Positions 1-64,000 of a stretch of 64,000 bases of DNA are shown here, piece by piece. The translations under genes and the position numbers were made by a program. Origin of the DNA: Panorpa germanica. Lineage: Eukaryota > Arthropoda > Insecta > Mecoptera > Panorpidae. Within the stretch, counting starts at the first letter, position 1; each line of letters begins with the position of its first letter. Under the pieces are notes generated by a model. That model saw only the letters and a list, made by a program, of their open reading frames with translations, was not told the origin of the DNA and searched no databases. The stretch spans positions 12,720,759-12,784,758 of the forward strand of contig OY783204.1 in assembly GCA_963678705.1 (NCBI GenBank). Reading direction: 5' to 3'.

Positions 1-9
1 CGTTAGACA

Positions 10-42
10 AAAAAAGTGATAATAATTAGGTTAGTGTTAGTG
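10..42 (+). other. A-tract followed by TTAGG-like repeats (unit 1 example)
   Basis: An A7 tract, then gtgataataa, then TTAGG-TTAGTG-TTAGTG at 26-42. It recurs at the start of every unit. It resembles a retrotransposon 3' A-tail joined to degenerate arthropod telomeric (TTAGG)n sequence. Only one pentamer is perfect. Confidence 0.4.
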
Positions 43-1379
43 CTAAAACATCAAGTGGTAAAAAAATTCAAGAAATCTGTAGAGCTATATATGGAAGACC
101 TCATATAAACATTACAAATATACGGAAGACAAAAGGTTGCCGCTCACTATTAAGTAAGTCGATTAACATTAACTATAATTAATATTAAAACATAAGAATT
201 AGTTTATATTAATGCGTGTTTTAAATAATAAAAAAAGTGTATTAATTGTTATAAGTGATTAAGTGAACAATATATGCAGTTTTCTTGGAAATAGTGATTG
301 ATTGTTCATGAACATACAATGGTAACAAACAAATGGTAAGTAAGTAGGCATAAGTACAAGTATGTACATGAGATATTTATAGAAATTCAGTGTGCCTTTA
401 ATAATGTCTGGTGGCCAAGTGACCTTCAAAGAATTAGACCGGCAAAAACCTCTAGGTACGTCTACTGCGTTATGGAGAACTATTTTCATTGTCGAACATT
501 AATTTTACAAACCGATTACCGTTCTATGAGAAGGCAACTATCTTAAGGTTGTCCTCAGCGATGCGTAATGGGGCCTGAGCTCTGGAACATAATATTCGAC
601 AAGAACTGTGTTTCTCACTCGAAAGATTGTGTAAACGTATGTTTTGCCAACGATAATGTGATCCTTATCGGTGCAAATAGTACCGAACAACTAAAAAGCC
701 GTTCTCGACCTGCTATAGATATAATCTGTAGTTTCTTGAAGCTACAAAGCTACGAAACAAATACGGTAACAACGAATAATAAACTTGTAACACACCTTGC
801 GCGTGTAACAAAGGCAGAATGAATCTTAAACTCGGCAACTATGCCGACACTATGCAAAATGGCATTTATGCCAATGGTTGTGTATTTTGCTTCGGCATGG
901 TATTACAGGATTAATCTTCCAGATCTTCCATGCAAAGAATTATGTTATTGACGATGACGCGTTGTTGCAGAACTATATCTACAGAAGTGGTGCAGGTGAT
1001 TTTGGGGACAATTCCTTTAGATTTAAAAATCACTCATGCACTTACTCAAGTTCAAATTACACTAAAACTGAAAAAATCAAATTTTGATGATTTAAAATTA
1101 ATGCGACAAATTTCGAGGATTTAAAGTTAATGCGGCTGTAGGATAAAAGTCTGAAGACGATACTAAATATATTGCTAAAAAGATGAATGCATACATGCAT
1201 AAGCTCTGGCAAGACAGATGGGACATTATACAAAAAGGAAGACCTACGTATTGGTTTACAAGGACGTTAATATTGCTTTGCAACACAAGTAGTTCCTATC
1301 TACTATGTGTGTGATCGGCTCTTGCTACTTTAGGTGAAAAAAGTGATTAAAAGTGAGAAATTAATTACGGAAAAAATTA

Positions 1380-1385
1380 AATAAA
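1380..1385 (+). promoter_or_regulatory. AATAAA poly(A)-signal-like hexamer (unit 1 example)
   Basis: Lies about 70 bp after the end of the R1 C-terminal remnant, just before the stem-loop, and recurs in nearly all full units. It could be the old element's polyadenylation signal. In AT-rich DNA it may equally be chance. Confidence 0.3.
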
Positions 1386-1392
1386 TTATATT

Positions 1393-1417
1393 AATACTTT
1401 TTCAAACGAAAAGTATT
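1393..1417 (+). other. Conserved stem-loop in the noncoding part (unit 1 example)
   Basis: Perfect 9-bp inverted repeat aatactttt / aaaagtatt around a 7-base loop. It is present at the same place in nearly every full unit. Some units keep the stem while the loop varies (tcaaacg, tttaacg, tcaaaag). The arm is broken in a few copies, for example ~23175 and ~32434. Confidence 0.75.
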
Positions 1418-1512
1418 TAAGTTTGTTTTAAATTTGTGTTAATTTACCCTAAACAAAGTGTTTTTACAAAAGTTTGACAGTTGGAAACCAGTGTTAAAAA
1501 CGATTTTTTCAT

Positions 1513-1536
1513 TACGCGTACACGCGGTCTTATAAA
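1513..1536 (+). promoter_or_regulatory. CpG-dense palindromic cluster plus TATAAA (unit 1 example)
   Basis: tacgcgta is a perfect 8-bp palindrome, followed by cacgcgg, giving four CpG within about 15 bases of otherwise CpG-poor DNA. TATAAA follows a few bases later. It recurs in nearly every unit. It is a candidate protein-binding or promoter-like site; no function is shown. Confidence 0.35.
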
Positions 1537-1587
1537 CATAACCTCAAAATTGTAACTTTGATGTTTGATATATGACATTATTAAGTG

Positions 1588-3175
1588 CAAAAGACAAAAA
1601 AAGTGATAATAATTAGGTTAGTGTTAGTGCTAAAACATCAAGTGGTTAAGAAATTTAAGAAATCTGTGGAGCTATGTAAGGAAGACCTCATATAAACACT
1701 ACAAATATACGGAAGACAAAAGGTTGCCGACCACTATCAAGTAAGTTGATTAACATTAACTATAAATAATATTAAAACATAAGAATTAGTTTATATAAAT
1801 ACGTGTATTAAATAATAAGGAGAGTGTATTAATTGTTATAAGTGATTAAGGGAACAATATATGCGGTTTTCTTTGAAATAGTGATTGATCGTTCATGAAC
1901 ATTTAATGGTAACAAACAAATGGTAAGTAAGTAGGCATAAGTACAAGTATGTACATGAGATATTTATAGAAATTCAGTGTGCCTTTGATAATGTCTGGTG
2001 GCCAAGTGACCTTCAAAGAATTAGACCGGCAAAAACCTCTAGGTACGTCTACTGCGCTATAGAGAACTATTTTCATTGTCGAACATTAATTTTACAAACC
2101 GATTACCGTTCCATGAAAAGGCAACTATCTAAAGGTTGTCCTCAGCGATCCGTAATGGGGCCTGAGCTCTGGAACATGGTATTCGACGAGAACTGTGTTT
2201 CTCACTCAAAAGGTTGTGTAAACGTATGTTTTGCCAACGATAATGTGATCCTTATCGGTGCAAATAGTACAGAACAACTAGAAAGCCGTTCTCGACCTGC
2301 TATAGATAAAATCTGTAGTTTCTTGAAACTACAAAGCTACGAAACAAATACGGTAACAACGAATGATAAACTTGTAACACACCTTGCGCGTGTCACATGG
2401 ACGGAATGAAGCTTAAACTCGGCAACTATGCCGACACTATGCAAAAGGGCATTTATGCCAATGGTTGTGTATTTTGCTTCGGCATGGTATTACAGGATTA
2501 ATCTTCCAGATCTTCCATGCAAAGAACTATGTTATTGACGATGACGCGTTGTTGCAGAACTGTATCTACAGAAGTGGTGCAGGTGATATTAGGGACAATT
2601 CCTTTAGATTTAAAAATCACTCATGCACCTACTTAAGTACAAATTACTCTAGAACTGAAAAAATCAAATTTTGATGATTTAAAATTAATGCGACAAATTT
2701 CGAGGATTTAAAGTTAATGCGGCTGTAGGATAAAAGTCTGGAGACGATACCAAATATATTGCCAAAGAGATGAATGCATATATGCATAAGCTTTGGCAAG
2801 ACAGATATGACTTAATACAAAAAGGAAGACCTACGTATTGGTTTACAAGGACGTTAATATTGCTTTGCAACACAAGTGGTTCCTATCTACTATTTGTGTG
2901 ATCGGCTCCTGCTACTTTAGGTGAAAAAAGTGATTAAAAGTGAGAAATTAATTACGGAACAAAATTAAATAAATTATATGATTACTTTTTCAAACGAAAA
3001 GTATTTAAGTTTGTTTTAAGGTTGTGTTAATTTACCCTAAACAAAGTGTTTTTACAAAAGTTTGACAGTTGGAAACCAGTGTTAAAAACGAATTTTTTAT
3101 TACGCGTACACGCGGTCTTATAAACATAACCTCAAAATTGTAACTTTGATGTTTGATATAAGACATTAATAAGTG
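1588..3175 (+). repeat. Array unit 2 (A type, 1,588 bp)
   Basis: A relatively intact A unit: the RT frame is open from 1927 to the TGA at 2407-2409. The stem-loop at ~2980-3003 has a substitution in its left arm. It differs from units 1 and 5 at many positions, so it is a separate lineage. Confidence 0.95.
1927..2901 (+). pseudogene. R1-clade retrotransposon ORF2 remnant (unit 2, A type)
   Basis: This is the 3' half of a non-LTR retrotransposon ORF2, no longer functional. The frame from 1927 to the TGA at 2407-2409 holds, in order, a motif A region (IEIQCAFDNVWWP), the GCPQ-S-GPELWN-VFDE block, and CFANDN at the YADD position. Homology continues in frame past that TGA (SATMPTLCKRAFMP, then YFASAWYYR). 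It then shifts frame into MQRTMLLTMTRCCRTVSTE and IPLDL, and shifts again into WQDRWDLIQKGRPTYWF, ending at the TGA at 2899-2901. These blocks in this order are characteristic of R1-clade elements (R1, TRAS and relatives). The endonuclease domain, the rest of the RT and the CCHC knuckle are absent. One catalytic Asp of YADD is Asn, and motif A has Glu for the first Asp, so the protein would be inactive. Confidence 0.85.
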
Positions 3176-4745
3176 CGATAGACAAAAAAGTAATAATAAT
3201 TAGGTTAGTGTTAGTGCTAAAACATCAAGTGGTTAAGAAATTCAAGAAATCTGTAGAGCTATATAAGGAAGACCTCATATAAACACTACAAATATACGAA
3301 AGACAAAAGGTTGCCGCCCACTATCAAGTAAGTCGATTAACATTAACTATAAATAATATTAAAACATAAGAATTAGTTTATATAAATGCGTGTTTTAAAT
3401 AATAAAGAGAGTGTATTAATTGTTATAAGTGATTAAGCGAACAATATATGCGGTTTTTTTGGAAATAGTGATTGATCGTTCATGAACATACAATGGTAAC
3501 AAACAAATGGTAAGTAAGTAGGCATAAGTACAAGTACGTACATGAGATATTTATTGAAATTCAGTGTGCCTTTGATAATGTCTGGTGGCCAAGTGACCTT
3601 CAAAGAATAATACCAGCAAAAACCTCTAGGTACGTCTACTGCGCTATGGAGAACTATTTTCATTGTCGAACATTAATTTTACAAACCGATTATTGTTCTA
3701 TGATACGGCAACTATCTAAAGGTTGTCCTCAGCGATCCGTAATGGAGCCTGAGCTCTGGAACATGGTATTCGACGAGAACTGTGTTTCTCACTCGAAAGG
3801 TTGTGTAGACATATGTTTTGCCAACGATAATGTGATCCTTATCGGTGCAAATAGTACAGAAACCCTAGAAAGCCGTTCTCGACCTGCTATAGATAAAATC
3901 TGAAGTTTCTTGAAGCTACAAAGCTACGAAACAAATACGGTAACAACGAATGATAAACTTGTAACACACCTTGCGCGTGTTACAAGGACGGAATGAAGCT
4001 TAAACTCGGCAACTATGCCGACACTATACAAGGGGGCATTTATGCCAATGGTTGTGTATTGTGCTTCAGCATGGTATTACAGGATCAATCTTCCAGATCT
4101 TTTATGCAAAGAACTATGATATTGACGATGACGCGTTGTTGCAGAACTGTATCTACAGAAGTGGTGCAGGTGATATTGGGGACAATTCCTTTAGATTTAA
4201 AAATGACTCATGCACTTACTCAAGTACAAAAAATCAAATTTTGATGATTTACAATTAATGCGACAAATTTCGAGGATTTAAAGTTAATGCGGCTGTAGGA
4301 TAAAAGTCTGAAGACGATACTAAATATTTTGCGAAAGAGATGAATGCATATATGCATAAGTTCTGGCAAGACAGATGGGACTTAATATAAAAAGGAAGAC
4401 CTACGTATTGGTTTACAAGGACGTTAATTTTGCTTTGCAACACAAGTGGTTCCTATCTACTATGTGTGTGATCGGCTCCTGCTACTTTAGTTGAAAAAAG
4501 TGATTAAAAGTGAGAAATTAATTACGGAAAAAAAAAAAATAAATTATATTAATACTTTTTCAAACGAAAAGTATTTAAGTTTGTTTTAAATTTGTGTTTA
4601 TTTACCCTAAACAAAGTGTTTTTACAAAAATTTGACAGTTGGAAACCAGTGTTAAAAACGAATTTTTCATTACGCGTACACGCGCTCTTATAAACATAAC
4701 CTCAAAATTGTAACTTTGATGTTTGATATAAGACATTAATAAGTG
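3176..4745 (+). repeat. Array unit 3 (A type, 1,570 bp)
   Basis: Carries a private nonsense change, TGA at 3901-3903, and a ~16-bp deletion near 4230 that removes the ttacgctagaactgaa segment. It shares tattgttctatg with unit 6, which suggests common descent of units 3 and 6. Confidence 0.94.
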
Positions 4746-6324
4746 CGATAGACAAAAAAAGTGATAATAATTAGGTTAGTGTTAGTGCTAAAACATCAAG
4801 TGGTTAAGAAATTCAAGAAATTTGTAGAGCTATATAAGGAAGATCTCATATAAACCCTACAAATATACGGAAGACAAAAGGTTGCCGCCAACTATCAAGT
4901 AAGTCGATTAACATTAACTAAAAATAATATTAAAACATAAGAATTAGTTTATATAAATGCGTGTATTAAATAATAAAGAGAGTGTATTTAATGTTATAAG
5001 TGATTAAGGGAACAATATATGCGGTTTTCTTTGAAATAGTGATTGATCGTTCATGATATTCAATGGTAACAAACAAATGGTAAGTAAGTAGGCGTAAGTA
5101 CAAGTATGTACATGAGATATTTATAGAAATTCAGTGTGCCTTTAATAATGTCTGGTGGCCAAGTGACCTTCAAAGAATTAGACCGGCAAAAACCTCTAGG
5201 TACGTCTACTGCGCTATGGAGAACTATTTTCATTGTCAAACATTAATTTTACAAACCGATTACCGTTCCATGAAAAGGCAACTATCTAAAGGTTGTCCTC
5301 AGCGATCCGTAATAGGGCCTGAGCTCTGGAACATGGTATTCGACGAGAACTGTGTTTCTCATTTGAAAGATTGTGTAAACGTATGTTTTGCCAACGATAA
5401 TGTGATCCTTAACGGTGCAAATAGTACAGAACAACTAGAAAGCCGTTCTCGACCTGCTATAGATAAAATCTGTGGTTTCTTGAAGCTACAAAACAAATAC
5501 GGTTACAACGAATGATAAACTTGTAACACACCTAGCGCGTGTCACAAGGACGGAATGAGGCTTAAACTCGGCAACTATGCCGACACTATACAAGGGGGCA
5601 TTTATGCCAATGGTTGTGTATTGTGCTTCGGCATGGTATTACAGGATTAATCTTCCAGATTTTCTATGCAAAGAACTATGTTATTGACGATGACGCGTTG
5701 TTGCAGAACTGTATCTACAGAAGTGGTGCAGGTGATATTAGGGACAATTCCTTTAGATTTAAAAATCACTCATGCACCTACTCAAGTTCAAATTACGCTA
5801 GAACTGAAAAAATCAAATTTTGATGATTTAAAATTAATGCGACAAATTTTGAGGATTTAAAGTTAATGCGGCTGTAGGATAAAAGTCTGAAGACGATACC
5901 AAATATATTGCTAAAAAGATGAATGCATAGATGCATAAGCTCTGGCAAGACAGATGGGCCTTAATACAAAAAGAAAGACCTACGTATTGGTTTACAAGGA
6001 CGTTAATATTGCTTTGCAACACAAGTGGTTCCTATCTACTATGTGTGTGATCGGCTCCTGCTACTTTAGGTGAAAAAAGTGATTAAAAGTGAGAAATTAA
6101 TTACTGAACAAAATTAAATAAATTATATAAATACTTTTTCAAAAGAAAAGTATTTAGGTTTGTTTTAAATTTGTGGTAATTTACCCTAAACAAAGTGTTT
6201 TTACAATAGTTTGACAGTTGGAAACCAGTGTTAAAAACGAATTTTTCATTACGCGTACACGCGGTCTTATAAACATAACCTTAAAATTGTAACTTTGATG
6301 TTTGATATAAGACATTAATAAGTG
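4746..6324 (+). repeat. Array unit 4 (A type, 1,579 bp)
   Basis: An ~8-bp deletion near 5490 (loss of the second gctacga of the doubled motif) breaks the RT frame. At 5557-5560 it reads gagg instead of gaag. The stem-loop at ~6129-6153 keeps its stem but has an altered loop (tcaaaag). Confidence 0.94.
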
Positions 6325-7911
6325 CGTTAGACAAAAAAAGTGATAATAATTAGGTTAGTGTTAGTGCTAAAACATCAAGTGGTAAAGAAATTCAAGCAAT
6401 CTGTAGAGCTATATATGGAAGACCTCATATAAACATTACAAATATACGGAAGACAAAAGGTTGCCGCTCACTATTAAGTAAGTCGATTAACATTAACTAT
6501 AAATAATATTAAAACATAAGAATTAGTTTATATTAATGCGTGTTTTAAATAATAAAAAAAGTGTATTAATTGTTATAAGTGATTAAGTGAACAATATATG
6601 CAGTTTTCTTGGAAATAGTGATTGATTGTTCATGAACATACAATGGTAACAAACAAATGGTAAGTAAGTAGGCATAAGTACAAGTATGTACATGAGATAT
6701 TTATAGAAATTCAGTGTGCCTTTAATAATGTCTGGTGGCCAAGTGACCTTCAAAGAATTAGACCGGCAAAAACCTCTAGGTACGTCTACTGCGTTATGGA
6801 GAACTATTTTTATTGTCGAACATTAATTTTACAAAGCGATTACCGTTCTATGAGAAGGCAACTATCTTAAGGTTGTCCTCAGCGATGCGTAATGGGGCCT
6901 GAGCTCTGGAACATAATATTCGACAAGAACTGTGTTTCTCACTCGAAAGATTGTGTAAACGTATGTTTTGCCAACGATAATGTGATCCTTATCGGTGCAA
7001 ATAGTACCGAACAACTAAAAAGCCGTTCTCGACCTGCTATAGATATAATCTGTAGTTTCTTGAAGCTACAAAGCTACGAAACAAATACGGTAACAACGAA
7101 TAATAAACTTGTAACACACCTTGCGCGTGTAACAAAGGCGGAATGAATCTTAAACTCGGCAACTATGCTGACACTATGCAAAATGGCATTTATGCCAATG
7201 GTTGTGTATTTTGCTTCGGCATGGTATTACAGGATTAATCTTCCAGATCTTCCATGCAAAGAATTATGTTATTGACGATGACGCGTTGTTGCAAAACTAT
7301 ATCTACAGAAGTGGTGCAGGTGATTTTGGGGACAATTCCTTTAGATTTAAAAATCACTCATGCACTTACTCAAGTACAAATTACACTAGAACTGAAAAAA
7401 TCAAATTTTGATGATTTAAAATTAATGCGACAAATTTCGAGGATTTAAAGTTAATGCGGCTGTAGGATAAAAGTCTGAAGACGATACTAAATATATTGCT
7501 AAAAAGATGAATGCATACATGCATAAGCTCTGGCAAGACAGATGGGACATTATACAAAAAGGAAGACCTACGTATTGGTTTACAAGGACGTTAATATTGC
7601 TTTGCAACACAAGTAGTTCCTATCTACTATGTGTGTGATCGGCTCCTGCTACTTTAGGTGAAAAAAGTGATTAAAAGTGAGAAATTAATTACGGAAAAAA
7701 TTAAATAAATTATATTAATACTTTTTCAAACGAAAAGTATTTAAGTTTGTTTTAAATTTGTGTTAATTTACCCTAAACAAAGTGTTTTTACAAAAGTTTG
7801 ACAGTTGGAAACCAGTGTTAAAAACGAATTTTTTATTACGCGTACACGCGGTCTTATAAACATAACCTCAAAATTGTAACTTTGATGTTTCATAGAAGAC
7901 ATTAATAAGTG
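6325..7911 (+). repeat. Array unit 5 (A type, 1,587 bp)
   Basis: Near-copy of unit 1 displaced by 6,324 bp. It shares the cgttagac start, the TAA at 6868-6870, AFNN in motif A and the aaaatggc variant. Only scattered base differences separate the two. Confidence 0.95.
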
Positions 7912-9191
7912 CGATAGACAAAAAAGTGATAATAATTAGGTTAGTGTTAGTGCTAAAACATCAAATGGTTAAGAAATTCAAGAAATCTGTAGAGCTATAT
8001 AAGGAATACCTCATATAAACACTACAAATATACGGAAGACAAAAGGTTGCCGCCCACTATCAAGTAAGTCGATTAACATTAACTATAAATAATATTAAAA
8101 CATAAGAGTTAGTTTATATAATTGCGTGTTTTAAATAATAAAGAGAGTGTATTAATTGTTATAAGTGATAAGGCGAACAATATATGCGGTTTTTTTGGAA
8201 ATAGTGATTGATCGTTCATGAACATACAATGGTAACAAACAAATGGTAAGTAAGTAGGCATAAGTACAAGTACGTACATGAGATATTTATTGAAATTCAG
8301 TGTGCCTTTGATAATGTCTGGTGGCCAAGTGACCTTCAAAGAATTATACCGGCAAAAACCTCTAGGTACGTCTACTGCGCTATGGAGAACTATTTTCATT
8401 GTCGAACATTAATTTTACAAACCGATTATTGTTCTATGAAAAGGCAACTATCTAAAGGTTGTCCTCAGCGATCCGTAATGGAGCCTGAGCTCTGGAACAT
8501 GGTATTCGACGAGAACTGTGTTTCTCACTCGAAAGGTTGTGTAGACATATGTTTTGCCAACGATAATGTGATCCTTATCGGTGCAAATAGTACAGAAACC
8601 CTAGAAAGCCGTTCTCGACCTGCTATAGATAAAATCTGTAGATTCTTGAAGCTACAAAGCTACGAAACAAATACGGTAACAACGAATGATAAACTTGTAA
8701 CACACCTTGCGCGTGTTACAAGGACGGAATGAAGCTTAAACTCGGCAACTATGCCGACACTATACAAGGGGGCATTTATGCCAATGGTTGTGTATTGTGC
8801 TTCAGCATGGTATTACAGGATCAATCTTCCAGATCTTTTATGCAAAGTACTATGATATTGACGATGACGCGTTGTTGCAGAACTGTATCTACAGAAGTGG
8901 TGCAGGTGATATTTGGGACAATTCCATTAGATTTAAAAATCACTCATGCACTTAAAGTGAGAAATTAATTACGGAAAAAATTAAATAAATTATATTAATA
9001 CTTTTTCAAACGAAAAGTATTTAAGTTTGTTTTAAATTTGTGTTAATTTACCCTAAACAAAGTGTTTTTACAAAAGTTTGACAGTTGGAAACCAGTGTTA
9101 AAAACGAATTTTTCATTACGCGTACTCGCGGTCTTATAAACATAACCTCAAATTTGTAACTTTGATGTTTGATAGAAGACATTAATAAGTG
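7912..9191 (+). repeat. Array unit 6 (A type, 1,280 bp, internally deleted)
   Basis: Lacks ~306 bp, from within the TQVQ coding region to just before the aaagtgagaaatt segment; the junction lies at about 8952-8956. A tta microhomology is present at the breakpoint. The C-terminal WQDRWD segment is lost. The RT frame upstream is open for 160 codons. Confidence 0.95.
8250..8955 (+). pseudogene. R1-clade ORF2 remnant, longest open RT frame (unit 6)
   Basis: The RT frame is open for 160 codons from 8250 to the TGA at 8730-8732. The only in-frame ATG that keeps most of the domain is at 8382 (116 codons). AFDNVWWP, GCPQRSVMEPELWN and FANDN are visible. The TGA sits where R1 relatives have Trp (T-E-stop-S-L-N-S-A-T-M), so it looks like a TGG to TGA nonsense change. 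The overlapping ATG at 8729 (ATGA) opens a second frame that is homologous to R1 only from about MQSTMILTMTRC onward. The C-terminal region is removed by the 306-bp deletion. Translation as a real gene is unlikely. Confidence 0.8.
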
Positions 9192-10471
9192 CGATAGACA
9201 AAAAAGTGATAAAAATTAGGTTAGTGTTAGTGCTAAAACATCAAATGGTTAAGAAATTCAAGAAATCTGTAGAGCTATTTAAGGAAGACCTCATATAAAC
9301 ACTACAAATATACGGAAGACAAAAGGTTGCCGCCCACTATCAAGTAAGTCGATTAACATTAACTATAAATAATATTAAAACATAAGAGTTAGTTTATATA
9401 AATGCGTGTTTTAAATAATAAAGAGAGTGTATTAATTGTTATAAGTGATTAAGTGAACAATATATGCGGTTTTCTTGGAAATAGTGATTGATCGTTCATG
9501 AACATACAATGGTAACAAACAAATGGTAAGTAAGTAGGCATAAGTACAAGTACGTACATGAGATATTTATTGAAATTCAGTGTGCCTTTAATAATGTCTG
9601 GTGGCCAAGTGACCTTTAAAGAATTATACCGGCAAAAACCTCTAGGTACGTCTACTGCGCTATGGAGAACTATTTTCATTGTCGAACATTAATTTTACAA
9701 CCCGATTATTGTTCTATGAAAAGGCAACTATCTAAAGGTTGTCCTCAGCGATCCGTAATGGAGCCTGAGCTCTGGAACATGGTATTCGACGAGAACTGTG
9801 TTTCTCACTCGAAAGGTTGTGTAGACATATGTTTTGCCAACGATAATGTGATCCTTATCGGTGCAAATAGTACAGAAACCCTAGAAAGCCGTTCTCGACC
9901 TGCTATAGATAAAATCTGTAGATTCTTGAAGCTACAAAGCTACGAAACAAATACGGTAACAACGAATGATAAACTTGTAACACACCTTGCGCGTGTTACA
10001 AGGACGGAATGAAGCTTAAACTCGGCAACTATGCCGACACTATACAAGGGGGCATTTATGCCAATGGTTGTGTATTGTGCTTCAGCATGGTATTACAGGA
10101 TCAATCTTCCAGATCTTTTATGCAAAGTACTATGATATTGACGATGACGCGTTGTTGCAGAACTGTATCTACAGAAGTGGTGCAGGTGATATTTGGGACA
10201 ATTCCATTAGATTTAAAAATCACTCATGCACTTAAAGTGAGAAATTAATTACGGAAAAAATTAAATAAATTATATTAATACTTTTTCAAACGAAAAGTAT
10301 TTAAGTTTGTTTTAAATTTGTGTTAATTTACCCTAAACAAAGTGTTTTTACAAAAGTTTGACAGTTAGAAACCAGTGTTAAAAACGAATTTTTCATTACG
10401 CGTACTCGCGGTCTTATAAACATAACCTCAAATTTGTAACTTTGATGTTTGATAGAAGACATTAATAAGTG
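9192..10471 (+). repeat. Array unit 7 (A type, 1,280 bp, same deletion as unit 6)
   Basis: Carries the identical 306-bp deletion junction at about 10232-10236, so units 6 and 7 descend from one deleted unit by tandem duplication. The CpG cluster reads tacgcgtactcgcgg here rather than tacgcgtacacgcgg. Confidence 0.95.
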
Positions 10472-12057
10472 CGATAGACAAAAAAGTGATAAAAATTAGG
10501 TTAGTGTTAGTGCTAAAACATCAAATGGTTAAGAAATTCAAGAAATCTGTAGAGCTATTTAAGGAAGACCTCATATAAACACTACAAATATACGGAAGAC
10601 AAAAGGTTGCCGCCCACTATCAAGTAAGTCGATTAACATTAACTATAAATAATATTAAAACATAAGAGTTAGTTTATATAAATGCGTGTTTTAAATAATA
10701 AAGAGAGTGTATTAATTGTTATAAGTGATTAAGTGAACAATATATGCGGTTTTCTTGGAAATAGTGATTGATCGTTCATGAACATACAATGGTAACAAAC
10801 AAATGGTAAGTAAGTAGGCATAAGTACAAGTACGTACATGAGATATTTATTGAAATTCAGTGTGCCTTTAATAATGTCTGGTGGCCAAGTGACCTTTAAA
10901 GAATTATACCGGCAAAAACCTCTAGGTACGTCTACTGCGCTATGGAGAACTATTTTCATTGTCGAACATTAATTTTACAACCCGATTATTGTTCTATGAA
11001 AAGGCAACTATCTAAAGGTTGTCCTCAGCGATCCGTAATGGAGCCTGAGCTCTGGAACATGGTATTCGACGAGAACTGTGTTTCTCACTCAAAGGTTGTG
11101 TAGACATATGTTTTGCCAACGATAATGTGATCCTTATCGGTGCAAATAGTACAGAAACCCTAGAAAGCCGTTCTCGACCTGCTATAGATAAAATCTGTAG
11201 TTTCTTGAAGCTACAAAGCTACAAAACAAATACGGTAACAACGAATGATAAACTTGTAACACACCTTGCGCGTGTTACAAGGACGGAATGAAGCTTAAAC
11301 TCGGCAACTATGCCGACACTATACAAGGGGGCATTTATGCCAATGGTTGTGTATTGTGCTTCAGCATGGTATTACAGGATCAATCTTCCAGATCTTTTAT
11401 GCAAAGAACTATGATATTGACGATGACGCGTTGTTGCAGAACTGTATCTACAGAAGTGGTGCAGGTGATATTTGGGACAATTCCATTAGATTTAAAAATC
11501 ACTCATGCACTTACTCAAGTACAAATTACGCTAGAGATAAAAAAAACAAATTTTGATGATTTAAAATTAATGCGACAAATTTTAAGGATTTAAAGTTAAT
11601 GCGGCTGTAGGATAAAAGTCTGGAGACGATACCAAATATATTGCCAATGAGATGAATGCATATATGCATAAGCTCTGGCAAGACAGATAGGAATTAATAC
11701 AAAAAGAAAGACCTACGTATTGGTTTACAAGGACGTTAATATTGCTTTGCAACACAAGTGGTTCCTATCTACTATGTGTGTGATCGGCTCCTGCTACTTT
11801 AGGTGAAAAAAGTGATAAAAAGTGAGAAATTAATTACGGAAAAAAATTAAATAAATTATATGAATACTTTTTTAAACGAAAAGTATTTAGGTTTGTTTTA
11901 AATTTGTGTTAATTTACCCTAAACAAAGTGTTTTTATAATAGTTTTACAGTTAGAAACCAGTGTTAAAAACGAATTTTTCATTACGCGTACACGCGGTCT
12001 TATAAATATAACCTCAAAATTGTAACTTTGATGTTTGATATAAGACATTAATAAGTG
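10472..12057 (+). repeat. Array unit 8 (A type, 1,586 bp)
   Basis: The left half matches unit 7, but the right half is full length, so an exchange point lies within the unit. A one-base deletion near 11090 (cactcaaagg) breaks the RT frame. The upstream CpG cluster has the same private ctcgcgg variant as unit 7. Confidence 0.94.
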
Positions 12058-12217
12058 CGATAGACAAAAAAAGTGATAATAATTAGGTTAGTGTTAGTGC
12101 TAAAACATCAAGTGGTTAAGAAATTTAAGAAATTTGTAGAGCTATATAAGGAAGACCTCATATAAACACTACAAAAGAAATAGTATAATAAGAAGTTATT
12201 TACATAAAATAACAAAA

Positions 12218-12930
12218 ATGCCTGGGGGAATGAAGACGAGGAGGGAGCAGGATGAGAAGAAGGAGGACGGAACAGAGGAAAAAATTAAAAGGATGATTCA
12301 AACAGAAAAAGAAATGCAATAAAAAATAAAGGAAATGAGGGAAAGATTAAAGAAGATGGAAGAAGAATTCAAGACATTCATCGAAGAATCGCGCAAGGAA
12401 AGGGAAGATCTTATGAAGAGGTTGGAAAAAAAAAAGGAAGAGGAAAAAGAAGAAAAGAAAGAAGAAGAAAAGAAAAAGGACGAAACAGAGAAAGAAGTTA
12501 GAGAAAAGGTGGAGGAGCTGGAAAAAGAACAGGAAATGGCCAGGAAGCGCGAGAAGAGGAAGAACATAGTTATAAGGGGTGTAAAAACAAGCAAAATGGG
12601 CGCGGAACTGAGAAAAGAAGTAAAAGAGTGGATACAAAAAGAATTGAAGGAAGGAGTAAGAATAACAAAAGCGTTCACGGTGGGAAAAGAAAAGGGAATA
12701 GTGATAGCGAGATGTGAGGGGGAAGAAAAGAAGAGAAAGATAATGGAAAAAAAAGTACACTGAGGGGCACGGATGTGTACATAGAGGACGACTTGACGTA
12801 CAAGGAGAGAGAGGTGCAGTGGCAATTGAGACAATGGGCAAAAAAGAAAAGAGAGGAGGAGAAAAAGGATGTCAAGGTCGGGTACAAAAAAGTATGGTGT
12901 GAAGGAACGCAGTATATATGGAATGAATAA
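12218..12930 (+). pseudogene. LINE ORF1-like coiled-coil protein, broken
   Basis: The probable start is ATG 12218 (MPGGMKTRRE). A TAA at 12320-12322 interrupts the frame after 34 codons; it resumes in frame at ATG 12335 and runs to a TGA at 12761-12763. The reading then continues in another frame from about 12760 (LRGTDVYIEDDLTYKERE) to a TAA at 12928-12930. The change of frame lies next to an 8-A run, consistent with a slippage indel. The first ~90 residues are a highly charged Lys/Glu coiled coil. Then come RKREKRKNIVIRGVK and a basic/acidic region reminiscent of the RRM and C-terminal parts of LINE ORF1 proteins, which bind RNA and act as nucleic-acid chaperones. The class call is from pattern memory. 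Not functional. Confidence 0.7.
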
Positions 12931-12964
12931 AACATAGAACTGGAAAAGGGGGAATTTCGAAAAA

Positions 12965-13337
12965 ATGGTGAACGAGTTGGGGGAAAGTAAAAAGAGGGGT
13001 AAAAGTGAGAGAGAGGAAAGAAGAGAAATAAATAAGGGGATAAAGATAGGTTTCTGGAACGTGGCGGGTATAAAAAGAAAAGATAAGGATTTCTGGAGAT
13101 ACATCAAAGGTTGGGATGTGATTGGGATGGTGGAAACATAGCTGGAAAGCAAAGAATGCAAAGAATGGGAAGACAAACTACCGAAAAACTACAGATAGAT
13201 GGGTGTGCCAAGGTGCTGTTAGGGAGCATAAAAAAGGGAGAGCAAGAGGTGGAATTATAATGGGGGTACGTAGGGAGCTAAAAGAGGAGAAGGTACCAGA
13301 CAGAAGAGAAACAGCAGTAAGGAGGACGATAAAACTG
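12965..13337 (+). pseudogene. LINE ORF2 N-terminus, APE-type endonuclease fragment, broken
   Basis: ATG 12965 starts a frame that reads IKIGFWNVAGI (Asn of endonuclease motif I) and DFWRYIKGWDVIGMVET (the catalytic Glu block). It stops at a TAG (13138-13140) where a Trp is expected after ET. A second break near 13190 moves homology into another frame reading CQGAVREHKKGRARGGIIMG. The fragment ends abruptly at the satellite junction, so the rest of the endonuclease and the whole RT are absent. In its family this domain nicks target DNA for target-primed reverse transcription. Confidence 0.72.
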
Positions 13338-13506
13338 GAAAGCCGTTCTCGACCTGCTATATATAAAATCTGTAGTTTCTTGAAGCTACAAAGCTACGAA
13401 ACAAATACGGTAACAACGAATGATAAACTTGTAACACACCTTTCGCGTGTCACAAGGACGGAATGAAGCTTAAACTCCGCAACTATGCCGACACTATACA
13501 AAGGGG

Positions 13507-13706
13507 NNNNNNNNNNNNNNNNNNNNNNNNNNNNNNNNNNNNNNNNNNNNNNNNNNNNNNNNNNNNNNNNNNNNNNNNNNNNNNNNNNNNNNNNNNNNNN
13601 NNNNNNNNNNNNNNNNNNNNNNNNNNNNNNNNNNNNNNNNNNNNNNNNNNNNNNNNNNNNNNNNNNNNNNNNNNNNNNNNNNNNNNNNNNNNNNNNNNNN
13701 NNNNNN
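13507..13706. other. Assembly gap (200 N)
   Basis: A run of exactly 200 N. Flanks are satellite: left ends at ...caaagggg, right begins agtgtttttac. By comparison with unit 10 the flanks should be about 596 bp apart within one unit, so 200 is a placeholder. One or many whole units could be missing. Confidence 0.99.
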
Positions 13707-13837
13707 AGTGTTTTTACAAAAATTTGACAGGTGGAAACCTGTGTTAAAAACGAATTTTCCATTACGCGTACACGCGGTCTTATAAACATAACCTCAAATT
13801 TGTAACTTTGATGTTTGATATAAGACATTAATAAGTG

Positions 13838-15423
13838 CGATAGACAAAAAAAGTGATAATAATTAGGTTAGTGTTAGTGCTAAAACATCAAGTGGTTTAA
13901 AATTCAAGAAATCTGTAGAGATATATAAGGAAGACCTCATATAAACACTACAAATATACGGAAGACAAAAGGTTGCCGCCCACTATCAAGTAAGTCGAAT
14001 AACATTAACTATAAATAATATTAAAACACAAGAATTAGTTTATATAAATGCGTGTTTTAAATAATAATGAGAGTGTATTAATTGTTATAAGTGATTAAGT
14101 GAACAATATATGCGGTTTTCTAGGAAATAGTGATTGATCGTTCATGAACATTCAATGGTAACAAACAAATGGTAAGTAAGTAGGCATAAGTACAAGTATG
14201 TATATGAGATATTTATAGAAATTCAGTGTGCCTTTGTTGATGTCCGGTGGACAAGTGACCTTCAAAGAATTAGACCGGCAAAAACCTATAGGTACGTCTA
14301 CTGCGCTATGGAGAACTATTTTCATTGTCGAACATTATTTTACAAACCGATTACCGTTCCATGAAAAGGCAACTATCTAAAGGTTGTCCTCAGCGATCTG
14401 TAATGGGGCCTGAGCTCTGAAACATGGTATTCGACGAGAACTGTGTTTTTTACTCGAAAGGTTGTGTAGACATATGTTTTGCCAACGATAATGTGATCCT
14501 TATCGGTGCAAATAGTACAGAAACCCTAGAAAGCCGTTCTCGACCTGCTATATATAAAATCTGTAGTTTCTTGAAGCCACAAAGCTACGAAACAAATACA
14601 GTAACAACGAATGATAAACTTGTAACACACCTTGAACGTGTCACAAGGACGGAATGAAGCTTAAACTCGGCAACTATGCCGACACTATACAAGGGGGCAT
14701 TTATGCTAATAGTTGTGTATTGTGCTTCGGCATGGTATTACAGGATCAATCTTCCAGATCTTCCATGCAAAGAACTATGTTATTGACGATGACGCGTTGT
14801 TGCAGAACTGTATCTACAGAAGTAGTGCAAGTGATATTGGGGACAATTCCTTTAGATTTAAAAATCACTCATGCACTTACTCAAGTACAAATTACGCTAG
14901 AACTAAAAAAATCAAATTTTGATGATTTAAAATTAATGCGACAAATTTCGAGGATTTAAAGTAAATGCGGGTGTAGGATAAAAGTCTGGAGACGATACCA
15001 AATATATTGCCAAAGAGATGCATGCATATATGCATAAGCTCTGGCAAGACAGATGGGACTTAATACAAAAAGGAAGACCTACGTATTGGTTTACAAGGAC
15101 GTTAATATTGCTTTGCAACACAAGTGGTTCCTATCTACTATGTGTGTGATCGGCTCCTGCTACTTTAGGTGAAAAAAGTGATTAAAAGTGAGAAATTAAT
15201 TATCGAAAAAAATTAAATAAATTATATGAATACTTTTTCAAACGAAAAGTATTAAAGTTTGTTTTAAATTTGTGTTAATTTACCCTAAACAAAGTGTTTT
15301 TACAAAAGTTTGACAGTTGGAAACCAGTGTTAAAAACGAATTTTTCATTACGCGTACACGCGGTCTTATAAACATAACCTCAAATTTGTAACTTTGATGT
15401 TTGATATAAGACATTAATAAGTG
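13838..15423 (+). repeat. Array unit 10 (B type, 1,586 bp)
   Basis: First whole B unit. A private TGG to TGA change at 14418-14420 removes the W after GPEL. Other private bases include tgcaagtgatatt preceded by agtagtgc. Confidence 0.95.
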
Positions 15424-17009
15424 CGATAGACAAAAAAAGTGATAATAATTAGGTTACTGTTAGTGCTAAAACATCAAGTGGTTTAAAATTCAAGAAATCT
15501 GTAGAGATATATAAGGAAGACCTCATATAAACACTACAAATATACGGAAGACAAAAGGTTGCCGCCCACTATCAAGTAAGTCGAATAACATTAACTATAA
15601 ATAATATTAAAACACAAGAATTAGTTTATATAAATGCGTGTTTTAAATAATAATGATAGTGTATTAATTGTTATAAGTGATTAAGTGAACAATATATGCG
15701 GTTTTCTTGGAAATAGTGATTGATCGTTCATGAACATTCAATGGTAACAAACAAATAGTAAGTAAGTAGGCATAAGTACAAGTATGTATATGATATATTT
15801 ATAGAAATTCAGTGTGCCTTTGTTGATGTCCGGTGGCCAAGTGACCTTCAAAGAATTAGACCGGCAAAAACCTATAGGTACTTCTATTGCGCTATGGAGA
15901 ACTATTTTCATTGTCGAACATTATTTTACAAACCGATTACCGTTCTATGAAAAGGCAACTATCTAAAGGTTGTCCTCAGCGATCTGTAATGGGGCCTGAG
16001 CTCTGGAACATGGTATTCGACGAGAACTGTGTTTCTCACTCAAAAGGTTGTGTAGACATATGTTTTGCCAACGATAATGTGATCCTTATCGGTGCAAATA
16101 GTACAGAAACCCTAAAAAGCCGTTCTCGACCTGCTATATATAAAATCTGTAGTTTCTTGAAGCTACAAAGCTACGAAACAAATACAGTAACAACGAATGA
16201 TAAACTTGTAACACACCTTGCGCGTGTCACAAGGACGGAATGAAGCTTAAACTCGGCAACTATGCCGACACTATACAAGGGGGCATTTATGCTAATAGTT
16301 GTGTATTGTGCTTCGGCATGGTATTACAGGATCAATCTTCCAGATCTTCCATGCAAAGAACTATGTTATTGACGATGACGCGTTGTTGCAGAACTGTATC
16401 TACAGAAGTGGTGCAAGTGATATTGGGGACAATTCCTTTAGATTTAAAAATCACTCATGCACTTACTCAAGTACAAATTAATCTAGAACTGAAAAAATCA
16501 AATTTTGATGATTTAAAATTAATGCGACAAATTTCGAGGATTTAAAGTTAATGCGGATGTAAGATAAAAGTCTGGAGACGATACCAAATATATTGCCAAA
16601 GAGATGAATGCATATATGCATAAGCTCTGCCAAGACAGATGGGACTTAATACAAAAAGGAAGACCTACGTATTGGTTTACAAGGACGTTAATATTGCTTT
16701 GCAACACAATTGATTCCTATCTACTATGTGTGTGATCGGCTCCTGCTACTTTAGGTGAAAAAAGTGATTAAAAGTGAGAAATTAATTATCGAAAAAAATT
16801 AAATAAATTATATGAATACTTTTTCAAACGAAAAGTATTTAAGTTTGTTTTAAATTTGTGTTAATTTACCCTAAACAAAGTGTTTTTACAAAAGTTTGAC
16901 AGTTGGAAACCAGTGTTAAAAACGAATTTTTCATTACGCGTACACGCGGTCTTATAAACATAACCTCAAATTTGTAACTTTGATGTTTGATATAAGACAT
17001 TAATAAGTG
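15424..17009 (+). repeat. Array unit 11 (B type, 1,586 bp)
   Basis: Has taatctagaact instead of tacgctagaact in the segment after IPLDL, giving a stop in that frame. gcggatgtaagat and ctctgccaag are shared with units 12, 16, 18, 21, 26, 29 and 32. Confidence 0.95.
15758..16735 (+). pseudogene. R1-clade ORF2 remnant, B-type example (unit 11)
   Basis: Same blocks as in A units, but more decayed. Motif A reads AFVDVRWP, and a one-base deletion in the run after gtcgaacatta splits the RT frame, so the first true ATG downstream gives MKRQLSKGCPQ with 98 codons. The C-terminal frame runs from about 16574 (GDDTKYIAKEMN, then CQDRWD with Trp replaced by Cys) to the TGA at 16733-16735. The next ~610 bp has no coding similarity I can recognise. 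The same layout applies to other full-length B units at the same offsets (about 335-1311 from each unit start). Confidence 0.8.
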
Positions 17010-18595
17010 CGATAGACAAAAAAAGTGATAATAATTAGGTTAGTGTTAGTGCTAAAACATCAAGTGGTTTAAAATTCAAGAAATCTGTAGAGATATATAA
17101 GGAAGACCTCATATAAACACTACAAATATACGGAAGACAAAAGGTTGCCGCCCACTATCAAGTAAGTCGAATAACATTAACTATAAATAATATTAAAACA
17201 CAAGAATTAGTTTATATAAATGCGTGTTTTAAATAATAATGATAGTGTATTAATTGTTATAAGTGATTAAGTGAACAATATATGCGGTTTTCTTGGAAAT
17301 AGTGATTGATCGTTCATGAACATTCAATGGTAACAAACAAATAGTAAGTAAGTAGGCATAAGTACAAGTATGTATATGATATATTTATAGAAATTCAGTG
17401 TGCCTTTGTTGATGTCCGGTGGCCAAGTGACCTTCAAAGAATTAGACCGGCAAAAACCTATAGGTACTTCTATTGCGCTATGGAGAACTATTTTAATTGT
17501 CGAACATTATTTTACAAACCGATTACCGTTCCATGAAAAGGCAACTATCTAAAGGTTGTCCTCAGCGATCTGTAATGGGGCCTGAGCTCTGGAACATGGT
17601 ATTCGACGAGAACTGTGTTTCTCACTCGAAAGGTTGTGTAGACATATGTTTTGCCAACGATAATGTGATCCTTATCGGTGCAAATAGTACAGAAACCCTA
17701 GAAAGCCGTTCTCGACCTGCTATATATAAAATCTGTAGTTTCTTGAAGCTACAAAGCTACGAAACAAATACAGTAACAACGAATGATAAACTTGTAACAC
17801 ACCTTGCGCGTGTCACAAGGACGGAATAAAGCTTAAACTCGGCAACTATGCCGACACTATACAAGGGGGCATTTATGCTAATAGTTGTGTATTGTGCTTC
17901 GGCATGGTATTACAGGATCAATCTTCCAGATCTTCCATGCAAAGAACTATGTTATTGACGATGACGCGTTGTTGCAGAACTGTATCTACAGAAGTGGTGC
18001 AAGTGATATTGGGGACAATTCCTTTAGATTTAAAAATCACTCATGCACTTACTCAAGTACAAACTAATCTAGAACTGAAAAAATCAAATTTTGATGATTT
18101 AAAATTAATGCGACAAATTTCGAGGATTTAAAGTTAATGCGGATGTAAGATAAAAGTCTGGAGACGATACCAAATATATTGCCAAAGAGATGAATGCATA
18201 TATGCATAAGCTCTGCCAAGACAGATGGGACTTAATACAAAAAGGAAGACCTACGTATTGGTTTACAAGGACGTTAATATTGCTTTGCAACACAAGTGGT
18301 TCCTATCTACTATGTGTGTGATCGGCTCCTGCTACTTTAGGTGAAAAAAGTGATTAAAAGTGAGAAATTAATTATGGAAAAAAATTAAATAAATTATATG
18401 AATACTTTTTCAAACGAAAAGTATTTAAGTTTGTTTTAAATTTGTGTTAATTTGCCCTAAACAAAGTGTTTTTACAAAAGTTTGACAGGTGGAAACCAGT
18501 GTTAAAAACGAATTTTTCATTACGCGTACACGCGGTCTTATAAACATAACCTCAAATTTGGAACTTTGATGTTTGATATAAGACATTAATAAGTG
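17010..18595 (+). repeat. Array unit 12 (B type, 1,586 bp)
   Basis: The ATGA stop/start overlap found in most units is changed to ATAA at 17826. The right end carries tttgccctaaac and ggaactttgatg, markers shared with units 16, 18, 26 and 29. Confidence 0.95.
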
Positions 18596-20181
18596 CGATA
18601 GATAAAAAAAGTGATAATAATTAGGTTAGTGTTAGTGCTAAAACATCAAGTTGTTTAAAATTCAAGAAATCTGTAGAGATATATAAGGAAGACCTCATAT
18701 AAACACTACAAATATACGGAAGACAAAAGGTTGCCGCCCACTATCAAGTAAGTCGAATAACATTAACTATAAATAATATTAAAACACAAGAATTAGTTTA
18801 TATAAATGCGTGTTTTAAATAATAATGATAGTGTATTAATTGTTATAAGTGATTAAGTGAACAATATATGCGGTTTTCTTGAAAATAGTGATTGATCGTT
18901 CATGAACATTCAATGGTAACAAACAAATGGTAAGTAAGTAGGCATAAGTACAAGTATATATATGATATATTTATAAAAATTCAGTGTGCCTTTGTTGATG
19001 TCCGGTGGCCAAGTGACCTTCAAAGAAATATACCGGCAAAAACCTGTAGATACTTCTATTGCGCTATGGAGAACTATTTTCATTGTCGAACATTATTTTA
19101 CAAACCGATTACCGTTCCATGAAAAGGCAACTATCTAAAGGTTGTCCTCAGCGATCTGTAATGGGGCCTGAGCTCTGGAACATGGTATTCGACGAGAACT
19201 GTGTTTCTCACTCGAAAGGTTGTGTAGACATATGTTTTGCCAACGATAATGTGATCCTTTTCGGTGCAAATAGTACACAAACCCTAGAAAGCCGTTCTCG
19301 ACCTGCTATATATAAAATCTGTAGTTTCTTGAAGCTACAAAGCTACGAAACAAATACAGTAACAACGAATGATAAACTTGTAACACACCTTGCGCGTGTC
19401 ACAAGGACGGAGTGAAGCTTAAACTCGGCAACTATGCCGACACTATACAAGGGGGCATTTATGCTAATAGTTGTGTATTGTGCTTCGGCATGGTATTACA
19501 GGATCAATCTTCCAGATCTTCCATGCAAAGAACTATGTTATTGACGATGACGCGTTGTTGCAGAACTGTATCTACAGAAGTGGTGCAAGTGATATTGGGG
19601 ACAATTCCTTTAGATTTAAAAATCACTCATGCACTTACTCAAGTACAAATTACGCTAGAACTGAAAAAATGAAATTTTGATGATTTAAAATTAATGCGAC
19701 AAATTTCGAGGATTTAAAGTTAACGCGGCTGTAGGATAAAAGTCTGGAGACGATACCAAATATATTGCCAAAGAGATGAATGCATATATGCATAAGCTCT
19801 GGCAAGACAGATGGGACTTAATACAAAAAGGAAAACCTACGTATTGGTTTACAAGGACGTTAATATTGCTTTGCAACACAAGTGGTTCCTATCTACTATG
19901 TGTGTGATCGGCTCCTGCTACTTTAGGTGAAAAAAGTGATTAAAAGTGAGAAATTAATTATTGAAAAAAATTAAATAAATTATATGAATACTTTTTCAAA
20001 CGAAAAGTATTTAAGTTTGTTTTAAATTTGTGTTAATTTACCCTAAACAAAGTGTTTTTACAAAAGTTTGACAGATGGAAACTAGGGTTAAAAACGAATT
20101 TTTCATTACGCGTACACGCGGTCTTATAAACATAACCTCAAATTTGTAACTTTGATGTTTGATATAAGACAATAATAAGTG
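18596..20181 (+). repeat. Array unit 13 (B type, 1,586 bp)
   Basis: Starts with cgatagataaaa and caagttgttt, markers shared with units 17, 19, 27 and 30. Near-identical to unit 17, 6,344 bp (four units) away. The ATGA overlap reads GTGA. Confidence 0.95.
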
Positions 20182-21767
20182 CGATAGACAAAAAAAGTGA
20201 TAATAATTAGGTTAGTGTTAGTGCTAAAACATCAAGTGGTTTAAAATTCAAGAAATCTGTAGAGATATATAAGGAAGACCTCATATAAACACTACAAATA
20301 TACGGAAGACAAAAGGTTGCCGCCCACTATCAAGTAAGTCGAATAACATTAACTATAAATAATATTAAAACACAAGAATTAGTTTATATAAATGCGTGTT
20401 TTAAATAATAATGATAGTGTATTAATTGTTATAAGTGATTAAGTGAACAATATATGCGGTTTTCTTGGAAATAGTGATTGATCGTTCATGAACATTCAAT
20501 GGTAACAAACAAATAGTAAGTAAGTAGGCATAAGTACAAGTATGTATATGATATATTTATAGAAATTCAGTGTGCCTTTGTTGATGTCCGGTGGCCAAGT
20601 GACCTTCAAAGAATTAGACCGGCAAAAACCTATAGGTACTTCTATTGCGCTATGGAGAACTATTTTAATTGTCGAACATTATTTTACAAACCGATTACCG
20701 TTCCATGAAAAGGCAACTATCTAAAGGTTGTCCTCAGCGATCTGTAATGGGGCCTGAGCTCTGGAACATGGTATTCGACGAGAACTGTGTTTCTCACTCG
20801 AAAGGTTGTGTAGACATATGTTTTGCCAACGATAATGTGATCCTTATCGGTGCAAATAGTACACAAACCCTAGAAAGCCGTTCTCGACCTGCTATATATA
20901 AAATCTGTAGTTTCTTGAAGCTACAAAGCTACGAAACAAATACAGTAACAACGAATGATAAACTTGTAACACACCTTGCGCGTGTCACAAGGACGGAGTG
21001 AAGCTTAAACTCGGCAACTATGCCGACACTATACAAGGGGGCATTTATGCTAATAGTTGTGTATTGTGCTTCGGCATGGTATTACAGGATCAATCTTCCA
21101 GATCTTCCATGCAAATAACTATGTTATTGACGATGACGCGTTGTTGCAGAACTGTATCTACAGAAGTGGTGCAAGTGATATTGGGGACAATTCCTTTAGA
21201 TTTAAAAATCACTCATGCACTTACTCAAGTACAAATTACGCTAGAACTGAAAAAATGAAATTTTGATGATTTAAAATTAATGCGACAAATTTCGAGGATT
21301 TAAAGTTAACGCGGCTGTAGGATAAAAGTCTGGAGACGATACCAAATATATTGCCAAAGAGATGAATGCATATATGCATAAGCTCTGGCAAGACAGATGG
21401 GACTTAATACAAAAAGGAAAACCTACGTATTGGTTTACAAGGACGTTAATATTGCTTTGCAACACAAGTGGTTCCTATCTACTATGTGTGTGATCGGCTC
21501 CTGCTACTTTAGGTGAAAAAAGTGATTAAAAGTGAGAAATTAATTATTGAAAAAAATTAAATAAATTATATAAATACTTTTTCAAACGAAAAGTATTTAA
21601 GTTTGTTTTAAATTTGTGTTAATTTACCCTAAACAAAGTGTTTTTACAAAAGTTTGACAGATGGAAACTAGTGTTAAAAACGAATTTTTCATTACGCGTA
21701 CACGCGGTCTTATAAACATAACCTCAAATTTGTAACTTTGATGTTTGATATAAGACAATAATAAGTG
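20182..21767 (+). repeat. Array unit 14 (B type, 1,586 bp)
   Basis: Shares the private aaataactatg change (R to I after MQ) with units 17 and 19, and gacagatggaaactag near its right end with units 19 and 30. Confidence 0.95.
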
Positions 21768-23353
21768 CGATAGACAAAAAAAGTGATAATAATTAGGTTA
21801 GTGTTAGTGCTAAAACATCAAGTGGTTTAAAATTCAAGAAATCTGTAGAGATATATAAGGAAGACCTCATATAAACACTACAAATATACGGAAGACAAAA
21901 GGTTGCCGCCCACTATCAAGTAAGTCGAATAACATTAACTATAAATAATATTAAAACACAAGAATTAGCTTATATAAATGCGTGTTTTAAATAATAATGA
22001 GAGTGTATTAATTGTTATAAGTGATTAAGTGAACAATATATGCGGTTTTCTTGGAAATAGTGATTGATCGTTCATAAACATTCAATGGTAACAAACAAAT
22101 GGTAAGTAAGTAGGCATAAGTACAAGTATGTATATGAGATATTTATAGAAATTCAGTGTGCCTTTGTTGATGTCCGGTGGCCAAGTGACCTTTAAAGAAT
22201 TAGACCGGCAAAAACCTATAGGTACGTCTACTGCGCTATGGAGAACTATTTTCATTGTCGAACATTATTTTATAAACCGATTACCGTTCCATGAAAAGGC
22301 AACTATCTAAGGGTTGTCCTCAGCGATCTGTAATGGGGCCTGAGCTCTGGAACATGGTATTCGACGAGAACTGTGTTTCTTACTCGAAAGGTTGTGTAGA
22401 CATATGTTTTGCCAACGATAATGTGATCCTTATCGGTACAAATAGTACAGAAACCCTAGAAAGTCGTTCTCGACCTGCTATATATAAAATCTGTAGTTTC
22501 TTGAAGCTACAAAGCTACGAGACAAATACAGTAACAACGAATGATAAACTTGTAACACACCTTGCGCGTGTCACAAGGACGGAATGAAGCTTAAACTCGG
22601 CAACTATGCCGACACTATACAAGGGGGCATTTATGCTAATAGTTGTGTATTGTGCTTCGGCATGGTATTACAGGATCAATCTTCCAGATCTTCCATGCAA
22701 AGAACTATGTTATTGACGATGACGCGTTGTTGCAGAACTGTATCTACAGAAGTGGTGCAAGTGATATTGGGGACAATTCCTTTAGATTTAAAAATCACTT
22801 ATGCACTTACTCAAGTACAAATTACGCTAGAACTGAAACAATCAAATTTTAATGATTTAAAATTAATGCGACAAATTTCGAGGAGTTAAAGTTAATGCGG
22901 CTGTAGGATAAAAGTCTGGAGACGATACCAAATATATTGCCAAAAAGATGAATGCATATATGCATAAGCTCTGGCAAGACAGATAGAACTTAATACAAAA
23001 AGGAAGACCTACGTATTGGTTTACCACGACGTTAATATTGCTTTGCAACACAAGTGGTTCTTATCTACTATGTGTGTGATCGGCTCCTGCTACTTTAGGT
23101 GAAAAAAGTGATTAAAAGTGAGAAATTAATTATTGAAAAAAATTAAATAAATTATATGAATACTTTTTCAAACGAAAGGTATTTAAGTTTGTTTTAAATT
23201 TGTGTTAATTTACCCTAAACAAAGTGTTTTTACAAAAGTTTGACAGGTGGAAACTAGTGTTAAAAACGATATTTTCATTACGCGTACACGCGGTCTTATA
23301 AACATAACCTCAAATTTGTAACTTTGATGTTTGATATAAGACAATAATAAGTG
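21768..23353 (+). repeat. Array unit 15 (B type, 1,586 bp)
   Basis: Carries at least eight private variants (gaattagctt, ttcataaaca, ggtacaaatag, aaagtcgttc, cacttatgc, gatagaactt, ttaccacgacg, cgaaaggta) found together elsewhere only in unit 31. The stem-loop right arm is mutated (aaaggtatt). Confidence 0.95.
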
Positions 23354-26300
23354 CGATAGACAAAAAAAGTGATAATAATTAGGTTAGTGTTAGTGCTAAA
23401 ACATCAAGTGGTTTAAAATTCAAGAAATCTGTAGAGATATATAAGGAAGACCTCATTTAAACACTACAAATATACGGAAGACAAAAGGTTGCCGCCCACT
23501 ATCAAGTAAGTCGAATAACATTAACTATAAATAATATTAAAACACAAGAATTAGTTTATATTAATGCGTGTTTTTAATAATAATGAGAGTGTATTAATTG
23601 TTATAAGTGATTAAGTGAACAATATATGCGGTTTTCTTGGAAATAGTGATTGATCGTTCATGAACATTCAATGGTAACAAACAAATGGTAAGTAAGTAGG
23701 CATAAGTACAAGTATGTATATGAGATATTTATAGAAATTCAGTGTGCCTTTGTTAATGTCCGGTGGCCAAGTGACCTTCAAAGAATTAGACCGGCAAAAA
23801 CCTATAGGTACGTCTACTGCGCTATGGAGAACTATTTTCATTGTCGAACATTATTTTCCAAACCGATTACCGTTCCATGAAAAGGCAACTATCTAAAAGT
23901 TGTCCTAAGCGATCTGTAATGGGGCCTGAGCTCTGGAACATGGTATTCGACGAGAACTGTGTTTCTCACTCGAGAGGTTGTGTAGACATATGTTTTGCCA
24001 ACGATAATGTGATCCTTATCGGTGCAAATAGTACAGAAACCCTAGAAAGCCGTTCTCGACCTGCTATATATAAAATCTGTAGTTTCTTGAAGCTACAAAG
24101 CTACGAAACAAATACAGTAACAACGAATGATAAACTTGTAACACACCTTGCGCGTGTCACAAGGACGGAATGAAGCTTAAACTCGGCAACTATGCCGACA
24201 CTATACAAGGGAGCATTTATGCTAATAGTTGTAAATTGTGCTTCGGCATGGTATTACAGGATCAATCTTCCAGATCTTTCATGCAAAGAACTATGTTATT
24301 GACGATGACGCGTTGTTGCAGAACTGTATCTACAGAAGTGGTGCAAGTGATATTGGGGACAATTCCTTTAGATTTAAAAATCACTCATGCACTTACTCTA
24401 GTACAAACTAATCTAGAACTGAAAAAATCAAATTTTGATGATTTAAAATTAATGCGACAAATTTCGAGGATTTAAAGTTAATGCGGATGTAAGATAAAAG
24501 TCTGGAGACGATACCAAATATATTGCCAAAGAGATGAATGCATATATGCATAAGCTCTGCCAAGACAGATGGGACTTAATACAAAAAGGAAGACCTACGT
24601 ATTGGTTTACAAGGACGTTAATATTGCTTTGCAACACAAGTGGTTCCTATCTACTATGTGTGTGATCGGCTCCTGCTACTTTAGGTGAAAAAAGTGATTA
24701 AAAGTGAGAAATTAATTATGGAAAAAAATTAAATAAATTATATGAATACTTTTTCAAACGAAAAGTATTTAAGTTTGTTTTAAATTTGTGTTAATTTGCC
24801 CTAAACAAAGTGTTTTTACAAAAGTTTGACAGGTGGAAACCAGTGTTAAAAACGAATTTTTCATTACGCGTACACGCGGTCTTATAAACATAACCTCAAA
24901 TTTGGAACTTTGATGTTTGATATAAGACATTAATAAGTGCGATAGATAAAAAAAGTGATAATAATTAGGTTAGTGTTAGTGCTAAAACATCAAGTTGTTT
25001 AAAATTCAAGAAATCTGTAGAGATATATAAGGAAGACCTCATATAAACACTACAAATATACGGAAGACAAAAGGTTGCCGCCCACTATCAAGTAAGTCGA
25101 ATAACATTAACTATAAATAATATTAAAACACAAGAATTAGTTTATATAAATGCGTGTTTTGAATAATAATGATAGTGTATTAATTGTTATAAGTGATTAA
25201 GTGAACAATATATGCGGTTTTCTTGAAAATAGTGATTGATCGTTCATGAACATTCAATGGTAACAAACAAATGGTAAGTAAGTAGGCATAAGTACAAGTA
25301 TATATATGATATATTTATAAAAATTCAGTGTGCCTTTGTTGATGTCCGGTGGCCAAGTGACCTTCAAAGAAATATACCGGCAAAAACCTGTAGATACTTC
25401 TATTGCGCTATGAAAAACTATTTTCATTGTCGAACATTATTTTACAAACCGATTACCGTTCCATGAAAAGGCAACTATCTAAAGGTTGTCCTCAGCGATC
25501 TGTAATGGGGCCTGAGCTCTGGAACATGGTATTCGACGAGAACTGTGTTTCTCACTCGAAAGGTTGTGTAGACATATGTTTTGCCAACGATAATGTGATC
25601 CTTATCGGTGCAAATAGTACACAAACCCTAGAAAGCCGTTCTCGACCTGCTATATATAAAATCTGTAGTTTCTTGAAGCTACAAAGCTACGAAACAAATA
25701 CAGTAACAACGAATGATAAACTTGTAACACACCTTGCGCGTGTCACAAGGACGGAGTGAAGCTTAAACTCGGCAACTATGCCGACACTATACAAGGGGGC
25801 ATTTATGCTAATAGTTGTGTATTGTGCTTCGGCATGGTATTACAGGATCAATCTTCCAGATCTTCCATGCAAATAACTATGTTATTGACGATGACGCGTT
25901 GTTGCAGAACTGTATCTACAGAAGTGGTGCAAGTGATATTGGGGACAATTCCTTTAGATTTAAAAATCACTCATGCACTTACTCAAGTACAAATTACGCT
26001 AGAACTGAAAAAATGAAATTTTGATGATTTAAAATTAATGCGACAAATTTCGAGGATTTAAAGTTAACGCGGCTGTAGGATAAAAGTCTGGAGACGATAC
26101 CAAATATATTGCCAAAGAGATGAATACATATATGCATAAGCTCTGGCAAGACAGATGGGACTTAATACAAAAAGGAAAACCTACGTATTGGTTTACAAGG
26201 ACGTTAATATTGCTTTGCAACACAAGTGGTTCCTATCTACTATGTGTGTGATCGGCTCCTGCTACTTTAGGTGAAAAAAGTGATTAAAAGTGAGAAATTA

Positions 26301-26386
26301 ATTATTGAAAAAAATTAAATAAATTATATAAATACTTTTTCAAACGAAAAGTATTTAAGTTTGTTTTAAATTTGTGTTAATTTACC
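23215..26386 (+). repeat. 3,172-bp dimer, copy 1
   Basis: Covers units 16 and 17. The left edge lies between cgaaaggt (~23175, not shared) and gtggaaactag plus aaacgatatttt (~23245, shared with 26415). The next 3,172 bp is an almost exact repeat. Confidence 0.9.
23354..24939 (+). repeat. Array unit 16 (B type, 1,586 bp)
   Basis: Has ttattttccaaacc, ctcgagagg (a CTCGAG site) and gttgtaaattg. Near-identical to unit 18, 3,172 bp downstream. The KSCPKR variant of the GCPQ motif region is private to units 16 and 18. Confidence 0.95.
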
Positions 26387-26525
26387 CTAAACAAAGTGTT
26401 TTTACAAAAGTTTGACAGGTGGAAACTAGTGTTAAAAACGATATTTTCATTACGCGTACACGCGGTCTTATAAACATAACCTCAAATTTGTAACTTTGAT
26501 GTTTGATATAAGACAATAATAAGTG
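24940..26525 (+). repeat. Array unit 17 (B type, 1,586 bp)
   Basis: Near-identical to unit 19, 3,172 bp downstream: both have gctatgaaaaac where others have gctatggagaac. A private tttgaataat at ~25158 separates them. Confidence 0.95.
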
Positions 26526-29500
26526 CGATAGACAAAAAAAGTGATAATAATTAGGTTAGTGTTAGTGCTAAAACATCAAGTGGTTTAAAATTCAAGAAAT
26601 CTGTAGAGATATATAAGGAAGACCTCATTTAAACACTACAAATATACGGAAGACAAAAGGTTGCCGCCCACTATCAAGTAAGTCGAATAACATTAACTAT
26701 AAATAATATTAAAACACAAGAATTAGTTTATATTAATGCGTGTTTTTAATAATAATGAGAGTGTATTAATTGTTATAAGTGATTAAGTGAACAATATATG
26801 CGGTTTTCTTGGAAATAGTGATTGATCGTTCATGAACATTCAATGGTAACAAACAAATGGTAAGTAGGTAGGCATAAGTACAAGTATGTATATGAGATAT
26901 TTATAGAAATTCAGTGTGCCTTTGTTAATGTCCGGTGGCCAAGTGACCTTCAAAGAATTAGACCGGCAAAAACCTATAGGTACGTCTACTGCGCTATGGA
27001 GAACTATTTTCATTGTCGAACATTATTTTCCAAACCGATTACCGTTCCATGAAAAGGCAACTATCTAAAAGTTGTCCTAAGCGATCTGTAATGGGGCCTG
27101 AGCTCTGGAACATGGTATTCGACGAGAACTGTGTTTCTCACTCGAGAGGTTGTGTAGACATATGTTTTGCCAACGATAATGTGATCCTTATCGGTGCAAA
27201 TAGTACAGAAACCCTAGAAAGCCGTTCTCGACCTGCTATATATAAAATCTGTAGTTTCTTGAAGCTACAAAGCTACGAAACAAATACAGTAACAACGAAT
27301 GATAAACTTGTAACACACCTTGCGCGTGTCACAAGGACGGAATGAAGCTTAAACTCGGCAACTATGCCGACACTATACAAGGGAGCATTTATGCTAATAG
27401 TTGTAAATTGTGCTTCGGCATGGTATTACAGGATCAATCTTCCAGATCTTTCATGCAAAGAACTATGTTATTGACGATGACGCGTTGTTGCAGAACTGTA
27501 TCTACAGAAGTGGTGCAAGTGATATTGGGGACAATTCCTTTAGATTTAAAAATCACTCATGCACTTACTCTAGTACAAACTAATCTAGAACTGAAAAAAT
27601 CAAATTTTGATGATTTAAAATTAATGCGACAAATTTCGAGGATTTAAAGTTAATGCGGATGTAAGATAAAAGTCTGGAGACGATACCAAATATATTGCCA
27701 AAGAGATGAATGCATATATGCATAAGCTCTGCCAAGACAGATGGGACTTAATACAAAAAGGAAGACCTACGTATTGGTTTACAAGGACGTTAATATTGCT
27801 TTGCAACACAAGTGGTTCCTATCTACTATGTGTGTGATCGGCTCCTGCTACTTTAGGTGAAAAAAGTGATTAAAAGTGAGAAATTAATTATGGAAAAAAA
27901 TTAAATAAATTATATGAATACTTTTTCAAACGAAAAGTATTTAAGTTTGTTTTAAATTTGTGTTAATTTGCCCTAAACAAAGTGTTTTTACAAAAGTTTG
28001 ACAGGTGGAAACCAGTGTTAAAAACGAATTTTTCATTACGCGTACACGCGGTCTTATAAACATAACCTCAAATTTGGAACTTTGATGTTTGATATAAGAC
28101 ATTAATAAGTGCGATAGATAAAAAAAGTGATAATAATTAGGTTAGTGTTAGTGCTAAAACATCAAGTTGTTTAAAATTCAAGAAATCTGTAGAGATATAT
28201 AAGGAAGACCTCATATAAACACTACAAATATACGGAAGACAAAAGGTTGCCGCCCACTATCAAGTAAGTCGAATAACATTAACTATAAATAATATTAAAA
28301 CACAAGAATTAGTTTATATAAATGCGTGTTTTAAATAATAATGATAGTGTATTAATTGTTATAAGTGATTAAGTGAACAATATATGCGGTTTTCTTGAAA
28401 ATAGTGATTGATCGTTCATGAACATTCAATGGTAACAAACAAATGGTAAGTAAGTAGGCATAAGTACAAGTATATATATGATATATTTATAAAAATTCAG
28501 TGTGCCTTTGTTGATGTCCGGTGGCCAAGTGACCTTCAAAGAAATATACCGGCAAAAACCTGTAGATACTTCTATTGCGCTATGAAAAACTATTTTCATT
28601 GTCGAACATTATTTTACAAACCGATTACCGTTCCATGAAAAGGCAACTATCTAAAGGTTGTCCTCAGCGATCTGTAATGGGGCCTGAGCTCTGGAACATG
28701 GTATTCGACGAGAACTGTGTTTCTCACTCGAAAGGTTGTGTAGACATATGTTTTGCCAACGATAATGTGATCCTTATCGGTGCAAATAGTACACAAACCC
28801 TAGAAAGCCGTTCTCGACCTGCTATATATAAAATCTGTAGTTTCTTGAAGCTACAAAGCTACGAAACAAATACAGTAACAACGAATGATAAACTTGTAAC
28901 ACACCTTGCGCGTGTCACAAGGACGGAGTGAAGCTTAAACTCGGCAACTATGCCGACACTATACAAGGGGGCATTTATGCTAATAGTTGTGTATTGTGCT
29001 TCGGCATGGTATTACAGGATCAATCTTCCAGATCTTCCATGCAAATAACTATGTTATTGACGATGACGCGTTGTTGCAGAACTGTATCTACAGAAGTGGT
29101 GCAAGTGATATTGGGGACAATTCCTTTAGATTTAAAAATCACTCATGCACTTACTCAAGTACAAATTACGCTAGAACTGAAAAAATGAAATTTTGATGAT
29201 TTAAAATTAATGCGACAAATTTCGAGGATTTAAAGTTAACGCGGCTGTAGGATAAAAGTCTGGAGACGATACCAAATATATTGCCAAAGAGATGAATACA
29301 TATATGCATAAGCTCTGGCAAGACAGATGGGACTTAATACAAAAAGGAAAACCTACGTATTGGTTTACAAGGACGTTAATATTGCTTTGCAACACAAGTG
29401 GTTCCTATCTACTATGTGTGTGATCGGCTCCTGCTACTTTAGGTGAAAAAAGTGATTAAAAGTGAGAAATTAATTATTGAAAAAAATTAAATAAATTATA

Positions 29501-29558
29501 TAAATACTTTTTCAAACGAAAAGTATTTAAGTTTGTTTTAAATTTGTGTTAATTTACC
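26387..29558 (+). repeat. 3,172-bp dimer, copy 2
   Basis: Covers units 18 and 19. Only a few single-base differences from copy 1 were seen (near 26872 and 28331). It ends before gacagatgg at ~29587. Confidence 0.9.
26526..28111 (+). repeat. Array unit 18 (B type, 1,586 bp)
   Basis: Copy of unit 16. A private gtaggtagg at ~26870 (gtaagtagg elsewhere) is one of very few differences. Confidence 0.95.
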
Positions 29559-29697
29559 CTAAACAAAGTGTTTTTACAAAAGTTTGACAGATGGAAACTA
29601 GTGTTAAAAACGAATTTTTCATTACGCGTACACGCGGTCTTATAAACATAACCTCAAATTTGTAACTTTGATGTTTGATATAAGACAATAATAAGTG
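28112..29697 (+). repeat. Array unit 19 (B type, 1,586 bp)
   Basis: Copy of unit 17 up to about 29587, where gacagatgg replaces the gacaggtgg of unit 17 and marks the right limit of the duplicated dimer. Confidence 0.95.
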
Positions 29698-31271
29698 CGA
29701 TAGACAAAAAAAGTGATAATAATTAGGTTAGTGTTAGTGCTAAAACATCAAGTGGTTTAAAATTCAAGAAATCTGTAGAGATATATAAGGAAGACCTCAT
29801 ATAAACACTACAAATATACGGAAGACAAAAGGTTGCCGCCCACTATCAAGTAAGTCGAATAACATTAACTATAAATAATATTAAAACACAAGAATTAGTT
29901 TATATTAATGCGTGTTTTTAATAATAATGAGAGTGTATTAATTGTTATAAGTGATTAAGTGAACAATATATGCGGTTTTCTTGGAAATAGTGATTGATCG
30001 GTCATGAACTTTCAATGGTAACAAACAAATGGTAAGTAAGTAGGCATAAGTACAAGTATGTATATGAGATATTTATAGAAATTCAGTGTGCCTTTGTTAA
30101 TGTCCGGTGGCCAAGTGACCTTCAAAGAATTAGACCGGCAAAAACCTATAGGTACGTCTACTGCGCTATGGAGAACTATTTTCATTGTCGAACATTATTT
30201 TCCAAACCGATTACCGTTCCATGAAAAGGCAACTATCTAAAGGTTGTCCTCAGCGATCTGTAATGGGGCCTGAGCTCTGGAACATGGTATTCGACGAGAA
30301 CTGTGTTTCTCACTCGAGAGGTTGTGTAGACATATGTTTTGCCAACGATAATGTGATCCTTATCGGTGCAAATAGTACAGAAACCCTAGAAAGCCGTTCT
30401 CGACCTGCTATATATAAAATCTGTAGTTTCTTGAAGCTACAAAGCTACGAAACAAATACAGTAACAACGAATGATAAACTTGTAACACACCTTGCGCGTG
30501 TCACAAGGACGGAATGAAGCTTAAACTCGGCAACTATGCCGACACTATACAAGGGAGCATTTATGCTAATAGTTGTAAATTGTGCTTCGGCATGGTATTA
30601 CAGGATCAATCTTCCAGATCTTTCATGCAAAGAACTATGTTATTGACGATGACGCGTTGTTGCAGAACTGTATCTACAGAAGTGGTGCAAGTGATATTGG
30701 GGACAATTCCTTTAGATTTAAAAATCACTCATGTACAAATTACGCTAGAACAAAAAAAATTAAATTTTGATGATTTAAAATTAATGCGACAAATTTCGAG
30801 GATTTAAAGTTAATGCGGCTGTAGGATAAAAGTCTGGAGACGATACCAAATATATTGCTAAAGAGATGAATGCATATATGCATAAGCTCTGGCAAGACAG
30901 ATGGGACTTAATACAAAAAGGAAGACCTACGTATTGGTTTACAAGGACGTTAATATTGCTTTACAACACAAGTGGTTCCTATCTACTATGTGTGTGATCG
31001 GCTCCAGCTACTTTAGGTGAAAAAAGTGATTAAAAGTGAGAAATAAATTATGGAAAAAAATTAAATAAATTATATGAATACTTTTTTTAACGAAAAGTAT
31101 TTAAGTTTGTTTTAAATTTGTGTTAATTTACCCTAAACAAAGTGTTTTTACAAAAGTTTGACAGGTGGAAACCAGTGTTAAAAACGAATTTTTCATTACG
31201 CGTACACGCGGTCTTATAAACATAACCTCAAATTTGTAACTTTGATGTTTGATATAAGACATTAATAAGTG
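29698..31271 (+). repeat. Array unit 20 (B type, 1,574 bp)
   Basis: A 12-bp deletion near 30733 removes the cacttactcaag segment. It shares ttattttcc, ctcgagagg, gttgtaaattg, ggctccagc and acttttttta with units 36 and 40. Confidence 0.95.
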
Positions 31272-32611
31272 CTAAAGACAAAAAAAGTGATAATAATTAG
31301 GTTAGTGTTAGTGCTAAAACATCAAGTGGTTTAAAATTCAAGAAATCTGTAGAGATATATAAGGAAGACCTCATATAAACACTACAAATTTACGGAAGAC
31401 AAAAGGTTGCCGCCCACTATCAAGTAAGTCGAATAACATTAACTATAAATAATATTAAAACACAAGAATTAGTTTATATAAATGCGCTTTTTAAATAATA
31501 ATGAGAGAATAATTGTCGAACATTATTTTACAAACCGATTACCGTTCCATGAAAAGGCAACTATCTAAGGGTTGTCCTCAGCGATCTGTAATGGGGCCTG
31601 AGCTCTGGAACATGGTATTCGACGAGAACTGTGTTTCTTACTCGAAAGGTTGTGTAGACATATGTTTTGCCAACGATAATGTGATCCTTATCAGTGCAAA
31701 TAGTACAGAAACCCTAGAAAGCCGTTCTCGACCTGCTATATATTAAATCTGTAGTTTCTTGAAGCTACAAATCTACGAAACAAATACAGTAACAACGAAT
31801 GATAAACTTGTAACACACCTTGCGCGTGTCACAAGGACGGAATGAAGCTTAAACTCGGCAACTATGCCAACACTATACAAGGGGGCATTTATGCTAATAG
31901 TTGTGTATTGTGCTTTGGCATGGTATTACAGGATCAATCTTCCAGATCTTCCATGCAAAGAACTATGTTATTGACGATGACGCGTTGTTGCAGAACTGTA
32001 TCTACAGAAGTGGTGCAAGTGATATTGGAGACAATTCCTTTAGATTTAAAAATCACTCATGCACTTACTCAAGTACAAATTAATCTAGAACTGAAAAAAT
32101 CAAATTTTGATGATTTAAAATTAATGCGACAAATTTCGAGGATTTAAAGTTAATGCGGATGTAAGATAAAAGTCTGGAGACGATACCAAATATATTGCCA
32201 AAGAGATGAATGCATATATGCATAAGCTCTGCCAAGACAGATGGGACTTAATACAAAAAGAAAGACCTACGTATTGGTTTACAAGGACGTTAAAATTGCT
32301 TTGCAACACAAGTGGTTCCTATCTACTATGTGTGTGATCGGCTCCTGCTACTTTAGGTGAAAAAAGTGATTAAAAGTGAGAAATTAATTATGGAAAAAAA
32401 TTAAATAAATTATATGAATACTTTTTCAAACGAAACGTATTTAAGTTTGTTTTAAATTTGTGTTAATTTACCCTAAACAAAGTGTTTTTACAAAAGTTTG
32501 ACAGGTGGAAACCAGTGTTAAAAACGAATTTTTCATTACGCGTACACGCGGTCTTATAAACATAACCTCAAATTTGTAACTTTGATGTTTGATATAAGAC
32601 ATTAATAAGTG
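31272..32611 (+). repeat. Array unit 21 (B type, 1,340 bp, internally deleted)
   Basis: About 246 bp is deleted between atgagag (ending 31507) and aattgtcgaac. The loss includes the splice-donor-like motif and the motif A coding segment. There is also a private TAA at 31744-31746. Confidence 0.95.
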
Positions 32612-34198
32612 CGATAGATAAAAAAAAGTGATAATAATTAGGTTAGTGTTAGTGCTAAAACATCAAGTGGTTTAAAATTCAAGAAATCTGTAGAGATATA
32701 TAAGGAAGACCTCATATAAACACTACAAATATACGGAAGACAAAAGGTTGCCGCCCACTATCAAGTAAGTCGAATAACATTAACTATAAATAATATTAAA
32801 ACACAAGAATAAGTTTATATAAATGCGTGTTTTAAATAATAATGATAGTGTATTAATTGTTATAAGTGATTAAGTGAACAATATATGCGGTTTTCTTGAA
32901 AATAGTGATTGATCGTTCATGAACATTCAATGGTAACAAACAAATGGTAAGTAAGTAGGCATAAGTACAAGTATGTATATGATATATTTATAGAAATTCA
33001 GTGTGCCTTTGTTGATGTCCGGTGGCTAAGTGACCTTTAAAGAATTAGACCGGCAAAAACCTATAGGTACGTCTACTGCGCTATGGAGAACTATTTTCAT
33101 TGTCGAACATTATTTTACAAACCAATTACCGTTCCATGAAAAGGCAACTATCTAAGGGTTGTCCTCAGCGATCTGTAATGGGGCCTGAGCTCTGGAACAT
33201 GGTATTCGACGAGAACTGTGTTTCTTACTCGAAAGGTTGTGTAGACATATGTTTTGCCAACGATAATGTGATCCTTATCGGTGCAAATAGTACAGAAACC
33301 CTAAAAAGCCGTTCTCGACCTGCTATATATAAAATCTGTAGTTTCTTGAAGCTACAAAGCTACGAGACAAATACAGTAACAACGAATGATAAACTTGTAA
33401 CACACCTTGCGCGTGTCACAAGGACGGAATGAAGCTTAAACTCGGCAACTATGCCGACACTATACAAGGGGGCATTTATGCTAATAGTTGTGTATTGTGC
33501 TTCGGCATGGTATTACAGGATCAATCTTCCAGATCTTCCATGCAAAGAACTATGTTATTGACGATGACGCGTTGTTGCAGAACTGTATCTACAGAAGTGG
33601 TGCAAGTGATATTGGGGACAATTCCTTTAGATTTAAAAATCACTCATGCACTTACTCAAGTACAAATTACGCTAGAACTGAAAAAATCAAATTTTAATGA
33701 TTTAAAATTAATGCGACAAATTTTGAGGATTTAAAGTTAATGCGGCTGTAGGATAAAAGTCTGGAGACGATACCAAATATATTGCCAAAGAGATGAATGC
33801 ATATATGCATAAGCTCTGGCAAGACAGATGGGACTTAATACAAAAAGGAAGACCTACGTATTGGTTTACAAGGACGTTAATATTGCTTTGCAACACAAGT
33901 GGTTCCTATCTACTATGTGTGTGATCGGCTCCTGCTACTTTAGGTGAAAAAAGTGATTAAAAGTGTGAAATTAATTATTGAAAAAAATTAAATAAATTAT
34001 ATGAATACTTTTTCAAACGAAAAGTATTTAAGTTTGTTTTAAATTTGTGTTAATTTACCCTAAACAAAGTGTTTTTACAAAAGTTTGACAGGTGGAAACT
34101 AGTGTTAAAAACGAATTTTTCATTACGCGTACACGCGGTCTTATAAACATAACCTCAACTTTGTAACTTTAATGTTTGATATAAGACAATAATAAGTG
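32612..34198 (+). repeat. Array unit 22 (B type, 1,587 bp)
   Basis: Has one extra A in the start A-tract (gataaaaaaaag). The left half shares aagaataag and cttgaaaatag with units 37 and 41. The upstream stem-loop arm is mutated (cgaaacgtatt at ~32434). Confidence 0.95.
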
Positions 34199-35784
34199 CG
34201 ATAGACAAAAAAAGTGATAATAATTAGGTTAGTGTTAGTGCTAAAACATCAAGTGGTTTAAAATTCAAGAAATCTGTAGAGATATATAAGGAAGACCTCA
34301 TATAAACACTACAAATATACGGAAGACAAAAGGTTGCCGCCCACTATCAAGTAAGTCGAATAACATTAACTATAAATAATATTAAAACACAAGAATTAGT
34401 TTATATAAATGCGTGTTTTAAATAATAATGAGAGTGTATTAATTGTTATAAGTGATTAAGTGAACAATATATGCGGTTTTCTTGGAAATAGTGATTGATC
34501 GTTCATGAACATTCAATGGTAACAAACAAATGGTAAGTAAGTAGGCATAAGTACAAGTATGTATATGAGATATTTATAGAAATTCAGTGTGCCTTTGTTG
34601 ATGTCCGGTGGCCAAGTGACCTTTAAAGAATTAGACCGGCAAAAACCTATAGGTACGTCTACTGCGCTATGGAGAACTATTTTCATTGTCGAACATTATT
34701 ATACAAACCGATTACCGTTCCATGAAAAGGCAACTATCTAAGGGTTGTCCTCAGCGATCTGTAATGGGGCCTGAGCTCTGGAACATGGTATTCGACGAGA
34801 ACTGTGTTTCTTACTCGAAAGGTTGTGTAGACATATGTTTTGCCAACGATAATGTGATCCTTATCGGTGCAAATAGTACAGAAACCCTAGAAAGCCGTTC
34901 TCGACCTGCTATTTATAAAATCTGTAGTTTCTTGAAGCTACAAAGCTACGAGACAAATACAGTAACAACGAATGATAAACTTGTAACACACCTTGCGCGT
35001 GTCACAAGGACGGAATGAAGCTTAAACTCGGCAACTATGCCGACACTATACAAGGGGGCATTTATGCTAATAGTTGTGTATTGTGCTTCGGCATGGTATT
35101 ACAGGATCAATCTTCCAGATCTTCCATGCAAAGAACTATGTTATTGACGATGACGCGTTGTTGCAGAACTGTATCTACAAAAGTGGTGCAAGTGATATTG
35201 GGGACAATTCCTTTAGATTTAAAAATCACTCATGCATTTACTTAAGTACAAATTACGCTAGAACTGAAAAATATAAATTTTGATGATTTAAAATTAATGC
35301 GACAAATTTCGAGGATTTAAAGTTAATGCGGATGTAGGATAAAAGTCTGAAGACGATACCAAATATATTGCTAAAGAGATGAATGCATATATGCATAAGC
35401 TCTGGCAAGACAGATGGGACTTAATACAATAAGGAAGACCTACGTATTAGTTTACAAGGACGTTAATATTGCTTTGCAACACAAGTGGTTCCTATCTACT
35501 ATGTGTGTGATCGGCTCCTGCTACTTTAGGTGAAAAAAGTGATTAAAAGTGAGAAATTAATTATTGAAAAAAATTAAATAAATTATATGAATACTTTTTC
35601 AAACGAAAAGTATTTAAGTTTGTTTTAAATTTGTAGTAATTTACCCTAAACAAAGTGTTTTTACAAAAGTTTGACAGGTGGAAACTAGTGTTAAAAACGA
35701 ATTTTTCATTACGCGTACACGCGGTCTTATAAACATAACCTCAAATTTGTAACTTTGATGTTTGATATAAGACAATAATAAGTG
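34199..35784 (+). repeat. Array unit 23 (B type, 1,586 bp)
   Basis: Has attattatacaaacc, a variant also seen in the first arm of the partial duplications in units 35 and 39. Private bases: acaataagg and gtattagttt in the WQDRWD segment. Confidence 0.95.
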
Positions 35785-37370
35785 CGATAGACAAAAAAAG
35801 TGATAATAATTAGGTTAGTGTTAGTGCTAAAACATCAAGTGGTTTAAAATTCAAGAAATCTGTAGAGATATATAAGGAAGACCTCATATAAACACTACAA
35901 ATATACGGAAGACAAAAGGTTGCCGCCCACTATCAAGTAAGTCGAATAACATTAACTATAAATAATATTAAAACACAAGAATTAATTTATATAAATGCGT
36001 GTTTTAAATAATAATGAGAGTGTATTAATTGTTATAAGTGATTAAGTGAACAATATATGCGGTTTTCTTGGAAATAGTGATTGATCGTTCATGAACATTC
36101 AATGGTAACAAACAAATGGTAAGTAAGTAGGCATAAGTACAAGTATGTATATGAGATATTTATAGAAATTCAGTGTGCCTTTGTTGATGTCCGGTGGCCA
36201 AGTGACCTTTAAAGAATTAGACCGGCAAAAACCTATAGGTACGTCTACTGCGCTATGGAGAACTATTTTCATTGTCGAACATTATTTTACAAACCGATTA
36301 CCGTTCCATGAAAAGGCAACTATCTAAGGGTTGTCCTCAGCGATCTGTAATGTGGCCTGAGCTCTGGAACATGGTATTCGACGAGAACTGTGTTTCTTAC
36401 TCGAAAGGTTGTGTAGGCATATGTTTTGCCAACGATAATGTGATCTTTATCGGTGCAAATAGTACATAAACCCTAGAAAGCCGTTCTCGACCTGCTATAT
36501 ATAAAATCTGTAGTTTCTTGAAGCTACAAAGCTACGAGACAAATACAGTAACAACGAATGATAAACTTGTAACACACCTTGCGCGTGTCACAAGGACGGA
36601 ATGAAGCTTAAACTCGGCAACTATGCCGACACTATACAAGGGGGCATTTATGCTAATAGTTGTGTATTGTGCTTCGGCATGGTATTACAAGATCAATCTT
36701 CCAGATCTTCCATGCAAAGAACTATGTTATTGACGATGACGCGTTGTTGCAGAACTGTATCTACAGAAGTGGTGCAAGTGATATTGGGGACAATTCCTTT
36801 TGATTTAAAAATCACTCATGCACTTACTCAAGTACAAATTACGCTAGAACTGAAAAAATTAAATTTTGATGATTTAAAATTAATGCGACAAATTTCGAGG
36901 ATTTAAAGTTAATGCGGATGTAGGATAAAAGTCTGGAGACGATACCAAATATATTGCTAAAGAGATGAATGCATATATGCATAAGCTCTGGCAAGACAGA
37001 TGGGACTTAATACAAAAAGGAAGACCTACGTCTTGGTTTACAAGGACGTTAATATTGCTTTGCAACACAAGTGGTTTCTATCTACTATGTGTGTGATCGG
37101 CTCCTGCTACTTTAGGTGAAAAAAGTGATTAAAAGTGAGAAATTATATATGGAAAAAAATTAAATAAATTATATGAATACTTTTTCAAACGAAAAGTATT
37201 TAAGTTTGTTTTAAATTTGTGTTAATTTACCCTAAACAAAGTGTTTTTACAAAAGTTTGACAGTTGAAAACCAGTGTTAAAAACGAATTTTTCATTACGC
37301 GTACACGCGGTCTTATAAACATAACCTCAAATTTGTAACTTTAATGTTTGATATAAGACATTAATAAGTG
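35785..37370 (+). repeat. Array unit 24 (B type, 1,586 bp)
   Basis: A TAA at 36467-36469 cuts the RT-derived frame, and GPEL is changed to WPEL. Both changes recur exactly in unit 28, 6,326 bp away. Confidence 0.95.
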
Positions 37371-38944
37371 CGATAGACAAAAAAAGTGATAATAATTAGG
37401 TTAGTGTTAGTGCTAAAACATCAAGTGGTTTAAAATTCAAGAAATCTGTAGAGATATATAAGGAAGACCTCATTTAAACACTACAAATATACGGAAGACA
37501 AAAGGTTGCCGCCCACTATCAAGTAAGTCGAATAACATTAACTATAAATAATATTAAAACACAAGAATTAGTTTATATAAATGCGTGTTTTTAATAATAA
37601 TGAGAGTGTATTAATTGTTATAAGTGATTAAGTGAACAATATATGCGGTTTTCTTGGAAATAGTGATTGATCGTTCATGAACATTCAATGGTAACAAACA
37701 AATGGTTTAGTAAGTAGGCATAAGTACAAGTATGTATATGAGATATTTATAGAAATTCAGTGTGCCTTTGTTGATGTCCGGTGGCCAAGTGACCTTCAAA
37801 GAATTAGACCGGCAAAAACCTATAGGTACGTCTACTGCGCTATGGAGAACTATTTTCATTGTTAAACATTATTTTACAAACCGATTACCGTTCCATGAAA
37901 AGGCAACTATCTAAAGGTTGTCCTCAGCGATCTGTAATGGGGTCTGAGCTCTGGAACATGGTATTCGACGAGAACTGTGTTTCTCACTCGAAAGGTTGTG
38001 TAGACATATGTTTTGCCAACGATAATGTGATCCTTATCGGTAAAAATAGTACAGAAACCCTAGAAAGCCGTTCTCGACCTGCTATATATAAAATCTGTAG
38101 TTTCTTGAAGCTACAAAGCTACGAAACAAATACAGTAACAACGAATGATAAACTTGTAACACACCTTGCGCGTGTCACAAGGACGGAATAAAGCTTAAAC
38201 TCGGCAACTATGCCGACACTATACAAGGGGGCATTTGTGCTAATAGTTGTGTATTGTGCTTCGGCATGGTATTACAGGATCAATCTTCCAGATCGTCCAT
38301 GCAAAGAACTATGTTATTGACGATGACGCGTTGTTGCAGAACTGTATCTACAGAAGTGGTGCAAGTGATATTGGGGACAATTCCTTTAGATTTAAAAATC
38401 ACTCATGTACAAATTACGCTAGAACAAAAAAAATAAATTTTGATGATTTAAAATTAATGCGACAAATTTCGAGGATTTAAAGTTAATGCGGATGTAGGAT
38501 AAAAGTCTGGAGACGATACCAAATATATTGCCAAAGAGATGAATGCATATATGCATAAGCTCTGGCAAGACAGATGGGACTTAATACAAAAAGGAAGACC
38601 TACGCATTGGTTTACAAGGACGTTAATATTGCTTTACAACACAAGTGGTTCCTATCTACTATGTGTGTGATCGGCTCCTGCTACTTTAGGTGAAAAAAGT
38701 GATTAAAAGTGAGAAATAAATTATGGAAAAAAATTAAATAAATTATATGAATACTTTTTCAAACGAAAAGTATTTAAGTTTGTTTTAAATTTGTGTTAAT
38801 TTACCCTAAACAAAGTGTTTTTACAAAAGTTTGACAGTTGGAAACCAGTGTTAAAAACGAATTTTTCATTACGCGTACACGCGGTCTTATAAACATAACC
38901 TCAAATTTGTAACTTTGATGTTTGATATAAGACATTAATAAGTG
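37371..38944 (+). repeat. Array unit 25 (B type, 1,574 bp)
   Basis: Has the 12-bp deletion of units 20, 36 and 40, but without their gttgtaaattg marker, so it is a mosaic. aatggtttagtaag (+1 base) at ~37705 destroys the splice-donor-like motif and recurs in unit 29. Confidence 0.95.
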
Positions 38945-40524
38945 CGATAGACAAAAAAAGTGATAATAGTTAGGTTAGTGCTAAAACATCAAGTGGTTTA
39001 AAATTTAAAAAAGATGTAGAGATATATAAGGAAGACCTCATATAAACACTACAAATTTACGGAAGACAAAAGGTTGCCGCCCACTATCAAGTAAGTCGAA
39101 TAACATTAACTATAAATAATATTAAAACACAAGAATTAGTTTATATTAATGCGTGTTTTAAATAATAATGAGAGTGTATTAATTGTTATAAGTGATTAAG
39201 TGAACAATATATGCGGTTTTCTTGGAAATAGTGATTGATCGTTCATGAACATTCAATGGTAACAAACAAATAGTAAGTAAGTAGGCATAAGTACAAGTAT
39301 GTATATGATATATTTATAGAAATTCAGTGTGCCTTTGTTGATGTCCGGTGGCCAAGTGACCTTCAAAGAATTAGACCGGCAAAAACCTATAGGTACTTCT
39401 ATTGCGCTATGGAGAACTATTTTAATTGTCGAACATTATTTTACAAACCGATTACCGTTCCATGAAAAGGCAACTATCTAAAGGTTGTCCTCAGCGATCT
39501 GTAATGGGGCCTGAGCTCTGGAACATGGTATTCGACGAGAACTGTGTTTCTCACTCGAAAGGTTGTGTAGACATATGTTTTGCCAACGATAATGTGATCC
39601 TTATCGGTGCAAATAGTACAGAAACCCTAGAAAGCCGTTCTCGACCTGCTATATATAAAATCTGTAGTTTCTTGAAGCTACAAAGCTACGAAACAAATAC
39701 AGTAACAACGAATGATAAACTTGTAACACACCTTGCGCGTGTCACAAGGACGGAATGAAGCTTAAACTCGGCAACTATGCCGACACTATACAAGGGGGCA
39801 TTTATGCTAATAGTTGTGTATTGTGCTTCGGCATGGTATTACAGGATCAATCTTCCAGATCTTCCATGCAAAGAACTATGTTATTGACGATGACGCGTTG
39901 TTGCAGAACTGTATCTACAGAAGTGGTGCAAGTGATATTGGAAACAATTCCTTTAGATTTAAAAATCACTCATGCACTTACTCAAGTACAAACTAATCTA
40001 GAACTGAAAAAATCAAATTTTGATGATTTAAAATTAATGCGACAAATTTCGAGGATTTAAAGTTAATGCGGATGTAAGATAAAAGTCTGGAGACGATACC
40101 AAATATATTGCCAAAGAGATGAATGCATATATGCATAAGCTCTGCCAAGACAGATGGGACTTAATACAAAAAGGAAGACCTACGTATTGGTTTACAAGGA
40201 CGTTAATATTGCTTTGCAACACAAGTGGTTCCTATCTACTATGTGTGTGATCGGCTCCTGCTACTTTAGGTGAAAAAAGTGATTAAAAGTGAGAAATTAA
40301 TTATGGAAAAAAATTAAATAAATTATATGAATACTTTTTCAAACGAAAAGTATTTAAGTTTGTTTTAAATTTGTGTTAATTTGCCCTAAACAAAGTGTTT
40401 TTACAAAAGTTTGACAGGTGGAAACCAGTGTTAAAAACGAATTTTTCATTACGCGTACACGCGGTCTTATAAACATAACCTCAAATTTGGAACTTTGATG
40501 TTTGATATAAGACATTAATAAGTG
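38945..40524 (+). repeat. Array unit 26 (B type, 1,580 bp)
   Basis: One of the two ttagtg hexamers after ttagg near the start is missing (-6 bp). The right part of this unit, from about 39380, is repeated 4,759 bp away in unit 29. Confidence 0.95.
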
Positions 40525-42110
40525 CGATAGATAAAAAAAGTAATAATAATTAGGTAAGTGTTAGTGCTAAAACATCAAGTTGTTTAAAATTCAAGAAATC
40601 TGTAGAGATATATAAGGAAGACCTCATATAAACACTACAAATATACGGAAGACAAAAGGTTGCCGCCCACTATCAAGTAAGTCGAATAACATTAACTATA
40701 AATAATATTAAAACACAAGAATTAGTTTATATAAATGCGTGTTTTAAATAATAATGATAGTGTATTAATTGTTATAAGTGATTAAGTGAACAATATATGC
40801 GGTTTTCTTGAAAATAGTGATTGATCGTTCATGAACATTCAATGGTAACAAACAAATGGTAAGTAAGTAGGCATAAGTACAAGTATATATATGATATATT
40901 TATAAAAATTCAGTGTGCCTTTGTTGATGTCCGGTGGCCAAGTGACCTTCAAAGAAATATACCGGCAAAAACCTGTAGATACTTCTATTGCGCTATGGAG
41001 AACTATTTTCATTGTCGAACATTATTTTACAAACCGATTACCGTTCCATGAAAAGGCAACTATCTAAAGGTTGTCCTCAGCGATCTGTAATGGGGCCTGA
41101 GCTCTGGAACATGGTATTCGACGAGAACTGTGTTTCTCACTCGAAAGGTTGTGTAGACATATGTTTTGCCAACGATAATGTGATCCTTATCGGTGCAAAT
41201 AGTACAGAAACCCTAGAAAGCCGTTCTCGACCTGCTATATATAAAATCTGTAGTTTCTTGAAGCTACAAAGCTACGAAACAAATACAGTAACAACGAATG
41301 ATAAACTTGTAACACACCTTGCGCGTGTCACAAGGACGGAGTGAAGCTTAAACTCGGCAACTATGCCGACACTATACAAGGGGGCATTTATGCTAATAGT
41401 TGTGTATTGTGCTTCGGCATGGTATTACAGGATCAATCTTCCAGATCTTCCATGCAAAGAACTATGTTATTGACGATGACGCGTTGTTGCAGAACTGTAT
41501 CTACAAAAGTGGTGCAAGTGATATTGGGGACAATTCCTTTAGATTTAAAAATCACTCATGCACTTACTCAAGTACAAATTACGCTAGAACTGAAAAAATG
41601 AAATTTTGATGATTTAAAATTAATGCGACAAATTTCGAGGATTTAAAGTTAACGCGGCTGTAGGATAAAAGTCTGGAGACGATACCAAATATATTGCCAA
41701 AGAGATGAATGCATATATGCATAAGCTCTGGCAAGACAGATGGGACCTAATACAAAAAGGAAAACCTACGTATTGGTTTACAAGGACGTTAATATTGCTT
41801 TGCAACAGAAGTGGTTCCTATCTACTATGTGTGTGATCGGCTCCTGCTACTTTAGGTGAAAAAAGTGATTAAAAGTGAGAAATTAATTATTGAAAAAAAT
41901 TAAATAAATTATATGAATACTTTTTCAAACGAAAAGTATTTAAGTTTGTTTTAAATTTGTAGTAATTTACCCTAAACAAAGTGTTTTTACAAAAGTTTGA
42001 CAGGTGGAAACTAGTGTTAAAAACGAATTTTTCATTACGCGTACACGCGGTCTTATAAACATAACCTCAAATTTGTAACTTTGATGTTTGATATAAGACA
42101 ATAATAAGTG
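40525..42110 (+). repeat. Array unit 27 (B type, 1,586 bp)
   Basis: Identical or nearly identical to unit 30, 4,759 bp away, including gggacctaat and gcaacagaag. Its right end (ttgtagtaat) matches the right end of unit 23, not of unit 30. Confidence 0.95.
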
Positions 42111-43696
42111 CGATAGACAAAAAAAGTGATAATAATTAGGTTAGTGTTAGTGCTAAAACATCAAGTGGTTTAAAATTCAAGAAATCTGTAGAGATATATA
42201 AGGAAGACCTCATATAAACACTACAAATATACGGAAGACAAAAGGTTGCCGCCCACTATCAAGTAAGTCGAATAACATTAACTATAAATAATATTAAAAC
42301 ACAAGAATTAATTTATATAAATGCGTGTTTTAAATAATAATGAGAGTGTATTAATTGTTATAAGTGATTAAGTGAACAATATATGCGGTTTTCTTGGAAA
42401 TAGTGATTGATCGTTCATGAACATTCAATGGTAACAAACAAATGGTAAGTAAGTAGGCATAAGTACAAGTATGTATATGAGATATTTATAGAAATTCAGT
42501 GTGCCTTTGTTGATGTCCGGTGGCCAAGTGACCTTTAAAGAATTAGACCGGCAAAAACCTATAGGTACGTCTACTGCGCTATGGAGAACTATTTTCATTG
42601 TCGAACATTATTTTACAAACCGATTACCGTTCCATGAAAAGGCAACTATCTAAGGGTTGTCCTCAGCGATCTGTAATGTGGCCTGAGCTCTGGAACATGG
42701 TATTCGACGAGAACTGTGTTTCTTACTCGAAAGGTTGTGTAGGCATATGTTTTGCCAACGATAATGTGATCTTTATCGGTGCAAATAGTACATAAACCCT
42801 AGAAAGCCGTTCTCGACCTGCTATATATAAAATCTGTAGTTTCTTGAAGCTACAAAGCTACGAGACAAATACAGTAACAACGAATGATAAACTTGTAACA
42901 CACCTTGCGCGTGTCACAAGGACGGAATGAAGCTTAAACTCGGCAACTATGCCGACACTATACAAGGGGGCATTTATGCTAATAGTTGTGTATTGTGCTT
43001 CGGCATGGTATTACAAGATCAATCTTCCAGATCTTCCATGCAAAGAACTATGTTATTGACGATGACGCGTTGTTGCAGAACTGTATCTACAGAAGTGGTG
43101 CAAGTGATATTGGGGACAATTCCTTTTGATTTAAAAATCACTCATGCACTTACTCAAGTACAAATTACGCTAGAACTGAAAAAATTAAATTTTGATGATT
43201 TAAAATTAATGCGACAAATTTCGAGGATTTAAAGTTAATGCGGATGTAGGATAAAAGTCTGGAGACGATACCAAATATATTGCTAAAGAGATGAATGCAT
43301 ATATGCATAAGCTCTGGCAAGACAGATGGGACTTAATACAAAAAGGAAGACCTACGTCTTGGTTTACAAGGACGTTAATATTGCTTTGCAACACAAGTGG
43401 TTCCTATCTACTATGTGTGTGATCGGCTCCTGCTACTTTAGGTGAAAAAAGTGATTAAAAGTGAGAAATTATATATGGAAAAAAATTAAATAAATTATAT
43501 GAATACTTTTTCAAACGAAAAGTATTTAAGTTTGTTTTAAATTTGTGTTAATTTACCCTAAACAAAGTGTTTTTACAAAAGTTTGACAGTTGAAAACCAG
43601 TGTTAAAAACGAATTTTTCATTACGCGTACACGCGGTCTTATAAACATAACCTCAAATTTGTAACTTTAATGTTTGATATAAGACATTAATAAGTG
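42111..43696 (+). repeat. Array unit 28 (B type, 1,586 bp)
   Basis: Copy of unit 24, with the same TAA at 42793-42795 and WPEL. One difference seen is ggttcctatc here versus ggtttctatc in unit 24. Confidence 0.95.
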
Positions 43697-45283
43697 CGAT
43701 AGACAAAAAAAGTGATAATAATTAGGTTAGTGTTAGTGCTAAAACATCAAGTGGTTTAAAATTCAAGAAATCTGTAGAGATATATAAGGAAGACCTCATT
43801 TAAACACTACAAATATACGGAAGACAAAAGGTTGCCGCCCACTATCAAGTAAGTCGAATAACATTAACTATAAATAATATTAAAACACAAGAATTAGTTT
43901 ATATAAATGCGTGTTTTTAATAATAATGAGAGTGTATTAATTGTTATAAGTGATTAAGTGAACAATATATGCGGTTTTCTTGGAAATAGTGATTGATCGT
44001 TCATGAACATTCAATGGTAACAAACAAATGGTTTAGTAAGTAGGCATAAGTACAAGTATGTATATGAGATATTTATAGAAATTCAGTGTGCCTTTGTTGA
44101 TGTCCGGTGGCCAAGTGACCTTCAAAGAATTAGACCGGCAAAAACCTATAGGTACTTCTATTGCGCTATGGAGAACTATTTTAATTGTCGAACATTATTT
44201 TACAAACCGATTACCGTTCCATGAAAAGGCAACTATCTAAAGGTTGTCCTCAGCGATCTGTAATGGGGCCTGAGCTCTGGAACATGGTATTCGACGAGAA
44301 CTGTGTTTCTCACTCGAAAGGTTGTGTAGACATATGTTTTGCCAACGATAATGTGATCCTTATCGGTGCAAATAGTACAGAAACCCTAGAAAGCCGTTCT
44401 CGACCTGCTATATATAAAATCTGTAGTTTCTTGAAGCTACAAAGCTACGAAACAAATACAGTAACAACGAATGATAAACTTGTAACACACCTTGCGCGTG
44501 TCACAAGGACGGAATGAAGCTTAAACTCGGCAACTATGCCGACACTATACAAGGGGGCATTTATGCTAATAGTTGTGTATTGTGCTTCGGCATGGTATTA
44601 CAGGATCAATCTTCCAGATCTTCCATGCAAAGAACTATGTTATTGACGATGACGCGTTGTTGCAGAACTGTATCTACAGAAGTGGTGCAAGTGATATTGG
44701 AAACAATTCCTTTAGATTTAAAAATCACTCATGCACTTACTCAAGTACAAACTAATCTAGAACTGAAAAAATCAAATTTTGATGATTTAAAATTAATGCG
44801 ACAAATTTCGAGGATTTAAAGTTAATGCGGATGTAAGATAAAAGTCTGGAGACGATACCAAATATATTGCCAAAGAGATGAATGCATATATGCATAAGCT
44901 CTGCCAAGACAGATGGGACTTAATACAAAAAGGAAGACCTACGTATTGGTTTACAAGGACGTTAATATTGCTTTGCAACACAAGTGGTTCCTATCTACTA
45001 TGTGTGTGATCGGCTCCTGCTACTTTAGGTGAAAAAAGTGATTAAAAGTGAGAAATTAATTATGGAAAAAAATTAAATAAATTATATGAATACTTTTTCA
45101 AACGAAAAGTATTTAAGTTTGTTTTAAATTTGTGTTAATTTGCCCTAAACAAAGTGTTTTTACAAAAGTTTGACAGGTGGAAACCAGTGTTAAAAACGAA
45201 TTTTTCATTACGCGTACACGCGGTCTTATAAACATAACCTCAAATTTGGAACTTTGATGTTTGATATAAGACATTAATAAGTG
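43697..45283 (+). repeat. Array unit 29 (B type, 1,587 bp), recombinant
   Basis: The left part carries the aatggtttag marker of unit 25. From about 44150 it carries ggtacttctattgc and tttaattg of unit 26. The crossover lies between ~44042 and ~44155. Confidence 0.95.
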
Positions 45284-46869
45284 CGATAGATAAAAAAAGT
45301 AATAATAATTAGGTAAGTGTTAGTGCTAAAACATCAAGTTGTTTAAAATTCAAGAAATCTGTAGAGATATATAAGGAAGACCTCATATAAACACTACAAA
45401 TATACGGAAGACAAAAGGTTGCCGCCCACTATCAAGTAAGTCGAATAACATTAACTATAAATAATATTAAAACACAAGAATTAGTTTATATAAATGCGTG
45501 TTTTAAATAATAATGATAGTGTATTAATTGTTATAAGTGATTAAGTGAACAATATATGCGGTTTTCTTGAAAATAGTGATTGATCGTTCATGAACATTCA
45601 ATGGTAACAAACAAATGGTAAGTAAGTAGGCATAAGTACAAGTATATATATGATATATTTATAAAAATTCAGTGTGCCTTTGTTGATGTCCGGTGGCCAA
45701 GTGACCTTCAAAGAAATATACCGGCAAAAACCTGTAGATACTTCTATTGCGCTATGGAGAACTATTTTCATTGTCGAACATTATTTTACAAACCGATTAC
45801 CGTTCCATGAAAAGGCAACTATCTAAAGGTTGTCCTCAGCGATCTGTAATGGGGCCTGAGCTCTGGAACATGGTATTCGACGAGAACTGTGTTTCTCACT
45901 CGAAAGGTTGTGTAGACATATGTTTTGCCAACGATAATGTGATCCTTATCGGTGCAAATAGTACAGAAACCCTAGAAAGCCGTTCTCGACCTGCTATATA
46001 TAAAATCTGTAGTTTCTTGAAGCTACAAAGCTACGAAACAAATACAGTAACAACGAATGATAAACTTGTAACACACCTTGCGCGTGTCACAAGGACGGAG
46101 TGAAGCTTAAACTCGGCAACTATGCCGACACTATACAAGGGGGCATTTATGCTAATAGTTGTGTATTGTGCTTCGGCATGGTATTACAGGATCAATCTTC
46201 CAGATCTTCCATGCAAAGAACTATGTTATTGACGATGACGCGTTGTTGCAGAACTGTATCTACAAAAGTGGTGCAAGTGATATTGGGGACAATTCCTTTA
46301 GATTTAAAAATCACTCATGCACTTACTCAAGTACAAATTACGCTAGAACTGAAAAAATGAAATTTTGATGATTTAAAATTAATGCGACAAATTTCGAGGA
46401 TTTAAAGTTAACGCGGCTGTAGGATAAAAGTCTGGAGACGATACCAAATATATTGCCAAAGAGATGAATGCATATATGCATAAGCTCTGGCAAGACAGAT
46501 GGGACCTAATACAAAAAGGAAAACCTACGTATTGGTTTACAAGGACGTTAATATTGCTTTGCAACAGAAGTGGTTCCTATCTACTATGTGTGTGATCGGC
46601 TCCTGCTACTTTAGGTGAAAAAAGTGATTAAAAGTGAGAAATTAATTATTGAAAAAAATTAAATAAATTATATGAATACTTTTTCAAACGAAAAGTATTT
46701 AAGTTTGTTTTAAATTTGTGTTAATTTACCCTAAACAAAGTGTTTTTACAAAAGTTTGACAGATGGAAACTAGTGTTAAAAACGAATTTTTCATTACGCG
46801 TACACGCGGTCTTATAAACATAACCTCAAATTTGTAACTTTGATGTTTGATATAAGACAATAATAAGTG
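45284..46869 (+). repeat. Array unit 30 (B type, 1,586 bp)
   Basis: Copy of unit 27 up to about 46570-46710, after which it switches to ttgtgttaat and gacagatgg. Confidence 0.95.
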
Positions 46870-48455
46870 CGATAGACAAAAAAAGTGATAATAATTAGGT
46901 TAGTGTTAGTGCTAAAACATCAAGTGGTTTAAAATTCAAGAAATCTGTAGAGATATATAAGGAAGACCTCATATAAACACTACAAATATACGGAAGACAA
47001 AAGGTTGCCGCTCACTATCAAGTAAGTCGAATAACATTAACTATAAATAATATTAAAACACAAGAATTAGCTTATATAAATGCGTGTTTTAAATAATAAT
47101 GAGAGTGTATTAATTGTTATAAGTGATTAAGTGAACAATATATGCGGTTTTCTTGGAAATAGTGATTGATCGTTCATAAACATTCAATGGTAACAAACAA
47201 ATGGTAAGTAAGTAGGCATAAGTACAAGTATGTATATGAGATATTTATAGAAATTCAGTGTGCCTTTGTTGATGTCCGGTGGCCAAGTGACCTTTAAAGA
47301 ATTAGACCGGCAAAAACCTATAGGTACGTCTACTGCGCTATGGAGAACTATTTTCATTGTCGAACATTATTTTACAAACCGATTACCGTTCCATGAAAAG
47401 GCAACTATCTAAGGGTTGTCCTCAGCGATCTGTAATGGGGCCTGAGCTCTGGAACATGGTATTCGACGAGAACTGTGTTTCTTACTCGAAAGGTTGTGTA
47501 GACATATGTTTTGCCAACGATAATGTGATCCTTATCGGTACAAATAGTACAGAAACCCTAGAAAGTCGTTCTCGACCTGCTATATATAAAATCTGTAGTT
47601 TCTTGAAGCTACAAAGCTACGAGACAAATACAGTAACAACGAATGATAAACTTGTAACACACCTTGCGCGTGTCACAAGGACGGAATGAAGCTTAAACTC
47701 GGCAACTATGCCGACACTATACAAGGGGGCATTTATGCTAATAGTTGTGTATTGTGCTTCGGCATGGTATTACAGGATCAATCTTCCAGATCTTCCATGC
47801 AAAGAACTATGTTATTGACGATGACGCGTTGTTGCAGAACTGTATCTACAGAAGTGGTGCAAGTGATATTGGGGACAATTCCTTTAGATTTAAAAATCAC
47901 TTATGCACTTACTCAAGTACAAATTACGCTAGAACTGAAAAAATCAAATTTTAATGATTTAAAATTAATGCGACAAATTTCGAGGATTTAAAGTTAATGC
48001 GGCTGTAGGATAAAAGTCTGGAGACGATACCAAATATATTGCCAAAAAGATGAATGCATATATGCATAAGCTCTGGCAAGACAGATAGAACTTAATACAA
48101 AAAGGAAGACCTACGTATTGGTTTACCACGACGTTAATTATGCTTTGCAACACAAGTGGTTCCTATCTACTATGTGTGTGATCGGCTCCTGCTACTTTAG
48201 GTGAAAAAAGTGATTAAAAGTGAGAAATTAATTATTGAAAAAAATTAAATAAATTATATGAATACTTTTTCAAACGAAAGGTATTTAAGTTTGTTTTAAA
48301 TTTGTGTTAATTTACCCTAAACAAAGTGTTTTTACAAAAGTTTGACAGGTGGAAACTAGTGTTAAAAACGATATTTTCATTACGCGTACACGCGGTCTTA
48401 TAAACATAACCTCAAATTTGTAACTTTGATGTTTGATATAAGACAATAATAAGTG
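46870..48455 (+). repeat. Array unit 31 (B type, 1,586 bp)
   Basis: Carries the whole private variant set of unit 15, 25,102 bp away. Small differences (gaaaaaatc versus gaaacaatc, ttaattatg versus ttaatattg) show the copies have diverged a little. Confidence 0.95.
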
Positions 48456-50041
48456 CGATAGACAAAAAAAGTGATAATAATTAGGTTAGTGTTAGTGCTA
48501 AAACATCAAGTGGTTTAAAATTTAAGAAATCTGTAGAGATATATAAGGAAGACCTCATATAAACACTACAAATATACGGAAGACAAAAGGTTGCCGCCCA
48601 CTATCAAGTAAGTCGAATAACATTACCTATAAATAATATTAAAACACAAGAATTAGTTTATATAAATGCGTGTTTTAAATAATAATGAGAGTGTATTAAT
48701 TGTTATAAGTGATTAAGTGAACAATATATGCGGTTTTCTTGGAAATAGTGATTGATCGTTCATGAACATTCAATGGTAACAAACAAATAGTAAGTAAGTA
48801 GGCATAAGTACAAGTATGTATATGAGATATTTATAGAAATTCAGTGTGCCTTTGTTGATGTCCGGTGGCCAAGTGACCTTTAAAGAATTATACCGGCAAA
48901 AACCTATAGGTACTTCTATTGCGCTATGGAGAACTATTTTCATTGTCGAACATTATTTTACAAACCGATTACCGTTCCATGAAAAGGCAACTATCTAAAG
49001 GTTGTCCTCAGCGATCTGTAATGGGGCCTGAGCTCTGGAACATGGTATTCGACGAGAACTGTGTTTCTCACTCGAAAGGTTGTGTAGACATATGTTTTGC
49101 CAACGATAATGTGATCCTTATCGGTGCAAGTAGTACAGAAACCCTAGAAAGCCGTTCTCGACCTGCTATATATAAAATCTGTAGTTTCTTGAAGCTACAA
49201 AGCTACGAGACAAATACAGTAACAACGAATGATAAACTTGTAACACACCTTGCGCGTGTCACAAGGACGGAATGAAGCTTAAACTCGGCAACTATGCCGA
49301 CACTATACAAGGGGGCATTTATGCTAATAGTTGTGTATTGTGCTTCGGCATGGTATTACAGGATCAATCTTCCAGAACTTTCATGCAAAGAACTATGTTA
49401 TTGACGATGACGCGTTGTTGCAGAACTGTATCTACAGAAGTGGTGCAAGTGATATTGGGGACAATTCCCTTAGATTTAAAAATCACTCATGCACTTACTC
49501 AAGTACAAATTAATCTAGAACTGAAAAAATCAAATTTTGATGATTTAAAATTAATGCGACAAATTTCGAGGATTTAAAGTTAATGCGGATGTAAGATAAA
49601 AGTCTGGAGACGATACCAAATATATTGCCAAAGAGATGAATGCATATATGCATAAGCTCTGCCAAGACAGATGGGACTTAATACAAAAAGAAAGACCTAC
49701 GTATTGGTTTATAAGGACGTTAATATTGCTTTGCAACACAAGTGGTTCCTATCTACTATGTGTGTGATCGGCTCCTGCTACTTTAGGTGAAAAAAGTGAT
49801 TAAAAGTGAGAAATTAATTATGGAAAAAAATTAAATAAATTATATGAATACTTTTTCAAACGAAAAGTATTTAAGTTTGTTTTAAATTTGTGTTAATTTA
49901 CCCTAAACAAAGTGTTTTTACAAAAGTTTGACAGGTGGAAACCAGTGTTAAAAACGAATTTTTCATTACGCGTACACGCGGTCTTATAAACATAACCTCA
50001 AATTTGTAACTTTGATGTTTGATATAAGACATTAATAAGTG
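48456..50041 (+). repeat. Array unit 32 (B type, 1,586 bp)
   Basis: Private changes: attacctata, ggtgcaagtag (N to S) and ccagaactttc. The right half is of the gatgtaagat / ctctgccaag lineage. Confidence 0.95.
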
Positions 50042-51627
50042 CGATAGATAAAAATAGTGATAATAATTAGGTTAGTGTTAGCGCTAAAACATTAAGTGGT
50101 TTAAAATTCAAGAAATCTGTAGAGATATATAAGAAAGACCTCATATAAACACTACAAATATACGGAAGACAAAAGGTTGCCGCCCACTATCAAGTAAGTC
50201 GAATAACATTAACTATAAATAATATTAAAACACAAGAATTAGTTTATATAAATGCGTGTTTTAAATAATAATGAGAGTGTAATTATTGTTTTAAGTGATT
50301 AAGTAAACAATATATGCGGTTTTCTTGGAAATAGTGATTGATCGTTCATGAACATTCAATGGTAACAAACAAATGGTAAGTAAGTAGGCATAAGTACAAG
50401 TATGTATATGAGATATTTATAGAAATTCAGTGTGCCTTTGTTGATGTCCGGTGGCCAAGTGACCTTTAAAGAATTAGACCGGCAAAAACCTATAGGTACG
50501 TCTACTGCGCTATGGAGAACTATTTTCATTGTCGAACATTATTTTACAAACCGATTACCGTTCCATGAAAAGGCAACTATCTAAGGGTTGTCCTCAGCGA
50601 TCTGTAATGGGGCCTGAGCTCTGGAACATGGTATTCGACGAGAACTGTGTTTCTTACTCGAAAGGTTGTGTAGACATATGTTTTGCCAACGATAATGTGA
50701 TCCTTATCGGTGCAAATAGTACAGAAACCATAGAAAGCCGTTCTCGACCTGCTATATATAAAATCTGTAGTTTCTTGAAGCTACAAAGCTACGAGACAAA
50801 TACAGTAACAACGAATGATAAACTTGTAACACACCTTGCGCGTGTCGCAAGGACGGAATAAAGCTTAAACTCGGCAACTATGCCGACACTATACAAGGGG
50901 GCATTTATGCTAATAGTTGTGTATTGTGCTTCGGCATGGTATTACAGGATCAATCTTCCAGATCTTCCATGCAAAGAACTATGTTATTGACGATGACGCG
51001 TTGTTGCAGAACTGTATCTACAGAAGTGGTGCAAGTGATATTGGGGACAATTCCTTTAGATTTAAAAATCACTCATGCATTTACTTAAGTACAAATTACG
51101 CTAGAACTGAAAAAATTAAATTTTGATGATTTAAAATTAATGCGACAAATTTCGAGGATTTAAAGTTAATGCGGATGTAGGATAAAAGTCTGAAGACGAT
51201 ACCAAATATATTGCTAAAGAGATGAATGCATATATGCATAAGCTCTGGCAAGACAGATGGGACTTAATACAAAAAGGAAGACCTACGTATTGGTTTACAA
51301 GGACGTTAATATTGCTTTGCAACACAAGTGGTTCCTATCTACTATGTGTGTGATCGGCTCCTGCTACTTTAGGTGAAAAAAGTGATTAAAAGTGAGAAAT
51401 TAATTATTGAAAAAAATTAAATAAATTATATGAATACTTTTTCAAACGAAAAGTATTTAAGTTTGTTTTAAATTTGTGTTAATTTACCCTAAACAAAGTG
51501 TTTTTACAAAAGTTTGACAGGTGGAAACTAGTGTTAAAAACGAATTTTTCATTACGCGTACACGCGGTCTTATAAACATAACCTCAAATTTGTAACTTTG
51601 ATGTTTGATATAAGACAATAATAAGTG
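50042..51627 (+). repeat. Array unit 33 (B type, 1,586 bp)
   Basis: ATGA is changed to ATAA at 50858, and aaaccatagaa at ~50727. Both recur in unit 37, 6,674 bp away. Left of ~50530 it differs from unit 37 (ttaagtgattaagtaaac), which bounds the duplicated block. Confidence 0.95.
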
Positions 51628-53213
51628 CGATAGACAAAAAAAGTGATAATAATTAGGTTAGTGTTAGTGCTAAAACATCAAGTGGTTTAAAATTCAAGAA
51701 ATCTGTAGAGATATATAAGGAAGACCTCATATAAACACTACAAATATACGGAAGACAAAAGGTTGCCGCCCACTATCAAGTAAGTCGAATAACATTAACT
51801 ATAAGTAATATTAAAACACAAGAATTAGTTTATATAAATGCGTGTTTTAAATAATAATGAGAGTGTATTAATTGTTATAAGTGATTAAGTGAACAATATA
51901 TGCGGTTTTCTTGGAAATAGTGATTGATCGTTCATGAACATTCAATGGTAACAAACAAATAGTAAGTAAGAAGGCATAAGTACAAGTATGTATATGAGAT
52001 ATTTATAGAAATTCAGTGTGCCTTTGTTGATGTCCGGTGGCCAAGTGACCTTTAAAGAATTAGACCAGCAAAAACCTATAGGTACGTCTACTGCGCTATG
52101 GAGAACTATTTTCATTGTCGAACATTATTTTACGAACCGATTACCGTTCCATGAAAAGGCAACTATCTAAGGGTTGTCCTCAGCGATTTGTAATGGGGCC
52201 TGAGCTCTGGAACATGGTATTCGACGAGAACTGTGTTTCTTACTCGAAAGGTTGTGTAGACATATGTTTTGCCAACGATAATGTGATCCTTATCGGTGCA
52301 AATAGTACAGAAACCCTAGAAAGCCGTTCTCGACCTGCTATATATAAAATCTGTAGTTTCTTGAAGCTACAAAGCTACGAGACAAATACAGTAACAACGA
52401 ATGATAAACTTGTAACACACCTTGCGCGTGTCACAAGGACGGAATGAAGCTTAAACTCGGCAACTATGCCGACACTATACAAGGGGGCATTTATGCTAAT
52501 AGTTGTGTATTGTGCTTCGGCATGGTATTACAGGATCAATCTTCCAGATCTTCCATGCAAAGAACTATGTTATTGACGATGACGCGTTGTTGCAGAACTG
52601 TATCTACAGAAGTGGTGCAAGTGATATTGGGGACAATTCCTTTAGATTTAAAAATCACTCATGCATTTACTTAAGTACAAATTACGCTAGAACTGAAAAA
52701 ATTAAATTTTGATGATTTAAAATTAATGCGACAAATTTCGAGGATTTAAAGTTAATGCGGATGTAGAATAAAAGTCTGGAGACGATACCAAATATATTGC
52801 TAAAGAGATGAATGCATATATGCATAAGCTCTGGCAAGACAGATGGGACTTAATACAAAAAGGAAGACCTACGTCTTGGTTTACAAGGACGTTAATATTG
52901 CTTTGCAACACAAGTGGTTCCTATCTACTATGTGTGTGATCGGCTCCTGCTACTTTAGGTGAAAAAAGTGATTAAAAGTGAGAAATTAATTATGGAAAAA
53001 AATTAAATAAATTATATGAATACTTTTTTAAACGAAAAGTATTTAAGCTTGTTTTAAATTTGTGTTAATTTACCCTAAACAAAGTGTTTTTACAAAAGTT
53101 TGACAGTTGAAAACCAGTGTTAAAAACGAATTTTTCATTACGCGTACACGCGGTCTTATAAACATAACCTCAAATTTGTAACTTTGATGTTTGATATAAG
53201 ACAATAATAAGTG
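51628..53213 (+). repeat. Array unit 34 (B type, 1,586 bp)
   Basis: Counterpart of unit 38. tacgaaccg and gaccagcaaa are shared with unit 38. agaaggcat at ~51970 and cgatttg at ~52187 are private differences. Confidence 0.95.
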
Positions 53214-55141
53214 CGATAGACAAAAAAAGTGATAATAATTAGGTTAGTGTTAGTGCTAAAACATCAAGTGGTTTAAAATTCAAGAAATCTGTAGAGATAT
53301 ATAAGGAAGACCTCATTTAAACACTACAAATATACGGAAGACAAAAGGTTGCCGCCCACTATCAAGTAAGTCGAATAACATTAACTATAAATAATATTAA
53401 AACACAAGAATTAGTTTATATTAATGCGTGTTTTTAATAATAATGAGAGTGTATTAATTGTTATAAGTGATTAAGTGAACAATATATGCGGTTTTCTTGG
53501 AAATAATGATTGATCGTTCATGAACATTCAATGGTAACAAACAAATGGTAAGTAAGTAGGCATAAGTACAAGTATGTATATGAGATATTTATAGAAATTC
53601 AGTGTGCCTTTGTTGATGTCCGGTGGCCAAGTGACCTTTAAAGAATTAGACCGGCAAAAACCTATAGGTACGTCTACTGCGCTATGGAGAACTATTTTCA
53701 TTGTCGAACATTATTATACAAACCGATTACCGTTCCATGAAAAGGCAACTATCTAAGGGTTGTCCTCAGCGATCTGTAATGGGGCCTGAGCTCTGGAACA
53801 TGGTATAAGTGATTAAGTGAACAATATATGCGGTTTTCTTGGAAATAGTGATTGATCGTTCATGAACATTCAATGGTAACAAACAAATGGTAAGTAAGTA
53901 GGCATAAGTACAAGTATGTATATGAGATATTTATAGAAATTCAGTGTGCCTTTGTTGATGTCCGGTGGCCAAGTGACCTTTAAAGAATTAGACCGGCAAA
54001 AACCTATAGGTACGTCTACTGCGCTATGGAGAACTATTTTCATTGTCGAACATTATTTTACAAACCGATTACCGTTCCATGAAAAGGCAACTATCTAAGG
54101 GTTGTCCTCAGCGATCTGTAATGGGGCCTGAGCTCTGGAACATGGTATTCGACGAGAACTGTGTTTCTTACTCGAAAGGTTGTGTAGACATATGTTTTGC
54201 CAACGATAATGTGATCCTTATCGGTGCAAATAGTACAGAAACCCTAGAAAGCCGTTCTCGACCTGCTATATATAAAATCTGTAGTTTCTTGAAGCTACAA
54301 AGCTACGAGACAAATACAGTAACAACGAATGATAAACTTGTAACACACCTTGCGCGTGTCACAAGGACGGAATGAAGCTTAAACTCGGCAACTATGCCGA
54401 CACTATACAAGGGGGCATTTATGCTAATAGTTGTGTATTGTGCTTCGGCATGGTATTACAGGATCAATCTTCCAGATCTTCCATGCAAAGAACTATGTTA
54501 TTGACGATGACGCGTTGTTGCAGAACTGTATCTACAGAAGTGGTGCAAGTGATATTGGGGACAATTCCTTTAGATTTAAAAATCACTCATGCATTTACTT
54601 AAGTACAAATTACGCTAGAACTGAAAAAATTAAATTTTGATGATTTAAAATTAATGCGACAAATTTCGAGGATTTAAAGTTAATGCGGATGTAGGATAAA
54701 AGTCTGGAGACGATACCAAATATATTGCTAAAGAGATGAATGCATATATGCATAATCTCTGGCAAGACAGATGGGACTTAATACAAAAAGGAAGACCTAC
54801 GTCTTGGTTTACAAGGACGTTAATATTGCTTTGCAACACAAGTGGTTCCTATCTACTATGTGTGTGATCGGCTCCTGCTACTTTAGGTGAAAAAAGTGAT
54901 TAAAAGTGAGAAATTAATTATGGAAAAAAATTAAATAAATTATATGAATACTTTTTCAAACGAAAAGTATTTAAGTTTGTTTTAAATTTGTGTTAATTTA
55001 CCCTAAACAAAGTGTTTTTACAAAAGTTTGACAGTTGAAAACCAGTGTTAAAAACGAATTTTTCATTACGCGTACACGCGGTCTTATAAACATAACCTCA
55101 AATTTGTAACTTTGATGTTTGATATAAGACAATAATAAGTG
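53214..55141 (+). repeat. Array unit 35 (B type, 1,928 bp, 342-bp internal duplication)
   Basis: After gaacatggtat the sequence jumps back to aagtgattaag at 53807 and repeats 342 bp. The two arms differ (aaataatg / ttattatac versus aaatagtg / ttatttta), so they came from different parental units. Confidence 0.95.
53465..54148 (+). repeat. 342-bp tandem partial duplication in unit 35
   Basis: Arms 53465-53806 and 53807-54148. The junction has a tat microhomology (catggtat and gttataag). The arms differ at several bases. Confidence 0.93.
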
Positions 55142-56715
55142 CGATAGACAAAAAAAGTGATAATAATTAGGTTAGTGTTAGTGCTAAAACATCAAGTGGT
55201 TTAAAATTCAAGAAATCTGTAGAGATATATAAGGAAGACCTCATTTAAACACTACAAATATACGGAAGACAAAAGGTTGCCGCCCACTATCAAGTAAGTC
55301 GAATAACATTAACTATAAATAATATTAAAACACAAGAATTAGTTTATATTAATGCGTGTTTTTAATAATAATGAGAGTGTATTAATTGTTATAAGTGATT
55401 AAGTGAACAATATATGCGGTTTTCTTGGAAATAGTGATTGATCGTTCATGAACATTCAATGGTAACAAACAAATGGTAAGTAAGTAGGCATAAGTACAAG
55501 TATGTATATGAGATATTTATAGAAATTCAGTGTGCCTTTGTTAATGTCCGGTGGCCAAGTGACCTTCAAAGAATTAGACCGGCAAAAACCTATAAGTACG
55601 TCTACTGCGCTATGGAGAACTATTTTCATTGTCGAACATTATTTTCCAAACCGATTACCGTTCCATGAAAAGGCAACTATCTAAAGGTTGTCCTCAGCGA
55701 TCTGTAATGGGGCCTGAGCTCTGGAACATGGTATTCGACGAGAACTGTGTTTCTCACTCGAGAGGCTGTGTAGACATATGTTTTGCCAACGATAATGTGA
55801 TCCTTATCGGTGCAAATAGTACAGAAACCCTAGAAAGCCGTTCTCGACCTGCTATATATAAAATCTGTAGTTTCTTGAAGCTACAAAGCTACGAAACAAA
55901 TACAGTAACAACGAATGATAAACTTGTAACACACCTTGCGCGTGTCACAAGGACGGAATGAAGCTTAAACTCGGCAACTATGCCGACACTATACAAGGGA
56001 GCATTTATGCTAATAGTTGTAAATTGTGCTTCGGCATGGTATTACAGGATCAATCTTCTAGATCTTTCATGCAAAGAACTATGTTATTGACGATGACGCG
56101 TTGTTGCAGAACTGTATCTACAGAAGTGGTGCAAGTGATATTGGGGACAATTCCTTTAGATTTAAAAATCACTCATGTACAAATTACGCTAAAACAAAAA
56201 AAATTAAATTTTGATGATTTAAAATTAATGCGACAAATTTCGAGGATTTAAAGTTAATGCGGCTGTAGGATAAAAGTCTGGAGACGATACCAAATATATT
56301 GCTAAAGAGATGAATGCATATATGCATAAGCTCTGGCAAGACAGATGGGACTTAATACAAAAAGGAAGACCTACGTATTGGTTTACAAGGACGTTAATAT
56401 TGCTTTACAACACAAGTGGTTCCTATCTACTATGTGTGTGATCGGCTCCAGCTACTTTAGGTGAAAAAAGTGATTAAAAGTGAGAAATAAATTATGGAAA
56501 AAAATTAAATAAATTATATGAATACTTTTTTTAACGAAAAGTATTTAAGTTTGTTTTAAATTTGTGTTAATTTACCCTAAACAAAGTGTTTTTACAAAAG
56601 TTTTACAGTTGGAAACCAGTGTTAAAAACGAATTTTTCATTACGCGTACACGCGGTCTTATAAACATAACCTCAAATTTGTAACTTTGATGTTTGATATA
56701 AGACATTAATAAGTG
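55142..56715 (+). repeat. Array unit 36 (B type, 1,574 bp)
   Basis: 12-bp deletion type. Counterpart of unit 40, with private cttctagatc near 56058. Confidence 0.95.
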
Positions 56716-58301
56716 CGATAGACAAAAAAAGTGATAATAATTAGGTTAGTGTTAGTGCTAAAACATCAAGTGGTTTAAAATTCAAGAAATCTGTAGAGAT
56801 ATATAAGGAAGACCTCATATAAACACTACAAATTTACGGAAGACAAAAGGTTGCCGCCCACTATCAAGTAAGTCGAATAACATTAACTATAAATAATATT
56901 AAAACACAAGAATAAGTTTATATAAATGCGTGTTTTAAATAATAATGATAGTGTATTAATTGTTATAAGTGATTAAGTGAACAATATATGCGGTTTTCTT
57001 GAAAATAGTGATTGATCGTTCATGAACATTCAATGGTAACAAACAAATGGTAAGTAAGTAGGCATAAGTACAAGTATGTATATGATATATTTATAGAAAT
57101 TCAGTGTGCCTTTGTTGATGTCCGGTGGCCAAGTGACCTTTAAAGAATTAGACCGGCAAAAACCTATAGGTACGTCTACTGCGCTATGGAGAACTATTTT
57201 CATTTTCGAACATTATTTTACAAACCGATTACCGTTCCATGAAAAGGCAACTATCTAAGGGTTGTCCTCAGCGATCTGTAATGGGGCCTGAGCTCTGGAA
57301 CATGGTATTCGACGAGAACTGTGTTTCTTACTCGAAAGGTTGTGTAGACATATGTTTTGCCAACGATAATGTGATCCTTATCGGTGCAAATAGTACAGAA
57401 ACCATAGAAAGCCGTTCTCGACCTGCTATATATAAAATCTGTAGTTTCTTGAAGCTACAAAGCTACGAGACAAATACAGTAACAACGAATGATAAACTTG
57501 TAACACACCTTGCGCGTGTCGCAAGGACGGAATAAAGCTTAAACTCGGCAACTATGCCGACACTATACAAGGGGGCATTTATGCTAATAGTTGTGTATTG
57601 TGCTTCGGCATGGTATTACAGGATCAATCTTCCAGATCTTCCATGCAAAGAACTATGTTATTGACGATGACGCGTTGTTGCAGAACTGTATCTACAGAAG
57701 TGGTGCAAGTGATATTGGGGACAATTCCTTTAGATTTAAAAATCACTCATGCATTTACTTAAGTACAAATTACGCTAGAACTGAAAAAATTAAATTTTGA
57801 TGATTTAAAATTAATGCGACAAATTTCGAGGATTTAAAGTTAATGCGGATGTAGGATAAAAGTCTGAAGACGATACCAAATATATTGCTAAAGAGATGAA
57901 TGCATATATGCATAAGCTCTGGCAAGACAGATGGGACTTAATACAAAAAGGAAGACCTACGTATTGGTTTACAAGGACGTTAATATTGCTTTGCAACACA
58001 AGTGGTTCCTATCTACTATGTGTGTGATCGGCTCCTGCTACTTTAGGTGAAAAAAGTGATTAAAAGTGAGAAATTAATTATTGAAAAAAATTAAATAAAT
58101 TATATGAATACTTTTTCAAACGAAAAGTATTTAAGTTTGTTTTAAATTTGTGTTAATTTACCCTAAACAAAGTGTTTTTACAAAAGTTTGACAGGTGGAA
58201 ACTAGTGTTAAAAACGAATTTTTCATTACGCGTACACGCGGTCTTATAAACATAACCTCAAATTTGTAACTTTGATGTTTGATATAAGACAATAATAAGT
58301 G
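56716..58301 (+). repeat. Array unit 37 (B type, 1,586 bp)
   Basis: The left half resembles unit 22 (aagaataag, cttgaaaatag). cattttcgaac at 57201 recurs at 63875 in unit 41. The right half copies unit 33. Confidence 0.95.
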
Positions 58302-59887
58302 CGATAGACAAAAAAAGTGATAATAATTAGGTTAGTGTTAGTGCTAAAACATCAAGTGGTTTAAAATTCAAGAAATCTGTAGAGATATATAAGGAAGACC
58401 TCATATAAACACTACAAATATACGGAAGACAAAAGGTTGCCGCCCACTATCAAGTAAGTCGAATAACATTAACTATAAGTAATATTAAAACACAAGAATT
58501 AGTTTATATAAATGCGTGTTTTAAATAATAATGAGAGTGTATTAATTGTTATAAGTGATTAAGTGAACAATATATGCGGTTTTCTTGGAAATAGTGATTG
58601 ATCGTTCATGAACATTCAATGGTAACAAACAAATAGTAAGTAAGTAGGCATAAGTACAAGTATGTATATGAGATATTTATAGAAATTCAGTGTGCCTTTG
58701 TTGATGTCCGGTGGCCAAGTGACCTTTAAAGAATTAGACCAGCAAAAACCTATAGGTACGTCTACTGCGCTATGGAGAACTATTTTCATTGTCGAACATT
58801 ATTTTACGAACCGATTACCGTTCCATGAAAAGGCAACTATCTAAGGGTTGTCCTCAGCGATCTGTAATGGGGCCTGAGCTCTGGAACATGGTATTCGACG
58901 AGAACTGTGTTTCTTACTCGAAAGGTTGTGTAGACATATGTTTTGCCAACGATAATGTGATCCTTATCGGTGCAAATAGTACAGAAACCCTAGAAAGCCG
59001 TTCTCGACCTGCTATATATAAAATCTGTAGTTTCTTGAAGCTACAAAGCTACGAGACAAATACAGTAACAACGAATGATAAACTTGTAACACACCTTGCG
59101 CGTGTCACAAGGACGGAATGAAGCTTAAACTCGGCAACTATGCCGACACTATACAAGGGGGCATTTATGCTAATAGTTGTGTATTGTGCTTCGGCATGGT
59201 ATTACAGGATCAATCTTCCAGATCTTCCATGCAAAGAACTATGTTATTGACGATGACGCGTTGTTGCAGAACTGTATCTACAGAAGTGGTGCAAGTGATA
59301 TTGGGGACAATTCCTTTAGATTTAAAAATCACTCATGCATTTACTTAAGTACAAATTACGCTAGAACTGAAAAAATTAAATTTTGATGATTTAAAATTAA
59401 TGCGACAAATTTCGAGGATTTAAAGTTAATGCGGATGTAGGATAAAAGTCTGGAGACGATACCAAATATATTGCTAAAGAGATGAATGCATATATGCATA
59501 AGCTCTGGCAAGACAGATGGGACTTAATACAAAAAGGAAGACCTACGTCTTGGTTTACAAGGACGTTAATATTGCTTTGCAACACAAGTGGTTCCTATCT
59601 ACTATGTGTGTGATCGGCTCCTGCTACTTTAGGTGAAAAAAGTGATTAAAAGTGAGAAATTAATTATGGAAAAAAATTAAATAAATTATATGAATACTTT
59701 TTTAAACGAAAAGTATTTAAGCTTGTTTTAAATTTGTGTTAATTTACCCTAAACAAAGTGTTTTTACAAAAGTTTGACAGTTGAAAACCAGTGTTAAAAA
59801 CGAATTTTTCATTACGCGTACACGCGGTCTTATAAACATAACCTCAAATTTGTAACTTTGATGTTTGATATAAGACAATAATAAGTG
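58302..59887 (+). repeat. Array unit 38 (B type, 1,586 bp)
   Basis: Second-block counterpart of unit 34, with gtaggcat and cgatctg at the positions where unit 34 is private. Confidence 0.95.
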
Positions 59888-61815
59888 CGATAGACAAAAA
59901 AAGTGATAATAATTAGGTTAGTGTTAGTGCTAAAACATCAAGTGGTTTAAAATTCAAGAAATCTGTAGAGATATATAAGGAAGACCTCATTTAAACACTA
60001 CAAATATACGGAAGACAAAAGGTTGCCGCCCACTATCAAGTAAGTCGAATAACATTAACTATAAATAATATTAAAACACAAGAATTAGTTTATATTAATG
60101 CGTGTTTTTAATAATAATGAGAGTGTATTAATTGTTATAAGTGATTAAGTGAACAATATATGCGGTTTTCTTGGAAATAATGATTGATCGTTCATGAACA
60201 TTCAATGGTAACAAACAAATGGTAAGTAAGTAGGCATAAGTACAAGTATGTATATGAGATATTTATAGAAATTCAGTGTGCCTTTGTTGATGTCCGGTGG
60301 CTAAGTGACCTTTAAAGAATTAGACCGGCAAAAACCTATAGGTACGTCTACTGCGCTATGGAGAACTATTTTCATTGTCGAACATTATTATACAAACCGA
60401 TTACCGTTCCATGAAAAGGCAACTATCTAAGGGTTGTCCTCAGCGATCTGTAATGGGGCCTGAGCTCTGGAACATGGTATAAGTGATTAAGTGAACAATA
60501 TATGCGGTTTTCTTGGAAATAGTGATTGATCGTTCATGAACATTCAATGGTAACAAACAAATGGTAAGTAAGTAGGCATAAGTACAAGTATGTATATGAG
60601 ATATTTATAGAAATTCAGTGTGCCTTTGTTGATGTCCGGTGGCCAAGTGACCTTTAAAGAATTAGACCGGCAAAAACCTATAGGTACGTCTACTGCGCTA
60701 TGGAGAACTATTTTCATTGTCGAACATTATTTTACAAACCGATTACCGTTCCATGAAAAGGCAACTATCTAAGGGTTGTCCTCAGCGATCTGTAATGGGG
60801 CCTGAGCTCTGGAACATGGTATTCGACGAGAACTGTGTTTCTTACTCGAAAGGTTGTGTAGACATATGTTTTGCCAACGATAATGTGATCCTTATCGGTG
60901 CAAATAGTACAGAAACCCTAGAAAGCCGTTCTCGACCTGCTATATATAAAATCTGTAGTTTCTTGAAGCTACAAAGCTACGAGACAAATACAGTAACAAC
61001 GAATGATAAACTTGTAACACACCTTGCGCGTGTCACAAGGACGGAATGAAGCTTAAACTCGGCAACTATGCCGACACTATACAAGGGGGCATTTATGCTA
61101 ATAGTTGTGTATTGTGCTTCGGCATGGTATTACAGGATCAATCTTCCAGATCTTCCATGCAAAGAACTATGTTATTGACGATGACGCGTTGTTGCAGAAC
61201 TGTATCTACAGAAGTGGTGCAAGTGATATTGGGGACAATTCCTTTAGATTTAAAAATCACTCATGCATTTACTTAAGTACAAATTACGCTAGAACTGAAA
61301 AAATTAAATTTTGATGATTTAAAATTAATGCGACAAATTTCGAGGATTTAAAGTTAATGCGGATGTAGGATAAAAGTCTGGAGACGATACCAAATATATT
61401 GCTAAAGAGATGAATGCATATATGCATAAGCTCTGGCAAGACAGATGGGACTTAATACAAAAAGGAAGACCTACGTCTTGGTTTACAAGGACGTTAATAT
61501 TGCTTTGCAACACAAGTGGTTCCTATCTACTATGTGTGTGATCGGCTCCTGCTACTTTAGGTGAAAAAAGTGATTAAAAGTGAGAAATTAATTATGGAAA
61601 AAAATTAAATAAATTATATGAATACTTTTTCAAACGAAAAGTATTTAAGTTTGTTTTAAATTTGTGTTAATTTACCCTAAACAAAGTGTTTTTACAAAAG
61701 TTTGACAGTTGAAAACCAGTGTTAAAAACGAATTTTTCATTACGCGTACACGCGGTCTTATAAACATAACCTCAAATTTGTAACTTTGATGTTTGATATA
61801 AGACAATAATAAGTG
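59888..61815 (+). repeat. Array unit 39 (B type, 1,928 bp, 342-bp internal duplication)
   Basis: Same 342-bp duplication and same junction as unit 35 (jump at 60480/60481), so it was duplicated as part of the 6,674-bp block. ggctaagtgacc at 60299 is private. Confidence 0.95.
60139..60822 (+). repeat. 342-bp tandem partial duplication in unit 39
   Basis: Arms 60139-60480 and 60481-60822, with a junction identical to that in unit 35. Confidence 0.93.
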
Positions 61816-63389
61816 CGATAGACAAAAAAAGTGATAATAATTAGGTTAGTGTTAGTGCTAAAACATCAAGTGGTTTAAAATTCAAGAAATCTGTAGAGAT
61901 ATATAAGGAAGACCTCATTTAAACACTACAAATATACGGAAGACAAAAGGTTGCCGCCCACTATCAAGTAAGTCGAATAACATTAACTATAAATAATATT
62001 AAAACACAAGAATTAGTTTATATTAATGCGTGTTTTTAATAATAATGAGAGTGTATTAATTGTTATAAGTGATTAAGTGAACAATATATGCGGTTTTCTT
62101 GGAAATAGTGATTGATCGTTCATGAACATTCAATGGTAACAAACAAATGGTAAGTAAGTAGGCATAAGTACAAGTATGTATATGAGATATTTATAGAAAT
62201 TCAGTGTGCCTTTGTTAATGTCCGGTGGCCAAGTGACCTTCAAAGAATTAGACCGGCAAAAACCTATAAGTACGTCTACTGCGCTATGGAGAACTATTTT
62301 CATTGTCGAACATTATTTTCCAAACCGATTACCGTTCCATGAAAAGGCAACTATCTAAAGGTTGTCCTCAGCGATCTGTAATGGGGCCTGAGCTCTGGAA
62401 CATGGTATTCGACGAGAACTGTGTTTCTCACTCGAGAGGCTGTGTAGACATATGTTTTGCCAACGATAATGTGATCCTTATCGGTGCAAATAGTACAGAA
62501 ACCCTAGAAAGCCGTTCTCGACCTGCTATATATAAAATCTGTAGTTTCTTGAAGCTACAAAGCTACGAGACAAATACAGTAACAACGAATGATAAACTTG
62601 TAACACACCTTGCGCGTGTCACAAGGACGGAATGAAGCTTAAACTCGGCAACTATGCCGACACTATACAAGGGAGCATTTATGCTAATAGTTGTAAATTG
62701 TGCTTCGGCATGGTATTACAGGATCAATCTTCCAGATCTTTCATGCAAAGAACTATGTTATTGACGATGACGCGTTGTTGCAGAACTGTATCTACAGAAG
62801 TGGTGCAAGTGATATTGGGGACAATTCCTTTAGATTTAAAAATCACTCATGTACAAATTACGCTAAAACAAAAAAAATTAAATTTTGATGATTTAAAATT
62901 AATGCGACAAATTTCGAGGATTTAAAGTTAATGCGGCTGTAGGATAAAAGTCTGGAGACGATACCAAATATATTGCTAAAGAGATAAATGCATATATGCA
63001 TAAGCTCTGGCAAGACAGATGGGACTTAATACAAAAAGGAAGACCTACGTATTGGTTTACAAGGACGTTAATATTGCTTTACAACACAAGTGGTTCCTAT
63101 CTACTATGTGTGTGATCGGCTCCAGCTACTTTAGGTGAAAAAAGTGATTAAAAGTGAGAAATAAATTATGGAAAAAAATTAAATAAATTATATGAATACT
63201 TTTTTTAACGAAAAGTATTTAAGTTTGTTTTAAATTTGTGTTAATTTACCCTAAACAAAGTGTTTTTACAAAAGTTTTACAGTTGGAAACCAGTGTTAAA
63301 AACGAATTTTTCATTACGCGTACACGCGGTCTTATAAACATAACCTCAAATTTGTAACTTTGATGTTTGATATAAGACATTAATAAGTG
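61816..63389 (+). repeat. Array unit 40 (B type, 1,574 bp)
   Basis: Counterpart of unit 36. gctacgagac near 62555 and gagataaatg near 62984 are differences from it. Confidence 0.95.
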
Positions 63390-64000
63390 CGATAGACAAA
63401 AAAAGTGATAATAATTAGGTTAGTGTTAGTGCTAAAACATCAAGTGGTTTAAAATTCAAGAAATCTGTAGAGATATATAAGAAAGACCTCATATAAACAC
63501 TACAAATTTACGGAAGACAAAAGGTTGCCGCCCACTATCAAGTAAGTCGAATAACATTAACTATAAATAATATTAAAACACAAGAATAAGTTTATATAAA
63601 TGCGTGTTTTAAATAATAATGATAGTGTATTAATTGTTATAAGTGATTAAGTGAACAATATATGCGGTTTTCTTGAAAATAGTGATTGATCGTTCATGAA
63701 CATTCAATGGTAACAAACAAATGGTAAGTAAGTAGGCATAAGTACAAGTATGTATATGATATATTTATAGAAATTCAGTGTGCCTTTGTTGATGTCCGGT
63801 GGCCAAGTGACCTTTAAAGAATTAGACCGGCAAAAACCTATAGGTACGTCTACTGCGCTATGGAGAACTATTTTCATTTTCGAACATTATTTTACAAACC
63901 GATTACCGTTCCATGAAAAGGCAACTATCTAAGGGTTGTCCTCAGCGATCTGTAATGGGGCCTGAGCTCTGGAACATGGTATTCGACGAGAACTGTGTTT
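63390..64000 (+). repeat. Array unit 41 (B type, partial, 611 bp)
   Basis: Cut by the window end inside the RT segment. It follows unit 37, including cattttcgaac at 63875, so a third copy of the 6,674-bp block begins here. Confidence 0.95.

Follow-up and report, generated by a model that had tools for sequence, protein, structure and literature searches.

A tandem satellite of Panorpa germanica that carries an eroded R1-like LINE fragment

The question raised by this stretch of Panorpa germanica DNA is how pieces of a retrotransposon gene came to be repeated head to tail, and what kind of sequence the repeat now is. The whole stretch of 64,000 nt (the window) was analysed, and 97.8% of it proved to be satellite. 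From base 5 to base 64000 it is made of units of about 1,586 bp, head to tail and every one on the + strand; 41 unit starts were counted, in agreement with the at least 40 units originally predicted. The length is regular in 34 of the 41 units (1,570–1,588 bp) and irregular in five (u6 and u7, 1,280 bp; u21, 1,341 bp; u35 and u39, 1,928 bp), and the remaining two are u9, in which an insert and an N gap intervene, and the last unit, truncated by the window end. Pairwise identity between units averages 96.7% (39 units; range 93.1–99.9%), and the sequence is thus a long head-to-tail array of similar units, as expected of a satellite. It is laid out as follows:

5..12175, + strand: satellite block 1, u1–u9 (u9 cut by the insert), the more diverse subfamily, with DNVWWP in some units
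12176..13334, + strand: LINE-like insert in u9, taking the place of unit positions 117–686
13507..13706, no strand: assembly gap of 200 N, whose real size may differ, splitting block 1 from block 2
13707..64000, + strand: satellite block 2, the end of u9 and u10–u41, the more uniform subfamily, mostly with VDVRWP

Read by eye, the insert in u9 resembles the 5' region of another LINE, with an ORF1-like coiled-coil frame followed by an endonuclease-like start; no Pfam family scored above its cut-off in it. Mutual identity is 95.6% among u1–8 and 97.8% among u10–40, and 94.8% between the two sub-blocks, so homogenisation is uneven and contiguity across the N gap is not proven. The array predicted to be homogenised is therefore so in its mean identity but not evenly, being made of two sub-blocks and interrupted at 12176–13334 and 13507–13706.

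Signs of concerted evolution, namely subfamilies and higher-order repeats, are present as well. Near-identical unit pairs occur at lags 2, 3, 4 and 16, the corresponding tree clades are supported, and some junctions of the duplications and deletions within units show an overlap of 4–6 bp. The prediction that the sequence had been amplified as a satellite is borne out by the long array together with these higher-order repeats. The variants are:

7916..10475, + strand: u6 and u7, adjacent 1,280-bp units with a common deletion of about 306 bp (unit 1040 to 1347)
31276..32616, + strand: u21, 1,341 bp, with a deletion of about 245–250 bp (unit 235 to 486)
50046..56719, + strand: higher-order repeat copy 1, u33–u36, 6,674 bp
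53462..54148, + strand: 342-bp internal tandem duplication in u35
56720..63393, + strand: higher-order repeat copy 2, u37–u40, 6,674 bp, its units 99.05–99.90% identical to those of copy 1
60136..60822, + strand: the 342-bp duplication of u35 again, here in u39, as a marker of the higher-order repeat

All regular units contain part of the ORF2 of a non-LTR retrotransposon, eroded and frameshifted. The LINE-like part occupies about positions 336–1330 of the unit, and the other 600 bp or so, without a detected coding match, runs through the unit junction (about 1330 to 1586 and 1 to about 335), so that the predicted layout of about 975 bp plus about 610 bp is about right. The fragment is an internal one, beginning at motif A of the reverse transcriptase (RT) palm and reaching about as far as the thumb. 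In the forward frames of the window we counted DNVWWP 3 times, VDVRWP 25 times, GCPQ 40 times, RTVSTE 34 times, IPLDL 37 times and WQDRWD 24 times. AFDNVWWP had been claimed for every unit, which these counts contradict; the predicted order of the motifs is correct, but they lie in different frames with stops and deletions between them, not in a single reading frame. Examples of the fragments are:

1927..2406, + strand: RT-palm fragment, a 160-aa open frame in u02, with Glu for Asp in motif A and FAND for YADD; RVT_1 32.7 bits (E 8e-8), R1-like profile 66.6 bits at positions 539–673
14982..15146, + strand: WQDRWD fragment
16204..16542, + strand: C-terminal fragment in another frame, RTVSTEVVQVILGTIPLDL; alone without a Pfam match

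The R1-like profile (length 980) was built from 102 R1-clade-like proteins. The consensus unit matches it collinearly at positions 538–676 (37.2 bits) and 784–827 (22.3 bits), the latter being the counterpart of the fragment at 16204..16542, whereas 1,200 shuffled frames reached at most 1.2 bits. The WQDRWD stretch of the consensus is collinear too, at 835–860, but its −1.2 bits is the shuffle level. In a tblastn comparison with a LINE of the host, the consensus unit scored 47.0 bits at best and u02 55.5 bits; of 200 full-length dinucleotide shuffles 193 gave any match, the best of 26.2 bits, so the LINE match is more than chance. Another host LINE fragment, from C15, gave collinear matches to the satellite as well, and each of the 120 R1-like proteins listed matches one or more of the four satellite sequences used (E 1e-3). 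At the DNA level the unit gave two matches to the host LINE L127, of which one (E 3e-5) is conspicuous. The other (E 0.021) is collinear, but unrelated stretches matched equally well in that search, and it is discounted. In the RVT_1 scan, four of seven satellite RT frames were above the Pfam cut-off and three below.

Other parts of a LINE left no trace in these comparisons. Profile matches to the endonuclease, the fingers and the ORF2 3' end are absent from the fragment: the matches of the consensus and of u02 start at position 538 of 980, past the AP-type endonuclease of an R1-clade LINE, and in all unit types nothing matched beyond position 865, where the C-terminal CCHC-like stretch (located by eye in the reference proteins) and the 3' end lie. 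The fragment is thus not the 3' half of an element, as had been proposed. A direct protein database search with the satellite RT frame returned no relative, the comparison of this frame with solved structures gave a lone unrelated match (E 0.79), and the RTVSTE frame had no Pfam match.

The original prediction also called the copy dead, and this is upheld. In all eight aligned copies the catalytic Asp of motif A is replaced by Glu and the first Asp of motif C by Asn (YADD to FAND), and FADD is kept in only one of 139 motif-C matches from the fetched, partly overlapping loci. In place of the intact catalytic residues and open ORF2 of an R1 LINE, there are frameshifts and stops. Nucleotide diversity is 0.036 in the LINE part vs. 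0.029 in the rest of the unit, so the LINE part is not more conserved, and in the RTVSTE frame diversity is nearly flat across codon positions; there is little coding constraint on the unit. The GCPQ frame shows lower diversity at the second codon position (0.023 vs. 0.039 and 0.037 at the other two), which could reflect past constraint or chance. Since no working reverse transcriptase is encoded, any role of the repeat would be structural, at the level of DNA or transcript. A functional invariant core was considered and rejected, the longest invariant run being 26 bp, while column permutations averaged 24.7 with a 95% point at 35. An Rfam search for structured RNA in positions 1–16000 of the window gave nothing up to E 1.

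Two short sequences, TTAGGTTAG and CCTATCTACTAT, were spotted in the unit by eye. The latter resembles what we take to be the R1 target in 28S rDNA; it sits where R1-like proteins, by eye, show GHG.F..YL, and is therefore more simply read as coding sequence (S-Y-L-L) than as a target-site trace. As a hint of a telomeric LINE, TTAGGTTAG was set aside, since a single 9-mer is weak and TTAGGTTAGG was absent from 20 contig-end samples of 600 bp (19 starts and one end).

The repeat is not confined to the window. It was found on at least six chromosome-size contigs (C1, C2, C3, C8, C10 and C11) and on other contigs also, in both orientations. On C1 it spans about 2 Mb in mid-contig (13 of 20 sample points over 11.2–13.2 Mb were positive), with copies from 11.2 to 13.67 Mb of 30.6 Mb; on C3 it was present at 6 of 13 sample points in 17.0–19.2 Mb and on C10 at 6 of 7 in 601–1000800. 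Copies on C10 lie at 0.07–0.43 Mb and at 1.43 Mb, which, together with the extent on C1, means that one cluster per chromosome is not a strict rule. Diverged units on C1 lie at 11.2, 11.8 and 13.2 Mb and there is a tendency towards a young centre and old edges; a strict gradient was rejected, young-type copies also occurring at 11.86 and 13.67 Mb.

Units of at least three structural types exist: the 1,586-bp unit, one of 1,103 bp and a third that keeps FADD. The two further types have the LINE fragment in common with the 1,586-bp unit and miss other parts; the 600-bp part is largely common to all three. A local higher-order repeat, a 2.6-kb dimer, was seen on C11 and C145. Judged solely by position, size and spread, the satellite is probably pericentromeric or centromeric. 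That a dead R1-clade fragment now forms a major centromeric or pericentromeric satellite of the genome, in which three or more unit types compete and local higher-order repeats occur, we put forward tentatively, at a little under even chances.

A placement of the fragment with R1-clade-like LINEs is supported, though it is not exclusive; the comparison set the R1-like profile against generic RVT_1 alone. The endonuclease of the host element used to collect the R1-like set matches the solved ones of TRAS1 and R1Bm, and one listed protein is named R1DM. An origin of the RT fragment in a non-R1 clade is improbable: the R1-like profile gives 66.6 bits against 32.7 for RVT_1, and the RTVSTE...VQVI.G.(I/V)P stretch is ordered as in the R1-like set. 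Such an origin would nonetheless fit the small remaining signal (about 135 aligned RT positions and a 44-residue stretch) and the identity of 33% in the top-scoring alignment to the R1-like set, the sole clade profiled. The R1-type ORF2 of the prediction is thus upheld as an affinity, not as an exclusive placement.

As for the array itself, an older satellite of 600-bp units may have received a LINE copy in one of them, after which the composite was amplified with the LINE as a passenger. The 600-bp part, contiguous through the unit junction and largely common to the three unit types, would be explained in this way; a normal LINE insertion, however, retains its 3' end, which was undetected in the unit, and an incidental, not systematic, look at the fetched loci revealed no units lacking the LINE. 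We regard this as rather unlikely, though it is the most serious of the alternatives. Far less credible is a mobile, non-autonomous unit that inserts in tandem and whose transposition, rather than unequal exchange, made the array grow. Copies in both orientations on at least six chromosome-size contigs would suit it, but multi-unit higher-order repeats and common duplications and deletions in register fit recombination; moreover, all 150 scored places were satellite-like copies (93–100% protein identity), although these were 150 of 20,308 candidates and solitary copies are possible. That the array is an assembly artefact hardly deserves belief: the 200-N gap does join two differing sub-blocks, but the repeat is tandem in other fetched loci on several contigs too, and the units differ from each other (93.1–99.9% identity), so the assembler did not duplicate one unit.

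Retrotransposon-derived satellite DNA is the reading that we hold to be likely. An ORF2 piece of an R1-clade-like LINE, from the RT palm to about the thumb, would have been fused with other DNA of about 600 bp, and the composite would then have been amplified head to tail and dispersed to several chromosomes, unit similarity being maintained by unequal exchange and segmental duplication. The fragment common to the three unit types would fit a single capture, although no parent element was seen, and unequal crossing-over may have been the amplifying and homogenising process.

R1, TRAS, SART and Waldo belong to the R1 clade, which is known for target-specific insertion. The Panorpa unit matches R1-like proteins in the RT palm and in one C-terminal stretch, in the same order, but has no endonuclease match, 3'-end match, working RT or seen target-site insertion; it is no longer an R1-clade element. 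The parent elements of the 18HT satellite are telomeric and of another clade than R1, in which 18HT differs from the Panorpa repeat. For the R1 tandem array of Drosophila melanogaster, McGurk and Barbash (2018) is reportedly the source cited. According to a later account, this array is X-linked, flanks the rDNA and, like the Panorpa repeat, consists of tandem, predominantly fragmented R1 sequence with higher-order repeats that are attributed to unequal exchange (PMC12400953). In Panorpa, a short internal piece of ORF2 and about 600 bp of other DNA make up the unit, which is present on several chromosomes. The predicted contrast with elements that are "normally dispersed or target-specific" therefore fails. 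Satellites derived from LINEs include the common cetacean satellite (L1), PROsat of Phodopus roborovskii (L1 ORF2) and HinfI of chicken (CR1 3'UTR and partial ORF2) (PMC9659126, PMC6947457); their monomers contain a LINE piece as in Panorpa, with ORF2 included in two of the three, but the LINE clades are others and the hosts vertebrates. The 18HT satellite of the D. melanogaster Y centromere region, derived from HeT-A and TART, is likewise described there as a tandem array of non-LTR-retrotransposon origin in an insect, and its position is centromeric (PMC9659126). Satellites that arose from LINEs, and tandemly arrayed R1 sequence with higher-order repeats in D. melanogaster, have thus been described before, and the Panorpa repeat is a clear new example of a known route to satellite DNA.

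A tandem-repeat tool with a period limit of 500 bp reported only the internal duplications and one low-complexity stretch, and a fire-ant centromere study capped the satellite period at 750 bp (PMC5024525). Since a 1.6-kb period exceeds the limit of some surveys, satellites of such period may be under-reported. In the Panorpa repeat the conversion of a coding LINE fragment into a multi-chromosomal satellite is well resolved: the order of events is recorded by the deletion types, and FADD is still seen in one diverged unit. If the tentative centromeric or pericentromeric reading is true, a LINE clade whose members are otherwise known for inserting at specific targets would have furnished a centromere-type satellite.

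The unit consensus matched 62,620 of the 64,000 bases of the window (C1:12720759-12784758; host genome, 464 Mb in 249 contigs), and the only gaps of at least 10 bp in the match were an insert and a run of 200 N at 13507-13706. All 41 unit starts lay on the + strand, 34 of the units measured 1,570-1,588 bp and the mode was 1,586 bp, confirming the predicted head-to-tail array of at least 40 units of about 1,586 bp. The pairwise identity of 39 units, excluding u9, which contains N, and u41, which is truncated by the window end, was 96.7% on average (range 93.1-99.9%). The insert was as follows:

12176-13334, insert replacing unit positions 117-686, immediately before the N gap

By eye, it resembles the 5' part of another LINE, with a lysine/glutamate-rich coiled-coil ORF1-like frame, after which comes a frame similar to an endonuclease start (GFWNVAG); this LINE reading had no backing from any Pfam family above its cut-off.

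In the LINE-like part of the unit, the 160-aa open frame of u02 (1927-2406) matched positions 66-166 of the 205 in the profile of the generic reverse transcriptase (RT) family RVT_1, with 32.7 bits and an E-value of 8e-8. The Pfam cut-off was passed by 4 of 7 scanned satellite RT frames, the other three remaining below it at 21.8-27.8 bits. As a reference we used a host LINE, L127 (C5:8425000-8428700), with a 1,133-aa open frame whose first ~870 aa were assigned to the LINE by eye. Its endonuclease matched the solved structures of the TRAS1 (4.8e-14) and R1Bm (6.5e-9) endonucleases, and its RT matched those of L1 and R2, no R1-clade RT being among the solved structures listed for it. A protein search with L127 found 2,046 relatives. 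Among the 120 that were listed, one, from Bicyclus anynana, was named as an R1DM protein, and beetles, a psyllid and a Trichogramma wasp supplied others, which makes an arthropod host likely. The open frame of L127 is followed by a TA-repeat stretch and a second RT frame that looks R2-like by eye (GVKQGDPLSPLLFN, FADDLILFGEN), perhaps a nested or adjacent element.

An R1-like profile of 980 positions was built from 102 listed L127 relatives of at least 850 aa. It was matched at 539-673 by u02 with 66.6 bits, and by the consensus unit at 587-676 (37.2 bits), in another frame at 784-827 (22.3 bits) and in a third at 538-592 (5.0 bits); the consensus match 835-860 was collinear and, at -1.2 bits, not significant. 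The best domain score of the shuffle control (1,200 frames from 200 full-length shuffles) was 1.2 bits. The E-values of this profile (u02, 1.2e-21) cover only 24 frames and are not comparable with those of Pfam. With tblastn to L127, the consensus scored 47.0 bits and u02 55.5 bits, the best full-length shuffle reaching 26.2 bits. A second host LINE piece, on C15, gave collinear matches at 26.2 and 32.7 bits. Nothing matched the endonuclease, fingers or 3' end of the profile; the unit thus holds an internal ORF2 fragment with deletions, lying in three frames in the consensus, and not the 3' half of the element as proposed. On C15 itself, R1-like LINE pieces were closely spaced at C15:3-5234 (at 3 and 4638) and at C15:311799-322964 (at 311799, 316405, 319398 and 322368), perhaps another tandem LINE cluster.

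Of the motifs that the original prediction placed in every unit, GCPQ occurred 40 times in the window, IPLDL 37, RTVSTE 34 and WQDRWD 24 times, and DNVWWP three times. VDVRWP was counted 25 times, CFANDN 39 times and YADD not at all. All three DNVWWP units lie within block 1 (u1-u9), and therefore AFDNVWWP was probably generalised from the window start. The copy was also predicted to be dead, and this agrees with the alignment of eight satellite copies with five references, where all eight have E instead of the catalytic D in motif A and FAND instead of YADD in motif C; by these residues the LINE fragment is dead. Among 139 motif-C matches in fetched, partly overlapping loci, FANDN was found in 131 and FADD in one (L020, C1 11.8 Mb). 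Diversity by codon position was 0.039/0.023/0.037 in the GCPQ frame, the second position being lower, and 0.036/0.031/0.036 in the RTVSTE frame; it was slightly higher in the LINE part (0.036) than in the rest of the unit (0.029). No Rfam family matched window positions 1-16000 up to E 1.

Units 1-8 were 95.6% and units 10-40 97.8% identical among themselves, compared with 94.8% between the two sub-blocks, which meet at the N gap. A four-unit repeat of 6,674 bp was present in two copies (units 33-36 and 37-40), both marked by a 342-bp internal duplication, with corresponding units 99.05-99.90% identical. Further near-identical pairs were 16/18, 17/19, 24/28, 27/30 and 15/31, and each pair was grouped with good support in a tree of the 39 units. 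One deletion was common to units 6 and 7, and some intra-unit junctions had a 4-6 bp overlap. Unequal exchange and segmental duplication would be expected to leave such a pattern.

Other unit types were found outside the window. Type B (C10:601-4600) is 1,103 bp long, its three full units being 97.1-98.7% alike; it lacks positions 641-712 and 741-1197 of the 1,586-bp type A and is ~80-85% identical to it over longer pieces. Type C (C1 11.2 and 11.8 Mb) keeps 641-740 and lacks 741-1197, with FADD in one locus and FAVD in the other. About 45 bp present in types B and C are absent at that place in type A, and in type C they agree with the R1-like profile as far as position 689; the profile part 784-827 is in type A and absent from B and C. 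The simplest reading would be one longer ancestor with separate deletions. Some units on C11 and C145 form a dimer of ~2.6 kb with a common junction (unit 1040 to about 19), which also occurs on C46; C116 has the same spacing.

The array extends beyond both window edges, interrupted by other elements. To the left are Copia-like remains (~C1:12707793-12710918; gag-pol-like frames by eye). To the right, a Polinton/Maverick-like element of ~17.5 kb (~C1:12814140-12831629) encodes a double-jelly-roll capsid (E 1e-109), a phospholipase A2-like domain, an A32-like ATPase and, weakly, an integrase core and chromo domain. It also has a 1,200-aa frame, polymerase-like by eye, in which Pfam gives only Endonuclease_7. 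A second virus-like block inside the satellite (~C1:12789869-12805779) has polymerase-like frames (by eye) of 607 and 869 aa, the latter with no Pfam match, and inverted partial copies within ~16 kb.

In 20 one-kb samples of C1 11.2-13.2 Mb, the 1,586-bp type was present in 10 (~94-99% to consensus) and diverged types in three (11.2, 11.8 and 13.2 Mb; ~80-86% over longer pieces), the satellite being absent from seven. It was found in 6 of 13 samples of C3 17.0-19.2 Mb, and on C10 in the first 600 bases and, up to 1.0 Mb, in all of the seven later samples except that at 1.0 Mb. Among the 19 contig starts sampled (C1-C19) only that of C10 carried it, and it was in none of 18 sampled contig ends (C2-C19), nor at the C20 start. 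A similar repeated sequence around CTATAGTTCACATTGCTATTGAAGCGTATTCGAGTT was seen at the starts of C4, C18, C19 and partly C16, perhaps a subtelomeric repeat. The 20 samples of 600 bp, from 19 contig starts and one contig end, contained no TTAGG array. Of 20,308 first-look candidates from a genome-wide protein search, 150 were scored; all of these were satellite-like (93-100% identity), lying by manual count on C1, C2, C3, C8, C10, C11 (17-31 Mb long) and 27 other contigs. The large, mostly single clusters per chromosome in the places seen, together with the 2-Mb extent mid-C1, suggest a pericentromeric or centromeric location.

Cetaceans, a hamster, chicken and Drosophila are known to have satellites containing LINE pieces (PMC9659126, PMC6947457). 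The D. melanogaster R1 tandem array resembles the present one in its tandem arrangement and its higher-order repeats (PMC12400953). For moths, the accessible part of PMC10257491 places R1 in rDNA and describes nothing resembling the present repeat. The accessible open-licence literature yielded no report of the P. germanica repeat, nor of a multi-chromosome satellite derived from R1. Here, the analysis shows tandem order, unit types, higher-order repeats, a common dead LINE fragment and a spread over several chromosomes. A single capture of a LINE fragment may have been followed by amplification and homogenisation through unequal exchange. LINE-derived satellites are already known as a class, and the P. 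germanica repeat is a further case.
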